Assembly: GCA_963575745.1 (NCBI GenBank)
Contig: CAUYUJ010022392.1
Coordinates: 450,676 to 514,675, forward strand
Direction of reading: 5' to 3'
Length of the DNA stretch: 64,000 bases
DNA from: Prorocentrum cordatum
Taxonomy: Eukaryota; Sar; Dinophyceae; Prorocentrales; Prorocentraceae
The notes below the pieces were generated by a model, which did not search any database, was not told the DNA's origin, and saw only the letters and a program-made list of their open reading frames with translations. A program made the translations under genes and the position numbers. How positions within the stretch are numbered: position 1 is the first letter of the stretch; each line of letters starts with the position of its first letter. Of this stretch, positions 1 to 64,000 are shown one piece after another.

Positions 1-485
1 GGCGGGGGGCGGAGGGGGGTCGTCGAGGTGATCATGCCGTCGACGCTTCGGTCGCCGCCTCCTCGTCTCGCGGACCCCAGCCGCCGCGCCACCCAGAACA
101 CGGTCGTCGAGGGGGCCGCCGTCGTCACGACCAGGGCCGCCGTCGCCGGGGAGGGAGTCGTCGTCGACGTCGTCGGTGCCGGCGTCAATGGCGTCGTCGT
201 CGGGGGCGGGGTCGCCGTTGCGCGGGTTGTCGCCAGGGCCGCCGAGGCCGCCGGAAGGGCACCCCCACGCCGCCACCACCGCCGCCGCCGCCGCCTGCGA
301 AGCACCGGCGCACACGACCTCAGTTGGCAGCGGGAGACCCTGGAGGATCTCAAGGCCCAGGCGGCACGCTGCGACTTGCAACTGGGCGCGTCGCTGGGTC
401 GAGGGCCCCGCCGAGCAGGTAATCCAGCCGGACTTAGCCGTTACTCGTGGCTGAGCGGCCCACCACTCTGGCGGGATCTGGAACT

Positions 486-700
486 CGGCGCTGAAATGGC
501 CCCAAATGGCCCCAAGAGGCCCCCAAGAGGCCCCCAGGAAGCCCCCAAGAGGACCCCAAGCGGCCCCCCGAGGCGCCCCCGAGGCACCCAAGACGCCCAA
601 GAGCCTCCCAGGACCGCCAAGAGACTCCCAAGAGGCCACCAAGAAGTGCTCAAGAGATATCCCAGGAGTCTCCGAGAGGTATCCAAGAGACCTCTGGCCC
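486..700. repeat. Degenerate CCCAAGAGGC-type tandem tract
   Basis: The tract is built from imperfect 10-12-bp units of the kind CCCCAAGAGGC. The same kind of tract recurs at about 30750-31090, 37310-37480 and 37560-38120. Reading frames across it are low-complexity (Pro/Arg/Gly-rich) and open on both strands, so I do not call genes here. A C/T-rich stretch (about 700-870) follows. Confidence 0.7.
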
Positions 701-901
701 TTTTGCTTGCCCTCCTCCTCCTCCTGTTCCTCCTTCCTCCTCCTACTCCTTCTCGTCTTCCTCCTCCTCCTCCTCCTCCTACTCTTCCTCCTACTCATCC
801 TATTCATCCTCCTTCTCCCCACTCCCTCATCCATCCATCCAGCCTCCTCCTTCTCCTCCTCCCTTCTTCGAACGGTTCGGCCGTCCCCCTCTTTGCTCCC
901 G

Positions 902-953
902 CACTTCCCTGATCACCTCACCTCGCCTGGACATCGTTTCTGGATGGGCTGGT
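902..953 (+). repeat. Dispersed repeat, copy 1 (second copy 38145-38196)
   Basis: The segment has CACTTCCCTGATC near its left end and TTTCTGGATGGGCTGGTGG at its right end. It is closely matched at 38145-38196. Both copies lie just downstream of a CCCAAGAGGC tract, so the tract and this tail form one composite repeat. Confidence 0.6.
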
Positions 954-1045
954 GGATCGGCGCTGGACCCCCTCTCTGGCGCGCGGAGCGCGCCAAGGGC
1001 GGCGCCAATGGCGCCGCCCAGGGGGGCCAAGCGACGATTCAAGGA
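953..1045. repeat. GC-rich foldback element fragment (GGCGCTGGACCCC family)
   Basis: It contains GGATCGGCGCTGGACCCC followed by the palindromic GGCGCGCGGAGCGCGCC and GGCGCC cores. These are shared with the foldback copies near 41.3, 48.5, 55.4, 56.6 and 58.4 kb. The right arm is degraded. Confidence 0.5.
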
Positions 1046-1254
1046 ACCCGCGCAGAGCTCATAGAAATTCTGTTTACGCAGTTCTCGCTCTTCGACTCCC
1101 AGGGCTGCTCGGAGGAGTCTATGAGGGGGGCGTCCAAAAAGGGAGGAGGCGCAAATCATGGCCGCAGGATGTGCGCGGACGAGGGGGGGGGGCCGGAGGA
1201 CGTAAAGACGAGAGGGCCATGACATCTGGGGAAATCTCATGACCCTGGTCACGA

Positions 1255-1526
1255 TACGGCAGGCTCGTGCGGTGTCGGCGCACGCAGAGGTTTTCGACAT
1301 AGCATTGAATGCAGTGGAGGCCAGTCCACAAGAAACCCAACCCTGAGATCCCAGGACGTCCATTGATTTTTGGTGTGGGAACGTCACGTTTTCCATCGCA
1401 AAATCATCGAAACCCAAGAAACCCAGGGCACCCTGGAGGCAAGCAGGGTGTTTCTTGGCATGGCCCCCCCTGTACGGCAGGTTCGTGTGGTGTCGGCGCA
1501 CGCAAAGGTTTTCGACATGGCACTGA
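1255..1526 (+). repeat. About 51-bp direct repeat flanking a MITE
   Basis: The segments 1255-1308 and 1473-1526 are near-identical (TACGGCAGG, then TGTCGGCGCACGCA and GGTTTTCGACAT). They bracket the 129-bp element at 1329-1457. Confidence 0.6.
1329..1457. mobile_element. 129-bp MITE-like element, copy 1
   Basis: It begins CAAGAAACCCAACCCT and ends AGGGTGTTTCTTG, an imperfect terminal inverted repeat of about 13 bp. Further copies are at 53132-53260 (also 129 bp) and 53831-53970. The three share an internal GTGTGGGAA and CCCAGGGCACCCTGGAGGC. On the minus strand all three stay open and encode similar peptides (KKHPACLQGALG, then TFPHQ), so a captured exon is an alternative reading. Confidence 0.6.
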
Positions 1527-1652
1527 TTTTTACCTAACATCGAAGACTGGTAGGTTTCTAGTGGGCTAAAAACAGCTCACAGATCATTCCACAGGGGGGT
1601 CCGGGCAGGTGTTGGGAGTTGCCGGGCGGGTTGAGTCCACCTCGCTTTTCAC

Positions 1653-2089
1653 CAACAGTCACACACTTCGTGCTCTTCGAATTCCCAGAACTCCATTCCC
1701 AGGCTCATTCTGAATAACCGGATGCAACAGTCACACACTTCGTGCTCTTCGAGATCCCAGAACGCCATTCCCGGGCCACCTTTAAAATAACCGGATGCAA
1801 CAGTCACACACTTCGTGCTTTTCGACATCCCAGAACGCCATTCCCGGGCCACATTCTGGAGGGCCGGATGCAACAGTCACACACTTCGTGCTGTTCGAGT
1901 TCCCAGAACTCAATTCCCGGGCCACATTCTGGAGGGCCGGATGCAACAGTCACACACTTCGTGCTCTTCGAGTTCCCAGAACTCCATTCCTGGGCCACAT
2001 TTTGGATGCCCGGAGCCAACTCTAGTCCACTTCCTGGTCTTCGAGTTCCCAGAACTCCATTCCCGGGCCACATTTTGAATAGCCAGACG
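1653..2089 (+). repeat. Six tandem 73-bp units at the left edge of the element
   Basis: Units start at 1653, 1725, 1798, 1871, 1944 and 2017. Each begins CAACAGTCACACACTTCGTG (degraded in the last) and contains TTCCCAGAACTCCATTCC and GGGCCACATT. The first unit is 72 bp and the others 73 bp. The period is not a multiple of 3, so short frames across it are not coding. It lies just upstream of the first gene. A role as Rep-binding iterons or a promoter array is inference. Confidence 0.8.
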
Positions 2090-2208
2090 CTTCATTGTCC
2101 TTCCGCCACAGCCGTGTTTGGTTCAGGACTTGCTAGTGACACTGCAGTCCACTGCATTCAATCGTGCCACTGCATTCATTCACTGCAGTCCACTGAGTTT
2201 CGATTGCA

Positions 2209-3669
2209 ATGGCGTTCCCCTGGCCGTACCCCCATATCCAACGTTCATCCGCAGCCTCTGCTCCGCGAGGCTCGTCCGAAGTGTCGCCGCCTCGCGGTGC
2301 TTCTCAGCCTGCGCCGCCTCGCGGTGCTTCTCAGCCTGCGGAGGAAGGTGGACAGACGCCTGGTTCTGGCGCTGTGCAGCCTGCGTCTTTCACGGTCGCC
2401 TCGTTCAATTTCGGGTTCGAGCAGGGCATGATGACTGGTAAGCAGGCGGCCACTCACTGCGCTAACTTCGGAAGGGTGTGCGCCACGATAGTGGAGACCG
2501 CTGATGCTGATATTGTCTGTGGCTGCGAGGTCGGTGCGTTCCGTGAAGGCTTTCGCCGAGCAGGGATCAACGTGACAGAGATCCTCAGTAAGCCTTTCGG
2601 TGATGGCATTCGCTTCTCGGAGGTCGACAACTACTTGACTCTCTGGGGCTTCCGCGGTGCTTCTCAGCCTGCGGAACTGACTCTGTGCGAAGACAGCAAA
2701 GTTTACAGGCCTCCTAGCGGCCGAGAGATTGATGCTGTTATTTCACATTTTGAGGTGAACAAACCAGGCCATGACAAGTTCCACGTGGTGATCGCCAACA
2801 TGCACATCGTGTGCGGCAAGAAACCGCCGACCATCCAGACTCGAAAGCGGACAGTTCGCCATCTCCGCTTGCACCTGGACTGCATGGCTCAGATTCTCAA
2901 TGCTTCGGAGCCGCACGTGCCAGTCGTTCTGCTTGTAGTCGGCGACGACAACCTGACTTTCCAGGAGGCGCGGGAGGCTTACCAGCGCCAGCAGAACGAC
3001 GAGAAGCTCTGGGAGGTCCATGCCACTCCGGCCGACCTCAAAGGCGACCACGTCGCGGTCTGCGGAGCAGTCGCCCGTTTCTGCTCCATTGCCGTTGGCG
3101 CGTCTTTTACGGATCGTGGCATGCGCAACGACGCACACGATGCGGTGGCGGTTGTGCTCACTCTCCCTGGTGCTATTCAGCCTGGGGAGAGCAAGAGGCG
3201 GAAGATTGTCGTCGAAAACGTCTCCGACGCCGACGTCAGCGTACAGGCGGACGCCGAGTCTTCTGTGCATTGGGATCGGTCGCCGAGTTCTACTCCTCCG
3301 CTTTCACCGACTTCACCGGGTGATCCCGACTACGTCGAGGATGTCGTTCAAAATCGCGCGAACGACTTGCACAGGGAGCTGAGGCAGCTTTGGGACGAAA
3401 GGTACGACGAGGAGTACGATCCGAAAGTCCTCATCATCTCAGTCTCTTGCTTTTCAAAAAGAGGAAGTCCACGGAGCCAGCGGACACTGATCCAGCTGGC
3501 GCTCCTCAGCCTGGCTCGGAATATGACACGGCCTTTGCGTCTCAGGAGGAGACTGGCCGAGCCATTCTCTCTGTCCTTAAGCTTCGACATGACTTTCTGC
3601 GGAGCAAGAACATCGACGACATGCGCTACGTTCTCACGGAGCCTGAGCGCCAGGAATTGGTCAGAGTAG
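2209..3669 (+). CDS. EEP-fold (endonuclease/exonuclease/phosphatase) protein
   Basis: This frame encodes a protein with the EEP signature order. A Pro/Ala-rich leader (residues about 1-60) carries two in-frame GASQPA repeats. It is followed by SFNFG, then DIVCGCEVG (candidate metal-binding Glu), ANMHIV (NxH-like), VVGDDNLT (GDxN-like), and near residue 305 NDAHDAVAV, matching the terminal SDH-type catalytic His. The fold acts on phosphodiester bonds, and Helentrons carry such nucleases. A third GASQPA copy sits inside the domain near residue 150. The start is ATG 2209, the first Met after the tandem array. After about 3430 the frame loses protein character, while the frame at 3390-4430 continues plausibly. 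The two were probably joined by a -1 frameshift around AAAAA 3456-3461, a tiny intron, or a mutation. Binding residues are inferred by motif only. Confidence 0.65.
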   Translation: MAFPWPYPHIQRSSAASAPRGSSEVSPPRGASQPAPPRGASQPAEEGGQTPGSGAVQPASFTVASFNFGFEQGMMTGKQAATHCANFGRVCATIVETADADIVCGCEVGAFREGFRRAGINVTEILSKPFGDGIRFSEVDNYLTLWGFRGASQPAELTLCEDSKVYRPPSGREIDAVISHFEVNKPGHDKFHVVIANMHIVCGKKPPTIQTRKRTVRHLRLHLDCMAQILNASEPHVPVVLLVVGDDNLTFQEAREAYQRQQNDEKLWEVHATPADLKGDHVAVCGAVARFCSIAVGASFTDRGMRNDAHDAVAVVLTLPGAIQPGESKRRKIVVENVSDADVSVQADAESSVHWDRSPSSTPPLSPTSPGDPDYVEDVVQNRANDLHRELRQLWDERYDEEYDPKVLIISVSCFSKRGSPRSQRTLIQLALLSLARNMTRPLRLRRRLAEPFSLSLSFDMTFCGARTSTTCATFSRSLSARNWSE

Positions 3670-4430
3670 CTCGCGACCAGTACGAGCAGTCGCGGCAGCA
3701 GCGTGCGCTTCAGGAACGGGATGTCGAAAAGGGAAAAGCGAGAGGCAAGTCTGCGCCACAAGGGGGCCATGCGGTTCCGCAGGGTCCTAACAAAGGGCCA
3801 GGCGGTAAGAAAGGTTCTCACGGTGCTTCTCAGCCTGCGGGAAAAGGTGGCCAGGCCAAGGGTGCAGGTCTGGGTAGCGTCGCCAAGTTTGTGAAAGACC
3901 AGAAGCGTAAGCGGTGGCATCGCCATTTGCAACGTGTGGCCGGTACCAAACAGATCTGGGAGGTGCTGGCCTTCTCAGGGCGCTTCGACGTTGATTGGCT
4001 AACGCAAGCGTTGCAAGCTGATCACAGTGAGGGCCGTGATGCAGCAGTTCCCGAGGAAGCTCTGCGGGAACAGCGGCGCCGTCTGCACCACCAGAAGGCC
4101 GAAGCCATCGCGCGCTACAACGAGGGGGAGCGGCTTTCCCGCCATCGCGAAGAGGTCCGTCGTGTCGGCGCTCTTCCGTCTGCCCAGGCTGGCCAGCCAA
4201 AGCCGAACTTCACGCGCAGGCAGCTGGACGTGTTGCAGATGTTTGAGAGCGGAGAGCTGCTTCAAATCCGCAACCAAGCGATTCTGGCGTTGGGGCACGG
4301 CCGTCTGCGCAGGGCCGGAGGCGACTACCTTGACATCGGCGGCAGCACGGGCGGTGGCTCCAGGCGCATCATCGATTCTTGGCAGCCGCCGGACTGGCGT
4401 GACTTCCTCCAAGACGATCAGGACATCTGA
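3390..4430 (+). CDS. Basic continuation/companion of the EEP protein
   Basis: This 346-codon frame overlaps the end of the preceding frame. Real coding character seems to begin near 3455 (KKRKSTEPAD). It carries the element's repeat in frame twice (GAPQPG, GASQPA), a Lys/Gly-rich linker (about residues 115-170) and a helical, charged segment (about 175-290) with many Arg, Glu and Gln. It ends SWQPPDWRDFLQDDQDI. I recognise no domain. Its position, and the lack of a leader of its own, suggest it is the C-terminal half of the EEP protein separated by a -1 frame change. A separate DNA-binding protein is possible. The first Met of the frame (3390) lies inside the upstream reading frame and is probably not a real start. 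Confidence 0.55.
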   Translation: MGRKVRRGVRSESPHHLSLLLFKKRKSTEPADTDPAGAPQPGSEYDTAFASQEETGRAILSVLKLRHDFLRSKNIDDMRYVLTEPERQELVRVARDQYEQSRQQRALQERDVEKGKARGKSAPQGGHAVPQGPNKGPGGKKGSHGASQPAGKGGQAKGAGLGSVAKFVKDQKRKRWHRHLQRVAGTKQIWEVLAFSGRFDVDWLTQALQADHSEGRDAAVPEEALREQRRRLHHQKAEAIARYNEGERLSRHREEVRRVGALPSAQAGQPKPNFTRRQLDVLQMFESGELLQIRNQAILALGHGRLRRAGGDYLDIGGSTGGGSRRIIDSWQPPDWRDFLQDDQDI

Positions 4431-5643
4431 GTTTTGCAAGTCTCCCTGCCCGCGGTGCTTCTCAGCCTGCGGTCTGCCGCTCTCCAGCTGCGGTCTCGAG
4501 CAGTAGTGTTCGAAAGCATGCGAGTTCCTGCGGTGCTTCTCAGCCTGCAGGTTTCGCAGCTTGCGCTCTGCAGTACAAGTGCTTTTCAGCATGCGACATC
4601 CTGCGGTGCTTCTCAGCCTGCAGGGTTCGCAGCGTGCGGTTTGCAATGCATTCCTTTTCAGTATGCGAGTTCCTGCGGTGTTTCTCAGGCTGCAGGGCTC
4701 CGAGGCTCTTCGCTTCGATGCCAATGTTTTCAGACACCGTAGCTCCGTTCCGTAAACATCTTCCAAGAGCCGCTCGCAACCTTTTGCAGCTGGCGGTCTG
4801 CAGACGTAGTCTGTCTCAGCATGCGAGCTCCCGCACGCTTCGCCGGCTTTTGCTGCGCGGACAATTTTCTCACACACGTCAGCGCCGTTTGTAGGCGTCA
4901 GAAAAACATGTATACATTCACGAAGGGCTCAGTCTGTATATCGTCACATCATTACATACGCAGTCGTCGAACACATCGGTGTACATTCAGTTGATAACAG
5001 TGTTCTGATGGGTACGCTTCGTTCTAAAAACGTTGATAGCAGTGTCTCGTTTGCGGACAACTCATTGTATATCAACTCACTGATGCCGAGTTTCCTTTCA
5101 CCATAAGTGAATGCATACCAGTGTATGTTGGTTACTACAAATGTGGGTTCCTACAACCGACTTCATGATCGCTATCATCATCGCAGATTTATTTCACTCA
5201 TCCTCATTACCATGACTGGTTCACGTTGGCCTGCGGTGCTTCTCAGCCTGCAGTTCCTTTCGTTACACTGTAGTTGAATCCGGTCATGGCAGTGACTCGT
5301 TTAAAGACAACTTTAGTATTGGTGGAAGTGTCGATCGCAGCGTTTCTTTTAAATTATACAAGCGTTGATAGCAGTGTCTCGTTTGTGGACAACTCATTAT
5401 ATATCAACTCATTCATACAGAGTTTCCTTTTCGCAGCAAGTGAATGCACAGCAGTGTATCTTCATTACTGGCCCCCACTCCATTATCACTATCATCATCA
5501 ACGATTTCCTGCACGCGTGTGCGCGGCGGTCGCCAGAAGTGTATAGTTTGCAGAGACTTCTCGTATTGATAGCCATGGGTCACTTCAGACTGAAATCATT
5601 TGTGATCTTCTTTTATTGGAAGTTGAATCGGTTGATGGCAGTG
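4431..5643 (+). other. Intergenic leader region rich in the element's private repeats
   Basis: No gene seen. It holds four or five copies of the 19-bp repeat (4454, 4532, 4604, about 4674, 5235) and stem-loop cassettes around 5031 and 5361. A block (ATGACTGGTTCACGTTGGCC, about 5212-5235) recurs at about 13045 upstream of the Rep gene. Short open frames here are built from repeats. Confidence 0.6.
5031..5097 (+). repeat. Stem-loop cassette GTTGATA...TATCAAC (first of about six)
   Basis: The unit has GTTGATAGCAGTGTCTCGTT, then TCATTGTATATCAACTC and often TGATACCGAGTTTCCTTT. GTTGATA and TATCAAC form a 7-bp perfect inverted repeat with a loop of about 30 nt. Related copies lie near 5361, 5751, 8139, 12787 and 12909, always between genes. 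Partial copies without the right arm are near 5710, 8098 and 24000-24080, and the left half is the seed of the 16.4-17.9 kb minisatellite. Confidence 0.7.
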
Positions 5644-6068
5644 CCTCGTTTAAACTCCACATTGGTATTGCTAGTAGTGTCAATGCCAGCGTTTCTTTTT
5701 AATTGTGCAAGCGTTGATAGCAGTGTCTCGTTTGTGGTTAGTTATAACAGCGTTGATAGCAGTGTCTCGTTTGCGGACACCTCATTGTACATCAACTCGC
5801 TGATACCGGGTTTCCTATCATCACCATCATCATCATCCTTAACCTCCTCGTAGCCATTTTGCTTAGAGCTGTCCTGTTCTGTACATGCCTTGCGCCGTGT
5901 GACCACGTGGCGCGGTGCTTCTCAGCCTGCGTGGTTCTTCCTGGTGCTCCTCGGTGTAGTAGCCATGGTGAAGAAATTCCTTTTGAAAACGAAAAAAGGT
6001 GTGACCAGGAGGTTTTTACCCGCGGTCGTTCCCACCATGGAGAAGAAAGACTTGGCCACCCCGAGGAG
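5644..6068 (+). repeat. 425-bp segmental duplication, copy 1
   Basis: This matches 8032-8456 at a constant offset of 2388 bp with no indels. I count five substitutions by eye. The unit contains stem-loop cassettes, an ATCATCACCATCATC tract, a spliced-leader-like sequence, a 19-bp repeat and the first codons of the gene starting at 5965. Confidence 0.9.
5847..5868 (+). promoter_or_regulatory. Spliced-leader-like sequence upstream of the 5965 gene
   Basis: CGTAGCCATTTTGCTTAGAG resembles the 22-nt dinoflagellate spliced leader, which runs CCGTAGCCATTTTGG then CTCAAG. It ends 96 nt before the ATG at 5965. Relict leaders in genomic DNA are known from dinoflagellate mRNA recycling. Whether this one is a relict, a mutated functional leader, or chance is open, but a second and a third copy upstream of two other genes argue against chance. 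Confidence 0.55.
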
Positions 6069-7149
6069 CAATGTCACAATGCCAGCACGCGGCAAGGCAT
6101 CGCCCCCGCCACCCCCGGCCCCGTGCGATGGCCCGTGGGAGATTCTGCCGGATCCGCCCGCACCGACTCCTCAGCCAGGTGTCGACGTGGTCTTTGAGCA
6201 GGCTCACCTCGAAGACATCCGCCGTACACCAGGGATGGGCGGCAAGACCGCCTGCCAGTGGCAGCGCGCGCTGCGCGCCGAGTGCATTGTCAACAACTTG
6301 TCGTTCAAAGACGTAACAAACGACCCGTCCTACGACTGGAAGCAACTGCTTCGGTCTGCCGCTCCGGGTTTCGCTGAGCGCATAATCGGGCAGGGCATCG
6401 CCCAGGTTCTCTTTCGCATCATCGAGACAGAGCGCGACCCTAACTACTCCAACACGGATGGCCACGGCAGGCACTTCTTCGAGTTCCGTCGTGCAGACGG
6501 TTCAGCCATGCGCCTGCATTACCATAAGAACGGCCGACCCGATGAGCCCACCTATGTCGGTCCACCACGCGCCGTTGCTCAGCCTGCCGTGCCTGAGCCT
6601 GGCGCTGCTCAGCCTCATGTTCCTCGTGGCGGCGCTGCTCAGACTGCCGTGCCTGACGGTGGCGCTGCTCAGCCTGCCGAGACTGGCGGTGATGCCCCAC
6701 TGCTCTTCACACAGGAGCACCTGCAAGAGGCAGCCTGCTCGCGCCAGATTGTGGGCCGCGACGAAGCCAGCGCCGCTCTCCAATCGCTGTTGCACTACCA
6801 CCATGGCGAGACTGCCCCAGGTGCTGTTGACATCACCGATGGCTCAGCATTTGACTGGCTTCGATGGGTGGCACATATCGAAGGTGCGCGCGACGTCATC
6901 CGCAATGGCGTCCACAGGGTCTACGCTGTCCGCTGGAATCCGCACTGGGCTCCAGAGGCCGTCTTCTGCTACGGCAACAACACGTACAGCACACTGGTGC
7001 CCCGCAACACGCGATACACAGGCTCGTGGAGCCACGCGCGAATTGTGACTCACCGGAACGCCAATTGGGTGACCGAGCCGTTGCTATCTGCGGCCCCTGT
7101 GGCAGCTACGCCGTGGCTGGTGTTGCGGGATCAAATAACCTGGGAGTGA
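5965..7149 (+). CDS. Unknown protein with an internally duplicated domain
   Basis: I chose ATG 5965 (MVKKFLLKTKKG) because upstream codons lie in repeat and leader sequence; this gives 394 residues. Residues about 1-35 are basic, followed by a Pro-rich linker (KASPPPPPAP). Two similar segments of about 110 residues follow, each starting FxQxHL and containing a D(V/I)T...(Y/F)DW core and a later I-x-x-G motif. Residues about 75-190 and 245-360 align this way. The linker between them has four AAQPA-type copies of the private repeat. No family is recognised, and no signal peptide or membrane segment is seen. The gene lies between the EEP gene and its leader-sharing neighbour at 8353. Function unknown. 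Confidence 0.65.
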   Translation: MVKKFLLKTKKGVTRRFLPAVVPTMEKKDLATPRSNVTMPARGKASPPPPPAPCDGPWEILPDPPAPTPQPGVDVVFEQAHLEDIRRTPGMGGKTACQWQRALRAECIVNNLSFKDVTNDPSYDWKQLLRSAAPGFAERIIGQGIAQVLFRIIETERDPNYSNTDGHGRHFFEFRRADGSAMRLHYHKNGRPDEPTYVGPPRAVAQPAVPEPGAAQPHVPRGGAAQTAVPDGGAAQPAETGGDAPLLFTQEHLQEAACSRQIVGRDEASAALQSLLHYHHGETAPGAVDITDGSAFDWLRWVAHIEGARDVIRNGVHRVYAVRWNPHWAPEAVFCYGNNTYSTLVPRNTRYTGSWSHARIVTHRNANWVTEPLLSAAPVAATPWLVLRDQITWE

Positions 7150-8031
7150 TCTCTGGCAAACGAGATGTGGTGCTTCTCAGCCTGCACTCATGTGACACGC
7201 AATGCCGTGCCCTGCAATCGCGTGGTGCTTCTCAGCCTGCACTCGCGCGGTGCTTCTCAGCCTGCGCCTCCTCGATGCTAGCCTGAGCCTCAGCCTGCAC
7301 TCGCGCGGTCGCCGTGCTTCTCAGCCTGCGACCTTCCGCGGTGCTTCTCAGCCTGCAGGTTGTGCCGGCTGTCCGCTTCACACGCCGCTCCTCAGTGCGC
7401 TCCTCTTCCGTTTGCGACATGTCTTCGAAGTGTTGGTTGGGAGCCGAGAAGGACAGGGAAAAAATCAAACTAGCGCGGTCATCATCCCATCGTCGTCCTC
7501 AATCATCGCATCAACATCATCAATGGTTTCGCCGAGCACTTGTCCGATGTGGCGGCGGCCATACCCACGGCCGACCCACTGATTCCTTCTCCAAGGCATC
7601 CGCCGTATTTGACTGTTACCACTACACCCACTGCAACTACATTTCACTGTTACCACTACTGCCATCCACCCACTCCAACTATACTTCACTTCGCTGTTAC
7701 CACCACACCCACTACAACTACACTTCACTCGTTCACTCCCGCCAAATACAACTACTACTTCACTGTTACCACTACTACCATCAGTACTACTTTTACTGCT
7801 ACTACTTCCCGCCTAGTCGTAGTAGTACTCGTACGCCTCTCCTCCTCCTTCTACTCGTACGCCTCTCCTCCTCCTTTTTCTTCTCTCATCGACGTCAGAA
7901 CCCTTGCCTCCTATGACGTCCTCCGCTGGCCTGGGTGGTCTACTCAGGTCGCGGAGGGGGATAGGGGGGGGGTCGTTGCCATGGCTGGTTCCCTCGAATG
8001 GACGACGGAGACGGGGGGGTGCACCGTTCCC
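7150..8031 (+). other. Intergenic region with repeat cluster
   Basis: No gene seen. Five copies of the 19-bp repeat lie within 7169-7356. From about 7605 to 7790 there are roughly four degenerate units of about 43-75 bp built on TTCACTGTTACCACTAC and ACTACAACTACACTTCAC. A 22-bp direct repeat (ACTCGTACGCCTCTCCTCC core) follows at about 7828-7875. These frames are repeat-derived. Confidence 0.6.
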
Positions 8032-8456
8032 CCTCGTTTAAACTCCACTTTGGTATTGCTAGTAGTGTCAATGCCAGCGTTTCTTTTTAATTGTGCAAGC
8101 GTTGATAGCAGTGTCTCGTTTGTGGTTAGTTATAACAGCGTTGATAGCAGTGTCTCGTTTGCGGACACCTCATTGTACATCAACTCGCTGATACCGGGTT
8201 CCCTATCATCACCATCATCATCATCCTTAACCTCCTCGTAGCAATTTTGCTTAGAGCTGTCCTGTTCTGTACATGCCTTGCGCCGTGTGACCACGTGGCG
8301 CGGTGCTTCTCAGCCTGCGTGGTTCTTCCTGGTGCTCCTCGGCGTAGTAGCCATGGTGAAGAAATTCCTTTTGAAAACGAAAAAAGGTGTGACCAGCAGG
8401 TTTTTACCCGCGGTCGTTCCCACCATGGAGAAGAAAGACTTGGCCACCCCGAGGAG
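8032..8456 (+). repeat. 425-bp segmental duplication, copy 2
   Basis: This is the second copy of 5644-6068. It supplies the leader and first 34-35 codons of the gene starting at 8353. Downstream of 8456 the sequence is unrelated to the first copy and more AT-rich. Confidence 0.9.
8235..8256 (+). promoter_or_regulatory. Spliced-leader-like sequence upstream of the 8353 gene
   Basis: This is the duplicated copy of 5847-5868 with one change (GTAGCAATTTTGC). It lies the same distance from its ATG. It adds little independent evidence because it came with the duplication. Confidence 0.45.
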
Positions 8457-9825
8457 TATTTCGTTTTCGTTGGGTTCTGCTTTGAGACATCTCCATACTT
8501 ATTTAATTGTTTCGGGAATGTTGTTCTGCGGGATTCTGGTTCATTACAGTTTTTTTGTTGTGTGTTCATTTTTCGGAAACATCGTTAATTACTTGGAAAC
8601 TCCCGGGACAGCTTTCGACAGAGGGGTTGACCGAAATCATTTTGGACAACTGCTCATTATCTATTTCGGATTGCGGATTTCAGGTCGCCGCCGTGCTGCG
8701 AGGAGAACGACTAGGCGCTCCAAGTACAATCGTTCTGTGAAAGTGTCGCTGCAGTTCAATGTCATATCTTCATTGTTACTGGGCCTAAAGACAGCAAGGA
8801 ACAGGTATGAGCGGTGCTTGCTCAGAGATGCCGTCGCTCGCTCCCGCATGCGGAGCTTTGCTCCGCCTTCGAACTCAGAAGTTCCATTCGCATGTGGGGC
8901 ATGTGCAGCTAAGCAAACGCGTGATTGCATATGCTCGGGCATAGCATCAATGCACGGGTGTGTGAATGACAAGCTCTTGTCCGAATTCGTTTCAGGTGTT
9001 CGATCGCCAGACAACCCTGTATATCAACCATATGACCCTGACGATCAACGCAAATTACAGGAAACTCTGGAGCATGGTGCCGCGGTGCTTCTCAGCCTGC
9101 GAGGTTCGCGCAGCATGAGTGTTCTGGTACGTTCCCGCCACCTTGTGCGCATGATTTACATTGCTGCCATGACGGGCTTGGCAGCGACCGTGGATGCTGC
9201 AGCGCCATACCTTGCTCAGAACGATTTCAGAGGCCTCAGGCGCTACCTTGATACTGCGGAGGTAGTGCACCGTGGCGGCCAACATCCTGGGAAGATTTGT
9301 CGCGGCAACCTGGCAGTGCAGCTTGTTCAGTTCATGCGCGTCGCGGGGAACAAGATGGCGCGTTTGCTCTCGTCGTGCACGGCTTCCCTGCAGACTGTTC
9401 GGCGGCGACAGGTGCTTCTCAGTCTTGCCAAACTAGTCTTCCAACTCGCGAACAAGCGCGGATTCGAGGTCGATGGCTGTGGAGCATACAAATGCAAGCG
9501 AATTCTGGAAATCACCTTGCTGGCTGGGCTCAGTTCCAAACTGACATTGCCACACTTGCTGCCTGGTGACCTTTGCGCTTTGTCTGGTTCGTGGCCGGTT
9601 CCAAGCGGATCGCGCCTTGGCTTGAGAAAAATCATGCCCGGCATGACTTCGAAGATTCGGGAGCAACAGGCTTTGAAAGCGATCTCTTTGACACTCGGCT
9701 CCGGCGGTAATGGCAAGTCGGTACCTGTTTGCACTATATCTGCAATGTTGTGCTTTTGGAACGAGCATAAGAATAACGTCCTGCAGTGGGTGCAGGAGTG
9801 GGTGCCCAAGATGCGGCCGCACTAG
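8353..9825 (+). CDS. Unknown protein with borrowed N-terminus and hydrophobic segment
   Basis: The ATG at 8353 gives about 490 residues. The first 34 or so residues are the same basic leader as the 5965 gene, acquired by the 425-bp duplication. Residues about 38-85 are hydrophobic (LIVSGMLFCGILVHYSFF) and could form one or two membrane segments. The middle has a Cys-containing stretch (CGACAAKQTRDCIC). The private repeat occurs in a different reading frame here (AVLLSLRGS near residue 245, and QVLLSLAK near 355). A GSGGNGKS stretch near residue 455 resembles a P-loop but lacks context. I recognise no family. The composition change at 8456 suggests the duplication fused a new leader to an existing frame; a degenerate gene is also possible. 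Confidence 0.45.
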   Translation: MVKKFLLKTKKGVTSRFLPAVVPTMEKKDLATPRSISFSLGSALRHLHTYLIVSGMLFCGILVHYSFFVVCSFFGNIVNYLETPGTAFDRGVDRNHFGQLLIIYFGLRISGRRRAARRTTRRSKYNRSVKVSLQFNVISSLLLGLKTARNRYERCLLRDAVARSRMRSFAPPSNSEVPFACGACAAKQTRDCICSGIASMHGCVNDKLLSEFVSGVRSPDNPVYQPYDPDDQRKLQETLEHGAAVLLSLRGSRSMSVLVRSRHLVRMIYIAAMTGLAATVDAAAPYLAQNDFRGLRRYLDTAEVVHRGGQHPGKICRGNLAVQLVQFMRVAGNKMARLLSSCTASLQTVRRRQVLLSLAKLVFQLANKRGFEVDGCGAYKCKRILEITLLAGLSSKLTLPHLLPGDLCALSGSWPVPSGSRLGLRKIMPGMTSKIREQQALKAISLTLGSGGNGKSVPVCTISAMLCFWNEHKNNVLQWVQEWVPKMRPH

Positions 9826-10039
9826 GCAGCGAGTTCCTCAAGCCTTGTTCGTTTGCCTGCGGTGCTTCTCAGCCTGCCATGCTGCTCAGTCTGCGTGTAT
9901 GCTCATGAACAGCATTCTCTCCTGTGGCCACATCTCGATCTTCCTTAAACATGCAGGTGCTGATGGGGCAGCGCCGATCCGTATTGACTTGGAAAAGGAC
10001 AAAAAAGATTGGAAAGAGTGAGGACACATCAGTGCGTTT

Positions 10040-10080
10040 GGCAACCTAAACACAGACTGTCTGTCTGTGCTTAAGTTGCC
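10040..10080 (+). other. 18-bp imperfect hairpin upstream of the RPA-like gene
   Basis: GGCAACCTAAACACAGAC and GTCTGTGCTTAAGTTGCC pair over 18 positions with two mismatches around a 5-nt loop. It lies about 315 nt before the next ATG and about 215 nt after the previous stop. It could be a transcript end, a processing signal or a relic of a transposon terminus. Confidence 0.5.
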
Positions 10081-10393
10081 AAGCGCAGACTGTCTGTGAC
10101 ATCACAAAACACTACAGTACACCACACAGCACACACATCACATCCATCCAGTCACGCACACATACAGCAACACGCTTTCTCGACTCCACAGGGGGGGTGC
10201 TTCGTGGAGGCATCACTTGTAACTTTGAAATTCTGTAATCATTGCCGTTCTGGTTCAAAGAACTTGGATTGCAGGAGTTCGAGGCAAAAGCGAGCCTTGT
10301 CCGCATCCGCTCACCCAGTCTCACCGTGCCGTGCACGGTGCTTCTCAGCCTGTGTCACTGTGCGCTCCACGGTGATCCTCCGGGTGAGCTACC

Positions 10394-12286
10394 ATGGCTG
10401 CTGCTGCAGAACAGCCGACGTCTCCACTGGGTTTTCTCACGAAGAGCAGCGCCAAAACCCAAGACTTCCTTGTCCGAGTATACAAGCCCAGGGAGATCAA
10501 GTACTCGTACAAGAGCAGGAACAATGGCCAGCTAGTCCATGCAAACCGATTCACATGCATTCTGCTTGGCACAGACTCAGAGCACTATTGTGAGGCCATC
10601 CTCAAAGGAACTCCAGCAGAAGTCCAAGCTGCTCTGAAAAAGTTCCCTCCGATGACGGCGTGGAAACTCTCCAGCGTCGGCCTGGACAGTCGGCAGCAGG
10701 ACGCTTTTGTGCATACGTCTGTTCGTGTCGTGGTCGACCTCAAGCGCACAACCTGCACTCCAGTGCTCAAAAGCTCTCCGGAGGAGACCTCCTTGGCATC
10801 GGCGCCGGCTCCAGCGACTACAGTGGCAGACATGATGAACATCAAATCGCAGCGTTGCTTCGATGTCATGGCTGTGGTTCATTCTGTTTCAGAAACCCGC
10901 ACTCCCGCTGGCCACCCTCCAGTGGCAAGTGTACATCTGGTCGACGGCACACAGACGAGTAACTCCAAGACAGCGGAGGCTGTGATTGCAGTCTGGGGAT
11001 CCACCAACATAGAGCTTTGTCGCTCTCACAAAGGACAACCGCTGCTGTTTCTCAACGTGGCGGGCAAATTCGACGGCAAACTGGAGCTGAACTTGTCGCA
11101 AGATCGCGTGGTGGATTCCGCATGCTCTTGTCCCAGAATGACTCAACTACACGACTTAGCAGCCACTCAAGACTTCGCGATGGACCGGGAGCAGCTGACC
11201 ACCGCTCATGCGGGTACATGGGATCCAGACCAGGCTTCGCAGATTCTCACCGGAGAAGCACTCCTCTCCTGCTGTGCCTTTCTGGCTATGGCGTCGGATG
11301 ATCCGAATGCAAACTTGCCACTCTTGTTGCAGGTCAATGGGATGAGGCTTGAGGAACCGGAGCCAGCCGACTCTGTGGTGGAGAACACAGGCGAGCGCGT
11401 CTTCTTTACGACTACTGCTCGTGATTTCAGTGGCTCGTGCAAAGTCGGCGTATCCCAAGCGGCAGCCTTCGCCTTGACTGGCATTGATAGCATGCAAGAA
11501 TTCAAAAAAGTTCACGACGAGAAAGCTATCTCCTTCCCTCCACTGAGCAATTGTCGCATCATACGACGCGTGCGCAATGTGGCTGCGAATGCACAGGATG
11601 ACACACCTCAACGGACTTTCGTCAACACGACTGTGGTGGCCGTTTCACCGCTTCAGATATCGCACGCCCCGAATACGTCTTACAATGTCGTCTTGGAGAT
11701 CCTGAAGCAGTGCCGCGAGAGCCAGGATGCAATGCTCGCGGCACAGCTCTCTGAGATACGGTCTTGTCCCTTCTACGGCATGCGCGTGCAGTACTCACCA
11801 GCGGGTGGCGGGGGTGACGCTTCTCAGCTTACCCGGAACTGCCACTTGGCAGTCGTTCTCGTTCGTACCACGCAGAAGTCTCGGTGCGTATCCACTGCGG
11901 CTGGCTTCGTCGTGTCCACACCAGGTGTCACGGACGCTTCTGACGGTGAGTCTTCCCACTCAGTGACGATTCACGGACACTGCTCAGTTGACAACTTGCT
12001 CTCGTTCAAAATGGATCCGCCCAACCGAGCGAAGCACAGAGTCTGCTTGTTGCTCATTACTGGCTGTTCAAAAGATGGCATGACGGTGCACAGCGTGACC
12101 CACATTGACGACTCCGTCGTGTCTGAGGCGCAGTACTTCATTAAAAAATTGAGAACACTGGGGATGCGCACAGAGCTTCAGCAATCAGGCGAGCATAAGC
12201 GGATGAATGAGTGGAGCACGACGCCGGAATCCGCCAAGAAGTGCCGCATTCTTGAAAGCCACCCCTCAGGAGAAAGCTTGAGGTGA
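10394..12286 (+). CDS. RPA-like single-stranded-DNA-binding protein
   Basis: The 630-residue product has an OB-fold segment of the RPA1 type at about residues 153-240: FDVMAVVHSVSETR, then VHLVDGT, AVIAVWG, and QPLLFLNVAGKFDG leading to LELNLS. This is the order seen in RPA DNA-binding domains (strand, D-G/S turn, W of the LTLWG-like strand, G-K-F-x-G). The C-terminal half (about 300-600) may hold further diverged OB folds but carries no clear CxxC zinc ribbon. RPA-like genes accompany Rep-helicase genes in plant and other Helitrons, where they would coat displaced single strands. Unlike its neighbours the gene holds only a degenerate private repeat (GDASQL near residue 475). The start (MAAAAEQPT) follows a repeat copy at 10337. 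The stop lies in the loop of a perfect hairpin. Confidence 0.7.
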   Translation: MAAAAEQPTSPLGFLTKSSAKTQDFLVRVYKPREIKYSYKSRNNGQLVHANRFTCILLGTDSEHYCEAILKGTPAEVQAALKKFPPMTAWKLSSVGLDSRQQDAFVHTSVRVVVDLKRTTCTPVLKSSPEETSLASAPAPATTVADMMNIKSQRCFDVMAVVHSVSETRTPAGHPPVASVHLVDGTQTSNSKTAEAVIAVWGSTNIELCRSHKGQPLLFLNVAGKFDGKLELNLSQDRVVDSACSCPRMTQLHDLAATQDFAMDREQLTTAHAGTWDPDQASQILTGEALLSCCAFLAMASDDPNANLPLLLQVNGMRLEEPEPADSVVENTGERVFFTTTARDFSGSCKVGVSQAAAFALTGIDSMQEFKKVHDEKAISFPPLSNCRIIRRVRNVAANAQDDTPQRTFVNTTVVAVSPLQISHAPNTSYNVVLEILKQCRESQDAMLAAQLSEIRSCPFYGMRVQYSPAGGGGDASQLTRNCHLAVVLVRTTQKSRCVSTAAGFVVSTPGVTDASDGESSHSVTIHGHCSVDNLLSFKMDPPNRAKHRVCLLLITGCSKDGMTVHSVTHIDDSVVSEAQYFIKKLRTLGMRTELQQSGEHKRMNEWSTTPESAKKCRILESHPSGESLR

Positions 12287-12297
12287 GCTTTCTCCTG
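12267..12297 (+). terminator. Perfect 12-bp hairpin around the stop codon of the RPA-like gene
   Basis: CAGGAGAAAGCT pairs with AGCTTTCTCCTG around a 7-nt loop TGAGGTG, and the TGA stop (12284-12286) starts in the loop. It could act in 3'-end formation, readthrough control or as a DNA hairpin. The role is inference; the structure is seen directly. Confidence 0.6.
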
Positions 12298-12709
12298 TCT
12301 TGTCAGCGATGCTTCTCAGCTTGCTGGACATGGCAAGCGTCTTTGTCCTGCGCCTTGCGGGATGCCAACTAGGTTTGCCTCAAACATATCGTTTGGTAGT
12401 TTCGTTGTTTATGCGGTGCTTCTCAGCCTGCACTATTTACTGTTGTGGCGTCTGGTGCAAGAGTAGTGTTTGCGGCCTGCATTCCTCCTCAGCCTGCCCT
12501 GGTTCCCTTGAGAGTGCCTGCACAGAGTTTCGGTCTGTGCTCAGGTTGCCCAACGGATTGATTCACGTTCGCCTGCGGTCCTTCTCAGCCTGCACTTCCT
12601 TTGCTACAAGCGCCTGTTCTGCAGTCGTTCAAAGTGTCTCGTTTACAGAGAATTTCCGTGTTTGAGAAAAAACATTTCTGCATGTGTTCCATTGGAATCT
12701 AAATCAGGT

Positions 12710-12956
12710 CATGGCCGTGCTTCATTGCAAGACAACCCCCATGTTCGTAGCAGTGTCGATATCAGACGTTCGTTCAGTTATAAAAGCGTTGATAGCAGTG
12801 TCTCGTTTTCGGACGCCTCATTGTATATCAACTCTGGCTGTGCCTCATTTCAAGACACCTCCCATGTGCGTAGCAGTGTCGGTATCAGAGGTTCCTCCAG
12901 TTATAAAAGCGTTGATAGCAGTGTCTCGTTTTCGGACACCTCATTGTATATCAACT
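12710..12956 (+). repeat. Tandem duplication of about 123 bp with stem-loop cassettes
   Basis: Two consecutive units share GTAGCAGTGTCG, then TTATAAAAGCGTTGATAGC and TCATTGTATATCAACTC. They form part of the leader of the Rep gene. The surrounding 12287-13200 otherwise holds 19-bp repeats (12415, about 12570, 13066) and CAT-rich sequence, with no gene seen. Confidence 0.7.
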
Positions 12957-13208
12957 CATTGATACCGAGTTTCCTTTCAGCATACGTCAATGCATAGCAG
13001 TTTATCTTACTTACTGGAACCGCCTCCATCTTCACTATCATCACGACTGGTTCACGTTGGCCTGCGGTGCTTCTCAGCCTGCAGATCTTTTGCGACCTCA
13101 TCATCGCCATTGATCATCATCACCATCAACATCACTGATTCACATCATCACCATCACCAACATCCTCCACAACGAATTTCCCTCATCACCATCATCATCA
13201 TCAATGTC

Positions 13209-13230
13209 TCCGTAGCCATCTTGCCTAGAG
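13209..13230 (+). promoter_or_regulatory. Spliced-leader-like sequence upstream of the Rep gene
   Basis: TCCGTAGCCATCTTGCCTAG (plus AG) matches the 22-nt dinoflagellate spliced leader at 18 of 22 positions by hand count, including its first 11 bases. It is followed by CTATCCT, as the other two copies are followed by CTGTCCT, and preceded by the same CATCACCATCATC tract. It ends 43 nt before the ATG at 13274. Confidence 0.6.
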
Positions 13231-13273
13231 CTATCCTTACAAAGGAACTTTCCAGCACCCACTGCACACAGTA

Positions 13274-16200
13274 ATGCCGCGGCATGCTGGTAGCTCTCGG
13301 TCTGGGCGCCATGCTCCTGACGTTTCTGCACCCAACAGCGGTGCTCCTCAGCCTGCTGCAGTGAGCAGTGCCCCTCCTCAGCGTGCTGTGTTGAGCGGTT
13401 CTGTCCAAAGGATTGTTGACCTGGTGAAGCAGTTCGGTCGTATACCGAAGCAACAGAAAGGAACGTCCGAGGAAGTGCGAGCTGAAAACAAGTTGGCCAA
13501 ACGTTTCTCCGACCACCGCGACAGCATTCCTAATGACGTTATGTTAGAGTTGCAAGCCCTCGAATGCGCCACGCCTTCAGAGTCAGCCGCTGTCAGCGCT
13601 GCCCTTCAGCGTTCTGCATTAAGCGGATCTCTGCAAACGCTCGTCGAGGACGTGAAGCAGTTCGGTCGTATACCGATACGAAATATCGGAACGTCTGAGG
13701 AAGCACGAGCCGAAAACACCTTGGCCAGACGTTTCTTCAGGCACTGCGAGAGCATTCCTAATGACGTGATGTTGGAATTGCAAGAACTCGAGGGGTCACG
13801 CGCCGTCAGCGCCGAGGAGTTCAAGCGGAAGCAGAAGACCGATGAGATCCTGCAGAATGTGCGCGAATTCGGCAGCTGGCCGAAGGAGAGCGCTCAACGC
13901 CCGCTTGCAGAGCGGCAGTTGGCTTGGCACATCCGAAAAACACGGAAGGCCAAGCATTTCTCACCGGAGCAGGAGGCCGAGCTTCAAACTCTGCAGCAGG
14001 CGGATACGAAGTCCGACGGGCTCATGCAGCAGACGAAGATCGAGGAGGTCATGCAGCAGGTGCGAGACCTCGGCCGCTTTCCGAAAGAGTCCGCCGGGCG
14101 TAGTGTTGCAGAGCGGCAACTAGGCTGGCTAGTTCGGAAAGGATTGAAGGCCAAGCAGTTCTCTCCCGAGCAGGAGGCCGAGCTCCAGGCACTCCAGCAG
14201 GCGGAAAGCGATGGCAAAACAATGCTTCGCATCGCGGAGGCGGAGGAAAGGCCAAACCCCATGGAAGGGTTCGCTGAGGAGGCGGGGAACAGGATCGACC
14301 AGGATCTGCTGCTGCTGGAGAGTGGCATTCGTAACAAGGCAATCCTGCGGCGCCTGGCCACCTACAAAGAGCTTGTGTCCAGCCGCGGTGCTCCTCAGCC
14401 TGCGCAGCACAGGGAATTTGCGCAGAGGTACGCGGAGCGAGTGCGGAGAGCGTTGGCTGCTCCCGCGGGGAAGAGCTGCTACGTCCCCGGCGGCGAAGTA
14501 GAGGGGAACCAGTTGCGCGTTTTCTCTAACCGTGCAGTCATGACGGGACCGCTCGTCTGCCAGCTCTGCGACTGCGATTTCTTAATAGAAGAGGACTTTG
14601 CGCGGCATAAGCAGTGCAACCACGCCGGCGAGGCAGAATACCGCAAACGGGTGCTGTACCTGATGGCACACGCTGGCTGCAGGCCGATAGCCGCTCAAGA
14701 GAAGAGGATCATGGTGCAGAATTTTGCTTTCTTCCAACAGTTCTGTCACCCTGGCAGCAAGTCCAACCGCTTCTCGGGCGGCGAGGCGGTGCCCCGAAGC
14801 GAGGCAGCCTGCGTAGTCTGTGCGCAGAAAGACTACCTGGAGCATCGCCACAAACTCAGCCTGTTTGGAGCAGTGCCGGAGGAGCGTGTCTTTGAGCACT
14901 GCGCCGACTCAGCAAGCGATCGTGATGACCTATCCGATGGCGAGGCAGATGCTCCACCCAAGCGTGCTCTGGTGAAGCACCGCGGGGTGTACTACTTGCA
15001 GTCCCCGGAGCTCGTGCAGAAGCTCCTGGACGTGGACAGGTACAGGCAGCGGTGGCCACTGATCCCGTGCGAACAGCTGCACGCGTCCAGCGTTCAGCAT
15101 CCGGAGCACCCAGAGTGGCGGTGGCTGCTGCACTCCCGCCGAGTCCCTGTGGTTGCACCACCAGAAGCAACGGCGGGAACCTGCGGTGCTTCTCAGCCTG
15201 CTGCCGACAGGTCCGGCGGAGCTTCTCAGCCTGCGGACGAGAGGCCTCCGTGCGCAGGAGTGGGAGATGCCAGCGCGTTGGTGTGGGTCTGTTGGGATTG
15301 CCTCAATGACCTGTGCGCCAAGAAACCGAAGATGCCGCTAAACGCCCTGGTCAACGACAACTGGATCGGCCGGGAGCTCATGCTCGTCCGCAACGCTTCG
15401 AAAGCTACTAAGATGCTGGCGCCCCTTGGCCGATGCTGTTGGAAGCAAGTCCGCCTCGGCAAGGGCGCTCCGGATGTCCAGCAGAAAGGCATCTCGGGCA
15501 ACACTATCCTCTTCGCCCAGCCCACGGCGCAAATCCCGACCATGGAGCTGCCCCCGGAGCAGGGCGCGCTTGTGGACTCTCTGAACATCGTTTTCTCGGG
15601 CGCCGCGCACAAACTCCACAAGGCGTACTGGGCAACAGTCAAGCGCGGCGAGTATATGCAGATCGTGAGGGAGCGCAAGCAGCAGTGCGCAACCTTTTCC
15701 GAGGTATCCGTCCGGGAGGATGTTGCCCCGACACGGCTGCCGGAGGACGGCGTGCCCGACCACATCCAAGCCTGTCTGCAACCAGTGGACGGTGCGGACA
15801 AAGCCCCGGTACGTCTGTTGGGGCCAGCATCCAGGGCGCCGGAAGTGGGCAGAGACGACGAGGCGGGAGACGAGTCTGACGAGTCTGACGAGGAGAAAGA
15901 CGGAGAAGCAGCAGAACAGCCTGACATGGCCTACCTGCATGAAAATGTGGCAGAGTTCACAGTTGCAGTGGATCCAGTGCATGACATCGCTCCAGTCCGA
16001 ATGATGCAAGCACTGCAAGGCACGCTGGTGGCGCTGCAGGAGCAGGCAGCACGCATCGCCAAGAACGAGGTGACACCGACAGTGGCAGACAGCAGCGGTG
16101 CTCTTCAGCCTGTTGCCGACGAGGGCGGCAGGCATACGATGCGCAGCATGGTTCTCGATGTGCAGAGTGCTGCTCGTTCGTTCGACGAGCGAGCGCAGGT

Positions 16201-16420
16201 GGCGCTGGAGAAAGCGCAAGCAGGAGCAGACGCGTGCAGGGCTGTGGGCCCGCACTCTTTATCGGTGCCTACGCAGAAACCCTTGAGTTCTTTCGACAGC
16301 AGGTCTTGGCCGGCGTGCTACACAGAGTTCTGGTTCGGGGACGGCGCGCCGAACCTCGAGCGGGAGCGGCCCATGCTGTTCGAACAGGTCTTCCCCAGGA
16401 ATACTACTTATGCTACCAGT
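13274..16420 (+). CDS. Rep-helicase, N-terminal part (helical repeats, zinc fingers, DUF6570-like)
   Basis: Four tandem repeats of about 50 residues (about 38-325) share the pattern V(K/R)xFGRxP...AExxLA...PxxxxxELQxLE, a helical repeat type common in dinoflagellate proteins. A C2H2-like finger (CQLCDCDF then HKQCNH, about 430-455) and a CVVC region (about 515) follow. From about residue 670 comes CWDCLNDLCAKKPKMPLNAL, then NDNWIG and KGISGNTILFAQ, matching the DUF6570-type region that precedes the Rep domain in Helitron proteins. Private repeats occur in linkers (GAPQPA, GASQPA, GALQPV). The frame stays open into the minisatellite to a stop at 16921, but protein character ends near 16410 (ERPMLFEQVFPRNT). 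The frame of 17924-23692 is the same, so this is the first part of one split gene. Confidence 0.75.
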
Positions 16421-17935
16421 GTTGATAGAGGAGTCGATCCAGTGATAGCAGTGTGTCGTTTGGACCTACATGTGTTGATAGCAGTGTCTCGTTTGGACCT
16501 ACATCCATTGATCGCAGTGTCTTGTTTGTACCTACGTGCGTTGATAGCAGTGTCTCGTTTGGACCTACATGTGTTGATAACAGTGTTTCGTTTGGATCTA
16601 CACCCACTGATACCACTGTCTCGTTTGGACCTACATGTGTCGATAGCAGTATCTCGTTTGGACCTACACATGTTGATAGCAGTGTCTCGTTTGGACCTAC
16701 ATCCATTGAAAGCACTGTTCCGTTTGAACCTACATGTGTTGATAGCAGTGTCTCGTTTGGACTTACATGTGTTGATAGCAGTGTCTCGTTTGGACATACA
16801 TCGATTGATAACAAGGTTGCGTTTGGGCAGCGTCTCCTCTGGATCTACATGTGTTGTTAGCAGTGTCTCGTTTGGACCTACATGTGTTGATAGCAGTCTC
16901 CTTTGGACCTACATCCATTGATAGCAGTGTCTTGTTTGTACCTACATGCGTTGATAGCAGTGTCTCGTTTGGACCTACACGTGTTGATAGCAGGGTTTCG
17001 TTTGGATCTACACCCACTGATCCCATGGTCTCGTTTGGACCTACAAGTGTTGTTCGCAGTGTTGCGTTTTGACCTACATGTGTTGATAGCAGTGTCTCGT
17101 TTGGACCTACATCCATTGATGGCAATGTCTCGTTTGTACCTACATGCGTTGATAGCAGTGTCTCGTTTGGACCTACATGTGTTGATAGCAGTGTCTCGTT
17201 TGGACCTACATCCATTGATAGCACTGTTCCGTTTGGACCTACATGCGTTGATGGCAGTGTCTCGTTTGGACCTACATGTGTTGATAGCAGTGTCGCGTTT
17301 GGATCTACACCCACTGATCCCATTGTCTCGTTTGGACCTACATGTGTTGTTCGCAGTGTTGCGTTTTGACCTACGCGCGTTGATAGCAGTGTCTCGTTTG
17401 GACCTACATCCATTGATGGCAGTGTCTCGTTTGTACCTACATGCGTTGATAGCAGTGTCTCGTTTGGACCTACATATGTGGATAACAGTGTCTCGTTTGA
17501 ACCTACATCCATTGATAGCACTGTTCCGTTTGGACCTACATGCGTTGATGGCAGTGTCTCGTTTGGACCTACATGTGTTGATAGCAGTGTCTCGTTTGGA
17601 CATACATCAATTGATAGCAGTGTTGCGTTTGAACCTACATGTACATGTGTTGATAGCAGGGTCTCGTTCGGACTCACATCCATTGATAGCAGTGTCTTGT
17701 TGGTACCTACGCGCGTTGATAGCAGTGTCTCGTTTGGACCTACATGTGTTGATAGCAGTGTCTCGTTTGGACCTACATCCATTGATCGCACTGTTCCGTT
17801 TGGACCTACATGCGTTGATAGCAGTGTCTCGTTTGGACCTACATGTGTTGATAGCAGTGTCTCGTTTGGACCTACATCCATTGAACGCAAGGTTGCGTTT
17901 GGACCTACATGTCTTCATAGCAGTGTCACGTTTCT
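16413..17935 (+). repeat. 33-bp minisatellite, about 46 units, splitting the Rep-helicase gene
   Basis: The unit is GTTGATAGCAGTGTCTCG plus TTTGGACCTACATGT, with variants CCATTGATAGC and ACACCCACTGATACC. Higher-order blocks of several units recur. Because 33 is a multiple of 3, long frames stay open on both strands (for example DSSVSFGPT, NETLLSTHVGP). The frame of the flanking gene is broken by TAG at 16919-16921 and by further stops. A GT-AG excision of 16421-17923 removes 1503 nt (3 x 501) and joins the flanks in frame, so the array may be an intron. An array that has broken the gene is the alternative. Confidence 0.85.
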
Positions 17936-20900
17936 TCGTCCTTCGAGGTCGCACGGCGCCTCATCAACCTGGAGGAGCTCGAGTACTCTCTCGCGACCGA
18001 CGAGGAGCCCTACGAGGCAGCCTGCCAGAGCCGCTTCAGCTCGCCAGAGATCATTGCTGTCTTCGGCGACGTGATCCGCCGGCTGCGGCTCTTGAAAGGC
18101 ACTCGGGCGGCGATTGGCAGGAAAGGCTTCGGCACTGACCTCCAGATCCTGTCAGAGGCGTCGGCGGAGGATTTCATGGAGGCGCTAAACATCGCTAAGC
18201 CGGCCGACTGCATCGGCTCCGCCATTTCACGCCCGGGCATGCCTGCCAAGGTCAAGACTGCCCTCAGGACGTTGCTACTTAGCACTTCCGATGTCCCTGG
18301 CACGGAGGGGCGGAAAACCGCACTCCGCTTCGACGGGCACGGCAACAACCTCAAGTTCGGCGCGGCCAGCTTCTTCGTCACACCGAACTTCGCAGACACG
18401 TACAGCCCGTTGGTCCTCCAGCTTCACGAAGGGCCCGGAAAGCGGAGCCACTTAGACATTCGCGGGGGCGCGGTTGGCGCGGTGGCCAGAGCCGGCGGCG
18501 CTTCTCAGCCTGCTGGCCCTGACCTGCGGAGTCCAGCTCCGACCATGCCTTCTCTGGAGCGGATGCACCAGATAGTGGCAGCAGACCCGCGGGCGCAGGC
18601 CAAGTTCTTCCTGTTGATGACGGAGCTTCACTACCGCTACATCATCGGCTTAGAGCGCCTGTTTGTTGGCCGCACAACGCTAGCCCGACAGGCGGTGACA
18701 ACGGAGGACGACGTGGCAGCGTCTCTGCAGCCGTGCGTGGCCCCAGGCACCACTGATGTGCAAGCGCCTTTCGAAGCGCAGGGTCGGGGCTTCACGCGCG
18801 GCCACGGCAAAGGCCACAGCGTCATCGGGCCTACGATGGCGTGGCTGCGGTCGGCAGTGGTCGGAGGCCTGCGCACCGCCGCTCGGGAGCTGCGAACTGC
18901 GCTTCTTTCCACCGCGGAGACCGTGCAGTACGAAGCTGCCAACGAGCCTGCACGGCAGCTGGGGCTTCCTGACGTCGCGCCAGAGCCTTTCACAGCCAGG
19001 CAGCAACGACAGAGCCGCATGGACGGAGGGGAAGAGGAGGACGGCACCCTGCGCGACGAGGTGCCTCTCGGCCCGCCAGTGGAGCAGCCGCACCTGGTGG
19101 AGGAGCGAGCGCGGGCAGCCGCAGAGAACCGGATGCCTGCAATCGGCGCTGCAGCGTACCGGGGCCTCCCGCTCACAGGAGCCTTTCAGTCTACGTTTCC
19201 AAGCTACCGCCAACGAACTAGCTTCGGGCAGCTAGGTGGCGCTCCTCAGCCTGCCATGGCAGCCAGCCATGCTAGCCTCTTCCAGACGAACGAGGATGGA
19301 GCGATTCAGGAAGTCCTCAAGCCCGATGGCTCGCCGGCTTCGGTCGAGGAGATTACCGCAGATGCGGAGGCTTGGGCGGTAGCGTTTAGCCATGACTTCT
19401 TTTGCAACATCTGCTCCAACCACGAGCACGACTGCACCGAGACGTGCGTCAAGTACGTCAAGAAGAAGCTCGAGGCCAAAGAGAGTCTGCGCTCGAACAG
19501 AACCCCGTCGTGCCGCTTCTGGTTCTTTCGCATCCAGCAGCTATGTCTAGCAGGCCGCACCAAGCGAGTGCGTCGGCGCGGCAAGCCTTTGGTCCGGACT
19601 CCGTTCATCGACTTCTCTGATGACCGCAACCAGCGGTGCCGCTGCCAGGTCAAACGCGACCAGCCGTTCAGGAGCTCCAGCAACGACGTCTCTCAAGTGA
19701 CCAGCCGGTGCAACGTGGATTTCCAGTTCTTGATGTGCGCGCCTGACGAGTCTGCCGAGGCAGCAAAAGTGCTTCAGCCTGGTGGTGCTCCTCAGCCTGC
19801 CCAGGACGGGCTGCCTGCGGCCGCCCCAGCTCAGCTGGCCAAGCGCAGAAGGCTTACCAAGAAAACGGCCAGCATGAAGAACCCAGAGTCGGCAATCGCA
19901 TTGCGCTCATCCAAACAACTCGGCGGCCGCAAAAAGTGGCTCTACGGTTGTGGCTCCTTGCATCCGACAGATGCATCTGTCGTGGAGAGCTTCCAAGCTG
20001 CTTTCCAGAAGGCTTTCTCCATGGACTTCTACATCACGAAGTACCAGGGCAAGATGATGGAGTCCATGACGCCGCTCTTCCAGTCTATGCTCACCGGCAT
20101 GCAGCGTCTGGAGCAGCAGGAGAGGGACGAGAAGGAGGAGGAAGCCCGGAAGGTGCTCAGTGAGGGCGGCGCTGATGGCGAGGACCAGACGCTGGCCAAA
20201 CGGGGCCGGACGCGCGAGGATCTCGCTCGCCGCGCTCGGCGGGTCTGTATCCGCCTGGCGTCGATGGCGAACCGGTGCTTCTGGCTCTCCACGACGGAGG
20301 TGGCCGTGCATATCCTCACAGGCGGCGACTGCCTCCAGTCGCACCACAATGTGCGGCTCTTCACGAGACAACTACAGTGGGCCTGCCAGCAGTGCAAACG
20401 CTTGCTAAACCATGAAGGTTCGGGCGAGGAGACGCATAATGATCAGGTGCCAATACAAGCAGTCCGCATCCAGATCCCTGACGCCGACAACGAGGAGGAG
20501 GACGCAGCAGGTGACACCAGCGGTGCTCCTCAGCCTCCTGGAGACACTCCTGCTGGTGATGAGCAAGGTGGCGGTGCGGAGTGCGAGGACATGCACGTGT
20601 GCACCACCAGCACGAACACGGCCGACGACTACGCCCACAGAGGCCCTCGCCTGCAGACCATGCCGTACTACGTCTACAGGATGTACGTCCGGCGAGTCCT
20701 GAAGCCGAGCCGGGTCAAAGCTTCTGGACCGCGATTCTTCGCCTTCGAGAGCCACTACGTCTTGGCTCCGCGGTACATGCAGGAGGTCCGGTTGACACGG
20801 AGTGACGTCCCCACCATCGATGGCTTCCAGTGCCCGACATGGGCACAGGACCCCGAGCAGAACTCGCTCTTCAAGGCCCTCCTCTTCACGCCTTGGGCGT

Positions 20901-23692
20901 GCGAGTGTCCCCTCTCTTGTGGCTGCGTTACTCAGTACAGCCATATGCTGAGGAACTGCGACTGCCCCGCCGTGCGCCCATACTCGTTCGAGCGGGCGTG
21001 GCGGCTTCGGTGCGCGGAGATCCACGTGTTGGCAGCGCGCGCAGACTCCAGGAGCCGCCTGGCCCGCAAAAGGCTCGTGCTCGCGGACACGACCCTCTTC
21101 TCCGAGCTGAAAGAGCCCCGGGCGAACCTCGAGGAGGGCGAGCTGGTGCTCCTCAGCCTAGCGCACTTCGCAAGGTCCCAGCTGGCGCGGCGCATGCCAG
21201 CGGAGGCGGCACGGCGCATCCTTGCCTTCAGTGACCACCACTGCCGGTGGCACGAGGAACAGTGCACCCTGGCGGAGTTCTGCGCGACCGTGGCGCGAGA
21301 CGTGCTGGCGCGCGTGGACCTCGCGGCGGAGGCGCGGGTTAAGCCTCGGCCAGCAACGACTGCACACCTCGAGGCGGATGAAGACTCCGCGAGCGATGCC
21401 GAAGGGCTCAAGGGGCGAGTCCCGCTGGAGCTCGTTGACGTGGGTGGAGGCGGCGGCAGCGACGTAGAGGAGGACGTGGAGGACGCCGAGATTACCGAGA
21501 TCTCCCGGTTTCCGCTGCGGGACCACGTCAGAGCAACCGAGCTGGCCCTACAGCAAGACCAACTGCAGCGCTTGGACCAGAAGGGCCGCCTCAGCTACGC
21601 CGATAAGCAGTTGAAGAATCTCGACCGAGCGTACAGCGGCATGCTGCAGCCAAGCTTTGCACTGCCAGCCAGCAGCGGCGCGCGGGAACATCAGGGCACG
21701 CGGCTGGACGAGACCTTTTCTGACATGCTCGCCCTACAGCGGCAAAGCATTGCGCTCCAAAAGAAGCAAGCGAGCCCGGATGGAGAGATCTTGCCCGATG
21801 CTGCGGACGACTGGCTCCCCAGCGGTGCTCCTCAGCCTGCTGCCGAGGACGCCCAACCAGAACTCGTTCCGCAGCTCTTGGCCATGCAGGGCCCGGCGGC
21901 TGTTGCGTGGAAGCTCGTCACTGATGCCCACTGCACGGAGGAGCAGATTGACGCGGTGGCGTTGTTTGCGTTGTCTCTGCAGAAACGTTTTGACGGCAGA
22001 CCAGACAAGACAACGCATCTCCTCCCCGTGGCGTCCGCGACAGGCAACCACAGAGCGATCTGGCTCGGTGGAGGCGGTGTCGGCAAGACGCGCACCCTCT
22101 CCAAAGTGGTGGAGCCGATGGCCATCACTTACTTCGGCGAGCAGGGGTACCTCGGCAAAGCGCAGTCCAACCACGCCGCACACAACCTCGGCCCGCGCGG
22201 CAGGACCATGCATTCCTCCAATGGCCTGCTCATGTCGGATTCCATGCAGACAGCCAGGCTGCGCTTGACGCCACAGACGCAGAAAAAGCTGGATCGCCTC
22301 ACAGGCACACTCGGCGTCGACGTGATCGATGAGCTGGGTGCTGTGCCGGGGCCTTTGCTGCATGCAGATGCACTGCGCACGACCTACGGCAGGGCGTTGC
22401 GCTACAACCTGGACCCCACGAAGTACATGCGCCCGCAGGAGACGTGGGGACGCATGCCTGTGAAGATCTTGTGCGGGGACTTCTACCAGTTGCCGCCAGT
22501 CCCCGCCACCGCTTCCCTGCTGGCGCCTCACGCGGGCCAATCCTACGAACACCAACAGGGTAGGAAGTTGCTCGCCGACATCGAGTACGTCATCGATTTC
22601 GTGCAGATGCAGCGCTTTACAGACCCGTTGCAACTCGAGGTTCTCCACGCCATGAGAACTCCAGGCGGAAAAAAGATCTCTGACGAGAGCTGGCAGGCGA
22701 TCGTCAAAACAGAGGTCGTTAGCTCTAGCGGTGCTGCTCAGCCTGCTGCCAGCAGCAGCGAAGCCGCTCAGCCACCTCAGTGGGACCCTCGGTTGCGTGC
22801 AGCACGAGGCTGGTACGAGTCGGCCTATGAGTGGCGCATCGTCTCTTACGCCATGCATGCACAGGCCAAGCTTGATGCGCACGATGCTGGCCAGCTGCTC
22901 TTTTACGTCCCAGCAATCGACAGACCAGCTGCGCGCCTCGCGAAGCCTGATTTCGACGAGATGCGCGCGGAGCCCAACATCGGCGCTACCGCAAAAATGC
23001 CGGGGCTGCTGCCGCTCTTCGTTGGCATGGAGGTCATCCTGACAGAATCCGTCTTGCCGCCGAAGTATGTCCGTGGCGCGCCAGGCAAAGTGGTAGGCAT
23101 AGAGCTGCACGTTCTGGAGCCTCCGGTGGAGGGCCGCCCGTCCATTGTCTCGGACGGTGTGGTCGTACTCTACTACATGCCAAAGGCCGTCTATGTCAAG
23201 ATCGATGACAGCGATGAACTTTTCTTGAAGGCCGCGCCGGTGACAGCTGGCAGTGCTTCTCAGCCTGCCGGCCCCGACCTGCGCGGAGTGCTCGCGATCA
23301 CCCCGCAGGCGCGCCCCTGGAAGTTCAAAGCGAAGACAGGTGGCCCGGCCATCGCGGTGTCCAGGACGCAGTTGACCGTGCTGCCCAAAAAGCAGGGGAC
23401 TCTGCATGGCGTCCAGGGCAAGACGACGGACCCAGGCTTCATCGTGCACTGGACGTTTCCGCCAGGACTCAAGAAGGAGTCCATTTGGCTTGCCTACTAC
23501 GTCAGCCTGTCGCGCCCCAGAAGCTTCAACCAACTCTTGAGCCACGGCTTGCCTGACCGGAGCATCATCGAATCCGGCCCCCCGGAACAGATCGCCAAGG
23601 CCTTCGCCGAGCTCTTCACGGACAAGATTGCCGCGACGAAGATCGCTTGCGCGAAGGCCCGACAGCAACTGGGATGGCCTGCGCGAGCTTGA
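17924..23692 (+). CDS. Rep-helicase, Helitron Rep (HUH/Y2) and PIF1 helicase part
   Basis: Coding character resumes just after the minisatellite ([18 protein letters not shown]); the first Met is at 18071. Rep region: [35 protein letters not shown], and [17 protein letters not shown] near 18780-18820, where the usual HxH reads HGKGH. A Cys/His region ([15 protein letters not shown]) and CNVDFQFL follow, then the paired-tyrosine motif FYITKYQGK at about 20027-20050. PIF1 motifs: Walker A GGGGVGKT (about 22068), Walker [11 protein letters not shown] (about 22315), [27 protein letters not shown] and [16 protein letters not shown]. Rep would nick and join DNA in rolling-circle transposition and the helicase would unwind it. 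Private repeats lie in inter-domain linkers (about 18497, 19238, 19784, 20522, 21824, 22730, 23252). All catalytic motifs look intact, suggesting recent activity. Confidence 0.85.
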
Positions 23693-24405
23693 GGAGCCAT
23701 GAGATGCAGGTTGCGTTGTGGCGGTGCTGTTCAGTCTGTCCGTCTGCATTCGCGTGGTGCTTCTCAGCCTGCATGCGCGTGGTGCTTCTCAGCCTGCGCT
23801 CGTGTGCAGCTGTGCGCGGTGAGCCTGCACGTGTCGCGGAATGCTTTTCAGCCTGCGCGTGTCTGCAATGCTTTTCAGCCTGCACGCTTTGCAGCTTCTC
23901 CGCTTCGCACGCCGCTCCTCAGCGCGGTCCTCTGAAAAAAGGACAGTCATCATCTCATCGTCGCACTCATCATCGCACTCATCATCATCATTCATTGCCA
24001 GCGTTGATAGCAGTGTCTCCTTTTTACACGACTGCCACCATTCATAGCAGTGTCTCGTTTTGACACATTTCCAGCGTTGATAGCAGTGTCTCCTTTTTAC
24101 AGTACTTCACTGTTACCACTGTTTCATCTTTCCTGCTCTTATTGCTAATACTACTGCGAGTGTTACTGCTGCTGCATGCCTCCAGCTATGCTACTACATA
24201 TCGATGTTAGGTTGCTTTGCCGGGATAATTCAACCTTGAATCGATGATCGTGGCCCCGATCGTTCAATGTCGAATTCCGTCGGGTCCAATGGCTTTGCCG
24301 AATCCCTCGGTGCTTCCGCGTCGCAGAATTCAACCGTAAACGCCTTCGCCGGCGTCGCCGGTGCGCCAACGCAGCATGAACCTACCGTATCCGCCCCCCT
24401 TGTCA
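23693..24405 (+). other. Right-end noncoding region of the element
   Basis: It holds repeat copies at 23756 and 23781 and diverged ones (ATGCTTTTCAGCCTGC) at about 23845-23885. Three minisatellite-type units lie at about 24002-24085 (GTTGATAGCAGTGTCTCC), with TTACTGTTACCAC-like sequence after them. The last private motif is near 24085. From there to 24405 I see no gene or repeat; the right terminus probably lies in this stretch. Confidence 0.55.
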
Positions 24406-24651
24406 CCTAGAGGCCTCCTAGATGGGGTCGGAGAAGATGGGGTCGGAGGATCGATCCGTATCGCCGACATTTAGGCGATGCATTGGCGATGCATCGGCGA
24501 TGCTCGGCGATGCAACGTCGACATCGGCAGTACATCGACGACGTCGACGTGGAGCAAGTCAGGCTCCACATCGAGCCGCATCGCCGATGCATCGGCGATG
24601 CGGCACGATCCTCCGACCCCATCTACTCGGACCCCATCTGGGGGGCCTAGG
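24406..24651. repeat. Palindromic CATCGCCGATG foldback element, copy 1
   Basis: The ends are inverted: GGCCTCCTAGATGGGGTCGG on the left, and CCGACCCCATC with GGGGGGCCTAGG on the right. The middle is built from GCATCGCCGATGC-type palindromes. Related copies: 28197-28416, 29437-29623 and 57965-58223. Arg/His-rich frames across it are not genes. Confidence 0.75.
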
Positions 24652-24790
24652 AGTCATGACTTTTGCAAACCGTCGACCCCCAGAGGTCTCGACCCATTCC
24701 CCAGGACTGGTCTTTCACTCCGAGCCGTGTCTTGACGGCCCCGAGGCCCGATGAGGGCCCCCAGAAGCTGAAAACAGTGAAGAAAACCTT
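24652..24790 (+). repeat. Dispersed repeat with CGACCCATTCCCCAGGACTG, copy 1
   Basis: The core GTCTCGACCCATTCCCCAGG is followed by GACGGCCCCGAGGCC and GAGGGCCCCCAGAAGC. Related copies are at 28417-28560, 41845-41960, 47832-47955, about 45695-45800 (weak), and reversed at 48828-48925 and about 26488-26540. Copies 1 and 2 abut the palindromic element, so the pair may move together. Confidence 0.65.
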
Positions 24791-24866
24791 CAGTCGCACC
24801 TTTTCCTGACCATCATGAGCTGTCGATGTGGCTTGCGTATTTTGAGCAGGGACCGACCGTCTTGGC

Positions 24867-25085
24867 ATTCCTATAGCCATACCACGAAGTGTTCTTAGAA
24901 CCCCCAAATGTCCTAATAACAAAAGCTATGTTCTTAGAACATAAACCCGATGTATTAAAGCACGACAGACCCCGCCAGAAATGTTCTGAGAGCATATCGT
25001 GGAAACCACAAAAGGTTCTTAGAACAGTGCTTGGTGGGGCTATAGGCGAGCCAGGACGCTTCGCCGCTGCTTGAATTGCCTGTGG
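24867..25085. mobile_element. MITE-like element with TTCTTAGAAC inverted repeats, copy 1
   Basis: The ends CTATAGCCATACCACGAAG and GCTTGGTGGGGCTATAG are imperfect inverted repeats. Internal GTTCTTAGAAC palindromes recur. A second copy lies at 54519-54737 in the same orientation, sharing GGCATTCCTA, ATTAAACACGACAG-type sequence and CCAGACATGTTCTGA-type sequence. Confidence 0.6.
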
Positions 25086-25199
25086 TCCTGGGGCGTGGTG
25101 CCCGGGCGCCGCCTCTGCCGCTCGGAGCCGGGCCGCTCGCAGAGCGGGAGCCTCAGCGCGGAGGCCGGCCCCCACTCACAACCGCGGGGGGCTCCGCAC

Positions 25200-25321
25200 C
25201 GAGGAGGGGGAGGGGGAAGAGGAGGGGGAGGAGGAGGAGGAGGAGGAGGAGGAGGAGGGGGAGGAGGAGGAGGAGGAGGAGGAGGAGGAGGAGGAGGAGG
25301 AGGAGGAGGAGGAGGAGGAGG
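25200..25321. repeat. (GAG)n homopurine microsatellite
   Basis: This is nearly pure GGA/GAG on the + strand. Poly-Gly, poly-Glu and poly-Pro frames over it are artefacts. Confidence 0.9.
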
Positions 25322-25619
25322 ACGGCAACACGGCCCATGCGCCCATGTGGACTGCACCGCTCTTCTCTCCCCGGTTTGTTGGTTGCTGTCTCTCTCCTTG
25401 GTGTGCGTTTTCCCCTCGTGTTCCTTGGCTCTCTGGCCCTTGGCGGTGCAGCCCCCGTGGGTGCTTGAGCCCCGCGGCCGCCCACGACACTGCACAGTGG
25501 CTGGGTCACGGGTGGGCTTTTGTGGGGGGGTGGGGGGGCAGGCTTACCTGCGACGCCGATGCGGGCTGCTACTGCCGCCACCATCGCACGCTACGCGTAA
25601 TGCCGATGCTTGCCGTGAA

Positions 25620-25693
25620 AAAAAAAGAGGAGGAGGAGGAGGAGGAGGAGGAGGAGGAGGAGGAGGGGGAGGAGGAGGAGGAGGAGGAGGAAG
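25620..25693. repeat. (GAG)n microsatellite with downstream 40-bp duplication
   Basis: This homopurine tract is followed by a direct duplication of AGAGCCG plus TGACCGACTCCC (about 25692-25760). Confidence 0.85.
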
Positions 25694-25786
25694 AGCCGAT
25701 GACCGACTCCCTTCTCCAATGAGGAGGAGGAAGAGCCGCTGACCGACTCCCGTCTCCAATGGGACGCGCAAAGACATGCTAGCATT

Positions 25787-25945
25787 GTATGTTCTCCTTG
25801 GAGGCGCGCGTCCGCGCGTCCGACCCGGACAGCTAGTATACCGATCTTGTAGCGTATCGTTCCCCCAGCGGCGTGGCCAGAAAGCGCCCGCCACGGCGTA
25901 TGTGCTACAAGATTTCTCGGTGCGCGCGCCGCCCCCGCGGGGTGA
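25787..25945. repeat. Dispersed repeat, copy 1 (second copy 51485-51640)
   Basis: The two copies share TGGAGGCGCRCGTCCG, ATCTTGTAG, GTGGCCAGA-type and AGCGCCCGCCACGG. On the minus strand both encode a WRALSGHAA peptide, so a captured gene fragment is possible. Confidence 0.55.
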
Positions 25946-26635
25946 CGCACACATGGCGATTGTCGGAAACCCAGAACCCAAAAACATGTTCATCTCTTGG
26001 AGGCGCATCTTTTACTTCCGCCGCCTTCCGCCGCCCTTCCGCCGGCTTCCGCCAGCGGAGCCGCCCTCGTTTTACTTCCGCCGACCTTCCGCCGCGGAAG
26101 AGACGGCAGCTCCTTCGATCCTCGAAGGCAAGCCCTTTCTGGAACGCCCCACACAGTGTCAGTATGTTGGGGGTAACGCCGATCCGACCTTACGTACCCG
26201 AGTGGGGGTTGTCCAGACGCCCCCTCGCGCCGTGAAACAGATGACTGGGGGCCACCACCAGCACGGCCCCCAAGACGCCCCGGCATGACCCCAGGAGAGG
26301 CCCCACAAGAAGCTCCGAGCCTTGAGCGAAGAACTCCCAGAGGCGGCCCCCCAGGCCTCCAAGGGACCCCCCAGAGGCCCCCAAATCGGAAGCCCCATGC
26401 CCTCCTCTGGAGGTCGGCGGAATGCCGCAAGCGCTTTCGAATCACTGAGGGCCATCACCGCTCCGAGATCGTCAGCAGAAACACCACTATTCAAGAAACA
26501 CGGCCCTTGGAAAGGGGTTGAGACCTCTGGGCGTCCAGGCTGCTCTGGACAAAGTCGCGACGTCTGAGATTTGGCAGGGGCAGTCAACATTGAATCGGCA
26601 AATCGAGTCGAACGTAATCGAATCGACACGTGCAT

Positions 26636-26811
26636 CGGATCGGGCTGCATCGGCAGGGAATTGAAGCCGAATCGGATCGGCTGCGCTGGGATGCTCAACA
26701 GCGCCAGGCAGGCATCGGGCCGCATCGGATCTTCGTGACATCGGAACCGAATCGGATCGGATCGAGTGTATTTTTGAATAGTCATCCTGTAGATGGACAG
26801 GCCCGACTTGA
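26636..26811. repeat. GATCGG-rich dispersed repeat plus right end of a 150-bp MITE
   Basis: 26636-26760 resembles 47478-47640 (shared GGATCGGCTGCGC and GGGATGC, then GCATCGGGCCG). It is followed by TTTTTGAATAGTCATCCTGT and CAGGCCCGACTT (26769-26811), the right end of the MITE family with 8-bp duplications. Copy 47478 is likewise followed by such a MITE, so the pairing is ancestral. Confidence 0.55.
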
Positions 26812-27054
26812 CCCTAGGCGTGGCGGGTTCGGCCCACGGGGGTCCCATCGCGCCGCGCGCCGCCGCAGCGCTGCTGGGCGCTAGTGGGCGCTACCACTGG
26901 GCGCTGTTCGAGTGATCTTCGGCGCCACTGGGCGCTGCTGGGCGCTATTCGCCAAGGTGTGCGTTCAGTGCAAGACGGCCGATATCTTCCAGGAGTTCCT
27001 ATCCCGAAGAACTTTCCCCTTTCGACTCGCGATCCGGCGGCGCGCCCGAAGGGG

Positions 27055-27160
27055 GAAGTGAGAGGAGGGTGCATGCCTTCTCAGAAAGCGGCGGAGCTTC
27101 TCGGAAGCCCTCCTCTGGCTTTCTGAGAAGGTTCCCGTGTCTTCGGGGAAGGCTCCGAAA
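27055..27160. repeat. CTTCTCAGAAG-type foldback repeat
   Basis: GGGGGAAGTGAGAGGAGGGTG, then CCTTCTCAGAAAGC and GCTTTCTGAGAAGG, form an inverted repeat. It is related to the larger foldbacks at 45175-45370 and 55040-55180. Confidence 0.5.
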
Positions 27161-27768
27161 AACATCACAGAAGGCCTGAGGCCTTGCGAGCCTCCTGAGA
27201 TGACCCGGCCCATCTCGGACGCCAGGTGGCTTTGGGGATATATAACTTGCTTCTCCGGCGGCCGCTCGGGACGATACCCGGGCATCCCTGGAACGCTCTC
27301 GGCGAGGCGCAGCCGCTGGAAGGCACCCCGAAGCTGAAAGCCCACCCAGAGCCGAGGAGACTCCGCCGGGAGCTTCCCCCTGCGGGCTCGCCGCCCATCG
27401 ATCCTCGGTCCCGTTTCTTCCTCCCCCCCCGCGGGAGCCCTATCGCGACCCGCGGCGCCGAGGCGCTCTGCCCCGCAAGCGGCGCCCCCCTGCTCGGTTA
27501 TTCAAGGACGGGGTCCTGACGGAGGGGGTCCTACGGGCAGGGAGGAGATCCAGGGTTGTGCTGCTCCCATCGTGCCGGAGGGCCATTTCCCAGAAATAAT
27601 TTCGAGCACCCAGAAAAGTATCGAAACAGTGCCGAACGAGTATCGCCTCCCAGGGCCCGACGCGTGAAAGCCCTCAAATTTCGGTACTTTCTTGGTGCTC
27701 GAGGTTCTTTTTGGTGATGAAGGCTAAAGTAGGTTGGGACATCATCAATCCAGGGGTGGATTTACGGT

Positions 27769-27941
27769 CAACCCGTATAGTAAGGATGCGCGGTAAGGAT
27801 GCAAGGGCCTTGAGCGCCCACGCCGAGGCTCTTTGAGCGGCGCTGGCCATCGAAAGCGGTTGACGATGGACCGAAGATGACCGAAGAGGCAAGGGTGCGT
27901 GTGTACCCTTGGGAAGACGATCATCCTTACTATTCGGGTTG
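27769..27941. mobile_element. MITE-like element with GTCAACCCGTATAGTAAGG ends, copy 1
   Basis: The left end GGTCAACCCGTATAGTAAGG and right end CATCCTTACTATTCGGGTTG are inverted repeats of about 20 bp. A diverged copy lies at 47966-48100 (AGCCCGTATGAGAAGGATGC, GATGCAAGGGC). No gene is seen between 27.2 and 28.2 kb. Confidence 0.6.
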
Positions 27942-28196
27942 ACTGTGCATTCTTTGAGGCACCCAGTCCTGAGGACCCCATCACGCAGTGCGGGCAAGAC
28001 TTGCGTCCATATCCACTGCAGCTTGGAGTCTCGGGCCCTCTCCCCCAGAAGCCCGAGGCGCACTGGCTATGGACAGAATTCTGGCCCCCAGAGGCTAGAT
28101 TTGTCATCCATATCCAGTGCGCCTCGGCCTTGCGGTACCTCCTCCGAGACAGTCCAAGACGCAGTGGATGTGGATATGAGCATTGCCCGCGCTCAG

Positions 28197-28416
28197 GACC
28201 CCATCTGGAGGCCTCCGAGGTAGGGTCCGAGTAGATGGGGTCGGAAGATCGCGCCGCATCGCCGATGCATCGCCGATGCATCGGCGATTTCGGCGGTGCA
28301 TCGCCGACACCAGCGCGGAGACTTCCGGGCTCCACATCGATCCGCATCGCCGATGCATCAGAGATGCGGCGCGATCCTCCGACCCCATCCACTCGGACCC
28401 CATCTGGGAGGCCTGG
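28197..28416. repeat. Palindromic CATCGCCGATG foldback element, copy 2
   Basis: It has the same layout as copy 1: CCATCTGGAGGCCTCC, GATGGGGTCGGA, central GCATCGCCGATGC units, then CCGACCCCATC and GGGAGGCCT. Confidence 0.7.
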
Positions 28417-28560
28417 AGTCGTGATTTGTGCAAGACGTCGACCCCCCAAGAGGTCTCGACCCATTCCCCAGGACTGCTTCTTCCTTCTGACTCGTTTTTT
28501 GACGGCCCCGGGGCCTGGCAAGGGTCCCCAGAAGCTGACAACGGTGAAGAAAACCTGCAG
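28417..28560 (+). repeat. Dispersed CCCATTCCCCAGGACTG repeat, copy 2
   Basis: It abuts the palindromic element, as copy 1 does, and shares the CCAGAAGCTGA and TGAAGAAAACCT tail. Confidence 0.65.
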
Positions 28561-28977
28561 TCGCGCCTGGGGGGCCTAGAACCCCTTAAAAAAGGGCTAG
28601 GATCGGGATAAATCGCTCCAGAGCTTTCCGGAGCGCTCTCAGAGCGTTCCGGAACGCTCTGGAGCGGCCGCGGCGCCCAATACATCCTCCAAACCCGCCG
28701 ATTCTCAGAGATTTCGAGCTGTCCCGATCCGATTTTGTCCCGATCTTCGCGTCGTTTGACCCCTCAGGACCCCATTTGGGAGGCCCCTAAACCCCTCAGG
28801 ACCCCCGTCTTTGAACCCCCGACCTGCTGCGGCCAGGCGCGGAGGAGGCCCTGGCACCGGCCGCCGCGGCCTGGGCCGCGGCGGCGGCCTCGGCTCCGCC
28901 CGCGCCGGGCCCTCCGCCCGGCTGGCAGGCAGCCCAGTGCTCCTCTCGGGGACGTCCAGGAGAGGAGGCCTCTAATA

Positions 28978-29242
28978 GTAGGTCGGGCATGTCCTCCTGC
29001 AGGCGGATTTTGGATGACAAATGGAACATAACCAAACAATATTCAAACATAGTCACGACTTGTAGAAACACCGTCCCCAGACTAATGCATTTTGATTATT
29101 TTTGGCTACTCCTCCTGTAGACGGACATGCCCGACTTAACTTGATCTAAAAATCATCCAAACATAATCAAAACATCGTCCCCATACCATGTGTTTGTAAC
29201 TATTTGTCAAACTCCTCCTGTAGAGGGGCATGCCCGACTTAA
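28978..29242. mobile_element. Tandem pair of 150-bp-family MITEs with shared 8-bp target duplication
   Basis: The unit 28978-29139 begins GTAGGTCGGGCATGTCCTCC and ends with ACATGCCCGACTTAA. It is followed by a second unit lacking its left end (29140-29242). The pair is flanked by CTCTAATA (28970-28977) and CTCTAAGA (29243-29250), a 7/8 target duplication, so both units entered together or recombined after insertion. Confidence 0.7.
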
Positions 29243-29436
29243 CTCTAAGATGAGGAAAATATGAGAACGATACCCAAACTCAGCGGAAGAACGGGTAATT
29301 ACCTCTACCGCTACCTTTCTCTCGTTTTCCTCTTCTTGGGCCTCATAGGAGGTCCTCGTCGCCACGGCTGGGTTCGCCGCGAAAGTCTGGTCAGAATGCA
29401 CCCCGCGGAGAGGTGCGGGGAGCAGCGGTACCGGCA

Positions 29437-29623
29437 CTCTGGGCCTCTCAGATGGGGTTCGAGCGGATTGGGTCGGAGGATCGTGCCACATCGCCAATGC
29501 ATCGTCGACGCCAGCGATACGTCGGGGTGGAGAAGATCGGGCCCCACATCGAGCCGCATCGCCGATGCAGAGGCGATGCGGCGCGATCCCCCGACCCCAC
29601 CTCATTGCTCCGATCCCGTCGAG
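29437..29623. repeat. Palindromic CATCGCCGATG foldback element, copy 3 (degraded)
   Basis: GATGGGGTTCGAGCGGAT, TGGGTCGGAGGATCG, then CATCGCCGATGC and CCCCCGACCCCAC. The ends are less complete than in copies 1, 2 and 4. Confidence 0.6.
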
Positions 29624-29718
29624 AGACACGAGGGAGGCGTCCGGGAGGGGGTTCGCACATCATGGCCCGAAGCACGTGCACGGACGAGAGGGGGGCAAGG
29701 GACGTGTTAAGCGAAGAA

Positions 29719-29878
29719 TGAGGTCGGGCGTGCCCTCCTGCAGGCGGATTTTGGACGAAGAATCAAACATTATCAAACCATATTCTAAAATGATGGGGAA
29801 ATAATAGAAGAATCATCCCCTGACTATATTTTGAATGCTTTCGACTGTTCCGCCTGTAGAGGGACATGCCCGACCTAC
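29719..29878. mobile_element. 160-bp MITE with perfect 8-bp target duplication GCGAAGAA
   Basis: The terminal inverted repeats are TGAGGTCGGGCGTGCCCTCC and ACATGCCCGACCTAC. GCGAAGAA flanks it at 29711-29718 and 29879-29886. Element plus one duplication is 168 nt, a multiple of three, and the + strand frame before it (ending VLSEE then stop) continues in the same phase after it (EEGATKPRG). Confidence 0.85.
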
Positions 29879-30189
29879 GCGAAGAAGAGGGGGCCACGAA
29901 GCCCCGGGGAGACATCCTGGCCTCGGCACCGTCCCCGTCGGGCCCTCCGCCCAGCGGGCAGGCCGTTTTTCGCGCTCCTCGGGCGGGTGGCCCTGAGGTC
30001 TGGGCGTCGCAGTTCTCTCGCGCTGGGCGATCGCGCCATGCTTCGGGCCCTGGGGGCCATCACAGATCGATCCGGCTCGAACAATGCATCCGGAAGATGG
30101 GGTCTCGGACTCTGGTCGAAAAGCTTGTGAGCGTCTTCTCATTCGGCGTTTCGACACTGGGCGAAAGGGGGGGGGGAGGGGGGGGTCCT

Positions 30190-30352
30190 ACTCCGGACCT
30201 CTGCTCAGTGCGACTGTTTGCAGCAGTGCGTCCTCTGGGGGAGGCTCCACCTGCTCGAAACAGGCGCCCCAAACAGCCACGATCTACTCCACGGGGGGGG
30301 GGGAGGGAGGGGTACGAGGGCCCGCGCCGATCGGCAAAATAATTAATAAAAA
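30190..30352 (+). repeat. Dispersed repeat, copy 1 (second copy 61895-62070)
   Basis: The shared blocks are GCAGTGCGTCCT/GGGGGAGRCTCCACCTGC, ACAGGCGCCC and CTACTCCACGGGGGGG, then GAGGGCCCGCGCCGAT and GGCAAAA. Same orientation in both. 30353-30750 shows no gene. Confidence 0.65.
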
Positions 30353-30749
30353 ACGCACGCTTTCGTGATGTTGCATATACTTGTTTCGGAACATCGGATC
30401 CCAGGGCACACGGAGAGGCCCGAGCGAACCGGGATATCCGACGTCGCGACTTGTTTGGTGCAACATGGTCCACTCGATTTTGGCCTCGATGCGTGGTGGC
30501 TGCGTTCTCAGGCCCTGGGAGTCATCAACATGTTTCTCCAGGGCGAGAAACCGCCTCTGGGGAAGGCGTCGGGGGCTCTGGGGTCCTTGTCGGGATGTCA
30601 GGTCGTGGGGAGGCCTGGACGAACACAGGGTCGAGGTTCGAGGATCGATGCGCTTGGATGTGTTATGACCACGTTGTCCTTGAAAGGTTTCGGAAAGGTT
30701 TGTGTCTTCACCTTTTCGGGCTGCCTCCCTTCAGCTCGAAACGGCCATA

Positions 30750-31090
30750 GAGGCTCCAAAGATGGCCACAGGACGGCCCAAGAGGGCACCCAAATAACCC
30801 AGAATCAATGAAGACGGCCTGAAGAGGGCCACCCGACGACCCCCGACAGCCCCAAGAGAGCACCAAACTGACCCAAACGGGTCTCTGGAGGGACACAAGA
30901 TGGCCTTAGAGAGCCCATCGACGGACCAAAGGCGGCCCCACGACGGCCGCAAAAGACCCCCAGACGGCCACGAGGGCCCCAAGACTTCCCAAGAGAGTTC
31001 CAAGGCAACCGAAGAGGGCCCCAAGACAGCCCAAAGTGGCCCAAAGGGCTCCCAAGACTGCCCCACAGGAACCCACGAAAGCACGGATGA
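30750..31090. repeat. Degenerate CCCAAGAGGGC tandem tract
   Basis: Imperfect units such as GGCCCCAAGAC, GGCCCAAGAGGGC and TTCCCAAGAGAG. It belongs to the same class as the tract at 486-700. No gene inferred. Confidence 0.6.
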
Positions 31091-31699
31091 AAGGGAGGCA
31101 GGCAACAACGACGAGAAGAGAACCCCAAACGCGACGCGGAAGAGTGTGTCACACGCCACGCTGCCCCCAAGCCTCGGGAGACGAGGCGTCACACTTTACG
31201 GGCGCCAGCAACGGGTCTTGCCGCAGGCAGCTGGATGCTATACCCTGAGATTCGACGTAGCGAAAAAAGTGCAAACTCGTAAAAAAAACACGCCTGGAGC
31301 TCTAGACCTTGTCTTTGTCTATAAGATGAGGTACCTCTCGGAATCCTCGCGTATGTACCAAAATTCCACAGGAACCCGAGCCACCCACGGACCAGAGCCG
31401 AAGCCAAGGCTGTGCACAACTCAAGCCCCCAATGCAAGGATGAGGAACTCCGTGACATCTTGAAGGTCGACAAAATTGTTGCCGTACACGATCGGCAGGG
31501 TGGGCGGCTCACCGAGGTGGAGGCCTCGCAGCACCAATATTCATGTCCGATACAAAACCCATCCAGATAACACCAAAAGTTCCAGACATACCTCTGCGAA
31601 GCCTTCCAGGGGCGGCGTGTCCCTCTCCTCGGGGCCGCCGTCTTTCCGGCCCCAGGGCTGGCAAACGCCGCCTCCGTCCTGGGGCCAGGCACCGACGAC

Positions 31700-32460
31700 A
31701 ACATCACTTCTGACTCCCGCCACCTGTCCCGCCTCCACCACGCCTCGGTCTTGACTTCAGCGTACCCCGCAACGATTGCTCGTCCTTCGTCTGGAAGCTC
31801 CTCGCCAACTCGATCACGACTGACTTCGGCGGGTCCGTCCACAACAACAACGTAGCGACAGTTTGGGTGAAATCTGATGGCGCCAAATCGGTAAAAGACA
31901 AGAAACTTCCAAGTCCTGTCCTCTTTCGGCTTGTTGCACCTCGAGGAGAACTCTCCGATCCGTATCTTCAACATCGCGACCTCGTCCTTCCTCGGGCCCT
32001 GTGCGGCCTCACGTGCATTCTTCACTTTCTGGTCTTCTGGCTGCTTCTTCGCGTGGTCCTCCAAGATCGGCTCCACGAGCGCTGGGGAAGAAATGGAAAC
32101 TCGCGCGCCCTTCTTCAGATCCCAGGGGTGCTTCGGGAACACACTGTCCTTCTTCATCTGCTCCGTCACCTCGGGTTTCTGCTCGTGCCATTCGTCTACC
32201 ATTGCCGAAAACGCGCTCGCCTGCTCGGTGCTTTAGGGTCAAAGAACATATTGTTTTGACGTCAGAGTCGCACGAGCCGATGCCTTGAAATTGAGATAAC
32301 CCCTCAACACCGCAGTGTTCACTCCGTCCTCGTCCTGAACGCCCTCTCCTTCTCCCTTTGAGCGTTTCGTCGATGGGGCTCCCGCGTCCGTCTCCTTCTT
32401 CTCGGTCGAGGCAGCTGGGCCCCTCGCTTTCTCTGCTTCTTCGAAGCCGCCGCCGAACAT
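31700..32460 (-). pseudogene. Decayed minus-strand gene of unknown function
   Basis: One reading frame runs from MFGGGFEEAEKARGP (about 32460) through STKRSKGEGEG and TLTSKQYVL. It is interrupted by TGA and TAA two codons apart (about 32231-32239) and continues in the same frame as EQASAFSAMVDEWHEQKPEV through KEDRTWKFLVFYRFGAIRF and RYVVVVDGPAEVSRD. After about 31720 it becomes low in protein character. The continuity of frame and style on both sides of the stops suggests two nonsense mutations in a once-intact gene. No domain is recognised. It lies downstream of reverse-transcriptase debris on the same strand and may be part of that retroelement. Confidence 0.5.
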
Positions 32461-32920
32461 GTCTCGATCGCAGACATCAGCTCCAGAAAACGCATGTGCA
32501 GTGTACGGGGGGCCGCGCGAACAACGTCTAAACTTGGGCCCAAAGCTTCAGCCATTCACTTCATACACATATTCCACAGTACTCATCAAGCTCAAACCTC
32601 AAATTCAGTGGAGTAAAACAACCCCCAACCAATTTTCACATATACATTGTCAATGTAAGCCCAAACCGAAGCTACTCCACAACTACAACTTCACTCCAGC
32701 GGGGTATGATAGATAGATGGACGAAACTGCCCTTGGAGGTCATGCGCTTCCTCCAAAGTCCGATGCCATTGTTTGCTACCCAACAGTAAGTTGTGATGTA
32801 TCCGAAGCTCCCGGCATCCTCTTTCGCGACGTGCACGGCCGTGAGCGTTTGCCCAGTACGTGCCACAATGTGTACAAGGGCGCTCTCTGATGTGCGTGCG
32901 TGTCAACACCCTGGCATGTG

Positions 32921-33860
32921 TCAACCACATATCAGACTGCATTTTGGGGCAGCTCTTTCTGCGACCACGCTGTTTAGTTCCCCACGTGCATCATTATCAA
33001 ACTCAACTCTGCAGAACGGACATCTGTGCGCAAACGTATTTGATGTCTGTGTAGGGACATGGAAACATGTGATCTGAGTCTTTGTGTCCATCTCCTGGAA
33101 CCGCGCAGGGGGGCCCGAGGGACGTACCTTAAATGGCCAGACGATTCTGCACTGTTTGCAACACGTGGTACACCCCAACTGTTGCCACTGCCCTCCCACG
33201 CAGTACCCGTTCCCCCAGAGCCTGAAACACTTCGCGCGCCGATTGCATTTTCCCACATTGCATCTACGATCGAGCATCTCTTGTGCGATGGGCTGCTCGG
33301 CCATCGGGGATTCCAGCAGGGCCTTGCCGGCTGGCTTTGCCCATCCGCCGGTCGGCATCTGATATGCCAGCTCGAGCACCCCTGAGCGTGCAGCACGCGG
33401 CGGGCGCCGTGCAGGACGAGGTTGAGGTATGGGGGGGAGCACCAGGGGGTCCTGGAGGAAAATCTTGCGGTGGCGGCGGTTTTGGTGGTGGTGGTGGAGC
33501 GGGAGACGAGGAGGCTGAGGCGCTGGCCTGCGGCACCAGCGGTGGCCCTGAAATGGGGCGTGGGCCAGCCGATGCCGCCGTGGCCGTCCGAACCGCTGCT
33601 CTGGGTGGCTGCGGCATTGAAGCTGCGGCCTGCTTCCCTCGAAGTCGGCGTGGAAGGTGGCGAGGTGCTTCAGCAGCGGGCCTACTCACTGGAGGACAAT
33701 GCAAGTCATCTCCTCCAAGAACTGGTTCAGTTCTTGGAGGAGATGACTTCCGGCCGTCGGCCTCCGTTTCGTTCGTCGGCGTTCGGGGCCTTGCTTCCCG
33801 CAGTGCATGATATGTTTTCTGAAACCTTTCCACGCTCAATGCGTGCCACCGTACTTGCAT
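32921..33860 (-). pseudogene. Zinc-finger/Pro-rich remnant downstream of the reverse transcriptase
   Basis: Two overlapping minus-strand frames. One (33264-33860) is Pro/Ala-rich. The other (32921-33442) is Cys-rich with CNVGKCNRRAKC, CTTCCKQC and HRCPFCRVEF. Non-LTR retrotransposons often end with Cys/His knuckles, and the location fits, but no intact frame joins it to the RT. Could be an unrelated gene. Confidence 0.35.
33703..33749. other. Perfect 22-bp hairpin with 3-nt loop
   Basis: The arm 33703-33724 (AAGTCATCTCCTCC...) and its exact reverse complement 33728-33749 are separated only by GTT. No other inverted repeat in this neighbourhood is as perfect. It lies inside the Pro-rich minus-strand remnant. 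Confidence 0.85.
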
Positions 33861-35700
33861 AACGAAATTCCCTCCGCCGACACTATCATCCGTCCCTGCG
33901 CAATATTATATCGAAATGCTGTTATTTCAAGTATTGCTCGTGGCCCATCTGCTGCATGTCTGTGAATCCATTCATCTCGGCAAGCTTCTCGTCTCGCATC
34001 GCGTCTCCATCTCCTCGCCCGCTTGCTCCAGGCTGTCCTATTATTCGCAATGCTGGCCCTTTCCTCATGCCACCGCTCCCGCGGAATATCCGTATACTTC
34101 ATTGTCTGTTCCACTTTTCCAAGGTGCCGATCGGATCCGAAGTCGCTTTCATCCCACATTTCTGGTCGTAACAAACTCTTCAGCAGGATGTAGCTATATA
34201 TGTATAACAATACTGCGAACGAGCCTTTCTTCTGGCAGTCATCTGATGGCCCAGAAATTGGAGGCGGCGCCGATCTATGCATATCTCGATCGCATCCAAG
34301 TTAAGCGCCTTTTTTTCCAGATCTTGCGCCGCCACCTCATCGTCCGACGTCGCGACCCGTCCCTGACGCAGCAAGCCCAACACGCATTCATTCACACTTG
34401 CATGGTACTTCTTGAGCTCATACTGCGTAAAAATCGGACTCTCACATCCAAGCGATAAACGCGCTATCGCCGTGGCCCGACATGACATGCCCAAATACTT
34501 TCGATCAAGCCTCGGACAAGATAATGGTGCATGTAGCCGACGCCAAACCATGCCCGTCTGCAGCAATATCTTCTCCGCGTCCGTGGTTTTCTTGCCGTCG
34601 CTGCGTGGCCATGCTCCGAGAAATCAAGGGGCCGCTGCGTGCTCTCGTGATGCGTCTGGTCCTGCGCTGGGCCGGTCCTACTTACCCGGATGGACAGATT
34701 CAGACCATTCCCCCAGCGCCTTCTCCAACAACTTCCCGATCCCCTCCCGCTGGGATCTTCTGGATAACAAATTCGCATCGTCTGCAAACCTCATCTCGAA
34801 CAGCTTGACCAAGGGCCTCCCTTCTAGTGGTCTATCACGGACAGCTCCAGGACGACGCATTCTGGTTCCTGTGTCAAATTCCGTCTGAGACAAGTCGACG
34901 CACCCCATGCCCTCATATCCTTTGTCCCGAGCCTGCTCCTTATAGTCATGCATGGCCGAGGCGTGAAAAATATTAAATGCAACTGGTGCCGACGGGCATC
35001 CTTCCTAGAAGCCCCCCCAATAAATATGGTACCGACAATCCCTCTCTCGTCTTCAGCTGGTAGCTCGCGTCCTCATGTAGCCCCTTTTCATCGCGTTGTT
35101 CAGCGACGCTGGTATAGCCAATCCCCCCTGATTCTTGTAGACAGCTTCTCTCGCCACTCTCATGCGATTTCATTGTGCCCGCGCACGTCGCAGCAAGGGG
35201 GTCGAAGTCTGGCTTCTTCGAATAGTTCGCATCTTGAGCTGCCCTCAACAGTGATCGCACAACAAAAATAGGACCCGCTACCGATCGACGCCGTCGAAAT
35301 CCAAACTGGGCTGGAGGCGAAATATCGTTATCTCTAATCTTTTCGCAGCCAGACGAGCAGCAATACGCAAACTAATAGAAATCGGACCAATCTGTCGATG
35401 CGCATTCGGGTCTGGCCTCGGCCCCATCCCTCTCCATAAGGGGGCTCCCACTGCGGCCTTCGCATTCTTCTCCCAGCTCGGATGCTCCGTTCTCCAGAGA
35501 CCCTGAACAAAACCAATGACTACGTCAAATATCTCCTCGCCCGCAGCCCAGGTCATGGAGATCGCCACCTTGCCCTGCCCAGGCGCCGAATCTTTCATCT
35601 CCAGGATGCAATGTCGCACTTCGTCTCTAGTCGGTAGGAGGCCCAACCCTTGACTCCCAGGTAATGCTGGCAAGCCCTCTCTCCAATGCCGCGTCCTCCA
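33836..35700 (-). pseudogene. Non-LTR retrotransposon reverse transcriptase, frameshifted
   Basis: Minus-strand pieces in changing frames follow RT order. Finger region at about 35670-35280 (SAPGQGKVAISMTW, then APLWRG and PISISLRIAARLAAKRL). Palm approach at about 35260-34975 (TREGLSVPYLLGGLLG). Catalytic box RFADDANLLS at about 34760-34790. Thumb and connection at about 34570-34180 (RKYLGMSC, ELKKYHASVNE, IEICIDRRRLQFLGHQM). Then a W-rich tail to 33836 (RERWHEERASI). FADD replaces the common YADD. Several frame changes and stops make it non-functional. The family is LINE-type, from the RRLxxLGH signature. Confidence 0.7.
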
Positions 35701-36366
35701 CTTTTCCAGGTAGTCTACTGATCTTCTTCAACTGTGCGATCGTACCATCCGCGGACACCCGCTCTTGACCCTCGCGCGATCGATCGTGGACTTGGATCCC
35801 CAACTTTCTCAAATCACGATATCACAATAAAAAGACACCCCGGTCATTCGTCGCTGCGAAGGACATCAGATCTTGATTGGGCGGTTTTGCGGCGTGCGCG
35901 ACATTTCGAACGTAACAAATCTTCCTCCCAATTGCTCATGTGCATCTCGAATGCTCCGCTCGCCCACAAAATCCCCAGCTCTCTGCCGCTGCTCTCATAT
36001 ACGAGCACGTCATTGCCTTGGGACTATGATTTTCTGCGCGCCCCCCCCCAGAAAAGGGGCGCCAGCTGGTTCGCCGCCTTTCCCCGTCCCGAGATGCTCT
36101 CTGCAGCTTTTGCCATGACATCTGAGGCCCGCGTGCATGTCATATTTGTTTGCAATGCTTCCCGCTCCATCCCTACATTATCTGCACGTATATTCTCCAC
36201 TGGCTGACGGTCGCGAGTTGGTCGTAGTAGTAGTATATCAGCGGCGGACTGCCGTTCTGGATCACCTGGCTCTTCATCATCCTGTAGGTCCCCCTCATAC
36301 TGTAGGTCCTCGAGCGGGTCGGCATACTCTGCATGCACCGCCAGCGGTGGAAGGCCAGGATCCGAC

Positions 36367-37015
36367 TCAAGTATCGGCTGTCCGCGCGCACGGTGGGACT
36401 TGCGCCCTAACTTGCGCCCTAGCGCCCGGGTGTGCCTGCGCGCTGCTGTCAGAAAGTGCATCCCGCAACTTGGGTTCACGTCTGGCCCCCGCATCTGCAT
36501 TCTCATCAGCTCGATCGCTGCCCGCGTCTTCCGAATGGCCCTGGACATATACCATGCAGAAATCTCTCTCGGCTCGAACTCTCCTGAAAAAAGCTCGGCC
36601 CGTGGCCATCAACTTCTGGTTGTTCTTTGCTCTGCAATTCCCTGCTAGCATGCTAGCCGCGCGCTGTGAATCACAATGAAGTGTTTTCATATTTTCAGCG
36701 GCTGTCTTGTCTAGCGCCCACCACCATGCTATAATCATGGCCGGGAATTCCCCCGCGCTATTTGCAAGGTGCTCTGCTCGCAAGAATATTGATCGTAACT
36801 CTTCATCTTGTAGGGTAACCAGTGGACCAAAAAAGGTCAGTCCACTCCTTCGTTTCTGCCGCATTGATTCCAACCCCCCATCCCGCCCCCTCTTTAGTGC
36901 CCGAGCCATCTGTGAATGTGTGATAGTGTTTAGTACTTCCACTCGGCTCTACTTTAAACGGATGTCTTCTCTCAATCAGGGCCCAGCTGGGGTCTGCTTC
37001 CAACAACTCAGTCAC
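36367..37015 (-). pseudogene. RNase H domain of a LINE-type element, one frameshift
   Basis: The first frame has TFTDGSGTKEGAGWGVGI (catalytic Asp, about 36895-36915). A second frame has GEFPAMIIAWWWALD (Glu), TLHCDSQRA (Asp, about 36672) and VYVQGHSEDAGSDRADENAD (His and last Asp). So all D-E-D-D positions of RNase HI are visible but split by one frame change near 36820. It lies upstream, in transcription sense, of the RT at 35.7-33.8 kb, the reverse of the usual RT then RNase H order, so the pieces probably come from two elements. Confidence 0.7.
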
Positions 37016-37309
37016 TGTTGCTCGATGCTGTGCCCTCAGAACTCCACCGCTCGTGGCGTTGGGGCCCGAAATCCCACCAGCCTTTTGGGAATCGGTGGTT
37101 TAGGGAGCTTCCTCTTCCACCCTCCTTCTTCCCCTTCGTGGAGGGGTTTACCCCGCCCCCTACCCCTCCCCTGGACCTGGGCACGGGGTTCCGCGAGGTG
37201 CTGGAGCGTCCAAGACGGCCTCGGCGAGGAAGAGGGGGTCTTGGCTCTTTTGGCCTCCTGAGGGGGGGGGGGGGCTCTAATCAAACGCCCCCCCTCCTGT
37301 GATCGATCT

Positions 37310-38120
37310 CGCCCAAGATGGCCCAAAAATGGCCCCCAAGGGCGCCCCAGAAGGGCGCCAAGAGGTGGCCAGGAAACCCAGAGAAACCCCCAGGATGCTC
37401 CCAGGAGGCTCCCAAGAGACCCCCGAGAGGACCCCGAAGACCCCCAGAGGCGCCCAAGATGTTCCAAGATGCCTCGGCGAGAATGCCAGATCATTGATTG
37501 CACTAAGGTTTTAGCCACATGTTGGCCTCTTTTGGGGGGGCATTGATTCAGATGGCTCCAAGAGCGCCCGGGGAAGACAAGATGACTTCCCAAATGGCTC
37601 AAGGTATCTCAGGATGTCTCATCATGGCTCCCACGATGCTCCGAAATGCTCCAAGACCGCTCCACGACGGCTCCCAGTGGCCAGAAAGCTCCCCCCAGAG
37701 GCCCCGAAGAGGCCAAAACCTTACGAACGTCCATGTGTTTGGCTTTGTCGCCCTTTCGCTTCCGATGGTCATCCAGGGCCTCAAGATGGCTCCAAGATGG
37801 CCCAAGAGGGCCCCAAGAGAGGCTCAAGAGAGCCCCAAGACGGCCCCAAGAGCGCCTAAGAGCGCTCCAAGAGCGCCCCGAGAGCGCCCCGAGAGGCGAT
37901 TTTTTGGGCCCCAGAGGGCAACGCTAACAAATGCTCGCTGCTTGTTTGATCAATGTCCTCCAAGATGGCTCCCAAAGCGCTCCGAAGGCTCCCGAGAGCG
38001 CCTCGAGAGGGCCCCAGGAGGCGCCGAGAATGCCCCAACAGGCGCCCGAGAGGACTCCAAGATGCTCCCAAGAGACGCTCTCCGAAGCACCCAAGACGCT
38101 CCAAGAGGCCTCCACTGGGG
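37310..38120. repeat. Degenerate CCCAAGAGGC tracts (two blocks)
   Basis: 37310-37480 and 37560-38120 are made of imperfect CCCAAGAGCGC and CCCAAGATGGC units. Many frames are open because of the unit composition; none is credible. Confidence 0.65.
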
Positions 38121-38144
38121 GACCCTTCCTCTGCGTGCTGCCCA

Positions 38145-38196
38145 CTTCCCTGATCGAGGCAATTCCTCTGGGCATTGTTTCTGGATGGGCTGGTGG
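38145..38196 (+). repeat. Dispersed repeat, copy 2 (see 902-953)
   Basis: It shares CACTTCCCTGATC and TGTTTCTGGATGGGCTGG with copy 1 and lies at the same place relative to a CCCAAGAGGC tract. Confidence 0.6.
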
Positions 38197-39439
38197 GGTT
38201 ACGCGAAGCGTCTAGAACTTCTTTTTTGACATCAACATCGGCGAGAAGAAAACCATCTCAATCAGAGCTTCCGGAGTCGGCAGCGCTGATCCCCATCCCC
38301 AAGAGACCTGGCGACCTCTGCCCGGGGGCGTGCACGCGCACCCGCAGGCACAGCAGCGCCAGAGACAGAGGAGGAGGGGGCAGAGGTGGGAGCCCTCGGG
38401 TGCGAAAACCGGAGAGACTTTCGGGCGGAATGAAGACCTCGGGAGGCAGGGCCCCGCTGGGGAGCTCCCGGGGGGGCCACAATCTGGGGGCTCCCAGGCG
38501 CGAGACGGCCCTTCAATGGGGCAGTGGCGCTTCCTCCTCACCCAACCGACTGAACAACGCCATCCTCCTCCATATCCGCCCTGAGGGCACCGCTGCAAGG
38601 CGCGGCGCCTTCACCAGGGCGGTCTAGAGGCTGGCTTGTGGCAGGGGCAGCAGGCGCAGAGCGGCCGCCCCGAAAAGGGGGGGTGGCACTCCGAATGAGA
38701 CTTGTCCCCTCAGCGGGGTACCGTGCATCCCTCCTCCCCCAACTAACGACGACGACTCAATGGCGGCCTCCTCCCCCACCAGGGCACCAAGGAATTCGCG
38801 AGCACTCGCGTCTTCCTCTTCAAATCCAACGAGCAGAGGGTGAGGTGCTGAGGATGCTGTGGAAGCACCGTGCTCAAGAGACTGAGAATGTGCCTCCACA
38901 GCACTCGAGTCCTCCAACGTAACTTCGGACCAGGGCCCGCGCTCCACAGTTGCATTCTTGCGGTTGGGGTGCCTGCCCTTGCTCACAAGACCCCAGTTGC
39001 CATACTTGGTGGCCCTAGTTGGGACTTTGCAATCGCTGCCTAGGCCCCCGATGCGCCCATGGGACGAATCGCAGAGGCAGCGCATACAAATAACAAGACG
39101 CATTGTCGGAACACGCAAGCGTTATGCACCTGTGTCCCCTAGCCGACAGCACGCTGGGAGACAACCCGTCGATAGGGCGGCAGACAGAGGCTGGAGGCTG
39201 GCGGAGGAGGACCATGGGTGGACGCCCTGCTGACCTTGCCGCAAGTGGTGCACTTCCAAAAACCTGGGCGCGAGCCGAACTGACTGGACTGGATAGCTTG
39301 CCACAAACAAGCGTCTAGAACTTGTAGATTGCTAGAGGTGGTAGAACCGCTTTCTCTCTCTCGTTTCTCTGTCCCTATACATGAAAATGTCGTCTGGCTG
39401 CTCGCTTCGTTTTGTTCCCAGCTTTCGGTACTTCTAACT

Positions 39440-40540
39440 CCAAGCGCTTTGACCTATGATCCGATATCCCCCATGCGTGCACATATATACCCAAATAGTT
39501 GCTCATGCGATTCCTTGTCCATGACTTACTTATCTAACCCATGCCATTGCCCATTCCTACGCGTCCATGTCCCCCTCGACGTAATATTGCAAAAATAGTC
39601 GGTCCACATAAAATTCGTGCTCGTCGGCCAGTTCAACAAAAAACCTTACCTCCGTCCATCGTACTCCTCTTCATCATATGCCCTCCCAGCTGTATGTCGC
39701 GTGGTACTGTGTCCATTCCCGCATGTCCGTTCCAGCCACCACCAATAATCATAGGTCCCTGTGTTTCTTCTGGCGTTTATGTTTGACACCCGATACACCA
39801 TCATAGATTTGACACCGAAAACCAGCAGTGCCCCCTGTGGGGATATAGATACTCACCATAGGTATAGCAACACATCTCTCATTCCAAACAACCGTAAGGG
39901 TACCATCGTCCTGCAATTATCTCGATGCTTCCTTACACGCCATCATTGCCGCCATCGTAACACCAACTCCACAATCCGCAGTAATGATCAGAGTGAACTC
40001 CTCCACTCGCACAGTCGTACGGATGCCTCCGTCCTTCTCGTACGTTCCATTGTCGAGCTCGGGGAAGAAACATCTGTCAACATTCTGACTCCGCTGCTGC
40101 ATCAAAAACATCTGGAGCTTGTCCCTGTTGTCGTACCGAGACCAGTCCAGTCCACCAGCGCTTGTGGTAGCTAGCCTCACGCGTTGGCCCAAAGGTCGTC
40201 GCGATAGGCGATGTGCATGTCGAATTGTGAATTGTCGCCGTCCCGCTCTCACCGACGTCGTAGACATCTCAGTGATCACAGGCTGTCGATCTCTAGTACT
40301 TGCATCGTTCTCTACGGCGTCGTGATGCCCAAGCTTGGGCTGCACCTCTCCTCTGCCAGAGCGGTACAGCAAAGAGACCCTTCTTACCTTCGAAATCGAA
40401 GTCATCGTCTCACGTACAAAAAGAACATCATAATCTGCTGCTTCTCCCCCGCCCCGTGAGAGATCCCCTCCGCGGACGACTTTATTTTCGCGCAATTTTT
40501 CGAGCCGGATCGATCGGTGAGGGTCCGGGGGCCAGAACAA
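39440..40540 (-). pseudogene. LINE-type endonuclease (EEP) remnant
   Basis: Minus-strand frame pieces show an EEP nuclease of the LINE type: ADYDVLFVRETM (the DIxxxQET-like Glu region, about 40440), FTLIITADCGVGV (about 39960-39990), IIGGGWNGHAG (GDFN-like region, about 39740) and ISDHRSK (the SDH motif, about 39450-39470). Frame changes and stops between them make it non-functional. 38624-39320 on the same strand contains a CTTCGK stretch and is otherwise unremarkable. Confidence 0.5.
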
Positions 40541-40684
40541 AGACGAAAACGCCTGGCTGGAAGAAATTGAAGCGCCAGAATCTCAGGGTCAGGAGTGTGA
40601 GAGTGAAACGGCGGTCGTTCCCCCATTCCCGCCTCCTTGCGCCAACGCACGGGGATTTGTTCCTGAATCGGCTCACGGGCAACG

Positions 40685-40870
40685 GTGTTTCAGGTCATCG
40701 TGGGGGGGTTCAAGGAGGAGACAGATGAGGACGAGATAGTGCAGGCGATCGAGAGCTTCCAGGCTGATGGGGCCCGCCAGCTCAAGGTAAGCAGAGCGTT
40801 CACCTTCAGCAGTCCAGCTCGTGTGGGAGTGATTGAAATCGACACGGTCACCTCCAATATAGGCTTCTAG
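40685..40870 (+). pseudogene. RRM-like ORF fragment of a retroelement
   Basis: MFQVIVGGFKEETDEDEIVQ followed later by ARVGVIEIDT resembles the F-V-V-G-G-F ... R-V-G-F-I-E-F pattern of RRM-like segments found at the start of dinoflagellate LINE proteins. After TAG at 40868 the frame continues with KKIRNASKKVPADMTLRLAS, suggesting a nonsense mutation. It is opposite in strand to the EN remnant next to it. Confidence 0.4.
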
Positions 40871-41230
40871 AAGAAGATCCGCAATGCAAGCAAGAAGGTG
40901 CCTGCCGACATGACGTTGAGGCTCGCGAGCAACCGTGCATATCAACAGCGTGGGCGGAACAAACTCTGGCTCTCTGGCGAGGAGCATATATCGAGCTGGG
41001 ATCGGCAAAGTTCCCCCCCCTGCGAGGGCGAATTTCTCTGCACGTCCTGGGGCGGACGTGGGACACTATCGGGCCTCTTACCGGCGAGGCACGGGCGATG
41101 TGCGGCCGATGCGCTCCTTCCTGAGCCTATCCCCCATCAACGTTTTGCCCCTGATTGACAGGTCGTGAGGAGCGAAGAGTCCAGGCTGCGCTCCCAGAAG
41201 AAGAATAATAGTAATAAGAACAACAAGCGG

Positions 41231-41397
41231 CACAAACATAAACGTTTGGCGCTCCGCGCGGATTTCTTGTATCTGCACTGGACCCCTCTCCCTGGCGCGC
41301 GGAGCGCGCCAGGGGCGGCGCGGCGCTGGAGGCGCCGCCGGAGGGGTCCAGCGCGGATCCAAGAACTCAGCGCGGAGCGCCAACTGTTTATGTTTAT
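41231..41397. repeat. GC-rich foldback element with ACAAACATAAACG ends, copy A
   Basis: The left ACAAACATAAACGTTTGGCG and right GCGCCAACTGTTTATGTTTA are inverted. Inside are GCTCCGCGCGGATTTCTTG and GGCGCGCGGAGCGCGCCAGG. Related copies: 55354-55514, 56561-56730, and fragments at 953-1045, 48437-48545 and 58320-58412. Confidence 0.75.
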
Positions 41398-41844
41398 GGT
41401 GTTTCTTCATTCTTCGATCTCCCCAAGGGTCTATATATTTCTCTAAGGGAGACGTAAGACTCGGGTACGGGGGACTCGGGTTGGCCTGACGAGGCCATCG
41501 TAAAAATGACGAGACCCAATCTAAAATTTGACGCGAGCTCCCGCTGCAAACATCCCCAAAACACTGGACCGTCAAACTCCCGGACGCGCTCGTCAAAACA
41601 CGTCGGTAAACCCGAGCTCCGGCTTACTCGAGTCTTACGTTTCTCCGATGCTCTTGAGTATCGTTTGACCGATCCCCGTCCCCACTGGCGTGGCCTGGGC
41701 CCCACTGGCAGATCTAACCACCTACATGGTGATATCGGCTGTTCCCCTCGGGCTTCGAAGGGTATACCCGCAACTGGGGTGGTGGGATGGTGGGGCTCGG
41801 GATCGGCGGAACGATACAGGGCTCTGCCCACCCCGAAGTCGTGT

Positions 41845-41960
41845 TTTTTTCAAGACGGGATCCCCGGAAGTCTCGACCCATTCCCCAGGACTGGTCTTTC
41901 CTCCTGAGTCGTTTTTTGCTCCTCCCGAGGCCGGGCAGGCCCCGATAGGGGCCGAGCTCT
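41845..41960 (+). repeat. Dispersed CCCATTCCCCAGGACTG repeat, copy 3
   Basis: GTCTCGACCCATTCCCCAGG, CTGGTCTTTC and TGAGTCGTTTTTTGC. It is not next to a palindromic element here. Confidence 0.6.
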
Positions 41961-42439
41961 GCGAAAAAAGCCCGCCTTGCTTCTTCGAGTGCCTATAGGA
42001 TCTCTCCGGCTCCTTGCCGCCCAGGCGGGCGCCCGGGAGCCCCGCCCGGCTCACGCGCGTGCCCGCGCCGTGCCTTTGGACGCCCGAATTGGGCACGGAA
42101 GCAATGGGCACAATGCCCCACAGCAAATGTTGTCCCAAACCAACAGCGGCCGCTGTTGGGCAGGCGGCCTCCTGTCCCGAATGGACACAGGCCGCGGCGG
42201 CACGGACAGCGAGTCATGCTCAAAATGAGCAGGAACTGCTGTGGGGCATTGTGCCCATTCTGTCCGTACCCCTTCCGGGCGTCCAGAGTGCCAGGGCCGC
42301 GCCCAGGCGGGCCGCCCGGCTCCCTGGGCGGCCGGCGCCGGCGTGCGGCCCGCGTAGGGCGCGGAGCCGCTGCGAGACGGCGGGCGCAGCGCCTGGGGGG
42401 GCCAAAGGAGGTGCTCTCGGGGCTGGGCCCAGAGCAGGG

Positions 42440-42682
42440 AAGAGGGAGGAGGAGGAGGAGGAGGGAGGAGGAGGAGGAGGAGGAGCAGGGAAGAGGGAGG
42501 AGGAGGAGGAGGAGGAGGAGGAGGAGGAGGAGGAGGAGGGAGGAGGGAGGAGGGGAGGAGGAGGAGGGAGGAGGAGGGGGAGGAGGAGAAGGAGGGGGAG
42601 GAGGAGGGGAGGAAGAGGAGGAGGAGGAGGAGGAGGGAGGAGGAGGAGGAGGAGGAAGAGGAGGAGGAGGAGGAGGAGGAGG
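42440..42682. repeat. (GAG)n homopurine microsatellite
   Basis: About 240 bp of GGA/GAG on the + strand. The long poly-Glu, poly-Arg and poly-Ser frames across it are artefacts. Confidence 0.9.
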
Positions 42683-43419
42683 CCAAACGTTGTGTTCCGT
42701 GTCGTTTTCGTTTCGTGCTTCGTCCTGCTCTGCCTGTGCTTTCCTATACCTCCCTGCAGGAAACGGAAAAAACAGCACGGCCGAAGTTTCCAGCAAAACA
42801 CAGCGCTCGAGTCCAGCCCTGGGTGCTTTTGCCGTGGGCCCCCCGACTGGCGTTTTGCTCCGCGCGTCGCGGCGGCGGCCCCAGCGACACGCTGTATGCA
42901 CGGCTGGGCGATGGCGTGTCGCTCCGCTCCGCGGGGCAGGAGGCCGGCTGAGAAAACTCGGCCGCGGCGTCGGCCCCGGGCGGCACGCCATGTGCCTGGC
43001 CGGGTGGTGTCTCGCTCCGCTCCGCGGGACAGGAGGCTGGCTGGGAAAAGCTCGGGACGTGGACGCTCGGGGGCTGGGACGTGGTTACACGTCGGTCGGA
43101 CGACGTGGGCAAACACGTGAAGGAGGAAGGCGGACAGGGAGAGTGGGGGGCTCGGGCCCTCCCAGAGAGTCACAGCACACAGCAAACTCAGATCGACTCT
43201 TGAAGCAGGAAGGCGCTCGAAGCCGATCGGGATCCGGGAATCCAAGCATAACTACCCGTTGTCAGCGACCAGCGTGCAGCGCGTCATGCCGAAGCGTGGT
43301 GGGCCAGAGCCGGCGGCGCGACGCGCCGGGCTAGAGCTCCCCCGAGCGCCTCCGTGGCACGCCGCCGTGGGGAGCCCTTTGCAGCGTGCTGCGGCTGAAG
43401 AAGCACCAGGTCTCCTCTT

Positions 43420-43664
43420 TCTCCTCCTCCTCCTCCTCCTCCTCCTCCTCCTCCTCCTCCTCCTCCTCCTCCTCTCCTCCTCCCCCTCTCCTCCTCCTCC
43501 TCCTCCTCCTCCTCCCTCCTCCTCCTCCTCCTCCTCCTCCTCCTCCTCCTCCTCCTCCTCCTCCTCCTCCTCCTCCTGTCCTTCTCCTCCTCCTCCCCCT
43601 CCTCCCCCTCCTCCCCCTCTCCTCCTCCTCCTCCCCCTCCTTCTTCTCCTCCTCTTCCTCCTAC
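43420..43664. repeat. (CTC)n homopyrimidine microsatellite
   Basis: About 245 bp of CTC/TCC on the + strand, opposite in sense to the tract about 740 bp upstream. The two could pair as a large imperfect inverted repeat. Confidence 0.9.
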
Positions 43665-44313
43665 CCCCCCAGAGAAGACTTAGCCCCGCCAAACTACCCC
43701 CACACCCCCTGGGGTGGGGGATGGGTGCCGTCTCCTGCGCACAGAGGGCACGCTGGGAGGGCCAGCTCGCCCTGCACCTGTGGAGGCGGGGATGGTTCCG
43801 ACGATGCGGAGAGGCGCAACACGCCGACGGGCTCCCGTCGGCGGCGCGTCGCTGATGCTCCGCTTCCCTCCCCAGCACCGTCTGGCACGGGCGCCGCGGC
43901 GAGAGCTCCCGCTGCCCCAGGGTCCTGCACGCGGGTGCCCCCCTCCCCACCCCCAACGGCCCGAACACTCGAGGTCACGAGCTAGGCCGAAGGCATGACG
44001 GGAACCGTGCGCATGTGCGCTAAGGTGTCTGGGCCCTATCCCAGGGGGCTTCGAAGAAACGCCACAAAACGAAGTATAGTGTATAACTTTCCAGCCGGTT
44101 CTCCAGGCGACAGGTGTTGAAACAAATCTGTGTACTGCATTTTGGCCGCCAGTTGTCGCTAAGTGGCGGACAAAACAAAGTAGTATAGCGGACATACTTC
44201 TGGCCCCGACATGCCCAAGTCGTTGGACGATCGGGCGGGGGAAATGCCTTTCGGGCGCCCGGAATCGTTGGACGATCTCGGTCACAGGGGAATCCAAAGG
44301 CCTCGCGACCTAC

Positions 44314-44380
44314 AGTCAAGGTAATGCGGAAGCACACGTTCGTGCAGTCCATTGCCAGAACCGCAGCCTCTGGGCCGCGG
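44314..44380 (-). CDS. Candidate internal exon, minus strand
   Basis: On the minus strand the sequence reads AAAAATGTGCAG, 67 nt, then GTAGGTCG, giving good acceptor and donor sites. The exon in its best frame encodes RGPEAAVLAMDCTNVCFRIT then LT and ends in phase 0. It has better amino-acid character than the surrounding frames. I cannot link it to other exons or to a family. Confidence 0.4.
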
Positions 44381-44899
44381 CTGCACATTTTTACACAACG
44401 GCTTTGTACGCACTTCGGTTCCAGTCGAAGGCGCTGGCGCGCGTCGCACACGATTTCCTCATCACCATGCTACCACTCCCCATATTTGCGTTCGCCTCTC
44501 CGTCTCCTTCCCTCCGTTCCCCCTCTCCCACTCCTCAGCCTCTTCCTTCTGATCCCCCTCCTGCTGCTCCTCCTTCCCCTCGATCCTTTTGAAACTCCCT
44601 GTGGGGGTCTTGGGGCGGCATCCTCGGGTTCCTTTGAAACTCCCTGTGGGGGTCTTGGGGCGTCTGGGACGGATGTTGGGCTCGTTGACGGGATCCTGCC
44701 CGGAGAGTGAGTTCGCAGAACCTTTCCCTCCCACTCCAACTCTGTCTGCCCCGCCTCCCAAAAGCTGACCTCAGATCGAGCCCAGCGTTTCAGAGCCTTG
44801 GCGGGCCCGTTTCAGGGGGCGTTGTGAGGGGGGGGGGGGCACTCCCGACCATGAGGGACGGGCGACCTCCCGGGCATGAGGGATGGGGAGGAGACACCC

Positions 44900-45022
44900 T
44901 CCTCCTCCTCCTCCTCCTCCTCCTCCTCCTCTCCTCCTCCTCCTCCTCCGTCTCCTCCTCCTCCTCCTCCTCCTCCTCCTCCTCCTCCTCCTCCTCCTCC
45001 TCCTCCTCCCCCTCCTCCTCCT
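44900..45022. repeat. (CTC)n homopyrimidine microsatellite
   Basis: CTC/TCC repeat with one CCGTCTCC interruption. Confidence 0.9.
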
Positions 45023-45174
45023 CTGGGGCTGCACCATGATGCCGCAAAGGCCGGGTCCCCCTGGGGCCCTCTCGCTACCTCTTGAATGGGACCGTGCCGT
45101 CCTCGAGGCCTCCTAGCGATCTGCTGGGTTCCACCAGGGGTCGAGAAGAGGGCCGCCTAAGACTGACCTCAGTC

Positions 45175-45370
45175 GGCGGCGAGCCAGGGGGGAAGCGAGA
45201 AGGAGAAGGCCTTCTCAGAAGGTTCGCAAGTCCCCCCGCCTTCTGAGAAGTTTTCTAAGCCTTCCCCGAAGACCCAAACAACTTCTCAGAAGGCGCGAGG
45301 ACTTCTGAGAAGTCCCGCCGCCTTCTGAGAAGGCCTTCTCCTTCTCACTTCCCCCCCTCGCTCGCCGCCG
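45175..45370. repeat. About 196-bp foldback element with arms of about 47 bp
   Basis: The left arm GGCGGCGAGCCAGGGGGGAA then GAAGGCCTTCTCAGAAGG is the inverse of the right arm CCTTCTGAGAAGGCCTTCTC then CTTCCCCCCCTCGCTCGCC. The interior repeats CTTCTCAGAAG palindromes. Confidence 0.75.
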
Positions 45371-46196
45371 AACCTGGGAACCCATGTCTCACTGCACCGA
45401 CCTTGCAGACGTGCTGCATCAGATTTTTGTGTGGATTCCTGACAATGCAAAACTCCGAAACGGCGAGCGAAAAACGAAGAGTGACTTTCACGTGGATGTT
45501 TTTAGTCTTCCTTCCCGGGCCAAGACATCCGCACGAAATTCACTTCGAAACCCAGAACGAACTTCTCCAGGACACTCTGGGCCCATCCCATTGTTTTCCC
45601 AACGAAATTCGCGTTGCGATGTTGGCGCCATGACATGTCGCCAGTTGCATGATAAACGCGCTGGAGCCCCCAAACGATCAGGATGAAAGGCGAAACGAAC
45701 AGGTCCTGTGCGACACGGGTCTTGGACCTGGGACGGCGAGTTCTCCATCCTGCGCCGTTTTTGACGGTCCTGGAGCCCGTCGAGGGCCCCCGGAAGCCAA
45801 ATGCAGCGGAAAACGTGCGGGCCCGTTTCCCCCAGAACCCGTTACCTTCATGGCGCAACGAACACGAACAAGCAGCATCCCCTGTGCTGTCCCTTCGGCT
45901 GGGATGGCCTGGACGGAAGGAGTGCCCGCCGCGTGCTCGGACCTCGCCTGCCCCGAGCAAGTCTCGAGGTCGCTGTCTTATGTTGCATCTTTGGGGAGCC
46001 TCGTCCGTCCCATCGCGCCAGCCATCCCATTCGCGTCCATGCAGAATCCTTGTCGATTGGGTCGAATCCATGTCGAATCCACGTCGAACCCGCGTTGAAC
46101 CCACGTCGGAATACAAGAAACGACTGCCCTGAACAGGGTAGGAAGGATACCCCGCAGATACAACGTAACGCTAGACAGTGACCGAAAGACAGTGAC

Positions 46197-46358
46197 TTGG
46201 CCGCAGCTTTTCGCACTTCCTTTTCCGCACCGGCGGCCGCCTTGATTTGATCCAAGTCGGCGACTATATCCCCTGAGGCCAAGCACTGTCTTTCTGGACG
46301 CAACGTGATCTGATCTTCATGTCCGAGCAACGCTAAAACAAATGCGGCGAGACGCTGT
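46197..46358 (-). CDS. Candidate internal exon, minus strand
   Basis: On the minus strand a C-rich tract ending CCCCAG precedes a 162-nt open segment, then GTCACT. It encodes QRLAAFVLALLGHEDQITL, RPERQCLASGDIVADLDQIK and AAAGAEKEVRKAAAK, which looks like ordinary protein, unlike its low-complexity surroundings. No family is recognised. It could belong to the same gene as 44314-44380, but phase cannot be tied without other exons. Confidence 0.4.
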
Positions 46359-47477
46359 CTGGGGGGGGCACCGTCCTGCCCGCGCCGCAGCCTGGGACAC
46401 AGAAAACAGACATCGGCACCAGCACCGCCACCACGAGGAGCCACAGAGAGGGTCATCCGCCCTCTGTCCCCCACAAGAACCACAACCAGGAAGGGCAGAT
46501 CGACAGATCCGCTGCCCCTCGGGAGGGCGACGACGACGAGGACGAGGACGAGGACGACGACGACGATATAGCCAGGGAGGGAACTCCTGGTGGTGTGCTC
46601 CCCCCAGTCTCGCGGCGTCCCGCTTGGCGAGGCCTCAGCAAACATGCCCGCATCCGCGCCCTCGCGGTCTGGGTTCCGGGGCGCGACCCCGCGGACACGC
46701 GGTCGCACGGCTACGCCCCGCGCGGGGCATCCGCGGAAAAAAAAACGCCCCGACTCCGCGGGGGGTCGCGGCCCGGGAGCCCCGCCCGCGAGGCCGGGGA
46801 TACGGATCTGTTCTCCGCCCGCACGGCAGTCCCAGCTGGCCTCGAAGGGCCCCCCGAGCAGGGTCGGCCTCGACATCCCGACCCTGGGGCGCGGAGCACA
46901 GGGACGCCGCCGGAATGTCGTGACCGCCCCAGACTGCTCGGGGTGCTGGTCGAGGCCAACTGGGACTGCCTGGTGGGGCTGCCTGCGCACAGCCAGCTCG
47001 AGGCATCCTCAATCTCTAGCTCGGGCCGGCGCCGTGGGGATCCTCGCCGAAGGTGGCCCGCCAGTGGTGGTGATGGTACCGCTTCCAGGAAGCAAGAAGA
47101 TACCGATGCCGCTAATTGCTCCCCAGACGTGTCCTGAGGTGCACTCTGACCCAGACTTCGAGGCGGATCCAACCGTGGCGACGAGGAAGGGATCGCGGTA
47201 TCGGCATCTTTTGCCCTCCTGAGGTTCTCCTTCCTCCGACAGCCTTGGCCCGGGGCGGCACGAGGTGCCTCGCCCCGCCGCTTCTGGAACTGCTGCCAGT
47301 GGGCGGGATAGCCCGGGCACTGCAGGAGGAGCGGGCTGCTCTCGGACATCTGGAGCCCTGGCCCTGCGCTGGCGCGAGCTTCAGCGCGAGGCGGCCCGCA
47401 TCCGCCACGGCCTCGCGAACGCTCGCCCGGGTCCGGCCATCCTTGGCGGAGAGGGGGCTCGAGCCCGAGGAGCAGGA

Positions 47478-47640
47478 TCAGCTAGCATCGAATCCACATC
47501 AGATCGGATCGGCTGCGCCGGGATGCATAACGGCGCCATGCAAGCATCGGGCCGTATCTCGGATCGCCGGCACATCGGAATCGAATAGGCTGGGGCCGGC
47601 CACAATCGATATCGAACTGGCGAATCGATCGGATTCAGAT
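47478..47640. repeat. GATCGG-rich dispersed repeat, copy 2
   Basis: It resembles 26636-26760 and is followed at once by a MITE of the same family as there. Confidence 0.55.
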
Positions 47641-47657
47641 GGACCCTGGGCCTAGAC

Positions 47658-47807
47658 TCATGTCGGGCATGTCCTCCTACATCTGTATGTTGGAGGAAAA
47701 ATAAGACGTAGTAGACATATAATCAAAATAATCAAAAAGAATCGAAACATCGTCCCCGTATTTTTACACTATTCTCGAATATTCCTCCAGGGACATGGCC
47801 GACGTAA
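47658..47807. mobile_element. 150-bp-family MITE with 7/8 target duplication
   Basis: The ends are TCATGTCGGGCATGTCCTCC and GGACATGGCCGACGTAA, with internal AACATCGTCCCCG. It is flanked by GCCTAGAC (47650-47657) and GCCCAGAC (47808-47815). Confidence 0.75.
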
Positions 47808-47831
47808 GCCCAGACCCCGACGTTATGTTTT

Positions 47832-47955
47832 TTGTCAGAGACTCGACCCCCAATGGTCCCGACCCATTCCCCGTATCCGGAACCGCCTTTTTTAGAGGTC
47901 CCGAGGCCCAGCAAGGGCCCCCAGATATTGAACATAGAGAAAAACCCTCCGTCGC
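47832..47955 (+). repeat. Dispersed CCCATTCCCC repeat, copy 4
   Basis: CGACCCATTCCCCGTATCCG, GAGGTCCCGAGGCC and AGGGCCCCCAG. Diverged. Confidence 0.55.
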
Positions 47956-47965
47956 GCTTTTTACA

Positions 47966-48100
47966 GGCAGCCCGTATGAGAAGGATGCACGATGAGGATG
48001 CAAGGGCATTGGAAGGCCATGTCGACACTTTGCGAGCGGGGCGCGGCCAGCGAACGCGGCCAAGGATGGGCCGAAGGGGAAGGATGCAAGGGTAACCTTG
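47966..48100. mobile_element. MITE-like element, copy 2 of the 27769 family
   Basis: AGCCCGTATGAGAAGGATGC, GAGGATGCAAGGGC and GAAGGGGAAGGATGCAAGGG match the other copy. A (CT)n tract follows at about 48108-48165. Confidence 0.5.
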
Positions 48101-48436
48101 GAAATTCGCTCTCTCTCTCTCTCTCTTTCTCTCTCCTCTCTCTCTCTCTCCCTCTCTCTCTCTCTTCGTCACTCTGTCTGTACAACGTAATATACAAACC
48201 ACCCTCACTGTCTCACCCCCTCCCGTTCCCCACCTCTTCAGCGCAGCATCTTCCTCCGACCCGGCGGTGGAGCGCGGCCCCCCTCGGACGGCAGAGGAAG
48301 GGCCCCCGCCCTGAGCCGGCTGACCACCCCGCGCGGCAGCGCGCGCCCCAGCGCGCACACCACGCACCGCACCGAGCCCAAAGTCCCGATCGCGAGCGAT
48401 GCGGCTCCACCACCCTCCTCTCCGATGGGGAACGAA

Positions 48437-48545
48437 CGCTGACATAATGAAAAACCCTGGGAGGTCCGCGCGGACCTCTCGGATCGGCGCTGGACCCCCC
48501 TGTTGGCGCCTCCGGCGCCGCCCCTGGCGCGCTCCGCTGTTCGTC
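48437..48545. repeat. GC-rich foldback element fragment
   Basis: GGTCCGCGCGGACCTC, GGATCGGCGCTGGACCCC, GGCGCCTCCGGCGCC and GGCGCGCTCCG. The right arm is missing and coding-like sequence follows. Confidence 0.6.
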
Positions 48546-48559
48546 CCCCTCCTCTCCAC

Positions 48560-48722
48560 CTCGCCCGAGCGGCGCCCCCGCTGCCCGCAGGCAGCGCGCG
48601 CGCGTGGGCGGGGCGCCCGCGATGCCAGGCCCCAGCGCGGCCACGATGTAGCAGACGACCACCGCCCAGTGGGCGGCGGTGGCCGTCAGCGACCTCCGCG
48701 CGGCGCTGGCCCGGGCCGGGAT
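48560..48722 (-). CDS. Candidate exon encoding a membrane segment, minus strand
   Basis: On the minus strand TTTGGGTACAG is followed by an open segment that begins in phase 0: IPARASAARRSLTATAAHWA then VVVCYIVAALGPGIAG. The second half would span a membrane. A GT donor (GGTGGAGAGG) follows after 163 nt; another donor is possible. It is similar in style and entry phase to the exon at 56934-57020, but the + strand gene end at 49857-50295 lies between them, so I do not link them. Confidence 0.45.
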
Positions 48723-48827
48723 CTGTACCCAAACCTCCTCGCGCTGTGAAGTTTTTTGCTATTTTCGTTATTCGTCAATTTTGTTATTCTCGGTTGATCG
48801 TCAGTAATCGTGACGGGGGATTTTTCG

Positions 48828-48925
48828 TTAATTTCTGGCCTCCAAGGGCCCTTCCCGGGCCTCGGGACTGTCAAAAAATGACTCGGCATGAAAAACTGGT
48901 CCCCAGGAAGCGGTCCAGACCTCTG
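48828..48925 (-). repeat. Dispersed CCCATTCCCC repeat, reversed copy
   Basis: The inverse of GGACTGTCAAAAAATGACTC and CAGACCTCTGGGGGTCGACG matches the other copies. It is the best reversed copy. Confidence 0.55.
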
Positions 48926-49066
48926 GGGGTCGACGTTGCGAAACGGTCTGGGTACACGCGCCCAGAGACCCATGCCCGAGGGCCCCAGGAGGCAGTGGGC
49001 AAGGATATTCTCGGGCACTGGGTGATGGGCCGATTGTCCACCACCACTACCGCAGGGCAGAAGAGG

Positions 49067-49202
49067 GAGGAAGAGAAGAGGAGGAGGAGGAGGAGGAGGA
49101 GGAGGAGGAGGAGGAGAGAGGAGGATGAGGAAGAGGAGGAGGAGGAGGAGAGGAGGAAGGAGAAGGAGGAGGAGGAGGAGGAGACGGAGGAGGAGGAGGA
49201 CC
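49067..49202. repeat. (GAG)n homopurine microsatellite
   Basis: GAGGAG tract with GAGGATGAGG and GAAGGAGAAGG interruptions. Confidence 0.9.
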
Positions 49203-49856
49203 TCCCCATTCTCACTTCTCCTCCGACCCACCTGTGGCAGTGGTGGTGGAGAGTCGGTCCATCTCTGGGGGGTGGGGGGAGGGGGGGGCAAAGAGATTCC
49301 TGGAATCCTCTCAGTGAGGAGCAAGCAGCATCAACCCGATGGCAAGGAAAGGGGGGGGGGGCATGTGCAATCCGGGCAGCTCGCGTGGCCCCTGGGCCGT
49401 GACACCCCCCCCCCCTTGCCATCACCCCCGAGAAATGAGTCCGCGCGGGTCGCCGAACAATCATGTGTCTATCGCGCTGTCTGCCAGATTCGAAAACCGA
49501 TGCCTCCGGGGGCACCGCTCTCCCCCATGAGCATCGTCTATCCGACCCCCCTCCCCATCCCCATCTCCATCCAGACCCCCGCCATCTCAGCACCCGAGGG
49601 AAACGGCCTATATCCCCATCCAGGGGGGTAGATCGGCCAGAGGCGGAGCGCCCAACAGTTACGTCCACAGCGTTTTTTTGTTTCGCCCCCAACGGCGTGT
49701 CCTGGGCCCCACCGGCCGATTTACCCCCCCTGGATGGGGATGCGGGCCGTCTTCTTCGGGGGTGGGAGCGGGGACGGTCAAACGATGAAGATCCTGGGGC
49801 CGTGGGGCACCGCTCCCTCAAGCGGTGGACGTGTGTCGACTCTGCCCTGACCTCAG

Positions 49857-50295
49857 AAGTTGCAGCCCACCCCAGCGGGGAGGCGGCGCGGCGGGCAGAG
49901 CACGCGGGCAGAAAGGTAGCGTGGCCGCCGGATGGCGGGAGGGATCGCTGGGTCGAGGCAGGGACACTGACCACCACGATGATTTTTCAGTACGACGACA
50001 ACCCAGCAACCCAGGCGAGAAGCCACGAAGCTACCTCACATGCCGTGCCCTCGAGAAGCACTGAAGCGTAAGCCACGAAGAATGACTATCCTGCGCGCGA
50101 TGGCTGTATAACCGGTTGCTTTGCAGCAGCAGGCGTAAACCAGAGAAGAAGGAGTACCAACCTGATGATATTAGGAGTCACTTCTCTTCGAGACAGAGTT
50201 CTTCCTTCGCTGCCGAGGCTATCGTTCTGGACGAGGCTGTCCAGGCAATGATGGCCGTCACTGATGCCATTGCCAACCAGCCGTCGTCACCATGA
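49857..50295 (+). CDS. Three-exon 3' end of an unknown gene
   Basis: Exon 1, 49857-49915 (after CTGACCTCAG, before GTAGCG), encodes VAAHPSGEAARRAEHAGRK. Exon 2, 49991-50067 (after GATTTTTCAG, before GTAAGC), encodes YDDNPATQARSHEATSHAVP then SRSTEA. Exon 3, 50127-50295 (after GGTTGCTTTGCAG), encodes KPEKKEYQPDDIRSHFSSRQ, then EAIVLDEAVQAMMAVTDAIA, and ends NQPSSP with TGA. The phases match: 59 nt with 2 leading, 77 nt leaving 2, then 1 leading. Introns would be 75 and 59 nt. The product tail is charged and helical. No family is recognised. Upstream exons were not found. Another frame of exon 3 is also open, so the call is tentative. Confidence 0.45.
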
Positions 50296-50378
50296 CTTCG
50301 GCCTAGCGAAAGGACGAGGAACAACAGGACAGGGGCAACACTGGACAGGGACAACGCGGGGGTCTTTGAGATCTAGCG

Positions 50379-50531
50379 TTAGGTCGGGCATGTCCTCCTA
50401 CAGGCGGATTTTGGACGAACGCTGGAGAATAGTCAAACAAATTCTCAAAATAGTCCAGTTTCGGCCAAACATCGTCCCCGGACTAGTTTTGGACTGTTTT
50501 TGAATCTTCCTCCTGTCGAGGGACAGACCCG
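50379..50531. mobile_element. 150-bp-family MITE with truncated right end
   Basis: It begins TTAGGTCGGGCATGTCCTCC and ends GACAGACCCG, lacking the last few bases. It is flanked by ATCTAGCG (50371-50378) and ATCTAGAC (50532-50539), 6/8. It lies 83 nt after the gene end at 50295. Confidence 0.7.
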
Positions 50532-51097
50532 ATCTAGACCCAGCGGTTCTGGAGGACGTGTCGGGCGCCGCCGCCGTTCCCGAGCGCTCCGCTCGGCAGC
50601 GACTGCATCGGGCCTGCACGGATCCCCCGCAGGGAACACAGGCCGAGGGCCGGGGGCGCAGCTCCGGAAGAAAACAGCTCTCCGGGAGGCGCTCTGCAGA
50701 GAGGCGCTGCATGGCGCGGCCCGCCTGGATCCCTTCAGGAGTGGAGTGTCCCTCCGGGGGGGAGGCTCGAATCTTGTTTTGGCTCCGCGCGGTCGCGGCG
50801 CCTCCGGGCATGTGCGCCAGGCGTGCGCCCTTCCAACAGAAGGAGCGCCAGAGGCAGGGTCCGCGGGGGCTCGTGGCGAACTCTGCGAGAGGACGCGCCC
50901 CAAAGGCGCGGGCCTCGTGGCAGCGTGGCGCGGCAGCAGTATCAGCCCGCGCCACGGTGTCAAGCAACAGAACTGCCCGTAGGGGGGCAAAGGGCCCCCT
51001 CCCGTCTGGGCAGTGGCCTCGGCCCCTGTGGACAACCTGGCTCGGCCCAGACTCTCCATGCTTGTCAAAATGCCCCTCCTCCTCGCCCCCTTCCACC

Positions 51098-51142
51098 AAC
51101 AACTCCTCCTCCTCCTCCTCCTCCTCCTCCTCCTCCTCCTCC
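51098..51142. repeat. (CTC)n microsatellite
   Basis: A short pure CTC tract. Confidence 0.9.
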
Positions 51143-51484
51143 TGCCTCCGACCCCTTCTCAATACCAAGTTGTGCCACAAGTGACTCTTGCGCTTTGGGA
51201 GGGAGGGTGGGAATAGGTGGGGCCCCCTGGCTCGCTCGACCGGGCCAACTGGACTCCTCTCTCCCGCTCCGCCCCTCCTCCTCCTCCTCCTCCCCCCAGA
51301 GGCCCCTGCTCCCCGCCCTCCCCTTCCGCCCTCCCCCCCTTCGTGCCAGAGCCAGGACACCTCGACCCCAGCAGCCGGCAGACTGGTCCGACGGCGGCCC
51401 AGCGTGCCACCGCGCCCGGCAGGGCTCGGGCACGTACCAATCCAGGTCAGTGGGGCGCAGAAGGGCATGGCGTACTACTACCGG

Positions 51485-51640
51485 GTGCCTCTGTTGGAGG
51501 CGCACGTCCGACCCGAATGCGCAGGACACCATCTTGTAGTACATTGTTTCCCGAGCGGCATGGCCAGAGAGCGCCCGCCACGGATTTCGCACGGTAGGAT
51601 GTCCGAGCGTGCGCGTAGCCCCTGCGTGACCGACGCACAT
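51485..51640. repeat. Dispersed repeat, copy 2 (see 25787-25945)
   Basis: TGGAGGCGCACGTCCGACCC, ATCTTGTAGTACATTG and AGAGCGCCCGCCACGG are shared. The minus strand encodes WRALSGHAA, as in the other copy. Confidence 0.55.
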
Positions 51641-51974
51641 CTGATGCACGTTCGGGTGGCGCCGGGTCAGCACAAAGCCTAGGTCGGCCAGGGCCCTGTC
51701 CCGAAACCTGGCCGGCCGCTGAGTGGCTCCCAAACCTGGGTCAGCGCAGGGCGGACAAGGTGAGGGGCAACGATAAGCGGGGGACCAGCTCGGGGGGGGA
51801 AACATCGACCTGGCATCGGCGACCCATCGCCGACAGACCGGCGGTAACCTCCCGACAGCAGATCCGCAACTGGGCGCCGGCGGTAAACCGTCAACCTTTC
51901 TTACCGCCGGGGGACTTGTAGAGCTTCCTGACAATATATAATGTCGAAAAAATTGTAGAGAACGAATAGTTTTT

Positions 51975-52830
51975 CAGCCCAAGCGATTTCAGACCTTTCG
52001 ATGCAACAGCCGAACGCCCCTGATGTTGGATTGTCTTCTATACGAGCTCTGTAGCTCTCCTACAGCCCGAGTTACGTGCGTAAATCGACAGCACCTCTCA
52101 AGATGACTCGAACTATACGAATAGTTCGGCAAACCTAGCTCGAGTACCAGACCGAGTTCAGACCTCTGAATGCAATAGTAGGACGCGTCTGATGTCTCCG
52201 AATCGATTCCTGTGATTAACAGCCCTGCAGCGCCCCAACAACCCGAGTTAAGTGCAGAAAACCGATAGCACCTCTCAGGATGACTCGAACAATACGAACA
52301 GTTTCGCGGACCTAATTCGGGCAGCAGACCGAGTTCCGAGCTCTAGATTCGACAGACGGACGCGCCTGATGTCTCCGAATCGATTCCTGAGATTACCAGC
52401 CCTGTGCCTGAGTTAAGTACAAAAAACCGACAGCACCTCTCAAGATGACTCGAACAATACAAATAGCTTCGCGATTCTAGATCGGGCAGCAGACCGAGTT
52501 CAGAGCTCTGGATTCAACAGACAACGCAACTGATGATTCTGAATCGGTCTATGTAAGCATCAGCTCTGTAGCTGTCGTATAGCTCGAGTTGAGTACAAAA
52601 CAACCGAGAGTGCCTCTCAATATGACTCGAATAATACGAATAGGTTTGCGGACCTAGCTCGGCTAGCAGACCGAGTTCAGACCTCTCGATGCAACAGACG
52701 AACGCGCCTGATCATTCTAAATCGATAAGGTGTGCTGACCAGCTCTGTGGCTTTTCTATAGCTCGAGTTATGTTCAGAAAACCGCCACCGCGTGTCAAGA
52801 TGACCCGAAACGGCCGATCCCGCCGCAGTG
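51975..52830. repeat. Satellite, about five units of 163-178 bp
   Basis: The unit contains ACCGAGTTCAGACCTC, GATGCAACAGACG-type, CGCCTGATG, CGAGTTAAGTGCAGAAAACC and CACCTCTCAAGATGACTCGA. ACCGAGTT anchors lie at about 52151, 52328, 52491 and 52669, with a first unit at about 51975. It is more AT-rich than its surroundings and holds no frame. 52830-53130 shows nothing recognisable. Confidence 0.8.
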
Positions 52831-53131
52831 CTTCTTGACAGTAGTATCTACCCGATCGATCTGAGATCAAGACGGCGAGCGGGAATAAGATAGAATATCA
52901 CGGGAAAAATACTAGAGCTCAAACGAATTGTTGAATTTCGAGAACGAAATTTTGAACCGACCAAAAGTCAGTAAAAGGTCCGTCGAGATTTTTCTTGCCA
53001 ACTAGCTCTCCAGCGCCCCGGAATTACTCTTAAGCTTCCAGCAACAACTTGCTAAGGGAAGCTCTACGAGTTACTTCCTGGGCGGGGTGGGCTGTTGGGC
53101 CCCTGTCGGCGATACAGTAGTGGCTCGACCA

Positions 53132-53260
53132 CAAGAAACCCAACCCTGAGACCCCCAGAGGTCCATTGATCCTTGGTGTGGGAACGTCGCGCTCTCCATC
53201 GCAAAACCATCGAAACGCACGTAACCCAGGGCACCCTGGAGGCAAGCAGGGTGTTTCTTG
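53132..53260. mobile_element. 129-bp MITE-like element, copy 2
   Basis: Same length, ends and minus-strand peptide style as 1329-1457. Confidence 0.65.
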
Positions 53261-53830
53261 GCATGGCTCTCCACTGTAAATGGGCGATTGCCCCCCTGAG
53301 CTTATACCCCCCCCCCAACGTTGCCCCTGACAAGGGGATTCGGCCCCGCGTGGCTGCCAAGGCCCAGGTCAGCCAGCAGCAAATGGCCGACCCCCTTTGG
53401 CGCGGATCCCCGTTGATCATGAGCCCCGACTGGCTCTCCCGCAAAACTGGGCCAGGCCAGGGCAACGCTGATTAGCAATAAAAGGATACCTAACCCTTTG
53501 GGAGGCGACCTAAGGTAGGAGGCCAAAAAACAGTAGGGACAGGGGTTCGTTCCTGCAGATGTATCAAACCAAACCGCCCAGATTTATCATCCCTGATGCA
53601 AAGACGGGGACCTCAGCGAGGCCACGTCTCCACTAAGTAATTAGGGTTAGGGGGTCCTTTATCCACGATGAAAACTGACTGTGGACCAACCCGGTCGACG
53701 GCCACTCTGCTCAAGAAGCTGGCCGAGTCGCCCCACACCGGCTGGAGACCGAGCGGGCGCCGGCGTTACAACCTTGCTCTGACACTGGCGCCGGCAGTGC
53801 CCAGACTGCGCTGCAGTGAAGGCCAGTCCC

Positions 53831-53970
53831 CAAGAAACCTTCCACAAGAACCCCTCTGAGATCCCAGGACGTCGATTGATTTTTGGTGTGGGAATGTCGC
53901 GCTCTCCATCGCAAAACCATCGTAACTCACGTAACCCAGGGCACCCTGGAGGCAAGCAGGGTGTTTCTTG
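53831..53970. mobile_element. 129-bp MITE-like element, copy 3 (small insertion)
   Basis: It has CAAGAAACC twice at the left end (53831 and about 53845) and GGTGTTTCTTG at the right. Only 570 bp from copy 2, same orientation. No convincing gene in 53261-54500. Confidence 0.6.
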
Positions 53971-54518
53971 ACGTGGGTCTCCACTGTACCGCTCTGGATG
54001 TTGCGTACCTCTCGCACCCTGCAGAAATTTGACAGCTGTCCCATCCTCCGCTGCAATTGCGCCCGACGGCCAACTGTGGCGCCCTGAACGCCAGTGACAA
54101 TCTATGTGGAACTCACGGCACTTCTGGATCACCACGGTCACCTTGCCAACGCTGCTACGTGCACCGCATATTGCGAACCAGTCAGCAAATTGAGAACTGG
54201 CTCAAACCAAAACCAGCCACGAGAAAACGGAGCTGGTGCTCAGATGTGGAACAAGCGTATTCCGCGACCAGAACAGGAACTTACCGAAACCAACCACATG
54301 CGAACACTGATGGATGAGACGGCAGGGTTAGCCACACAGCTGCTGGAAGCGGACTGACTGCCTACCAAACCACCCCAAGCCAACCCGAAGTCGCCGTTGG
54401 TCTCGTCGATTTCTGGTGGGAGGGGCACTCCAGAACATCGAGGAAACAACACATCCCCCAACCCGAAAGCCCAACCCGGAAGTTGGAATGGTCCAGGGCC
54501 TTCGGAAAGACCAACCGT

Positions 54519-54737
54519 CCTGGCATTCCTACAGGCCTACCACGACATTGTCTTAGAACGCAAGAATGTTCGAATCATAAGAACAATATTCGTAGAACAT
54601 AAATCCGGCGCAATTAAACACGACAGTCTCAACCAGACATGTTCTGATAACATTTCGAGCAAACCACGAACAGCTCTTAGACCATTCCTTGGCGGGCCTA
54701 TCAAGCCAGATCCTTTCATCGCCACTGCTCGAATACA
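54519..54737. mobile_element. MITE-like element with TTCTTAGAAC-type repeats, copy 2
   Basis: TGGCATTCCTACAGGCCTAC, TGTTCGAATCATAAGAAC, AATTAAACACGACAGTC and CCTTGGCGGGCCTATC match 24867-25085. Confidence 0.6.
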
Positions 54738-55039
54738 CCCCCAACCTGTGGCCACGAACTGCTGGCTGCCTGGCGACCCCCCGGGGCCCGGACCCCTGGC
54801 GCCGAGCCTCCGGGAGCCGCTCCCCGCAGCGCACCCCCCCTCCTTCGTGGCGAGGTCTGCCTGCTCCCCCTCCCTGAGCGGGTAACGTCGTCGTCGTCGT
54901 CGTCGTCGTCGTTGCTGCCCCCGTTCTCATCCCCACCATCGTCGTCGTCCTCCTCCTACTTCTGCTCTCCTCATCCTTTTCCTCCTCCCCCTCCTTCGTG
55001 AAGAGGTCTGCCTGTTCCCCCTTTTGGCACCGCTCACAA

Positions 55040-55180
55040 GGAGGGCAGGGGGAGGGGGGAAGGCTTCTTAGAAGCAGGCTCCTTCTTAGAGGGCGCCGGC
55101 CTTACATCTGTAGAGCTGGCCCGCGCCTTCTAAAAAGCACGGGTGCTTCTAAGAAGCCTTCCCCCCTCCCCCTACACCCA
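55040..55180. repeat. Foldback with GGCTTCTTAGAAGC arms
   Basis: The left GGGGGAGGGGGGAAGGCTTC then TTAGAAGC pairs with the right GCTTCTAAGAAGCCTTCCCC then CCTCCCCC. It is related to 45175-45370. Confidence 0.65.
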
Positions 55181-55353
55181 TCAGACATTTAAACAAGAAC
55201 GCGTCAACTTTCGTGGGCTCCAGATTCCGTGGACGAAAATCAAGAATCTGGACTGGACCCTGGGCGTTATCTCGGGGCTTCACTTTTCGCAGAACTTTTG
55301 AGCATCTGGACCCAGGCTGCTGTGTAAGAAAACGCTTGGGGTGAAATCCATTT

Positions 55354-55514
55354 AACATAAACTTTTGACGGTCCGCGCGGATTTCTTGGATCTGAGCTGG
55401 ACCCCTCTCCCTGGCGCGCGGAGCGCGCCAGGACCGGCGCCGGAGGCGCCGCCAGGGGGCCCCAGCGCAGATCCAAGAAATATGTGTGGACCGCCAGAAG
55501 TTTGTGTATATGTT
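55354..55514. repeat. GC-rich foldback element, copy B
   Basis: AACATAAACTTTTGACGGTC and GACCGCCAGAAGTTTGTG are inverted ends. Inside are GGCGCGCGGAGCGCGCCAGG and AGATCCAAGAAAT. Confidence 0.7.
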
Positions 55515-56109
55515 TCCGGATGAAGTAGGAAGGCGGATGAAGTAGAGCCGAAAAACAGATCAAGGAAAGCATTACGTAAGAAACCTGGGCCAGCCGTCCG
55601 GAAGCCTCTGAAGGCAAGCCTGGGCCGGGTGCTCGTGTGGACGCTGCAAGGGCGGAGGAGCTCAAGAAGCTGGGCCCGCTGCTCGGCAAGCCAGCTGGCC
55701 CAGCTTTTCGAGGGGAGGCGTCGTGACCAGATGCTCGACCATAGATTGGGCTCGGGCCCGCCCGGCGTGTATGAAGGGGCCCTGGGACACACAAATGAAT
55801 ACACACAAATAAAAAGATGCCCCATATTTTCCTATATTTTCTGGGTTTCTGTCTTCCCCCCCACTGCCCATATTTTCCCATATTTTCCTGGGACTCGACG
55901 ATTAATTGTGTCTGTGTGTTTTTTCCCCTCCTGACATAGATTGGGCTCGGGCCCGCCCGGCGTGTGCGCGCAGCCGAGGCTGCCGCCCGCAGGAGACGGG
56001 AGGGGCGCCGACCTCGTGCCCGCCCGCCCCGAGTGGCCGACTCGGGGCAGGGCCGCCCACCCCCGGGAGCCCAGGACGCGCAGACCGATCGGCGACGACG
56101 ACGCTAGAG

Positions 56110-56191
56110 AGGAGTGAGGAGTGAGGAGTGAGGAGGAGTGAGGAGGAGGAGGAGGAGGAGGAGGAGGAGGAGGAGGAGGAGGAGGAGGAAG
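56110..56191. repeat. GAGTGAGGA repeats leading into (GAG)n
   Basis: GAGTGAGGA units are followed by a pure GAG tract. 55515-56109 shows no gene. Confidence 0.85.
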
Positions 56192-56560
56192 GGAGGGGGA
56201 GACGACCACTCTCCCCCAAGGTTCTGCTCCCCCACGGAGGTCCCGCTCCCCGCCTCCCGAAGGCCGCACGCGGCGCCGAAGACAAACGCCACGTGCCGCC
56301 GAGACTGCGAGGCTCGATCGAACACCGGGGATCGAGGATCGACCCTTCGGCGACGACGACGACGAGAAGGATTCGGTCGATCGCAGCCGTGCGCAGCCTT
56401 CCCCCGCGGCTCGGCCGCGACACCTCCCTGGGCCCGCGACCAGGACCCCCGACGACCTGAGCACATCTCATGGCAACACTCGGAGGCCCCGGGGGGCGCT
56501 CTCGGCCTCTGGACCGTCCGCAAACAAGATGGGGCGAAACACCGGCAGAAGGAAGCGCGC

Positions 56561-56730
56561 CATCGACACGGAAACTTCTGGCGCTCCGCGCGGACATTTC
56601 TTGGAGCTGCGCGGGGCCCCCCTCCCTGACGCGCGGAGCGTGCCAGGGCAGCGCCCGGAGGCGCCGCCGGGGGGGTGCCCAGCGCGGATCCACGAGATCC
56701 GCGCGGAGCGCCGCAGAGTTTCTGTCTCTA
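56561..56730. repeat. GC-rich foldback element, copy C
   Basis: GGAAACTTCTGGCGCTCCGC and GCGGAGCGCCGCAGAGTTTC are inverted ends. The interior matches copies A and B. Confidence 0.7.
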
Positions 56731-56933
56731 TATGGCGCTCTGCCTTCTTCTCCGACGTCGGGGGGAACGGGGGCCGGGACTCCTGCGGACCGCACCTCGG
56801 GCGCACGACGGCGTCGGGGGTGTGGGCCTCCCCGGGCTCGCCAGGGTGCCGCGCGCCCCCCTCTGCCCCAGCCGCGCCCCGCCACGAGCTCGCCCCCCTC
56901 CCCCCCCCCCCTCTCGGCCCCTCGGCCGCTCAC

Positions 56934-57020
56934 GGGCCTCAGCAGGTAGAGGTAGCCGATGGCGAGGAGCGCCGACAGCGTGGCGGGGAATCCGACCATC
57001 AGCACCAGCCGCAGCAGCCC
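56934..57020 (-). CDS. Candidate exon encoding a transmembrane helix, minus strand
   Basis: On the minus strand GCGCGTGCAG is followed by exactly 29 codons and GTGAGCGG, a symmetrical phase-0 exon. It encodes GLLRLVLMVGFPATLSALLA then IGYLYLLRP, a clear membrane-spanning segment with flanking Arg. Amino-acid character stands out from neighbouring frames. The gene it belongs to is unknown, and neighbouring exons were not found. Confidence 0.5.
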
Positions 57021-57230
57021 CTGCACGCGCGCTCGCCGCCGCCGCAAGTCATGGGCGGGGAGGGACAGGGTGATGCAAGCTTTTCCGAGTCAGCCCTCTA
57101 CCCCACTCGGGGAAGTCTGCCACAGTGCCCCTCACGAGACAAACTGCCTGCTGGGTGGGCCAAGGCTGTTGTAACATACGCGCATTTACAACCTGACGGC
57201 GGGTGCATTGTCAACGGTATGAATGGTTGA

Positions 57231-57389
57231 AATGAGGAGGAAGAGGAGGAGGAGGAGGAGGAGGAGGAGGAGGAGGAGGAGGAGGAGGAGGAGCAGCAGA
57301 GGAGCACGAGTAGCAGGAGCAAGGGCAGGGGGAAGAGGAGGAGGAGGAGGAGGAGGAGGAGGAGGAGGAGGAGGAGGAGGAATAGGAGG
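57231..57389. repeat. (GAG)n homopurine microsatellite (two blocks)
   Basis: GAG tracts separated by AGCAGCAGAGGAGCACGAGT and AGCAGGAGCAAGGGC. Confidence 0.9.
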
Positions 57390-57964
57390 AGGACGAGGTG
57401 GAGGATGAGGAGTCCGTAGCCAGGTCGGCTCGAGTCGCCACGCCCGGGGACCCCCTCCTGGGGAAACCACAAGGTACCGATACCGCTGCTCCCCGGACCT
57501 CTCCTGGGGTGCGTCCTAACCAGGATTTCGAGGCGAATCGAGCGGTGGCAACGAGGGCCTCCCAGGAGGCCCAAAAAGAGTAAAACGGGCGAAGGGTAGA
57601 GGGACAGTCAGGGTGGATTGAAGAGGACACGCGAGAGGACCCAAGACTCTTCCGAGGACCACACTGCCGCAGGAATGTAGAAGGCATGGGTCGCGAAACA
57701 CAGGACACGAAGGCACTCTTACTTTTGGCAGGGCCGACCTCCTGATCAGCCTCGACTGTGCCCTCTCCTCCTCTGTCCCTTCCGCGCCCAGCTCGCGGGC
57801 CCGCTGCAAGCCCCCCCCCGCGGCGGCGACCAGCGCGCGGCGCCCTGCCCGCGCGAGGGCGGGCATGCCCGCGAGGGCCCCGCGCGGCAGGCGCCTGGCG
57901 GCTTGCGTCGCGTGGGCCGCGCCCGCGGCCAGGGGCCCTCCCGCGGCCCCCTTCGTCCCCCTGA

Positions 57965-58223
57965 GAGGCCTCCCGGATGGGCTCCGAGGTTATACAGGTG
58001 GGGTCGGGAGACCACGCCGCATCGCCGACACACCGACGGTGCATCGGCGATGCACCGGCGATGCACCGGCGATGCACCGGCGATGCATCGTCGACGTCGG
58101 CGATGCACCGGCGACGTCGACGCGAAGCAGATCGGGCTCCACATCGAGCCGCATCGCCGACGCATCCGCGATGCGGCGCGGTCTTCCGACCCCATCTGCT
58201 CCGACCCCATCCGGGAGGCCTAG
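57965..58223. repeat. Palindromic CATCGCCGATG foldback element, copy 4
   Basis: The ends GAGGCCTCCCGGATGGGCTC and CCCATCCGGGAGGCCTAGG are inverted. The middle holds four near-tandem GCATCGGCGATGCACCGGCG-type units. This is the longest copy. Confidence 0.75.
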
Positions 58224-58319
58224 GCCCCTGCCGCGGGCCCGCTGCGGTCGCCGCGCGCGCCAACACCTGCAAGGCCAAGATGCGCTACGAGTGCTTCGAA
58301 GAGGAGAAAAAACGCCACG

Positions 58320-58412
58320 AACACACATCTACGGCGCTCCGCGCGGGTCTGCTGGATCCGCGCCTGGCCCCTCCGGCGGCGCCTTCGGCCCCGCCCCTGG
58401 CGCGCTCCGCCG
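58320..58412. repeat. GC-rich foldback element fragment
   Basis: GGCGCTCCGCGCGGGTCTGC, GGATCCGCGCCTGGCCCC and GGCGCGCTCCG. The right arm is missing, as at 48437-48545. Confidence 0.55.
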
Positions 58413-58915
58413 ACCCATGGTGCCCAGGGGTAGGTACCACCCACGGGCACCTTCCGCCGTGGCCGCTGCCCCTCCCGACAGAGGGGGGGAGGGGAGCGGG
58501 CGGGAGGTTGGGCTCCACCCTCGCCTTCCCATGCCTCTGCGTGGCCGACCGCAGCCGACACGGACAGCGTGGGGCGGACAGAGCTGCGTGCCGCGCAGCA
58601 GGAGTGCGCCGCCGTCGACGAGCTCAAACACGGGTCCGACCATCACATCCGGCTTCCTGGTTTGTGCGGACAAGCACACCCACGCGGACAGCTTCGACAA
58701 CATCAGCGTCACGACGGCCCCACCGACCACGGCGACACCGCCGCCATCGGCTTCGCCCAGACGGACCTCAAGGAGGCGGTGGGGCCGATCATCGAGACCA
58801 CGGGCCAGGAGGAGGACGGCTACGAGGACCGCCCGTGCGCCGATGCCAGCGAGAATGAGGAGGTCGGCTCCACTTCCTCCGACGGGAGCCACCCACCAAG
58901 ACGGAGGTTCGCAAT

Positions 58916-59564
58916 ATGTTCTTCGCCGTTGACGCGGCGGGCGCCGGGGAGATCGGCGACGCCATCCAGTCTCGGAGGCTCCCCCGCGTGTCGCCTCACT
59001 TCTCAGCAGCAGTGGTCTCGCCGTCGACGCAGTCCAGGCAGAGGGGGCCGCCACTCTGGACGCCCTCGTGGAGGCGGTGTGCACCTGCACCGCCAAGATC
59101 TATGTTTAGGTCGGGTATGTCTTCCTACAGGCGGATTTTGAAAGAAATATGAAAAATAGTAGAAATACAAATGCTCAATCGAACATCGTCCCCAGACTGT
59201 TTTTTTGGGGCCTATTTTTGAATAGTCCTCCTGTAGAGGGACATGCCCGACTTAAATCTATGTCCCGGAGCCCATGGCCCGCTTCGCCAGGGAGGAACTG
59301 GAGGAGGTGCAGGAGTACGCCCCTGTGCCTGGGCCCTGGGCAACCAGCTTCACTCCTCCTCGAGCCGCCGAAGCATCCACGCCAGCTGCGAGGAGGGCGC
59401 AGGAGGTGGCTGGAGGGCAGGGCGCCCACGTCTGCGACGATTTCGACGGCGAGGTGCACGACGCCGCGGAGGACGAGGATGACACGATAGAGCTCACCGA
59501 TGACTCCGACAGCTCCGAGGGGACGCCCTGGATGACCAACTGGAGGCGCGCCCGCCTGCAGTGA
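58916..59564 (+). CDS. C-terminal exons of an unknown acidic protein, interrupted by a MITE
   Basis: The first segment encodes NMFFAVDAAGAGEIGDAI. A 43-nt GT-AG gap (58964-59006, ending CTTCTCAG) would join it in phase to SSGLAVDAVQAEGAATLDAL, VEAVCTCTAKIYV. At that point a 150-bp MITE enters, with target duplication ATCTATGT on both sides. After the MITE the same frame resumes (PEPMARFAREELEEVQEYAP) and runs to an acidic tail (DEDDTIELTDDSDSSEGTPW) with TGA at 59562-59564. The MITE plus one duplication is 158 nt, and removing it restores one open frame. The insertion may be spliced out as an intron or may have broken the gene. Upstream exons (about 58.6-58.9 kb) are likely but the frames are mixed. 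No family is recognised. Confidence 0.55.
59106..59255. mobile_element. 150-bp MITE inside an exon, perfect 8-bp target duplication
   Basis: The ends are TTAGGTCGGGTATGTC and GACATGCCCGACTTAA, with internal AACATCGTCCCC. ATCTATGT flanks it at 59098-59105 and 59256-59263. A splice from GT at 59104 to the AG at about 59269 would also keep the frame, losing three codons. Confidence 0.9.
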
Positions 59565-61171
59565 GGTGACGCCCTTGAATGAGAGCCCACCATCCTGCCC
59601 GCCTGCCTGCGATGCTTGTGCTTAGGAGGATGGGGGCCTTGGAGGAGGTTGTCAGGGGAGCTTGCGAGTGCCGCTTCGATGTTCTTGCCACGGTGCCCTT
59701 CTTGGCCTCTGAGCCGACTACAACATGGCACCGTGACCAGCCTGCAACTCTCAAACTGCCGCCGCGCAGACCAGCCTCGCCACAGCAGCCGCCAATACGT
59801 GATTCGCCTTTGCTTGACCGCCTCCCCGTTCCTCCTCCCCCATCACCGCATACGCAGCCAGCCAGCAGCAGAGACTAAGCCAGCACCCGCACCCTGGCCC
59901 ATGTCCTCGCCCCTCCGTCACCTCCTCACTTGCCCTGACCTCCCTCGGCACCGCCTATCCCTGCAGGCCGCCCTTTTCTTTGCACCTGGCCTCGTCACTC
60001 AGGGACCTTGCGTTGAGAAACGATGGGGGGGGATGCGGGTGGGGACTCAACCGGGGGGGGGGAGCTGGAGGGGGTGGGCAAATTCTCGCGACGAGCTCTG
60101 AACCAGACGGAGCTGCCGCAGCCGTGCCGGCGCGACCTGGCCACCGAATGATCTAACATGACACTTGGTCGGTTGTGCTACTGTGTTTGCCGCAGGTTCG
60201 CAAGCTGCAGTGCTAACGCCAGCCCTGACATAGCCACCGTGTCACTAGACTGTTCCGAAAAGAACGATGATTTCTCCACACCTTGACTGGAACCTCAGCG
60301 GAGCCGCATCAACGCGAACACCACCGCTGACGGCTCACACAGCCGAGCCACCCAGCGCGAACACTACCACTGTTGGCTTATGTAGCCTCTCTGTTCCTTC
60401 GCCCCTCATACCTTCAGATTCGCCATCTTCCCATGTCTTCTTTGGCACGCGCCCGTAACACGGGCACACCACTTCAGTGAGGGCCAGGATGGTGGGGAGG
60501 TAAGCTGATGCTCATGTGGATGGTTGGAGGAGGTCGAGGGCGAGGATCCTGTTCTGCCCAGTTTTGCCAATCCTTCCTGGTAGCACGGCACCGACGGGGA
60601 GTCTATCACCCCCCCAAGCAGCAACCGCCCAGCGACCGCTGCTGGGGGGGGAAAAGGCCGCGTTCGATGAACTCTATGGCCATCAGTATGCAGTGTGCAA
60701 GAGAAGGAGGAGGAGAAGGAACAGAAGGAGAAGCATGAATGGACATCCCAAATCCCACCATCCCTCTTTGCGTGCGTGGTCTAGCGGATCAACTCTTCGG
60801 CAAGGAGTTTACCCCTCCTCTACGCCACGCTAGGACAATTCCTTCCCAGCCAAGCCACGCAAGGAAGGCGTTTGCATGCACGTCGGCATGCGCCTCATAT
60901 AGAGAAGATGACAGTGGGCCACAACTGCGTCCCTAACATCTCGCTGAGCAGCGACAGAGCCTGCTGTCACTGCCGTCCTTTGGCGCATGCGCTGAGAAAC
61001 AGCCACGGCTGTGCTTCACATAGTTGTTGAATGCCTCGCAGAACAGTTGCAACGCTTCTCTCCAAATCTTTGCCCTACCAGACTTCTTCGTGGCTGCTTC
61101 GAAGCGAGAAACATCTGGTCCAGATCCTCGCCAGGCGCCTAACATTCAATGCGACCATGGAGCCGACATGC
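59565..61171. other. Region without supportable features
   Basis: Short frames occur on both strands but none shows domain character, splice context or repeat membership. Codon character of a Pro/Ser-rich + strand frame at 59.6-60.1 kb is weak. Confidence 0.4.
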
Positions 61172-61345
61172 AGCACGCACGCACGCACGCACTCACACAC
61201 GCACGCAGGCAGGCACGCACGCACGCACGCACGCAGGCAAGCACGCACGCACGCACACACGCACGCAAGCACGCACGCACACACGCACGCATGCACGCAC
61301 GCACGCACGCAGGCACACACAGACACACACACACACACACACGCG
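61172..61345. repeat. (GCAC)n / (ACAC)n microsatellite
   Basis: GCAC tetranucleotides with CAGG interruptions grade into (AC)n, then CACACAATCACACACAATC units to about 61450. A second (AC)n tract lies at about 62247-62295. His/Thr-rich frames are artefacts. Confidence 0.9.
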
Positions 61346-61894
61346 CGCACACACACAAAATCACACACAATCACCCACAATCACATACAATCGCACACAA
61401 GAACACACAATCGCAATCACACACACACTCACACACAATCACACACAAACTACTCATTGAGCCGGAGGCTCGGGTCAAGATCGCTTGAACCAAAATGGCT
61501 ACAGACCGTGTTGGGGCGATTTGGGGGGCCTCTTGGGCGGTCCTGGGCATTCTAAACTCTGGAAAATTAACCACATGAAAACAATTGGAGTGACATGTAA
61601 TGTGCTTTGCCTGTGGGGGGCCCTCTCGAGCTGTCGTGGGCCCATCTTGGGCAGACTTGGGGGCTATTTTTGGCCATTTGCCCTTGGCTGCCCTTGTGCG
61701 TAACACGGAACCCGGAACGGTCGACACGCGACTCAACGTAGATTGCATGTTCAAAGGATGTGCATTACTGCAAGCCTTCGCCAACATGTAAGCGCACGTG
61801 CGGAAATGACACGCAACGTCTTGACCCCATACGTTTTGAACACGTGAGCGTCTGGGGGGGGTCTGGCTCCAGACCTCTGGGCGGAAGGGGGGGA

Positions 61895-62070
61895 AAGGGG
61901 GGGGGTCTGGCTCCAGACCTTTGCTTCGTGCGACTGATTGCAACAGTGCGTCCTATGGGGGAGACTCCACCTGCCTTAAACAGGCGCCCGAAACAGCCAA
62001 GAACTACTCCACGGGGGGGGGGCAGGGGGGGTGCGAGGGCCCGCGCCGATAGGCAAAACAATGAATAAAA
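61895..62070 (+). repeat. Dispersed repeat, copy 2 (see 30190-30352)
   Basis: GGTCTGGCTCCAGACCT precedes it twice (about 61860 and 61905). The shared blocks match copy 1, including the terminal GGCAAAACAATGAATAAAA. Confidence 0.65.
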
Positions 62071-62603
62071 CAACGTTCACTTGAACACGGCACGTGCTGT
62101 GTTGGCCCACTGTATCAAAAGATGCCCATTCCTGGGGGTCTGGGAATCCCCTTCGCCCTTCTTGCCACCCCCTCCGCCCGCCTTGCAGTCGTCGAGGCTG
62201 ATTGTGGAGGACACGCGCTAGGACACAAGACCCTTCCGAGGGCCACACGCACACACACAGACACACACACACACACACGCACGCGCACACACACGCACTC
62301 ATTTATATACGTTCATACACGCACGAACATACCACAAGCGCAGATGAACATGTTAGCCAGCGTGGACCCAAAACAATAGGTTCTTGCAATATGTGCGGTG
62401 CAATGTACGCGGTGCAATGTGTGTGGTACAACTTATGTAATGCAATACATGCGGTGCAATCTATGTGGTGCAATTGAGTTTTTACCCATGATGTGACACA
62501 GCTCATGCTCTTGCAAACATCCCACCCACCCACCCGCAACTTGGTTTGCGAAATCTCTTAAGACCGTGACGGTAGGTTCCAAGTGGCACTTGGCAACGAC
62601 ACA

Positions 62604-62816
62604 GGCGCCGACGACGACGACAACGCCGACGACGACTACGACGACACCGACGACGTCTCCGACGACTTCGACGACGACGACAACGACGACGACGACGACG
62701 ACACCGACGACGACGACGACGCCGACGCCGACGACGACAACGACGACGACGACGCCGACGACGACGACGCCGCCGACGATGACGACGACGTCGACGACGC
62801 CGACGACGACGACGTC

Positions 62817-62847
<31 letters not shown>

Positions 62848-63330
62848 GCGCCGACGTCGACGACGACGACGATGCCGACGCCGACGCCGACGCCGACGAC
62901 GACGTCGCCAACGAAGACGACGACGACGACGAGCGAGGAGGGAGCACCACGACGACGACAACGACGACAACGACGAGGGAGGAGGGAGGACGGCGACGAC
63001 GCGAACGACGAAGAAGGAGGAAGGACGGCGACGCCGACGACGACAACGACGAGGGAGGAGGGAAGACGACGACGACGAACGACGACGACGACGACGGCGA
63101 CGAAATAGTAGGGACGACGACGAGACGCCGACGACGGACGACGACGACGACGAGGGAGGAGGAGGAAGGACGACCACGGCGACAACGACGACGGAAACGA
63201 CCACGACGCTTAAGAGATGACGACGACGAACACGAGGAAAGACAGAGGACGACGTAGGCGACGACGACAACGACGACGCGGGAGGAGGGAGGACGGCGAC
63301 GACGACGACGACGACGACGCAAGAGCGCGC
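62604..63330. repeat. (GAC)n trinucleotide array, interrupted
   Basis: Mostly GAC with GCC, GTC and GAGGGAGGAGG interruptions for about 0.7 kb. Poly-Asp, poly-Thr, poly-Arg and poly-Val frames across it on both strands are not credible genes. Confidence 0.9.
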
Positions 63331-63795
63331 GCGCACGCTTTTGTTGAAAATCCGTGTTGCGAAACCTGGTATTTTTGTAGGTTTTTTGGACACACGATTT
63401 TGAAATCCTTCCGAATCCGATGGGTTTTGAAGCATTTCGGCATACGCGCGCGACGACGCGCGCGTCTGCACTTCGTCCCGTTTTTTGCAGAGGACTCTCG
63501 CGACGGCACACGCGCAAGGGCGTTCGACAGATTTCGACATGCGCGCGCGAAGCCCGTTTGGTAGCATTTTGTGAAAGTCTTGAGAAACCTACGGTTTTCC
63601 CAAGATTTCGCAAGAGCTCGCGCGTAAGCTTTTTTAGCAAATCTGTGTTGCGAAACCCTGTGCTTTTGTATGTTTTTTGGGAAACTCGATAGCGAAATCC
63701 TTCCGGCATCGAAGGTTTTTGAAGGATTTCGGCATGCGCGCGCGACGACGCGCGCGTGTGCACGTCGTTCTTTTTTTACAAGGGATTCGCGAACA
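63321..63795. repeat. About 291-bp tandem repeat with GCGCGCG palindromes (1.6 units)
   Basis: The first unit starts AAGAGCGCGCGCG at 63321 and the second AAGAGCTCGCGCG at 63612. Both contain GTGTTGCGAAACC, TTTTGTA then GTTTTTTGG, GAAATCCTTCCG and ATTTCGGCAT then GCGCGCGACGACGCGCGCG. A partial copy of the middle lies between. After 63800: poly-T and a short direct duplication (CCGGCCCCTTCTGG), no gene. Confidence 0.7.
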
Positions 63796-64000
63796 ACTGC
63801 TATGTTAGAACAAATATTGTCCCCGCGTATTTTTTTTTTTTACCGGCCCCTTCTGGGGGCCGATACCGGCCCCTTCTGGGATAGTGTAGCTTCATATTTA
63901 GGATGGACATGTGGTCATAATCATATATGATTTACATACCCGAAAAGGGGGGGGGATAACGCCAGGGCGGGGGGTAGAGTCTATTCTGTTTTTAGAAAGG

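Follow-up and report, generated by a model that had tools for sequence, protein, structure and literature searches.

A large transposon of the marine alga Prorocentrum cordatum carries about 50 copies of a short hairpin repeat. Among the copies in the window (the whole stretch of 64,000 nucleotides analysed here) pairing is maintained by coupled changes of the DNA, and comparison of homologous proteins indicates that it is kept family-wide through coupled changes of the encoded residues. On balance, the sense-strand bulged hairpin of this Helitron-like family is best regarded as a structural site and putative single-stranded recognition site, most likely in mRNAs.

Copy number and extent of the repeat

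Scanning of the window with the 19-mer GCGGTGCTTCTCAGCCTGC yielded 40 copies at up to three mismatches, all on the forward strand between positions 2294 and 23883 (16, 14, 5 and 5 copies with 0, 1, 2 and 3 mismatches, respectively). The chance expectation is 0.06 copies and the largest count in 100 shuffles was 1, which confirms the many copies, single orientation and confinement to one element described in the initial annotation. At up to five mismatches, 52 copies were found on the forward strand, all within the element, and one on the reverse strand (four mismatches, position 290). A covariance model search gave 59 matches at E≤3 in the window; 47 of these have E≤0.03, all on the forward strand within 2293–23889, and as the model was built from 46 of them, 11036–11066 is the sole new one. 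The top match outside the element (E = 0.078) lies on the reverse strand. The repeat unit has sharp edges at 19 bases.

As had been noted, the repeat is found in both coding and noncoding DNA, with 21 of the 40 copies in open reading frames (ORFs) and 19 outside. Insertion had been thought to be tolerated anywhere; instead, the coding copies lie in variable linkers and nearly always in one frame, 20 of the 21 being read as GAxQP or a variant of it (copy 6629 gives GAAQT, copy 23250 SASQP). The exception, at 9082–9100, is located in an ORF of unproven reality (8278–9825). Coding copies do differ from the noncoding ones, but the difference, formerly ascribed to drift of the former and near-identity of the latter, concerns mainly loop position 9, which is not T in 10/21 coding versus 0/19 noncoding copies.

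The host element

The genes and ORFs described here are all read from the forward strand. The main gene consists of exon 1 (13274–16387), which encodes a DUF6570 domain (E = 9.5e-9), and exon 2 (17948–23692) with a weak Helitron_like_N match, a Y2 motif and a PIF1 helicase. Both are separated by an intron-like GT..AG insertion of 1560 nt (16388–17947), which contains about 44 copies of a 33-bp repeat B and 0 copies of the 19-mer; relatives read through this site without insertion. Of 13 family members, 7 match PIF1, 6 match DUF6570 and 3 match Helitron_like_N at E≤0.001, while in P0001 by itself PIF1 and Helitron_like_N fall under the cut-off of Pfam. The Y2 motif FYITKYQGK is present in the window and in P0003, and the HUH-like motif has His in 16 of 17 motif matches, the window copy carrying Arg (RGH). 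By these motifs, which it has in common with Helitrons and Helentrons, the host element is classified as Helitron-like, with a predicted Rep (HUH, Y2) fused to a PIF1-type helicase.

Upstream of the main gene, ORF A starts with an ATG at 2209 and harbors five GAxQP motifs in its first part (2209–3669), four of them at copies 2294, 2321, 2654 and 3167; it continues in another frame in 3390–4430. Gene B (5890–7149; homologs P0041–P0045) has a linker composed of a variable number of 10-aa GGAAQPAVPx units. With a tandem of actual linker sequences as query, a search that sees arrays only in proteins of limited length picked out just two homologs of gene B at E<1 from 7,995 candidates. In the ORF at 8278–9825, 60 aa are 98% identical to the beginning of the ORF of gene B; its remainder is unproven. 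A 630-aa ORF (10394–12286) has no Pfam or PDB match; its resemblance to an RPA/OB-fold is only a reading, and its structure model has a pLDDT of 31.

Hairpin structure

The 19-mer forms a bulged hairpin, GCGG-(U)-GCU, a 4-nt loop and AGC-CUGC, with seven core pairs (1-19, 2-18, G3.U17, 4-16, 6-15, 7-14 and 8-13) and base 5 bulged. In the window the hairpin is closed by one to two extra pairs of free sequence. Flanking bases −1/+1 pair in 34/40 copies (expected 16.4) and −2/+2 in 30/40 (expected 20.1), values reached in 0/2000 shuffles each; CG, TA, GC and AT pairs are all employed, and pairing fades beyond two bases. With one copy per flank cluster, the closing pair is formed in 17/19 (mean 8.0, 0/20000). 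In an alignment of 46 copies, 88.2% of the cells are paired versus 78.0% after shuffling, and covariation amounts to 0.325 versus 0.138 (0/500), with slid controls at or below 0.095. The repeat had been called barely palindromic, a description that does not hold for a seven-pair stem with paired flanks; the stem was overlooked because the bulge and the G.U pair hide it. G.T is found at 3-17 in 44/52 copies. At synonymous positions of the main-gene copies, GCT is used in 12/12 (background 0.17) and CCT in 12/12 (0.23).

The individual copies are distributed over the element as follows. ORF A contains an in-frame 27-bp tandem of two cores (2294–2312 and 2321–2339), a core at 2654–2672 whose flanks TTCC..GGAA pair as well, diverged C1-G19 hairpins at 3167–3185 (flanks CTCTCC..GGAGAG paired) and 3496–3514 (detected by mismatch scan and covariance model), and, in its second part together with the latter, a core with unpaired A1/C19 at 3820–3838. 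Following a spacer core at 5233–5251, gene B has one core at the ORF start (5912–5930) and two, 6629 and 6659, at 6629–6677 within its 30-bp tandem (6569 is weak); the core at 8300–8318 lies in the segment common with 5912. In the diverged copy at 9409–9427, C1-G19, A2-T18 and G6.T15 could pair, but RNA folding favours a different structure. A1-T19 is compensated at 10335–10353. In the 630-aa ORF, a diverged hairpin at 11042–11060 is recognized by the covariance model only (match 11036–11066, E = 0.018), and another at 11814–11832, reading DASQLT, has compensated T2-A18 and A4-T16 pairs.

A further core is positioned 210 nt upstream of the main gene ATG (13064–13082). Within the main gene, GAPQPA is encoded at 13338–13356, 14385–14403, 19236–19254 (orthologous site GDAxQLT in P0005, P0006 and P0010), 19782–19800 (a 6-aa indel relative to P0003) and 21822–21840, GASQPA at 18495–18513 and twice at 15183–15234 (cores 15183 and 15216), GAPQPP at 20520–20538, GAAQPA at 22728–22746 and SASQPA at 23250–23268, the last with A3-T17. 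The hairpin GALQPVADEGGR at 16095–16113 occupies an old site, where QPV is found in 11/13 proteins showing DEGGR there, and the diverged hairpin at 21143–21161 (C1-G19, T2-A18) is translated in another frame as VLLSL. Spacing of the main-gene copies ranges from 522 to 1047 nt (15183/15216 merged; CV 0.21, 0/20,000 random sets). P0005 and P0007 likewise show regular spacing (p = 0.006 in both cases), but it is absent from P0004, P0006, P0032, P0036 and P0038 and is therefore not relied upon here.

Position behind stop codons and strand preference

Clusters of copies follow the stop codons of five ORFs. They start at 4452 (4452, 4530, 4603 and 4675, weak 4576; 4452–4693), 22 nt past stop 4430; at 7167 (7167, 7222, 7247, 7311 and 7338; 7167–7356), 18 nt past stop 7149; at 9859 (weak 9876; 9859–9894), 34 nt past stop 9825; at 12306 (12306 with A4-T16, 12413 and 12575, weak 12479; 12306–12593), 20 nt past stop 12286; and at 23721 (23721, 23754, 23779 and 23865, weak 23838; 23721–23883), 29 nt past stop 23692. 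Hence the first spacer copy is situated 18–34 nt downstream of the stop at 5/5 ORFs. In total, 19/24 spacer copies lie within 200 nt past a stop (expected 5.3, p = 4e-9), a count that includes tandem copies, three stops lacking confirmation by homology and a last spacer ended at 24100 by choice. On two contigs of a metagenome bin, by comparison, a copy is found within 43 nt past the stop in only 4/10 ORFs, some of them overlapping.

In the core, G.T outnumbers A.C by 16 to 4 (p = 0.012), which favours the sense strand. The hairpin energy is −8.8 kcal/mol in sense and −6.8 kcal/mol in antisense orientation (40 copies; paired test over 52 copies, p = 6e-6). In a 79-nt context, the mean core-pair probability reaches 0.5 in only 17/40 copies, compared to 15/40 for the antisense strand (p = 0.16 over 52 copies).

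Coupled residues in homologous proteins

In 42 homologs from other records, the motif peptide occurs 124 times versus 2.3 times in shuffled sequences. GAxQP alternates with DAxQL (GP 117, GL 3, DP 6, DL 29; p = 3e-22), and the coupling persists with one occurrence per cluster (47/1/2/13, p = 1.4e-10). Furthermore, second codon bases on either side of the motif obey pairing at 83/98 sites (shuffled mean 46.9, maximum 62 in 20000). Here, 19 of 117 sites were dropped, as the next residue has no G-codon, and Ser was taken as either codon type; omission of Ser gave 59/72 versus 24.9, and one site per flank cluster 43/55 (mean 24.8, maximum 37; 14/69 dropped). The switch of state can be followed at one aligned site, SFGxLGGAxQPA versus SFGxLGDAxQLT, where the inner pairs 4-16 and 2-18 change, the latter as deduced from codons. 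The residue coupling indicates that paired mutations keep the hairpin intact even within coding genes, and the element proteins accordingly show an odd short motif at hairpin sites. At the protein level strand specificity is not evident, since the G.U-type state GL (3) does not outnumber the A.C-type state DP (6).

Occurrence elsewhere and duplication

Nineteen further stretches of this genome, 190 kb in total and including 8 on the contig of the window, gave 0 matches to the hairpin model at E<0.8 (default filters), in agreement with the proposed confinement at this locus. The repeat is not private, however: besides the peptide in the 42 homologs, copies recur in the element family and on the two metagenome contigs. 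There, sequence alone (up to six mismatches) retrieved 19 rows on the main strand, of which 12 have the seven core pairs complete, 4 lack one of them and 3 are broken. As no more than 9/16 unbroken metagenome rows form the closing pair −1/+1, a lower stem of free sequence can be regarded as established in the window alone.

Good model scores of single exact matches elsewhere reflect their selection for the 19-mer, so that multi-copy contigs alone were counted. The 17- and 19-mer scans of viral_contigs gave 6 and 4 single-copy matches, which were judged to be chance. The scan of genome_contigs returned at least 119 stretches; among the 80 loci listed, only L062 had two matches. A helicase-profile search of viral_contigs and genome_contigs detected no relatives. 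Rfam gave 0 matches at the gathering score for positions 1–26000, and no paper was retrieved from the literature with either the 13-mer core GTGCTTCTCAGCC or the hexapeptides.

Some copies form part of longer tandem repeats with units of 25, 27, 30 or 73 bp. When copies with at least 11/20 flanking bases alike are linked, 29/40 fall into 8 groups and 11 remain single. Duplication of larger segments thus contributes part of the copies, as the initial annotation had considered, but not all; the tests with one member per flank cluster already allow for it.

Possible functions

If the hairpin serves as a recognition site, a protein encoded by the element or the host would bind the copies dispersed over the coding region and those clustered past stop codons, and this might influence stability, export or translation of the RNA or mark it as self. 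Duplication or small insertion events would generate new copies; these would persist if their position is a variable linker of the protein or a 3′ UTR, and then be held by selection at the level of structure, with GAxQP as a tolerated by-product. A bolder version, which we advance tentatively, is that the transposon family has equipped its transcripts, within reading frames and in groups past stop codons, with a hairpin tag for protein binding. The tags would form a multivalent system of self-marking, dispersed over the element and acting on RNA or rolling-circle DNA, that is kept by compensatory evolution. If true, the tag has been kept across large protein divergence, and compensatory evolution can be read directly in amino-acid sequences. 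Such self-marking may be likened to virus packaging signals or REP/RAYT, but would operate in a eukaryotic nuclear element.

It is conceivable, though clearly less likely than a site in mRNA, that the hairpins are instead recognised as single-stranded DNA on the strand displaced in rolling-circle replication, by the HUH Rep or a single-strand binding protein, much as RAYT transposases recognise REP hairpins, and are perhaps mobilised too. The Helitron-type Rep with HUH-like and Y2 motifs and the shared orientation of the bulged hairpins fit this view, as do passages of PMC3733652 that place bacterial REPs likewise behind coding regions and within ORFs. In contrast, clustering behind stops and absence from the 1.56-kb intron, which may be younger, point to RNA, and neither a tag tetranucleotide nor the element ends with a terminal hairpin copy were located; the HUH motif of the window, moreover, reads RGH where His is the rule. 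Helitron termini are marked by a 5′ TC, a 3′ hairpin and CTRR. An unlikely alternative origin is a selfish, functionless mini-hairpin that inserts at short palindromic targets, which would give the paired flanks, is copied together with flanking sequence or becomes perfected through template switching at quasi-palindromes, structure being a by-product. Near-identical cores at many sites, similar flanks in 29/40 copies, fading of flank pairing past two bases and a 17-aa insertion with an 8-aa flanking duplicate between P0005 and P0017 (88% identity) would be expected in this case. Template switching, however, should erase the bulge and G3.U17, which is still seen as G.T in 44/52 copies, and neither the switch of 4-16 and 2-18 at an aligned site (2-18 from codons) nor the positioning behind stops is explained.

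Selection of GAxQP as a functional linker or cleavage motif would agree with the nearly uniform reading frame of ORF copies, but is already contradicted by synonymous positions fixed against codon bias, the free residue x, the noncoding copies and the GAxQP/DAxQL coupling, and retains hardly any probability. Equally improbable is the suggested trans-splicing or splice acceptor role of TTCTCAG: pyrimidines do precede CAG, but this AG is part of the conserved stem, many copies lie inside conserved ORFs, and the sole definable intron (16388–17947) ends TTCGAG/GTC without using or holding a copy. Taken as a whole, the earlier interpretation is partly supported.

Relation to known systems

Iron-responsive elements and phage coat-protein sites combine a sequence-specific upper stem, bulge and loop with a lower stem that need only pair. 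The hairpin described here has the same layout, but each element contains some 50 copies, roughly half of which lie in ORFs, and its protein binding is putative. RAYT transposases belong to the HUH class, and we know of no description of dispersed internal hairpins in Helitrons. REP elements are characterised in passages of PMC3733652 as imperfect hairpins of 20–40 nt, mostly downstream of coding regions, some in genes, and tied to a tyrosine transposase. The present hairpin agrees with them in size, imperfection and copy number; unlike REPs it has no GTAG/CGTC tag, the columns outside the 19-mer showing no fixed tetranucleotide, and unlike REP/RAYT systems it forms no opposite-orientation pairs and accompanies a Rep of the Helitron Y2 type in a dinoflagellate-type genome. 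By analogy, the co-occurring Rep may mobilise the hairpins.

The likeness to Rickettsia palindromic elements proposed earlier is apt in kind. In the parts of PMC3767692 and PMC3733652 concerned, the Rickettsia and Wolbachia elements (RPE, WPE) are palindromic repeats in frame in ORFs, as is this hairpin within protein genes. RPEs, however, measure 100–150 bp and reside in bacterial chromosomes, whereas the repeat studied here is a bulged hairpin of 19–23 nt in a mobile element of a 4.13-Gb eukaryotic genome, with a single orientation and clusters behind stop codons. The repeat represents a eukaryotic counterpart to the palindromic repeats found in frame in bacteria; it resides in an element that encodes a Helitron-type Rep and offers testable candidates for a hairpin binder. 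Nucleic-acid structure is held so firmly inside coding sequence here that it accompanies coupled replacements of amino acids (P accompanies G, L accompanies D, and motif-flanking residues are coupled too) in proteins from many sources. Hidden hairpins of RNA or DNA in mobile elements can thus be assayed readily with nothing more than protein databases. Coding palindromes in which hairpin and protein coding are kept together are also described, in PMC6649704, for mitochondrial genes of Nematomorpha; there the inverted repeats are long and perfect and fall in conserved parts of the proteins, in contrast to the dispersed consensus hairpin of the present element.

Structure and distribution of the repeat

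The 19-mer GCGGTGCTTCTCAGCCTGC matches the window 40 times at up to three mismatches, where 0.06 matches are expected, and all 40 copies lie on the + strand between 2294 and 23883. At up to five mismatches the + strand holds 52 matches, every one inside the element, and the - strand a single one, with four mismatches, at position 290. In the window outside the element a structure-aware model matched no better than E 0.078, and in 190 kb sampled elsewhere in this genome (4.128 Gb in 21,875 contigs; 19 stretches, 8 of them on the same contig) no better than E 0.83 with default filters. The published Prorocentrum cordatum assembly is given as 4.15 Gb with a G+C content of 59.7% (PMC10666404).

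As RNA, the 19-mer is predicted to fold into a hairpin, ((((.(((....))))))), with the pairs G1-C19, C2-G18, G3.U17, G4-C16, G6-C15, C7-G14 and U8-A13 and with U5 as a bulge. Two tests of this hairpin, pairing of the flanks and double changes in diverged copies, are independent of the folding model. The bases just outside the 19-mer (-1/+1) pair in 34 of 40 copies (16.4 expected) and the next ones (-2/+2) in 30 of 40 (20.1 expected), values reached in 0 of 2,000 shuffles each. All four Watson-Crick pairs are used, and from -3 outward the 40 copies display no clear excess of pairing. In diverged copies, double changes preserve the stem: A1-T19 in copy 10335, A4-T16 in copy 12306, T2-A18 plus A4-T16 in copy 11814, and C1-G19 in copies 3167, 3496 and 21143. 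In an alignment of 46 copies, 88.2% of the cells are paired versus 78.0% after shuffling, and covariation amounts to 0.325 versus 0.138 shuffled and at most 0.095 with the arms slid.

The main-gene copies occupy variable linkers, and their presence varies among close relatives. The window's main gene differs from its homolog P0003 by a 6-aa indel at a copy, and between the homologs P0005 and P0017 a 17-aa insertion is accompanied by an 8-aa flanking duplicate. The initial annotation had counted descent of all copies from duplication of larger segments as evidence against its reading. This holds for part of them, but not for all: tandem units of 25, 27, 30 and 73 bp contain some copies, and 29 of 40 fall into 8 groups when linked by at least 11 of 20 common flanking bases, so some copies were duplicated together with their flanks. 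Tests of flank pairing, residue coupling and the 1-19 rule with one member per cluster allow for this; the -1/+1 bases then pair in 17 of 19 copies (mean 8.0).

The hairpin in homologous proteins

Read in frame, the unit is xGC GGT GCT NNN CAG CCT GCx and encodes GAxQPA, the free residue x lying in the loop. G(A/V)xQP occurs 124 times in 42 homologs from outside the window, compared with 2.3 in shuffled sequences. Since positions 4 and 16 pair, a change from G to D is expected together with one from P to L. The homologs contain GP 117, GL 3, DP 6 and DL 29 times, a count that kept some DL rows resembling unrelated sequence; with one site per flank cluster the numbers are 47, 1, 2 and 13 (p 1.4e-10). 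Pairing of 1 with 19 likewise predicts which base stands second in the codons on either side of the motif. This rule is obeyed at 83 of 98 testable flanking sites (19 of 117 were untestable, and Ser was scored as either type), whereas 20,000 shuffles gave a mean of 46.9 and a maximum of 62; when each cluster is represented once, 43 of 55 sites conform (mean 24.8, maximum 37). At one aligned site, relatives carry either SFGxLGGAxQPA or SFGxLGDAxQLT, an alternation that requires coupled switches, and we see no reason at the peptide level for swaps between GAxQPA and DAxQLT. Main-gene copies invariably use GCT (12/12) and CCT (12/12), although the gene as a whole uses each of them in a minority of cases (0.17 and 0.23).

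Strand, molecule and relation to known repeats

Of the 24 spacer copies, a number that includes weak ones and for which the last spacer was cut at 24100, 19 begin within 200 nt past a stop (5.3 expected). In all five ORFs the first copy begins 18, 20, 22, 29 or 34 nt past the stop; the stops of gene B (5890-7149) and the main gene (13274-16387 plus 17948-23692) are backed by homologs ending there, the other three being ORF ends only. Mainly because of these post-stop positions, a hairpin acting in mRNA is judged likelier than one acting in rolling-circle DNA. On the sense strand, the core contains 16 wobble pairs versus 4 A.C mismatches (p 0.012), and the sense hairpin is predicted to be more stable than the antisense one. 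The protein data lack this asymmetry (GL 3, DP 6), and in local context the hairpin is the main predicted fold for only 17 of 40 copies, compared with 15 for the antisense strand.

The nearest known kinds are the in-frame palindromic elements of Rickettsiales (PMC3733652, PMC3767692) and REP elements with their RAYT enzymes. REPs are described as located behind coding regions and at times within genes (PMC3733652), which the hairpin repeat resembles. The repeat is placed under neither kind, since it differs in unit size and host, lacks the tag and occurs in a single orientation. No description of such a repeat was found in the titles and abstract openings of literature on Helitrons and dinoflagellates, short coding repeats, palindromes and hairpins, among which few subscription papers were covered.

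The host element

When an intron-like GT..AG insertion of 1,560 nt is skipped, ORFs 13274-16387 and 17948-23692 join as one gene. Its product matches DUF6570 with a score that passes the Pfam cut-off; matches to Helitron_like_N and PIF1 fall short of it. Of 13 family members, 7 have PIF1, 6 have DUF6570 and 3 have Helitron_like_N. Together with 38 homologs of 29-81% identity and the match of the family profile to PIF1 structures, these domains place the element with the Helitrons. In the window's helicase protein, P0001, Arg replaces the first His of an HUH-like motif, a position at which 16 of the 17 motif matches in the set have His; this copy may be inactive.

Four more ORFs lie upstream of the main gene. 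Homologs were found for gene B; for the other three, Pfam (plus PDB for one) gave no real match. Positions 5644-5943 and 8032-8331 are 99% identical; this duplicated stretch, 300 bp or longer, reaches the starts of gene B and ORF 8278-9825, which are two ORFs with one common leader. The gene B linker (6576-6691; relatives P0041-P0045) contains 10-aa GGAAQPAVPx units, whose number varies among relatives.

The insertion at 16388-17947 has GT..AG ends with AGGTC on either side, is composed of minisatellite, and contains zero copies of the 19-mer. The gene is uninterrupted there in relatives, and the insertion resembles an introner. A second repeat of about 33 bp, TTGATAGCAGTGTCTCGTTTGGACCTACATGCG, has 57 matches on the + strand and none on the - strand (23-mer, up to 6 mismatches), 44 in tandem inside the insertion (16443-17933) and 13 in spacers (5033-5753, 8102-8141, 12789-12912 and 24004-24077). 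A 73-bp tandem array of 5.8 copies (1653-2074) lies immediately upstream of the first ORF.

Hairpins in metagenome contigs

A scan of genome contigs for the exact 19-mer matched at least 119 stretches; among the 80 loci listed, only L062, a 3.6-kb contig whose bin carries the label Armatimonadetes, showed multiple exact matches. All seven L062 hairpins with E<0.01 are on the same strand, and a second contig of the bin, L133, also has seven on a single strand. A pattern scan of the rest of the bin gave two single matches, and the control one. Selection by sequence alone (up to 6 mismatches) yields 19 rows on the hairpin strand of the two contigs together and one on the opposite strand of each. 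All seven core pairs are kept in 12 of the 19, six in 4, and the core is broken in 3. The closing pair -1/+1 is present in just 9 of 16 unbroken rows, which leaves the free lower stem unconfirmed in these contigs. A copy lies 17-43 nt past the stop in 4 of 10 ORFs, some of them overlapping.

We infer that both contigs are eukaryotic contaminants. Adjoining hairpins of L133 is a KRxRLTKKTPDP stretch (1024-1110, - strand) also present in the Helitron homolog P0026 (E 0.005), a weak hint that L133 may derive from a related element. Two L133 ORFs (1914-2690 and 2933-3592, - strand) have a common MASHGTAG stretch near the N-terminus, a common leader ahead of different bodies, as again in the window's ORFs.
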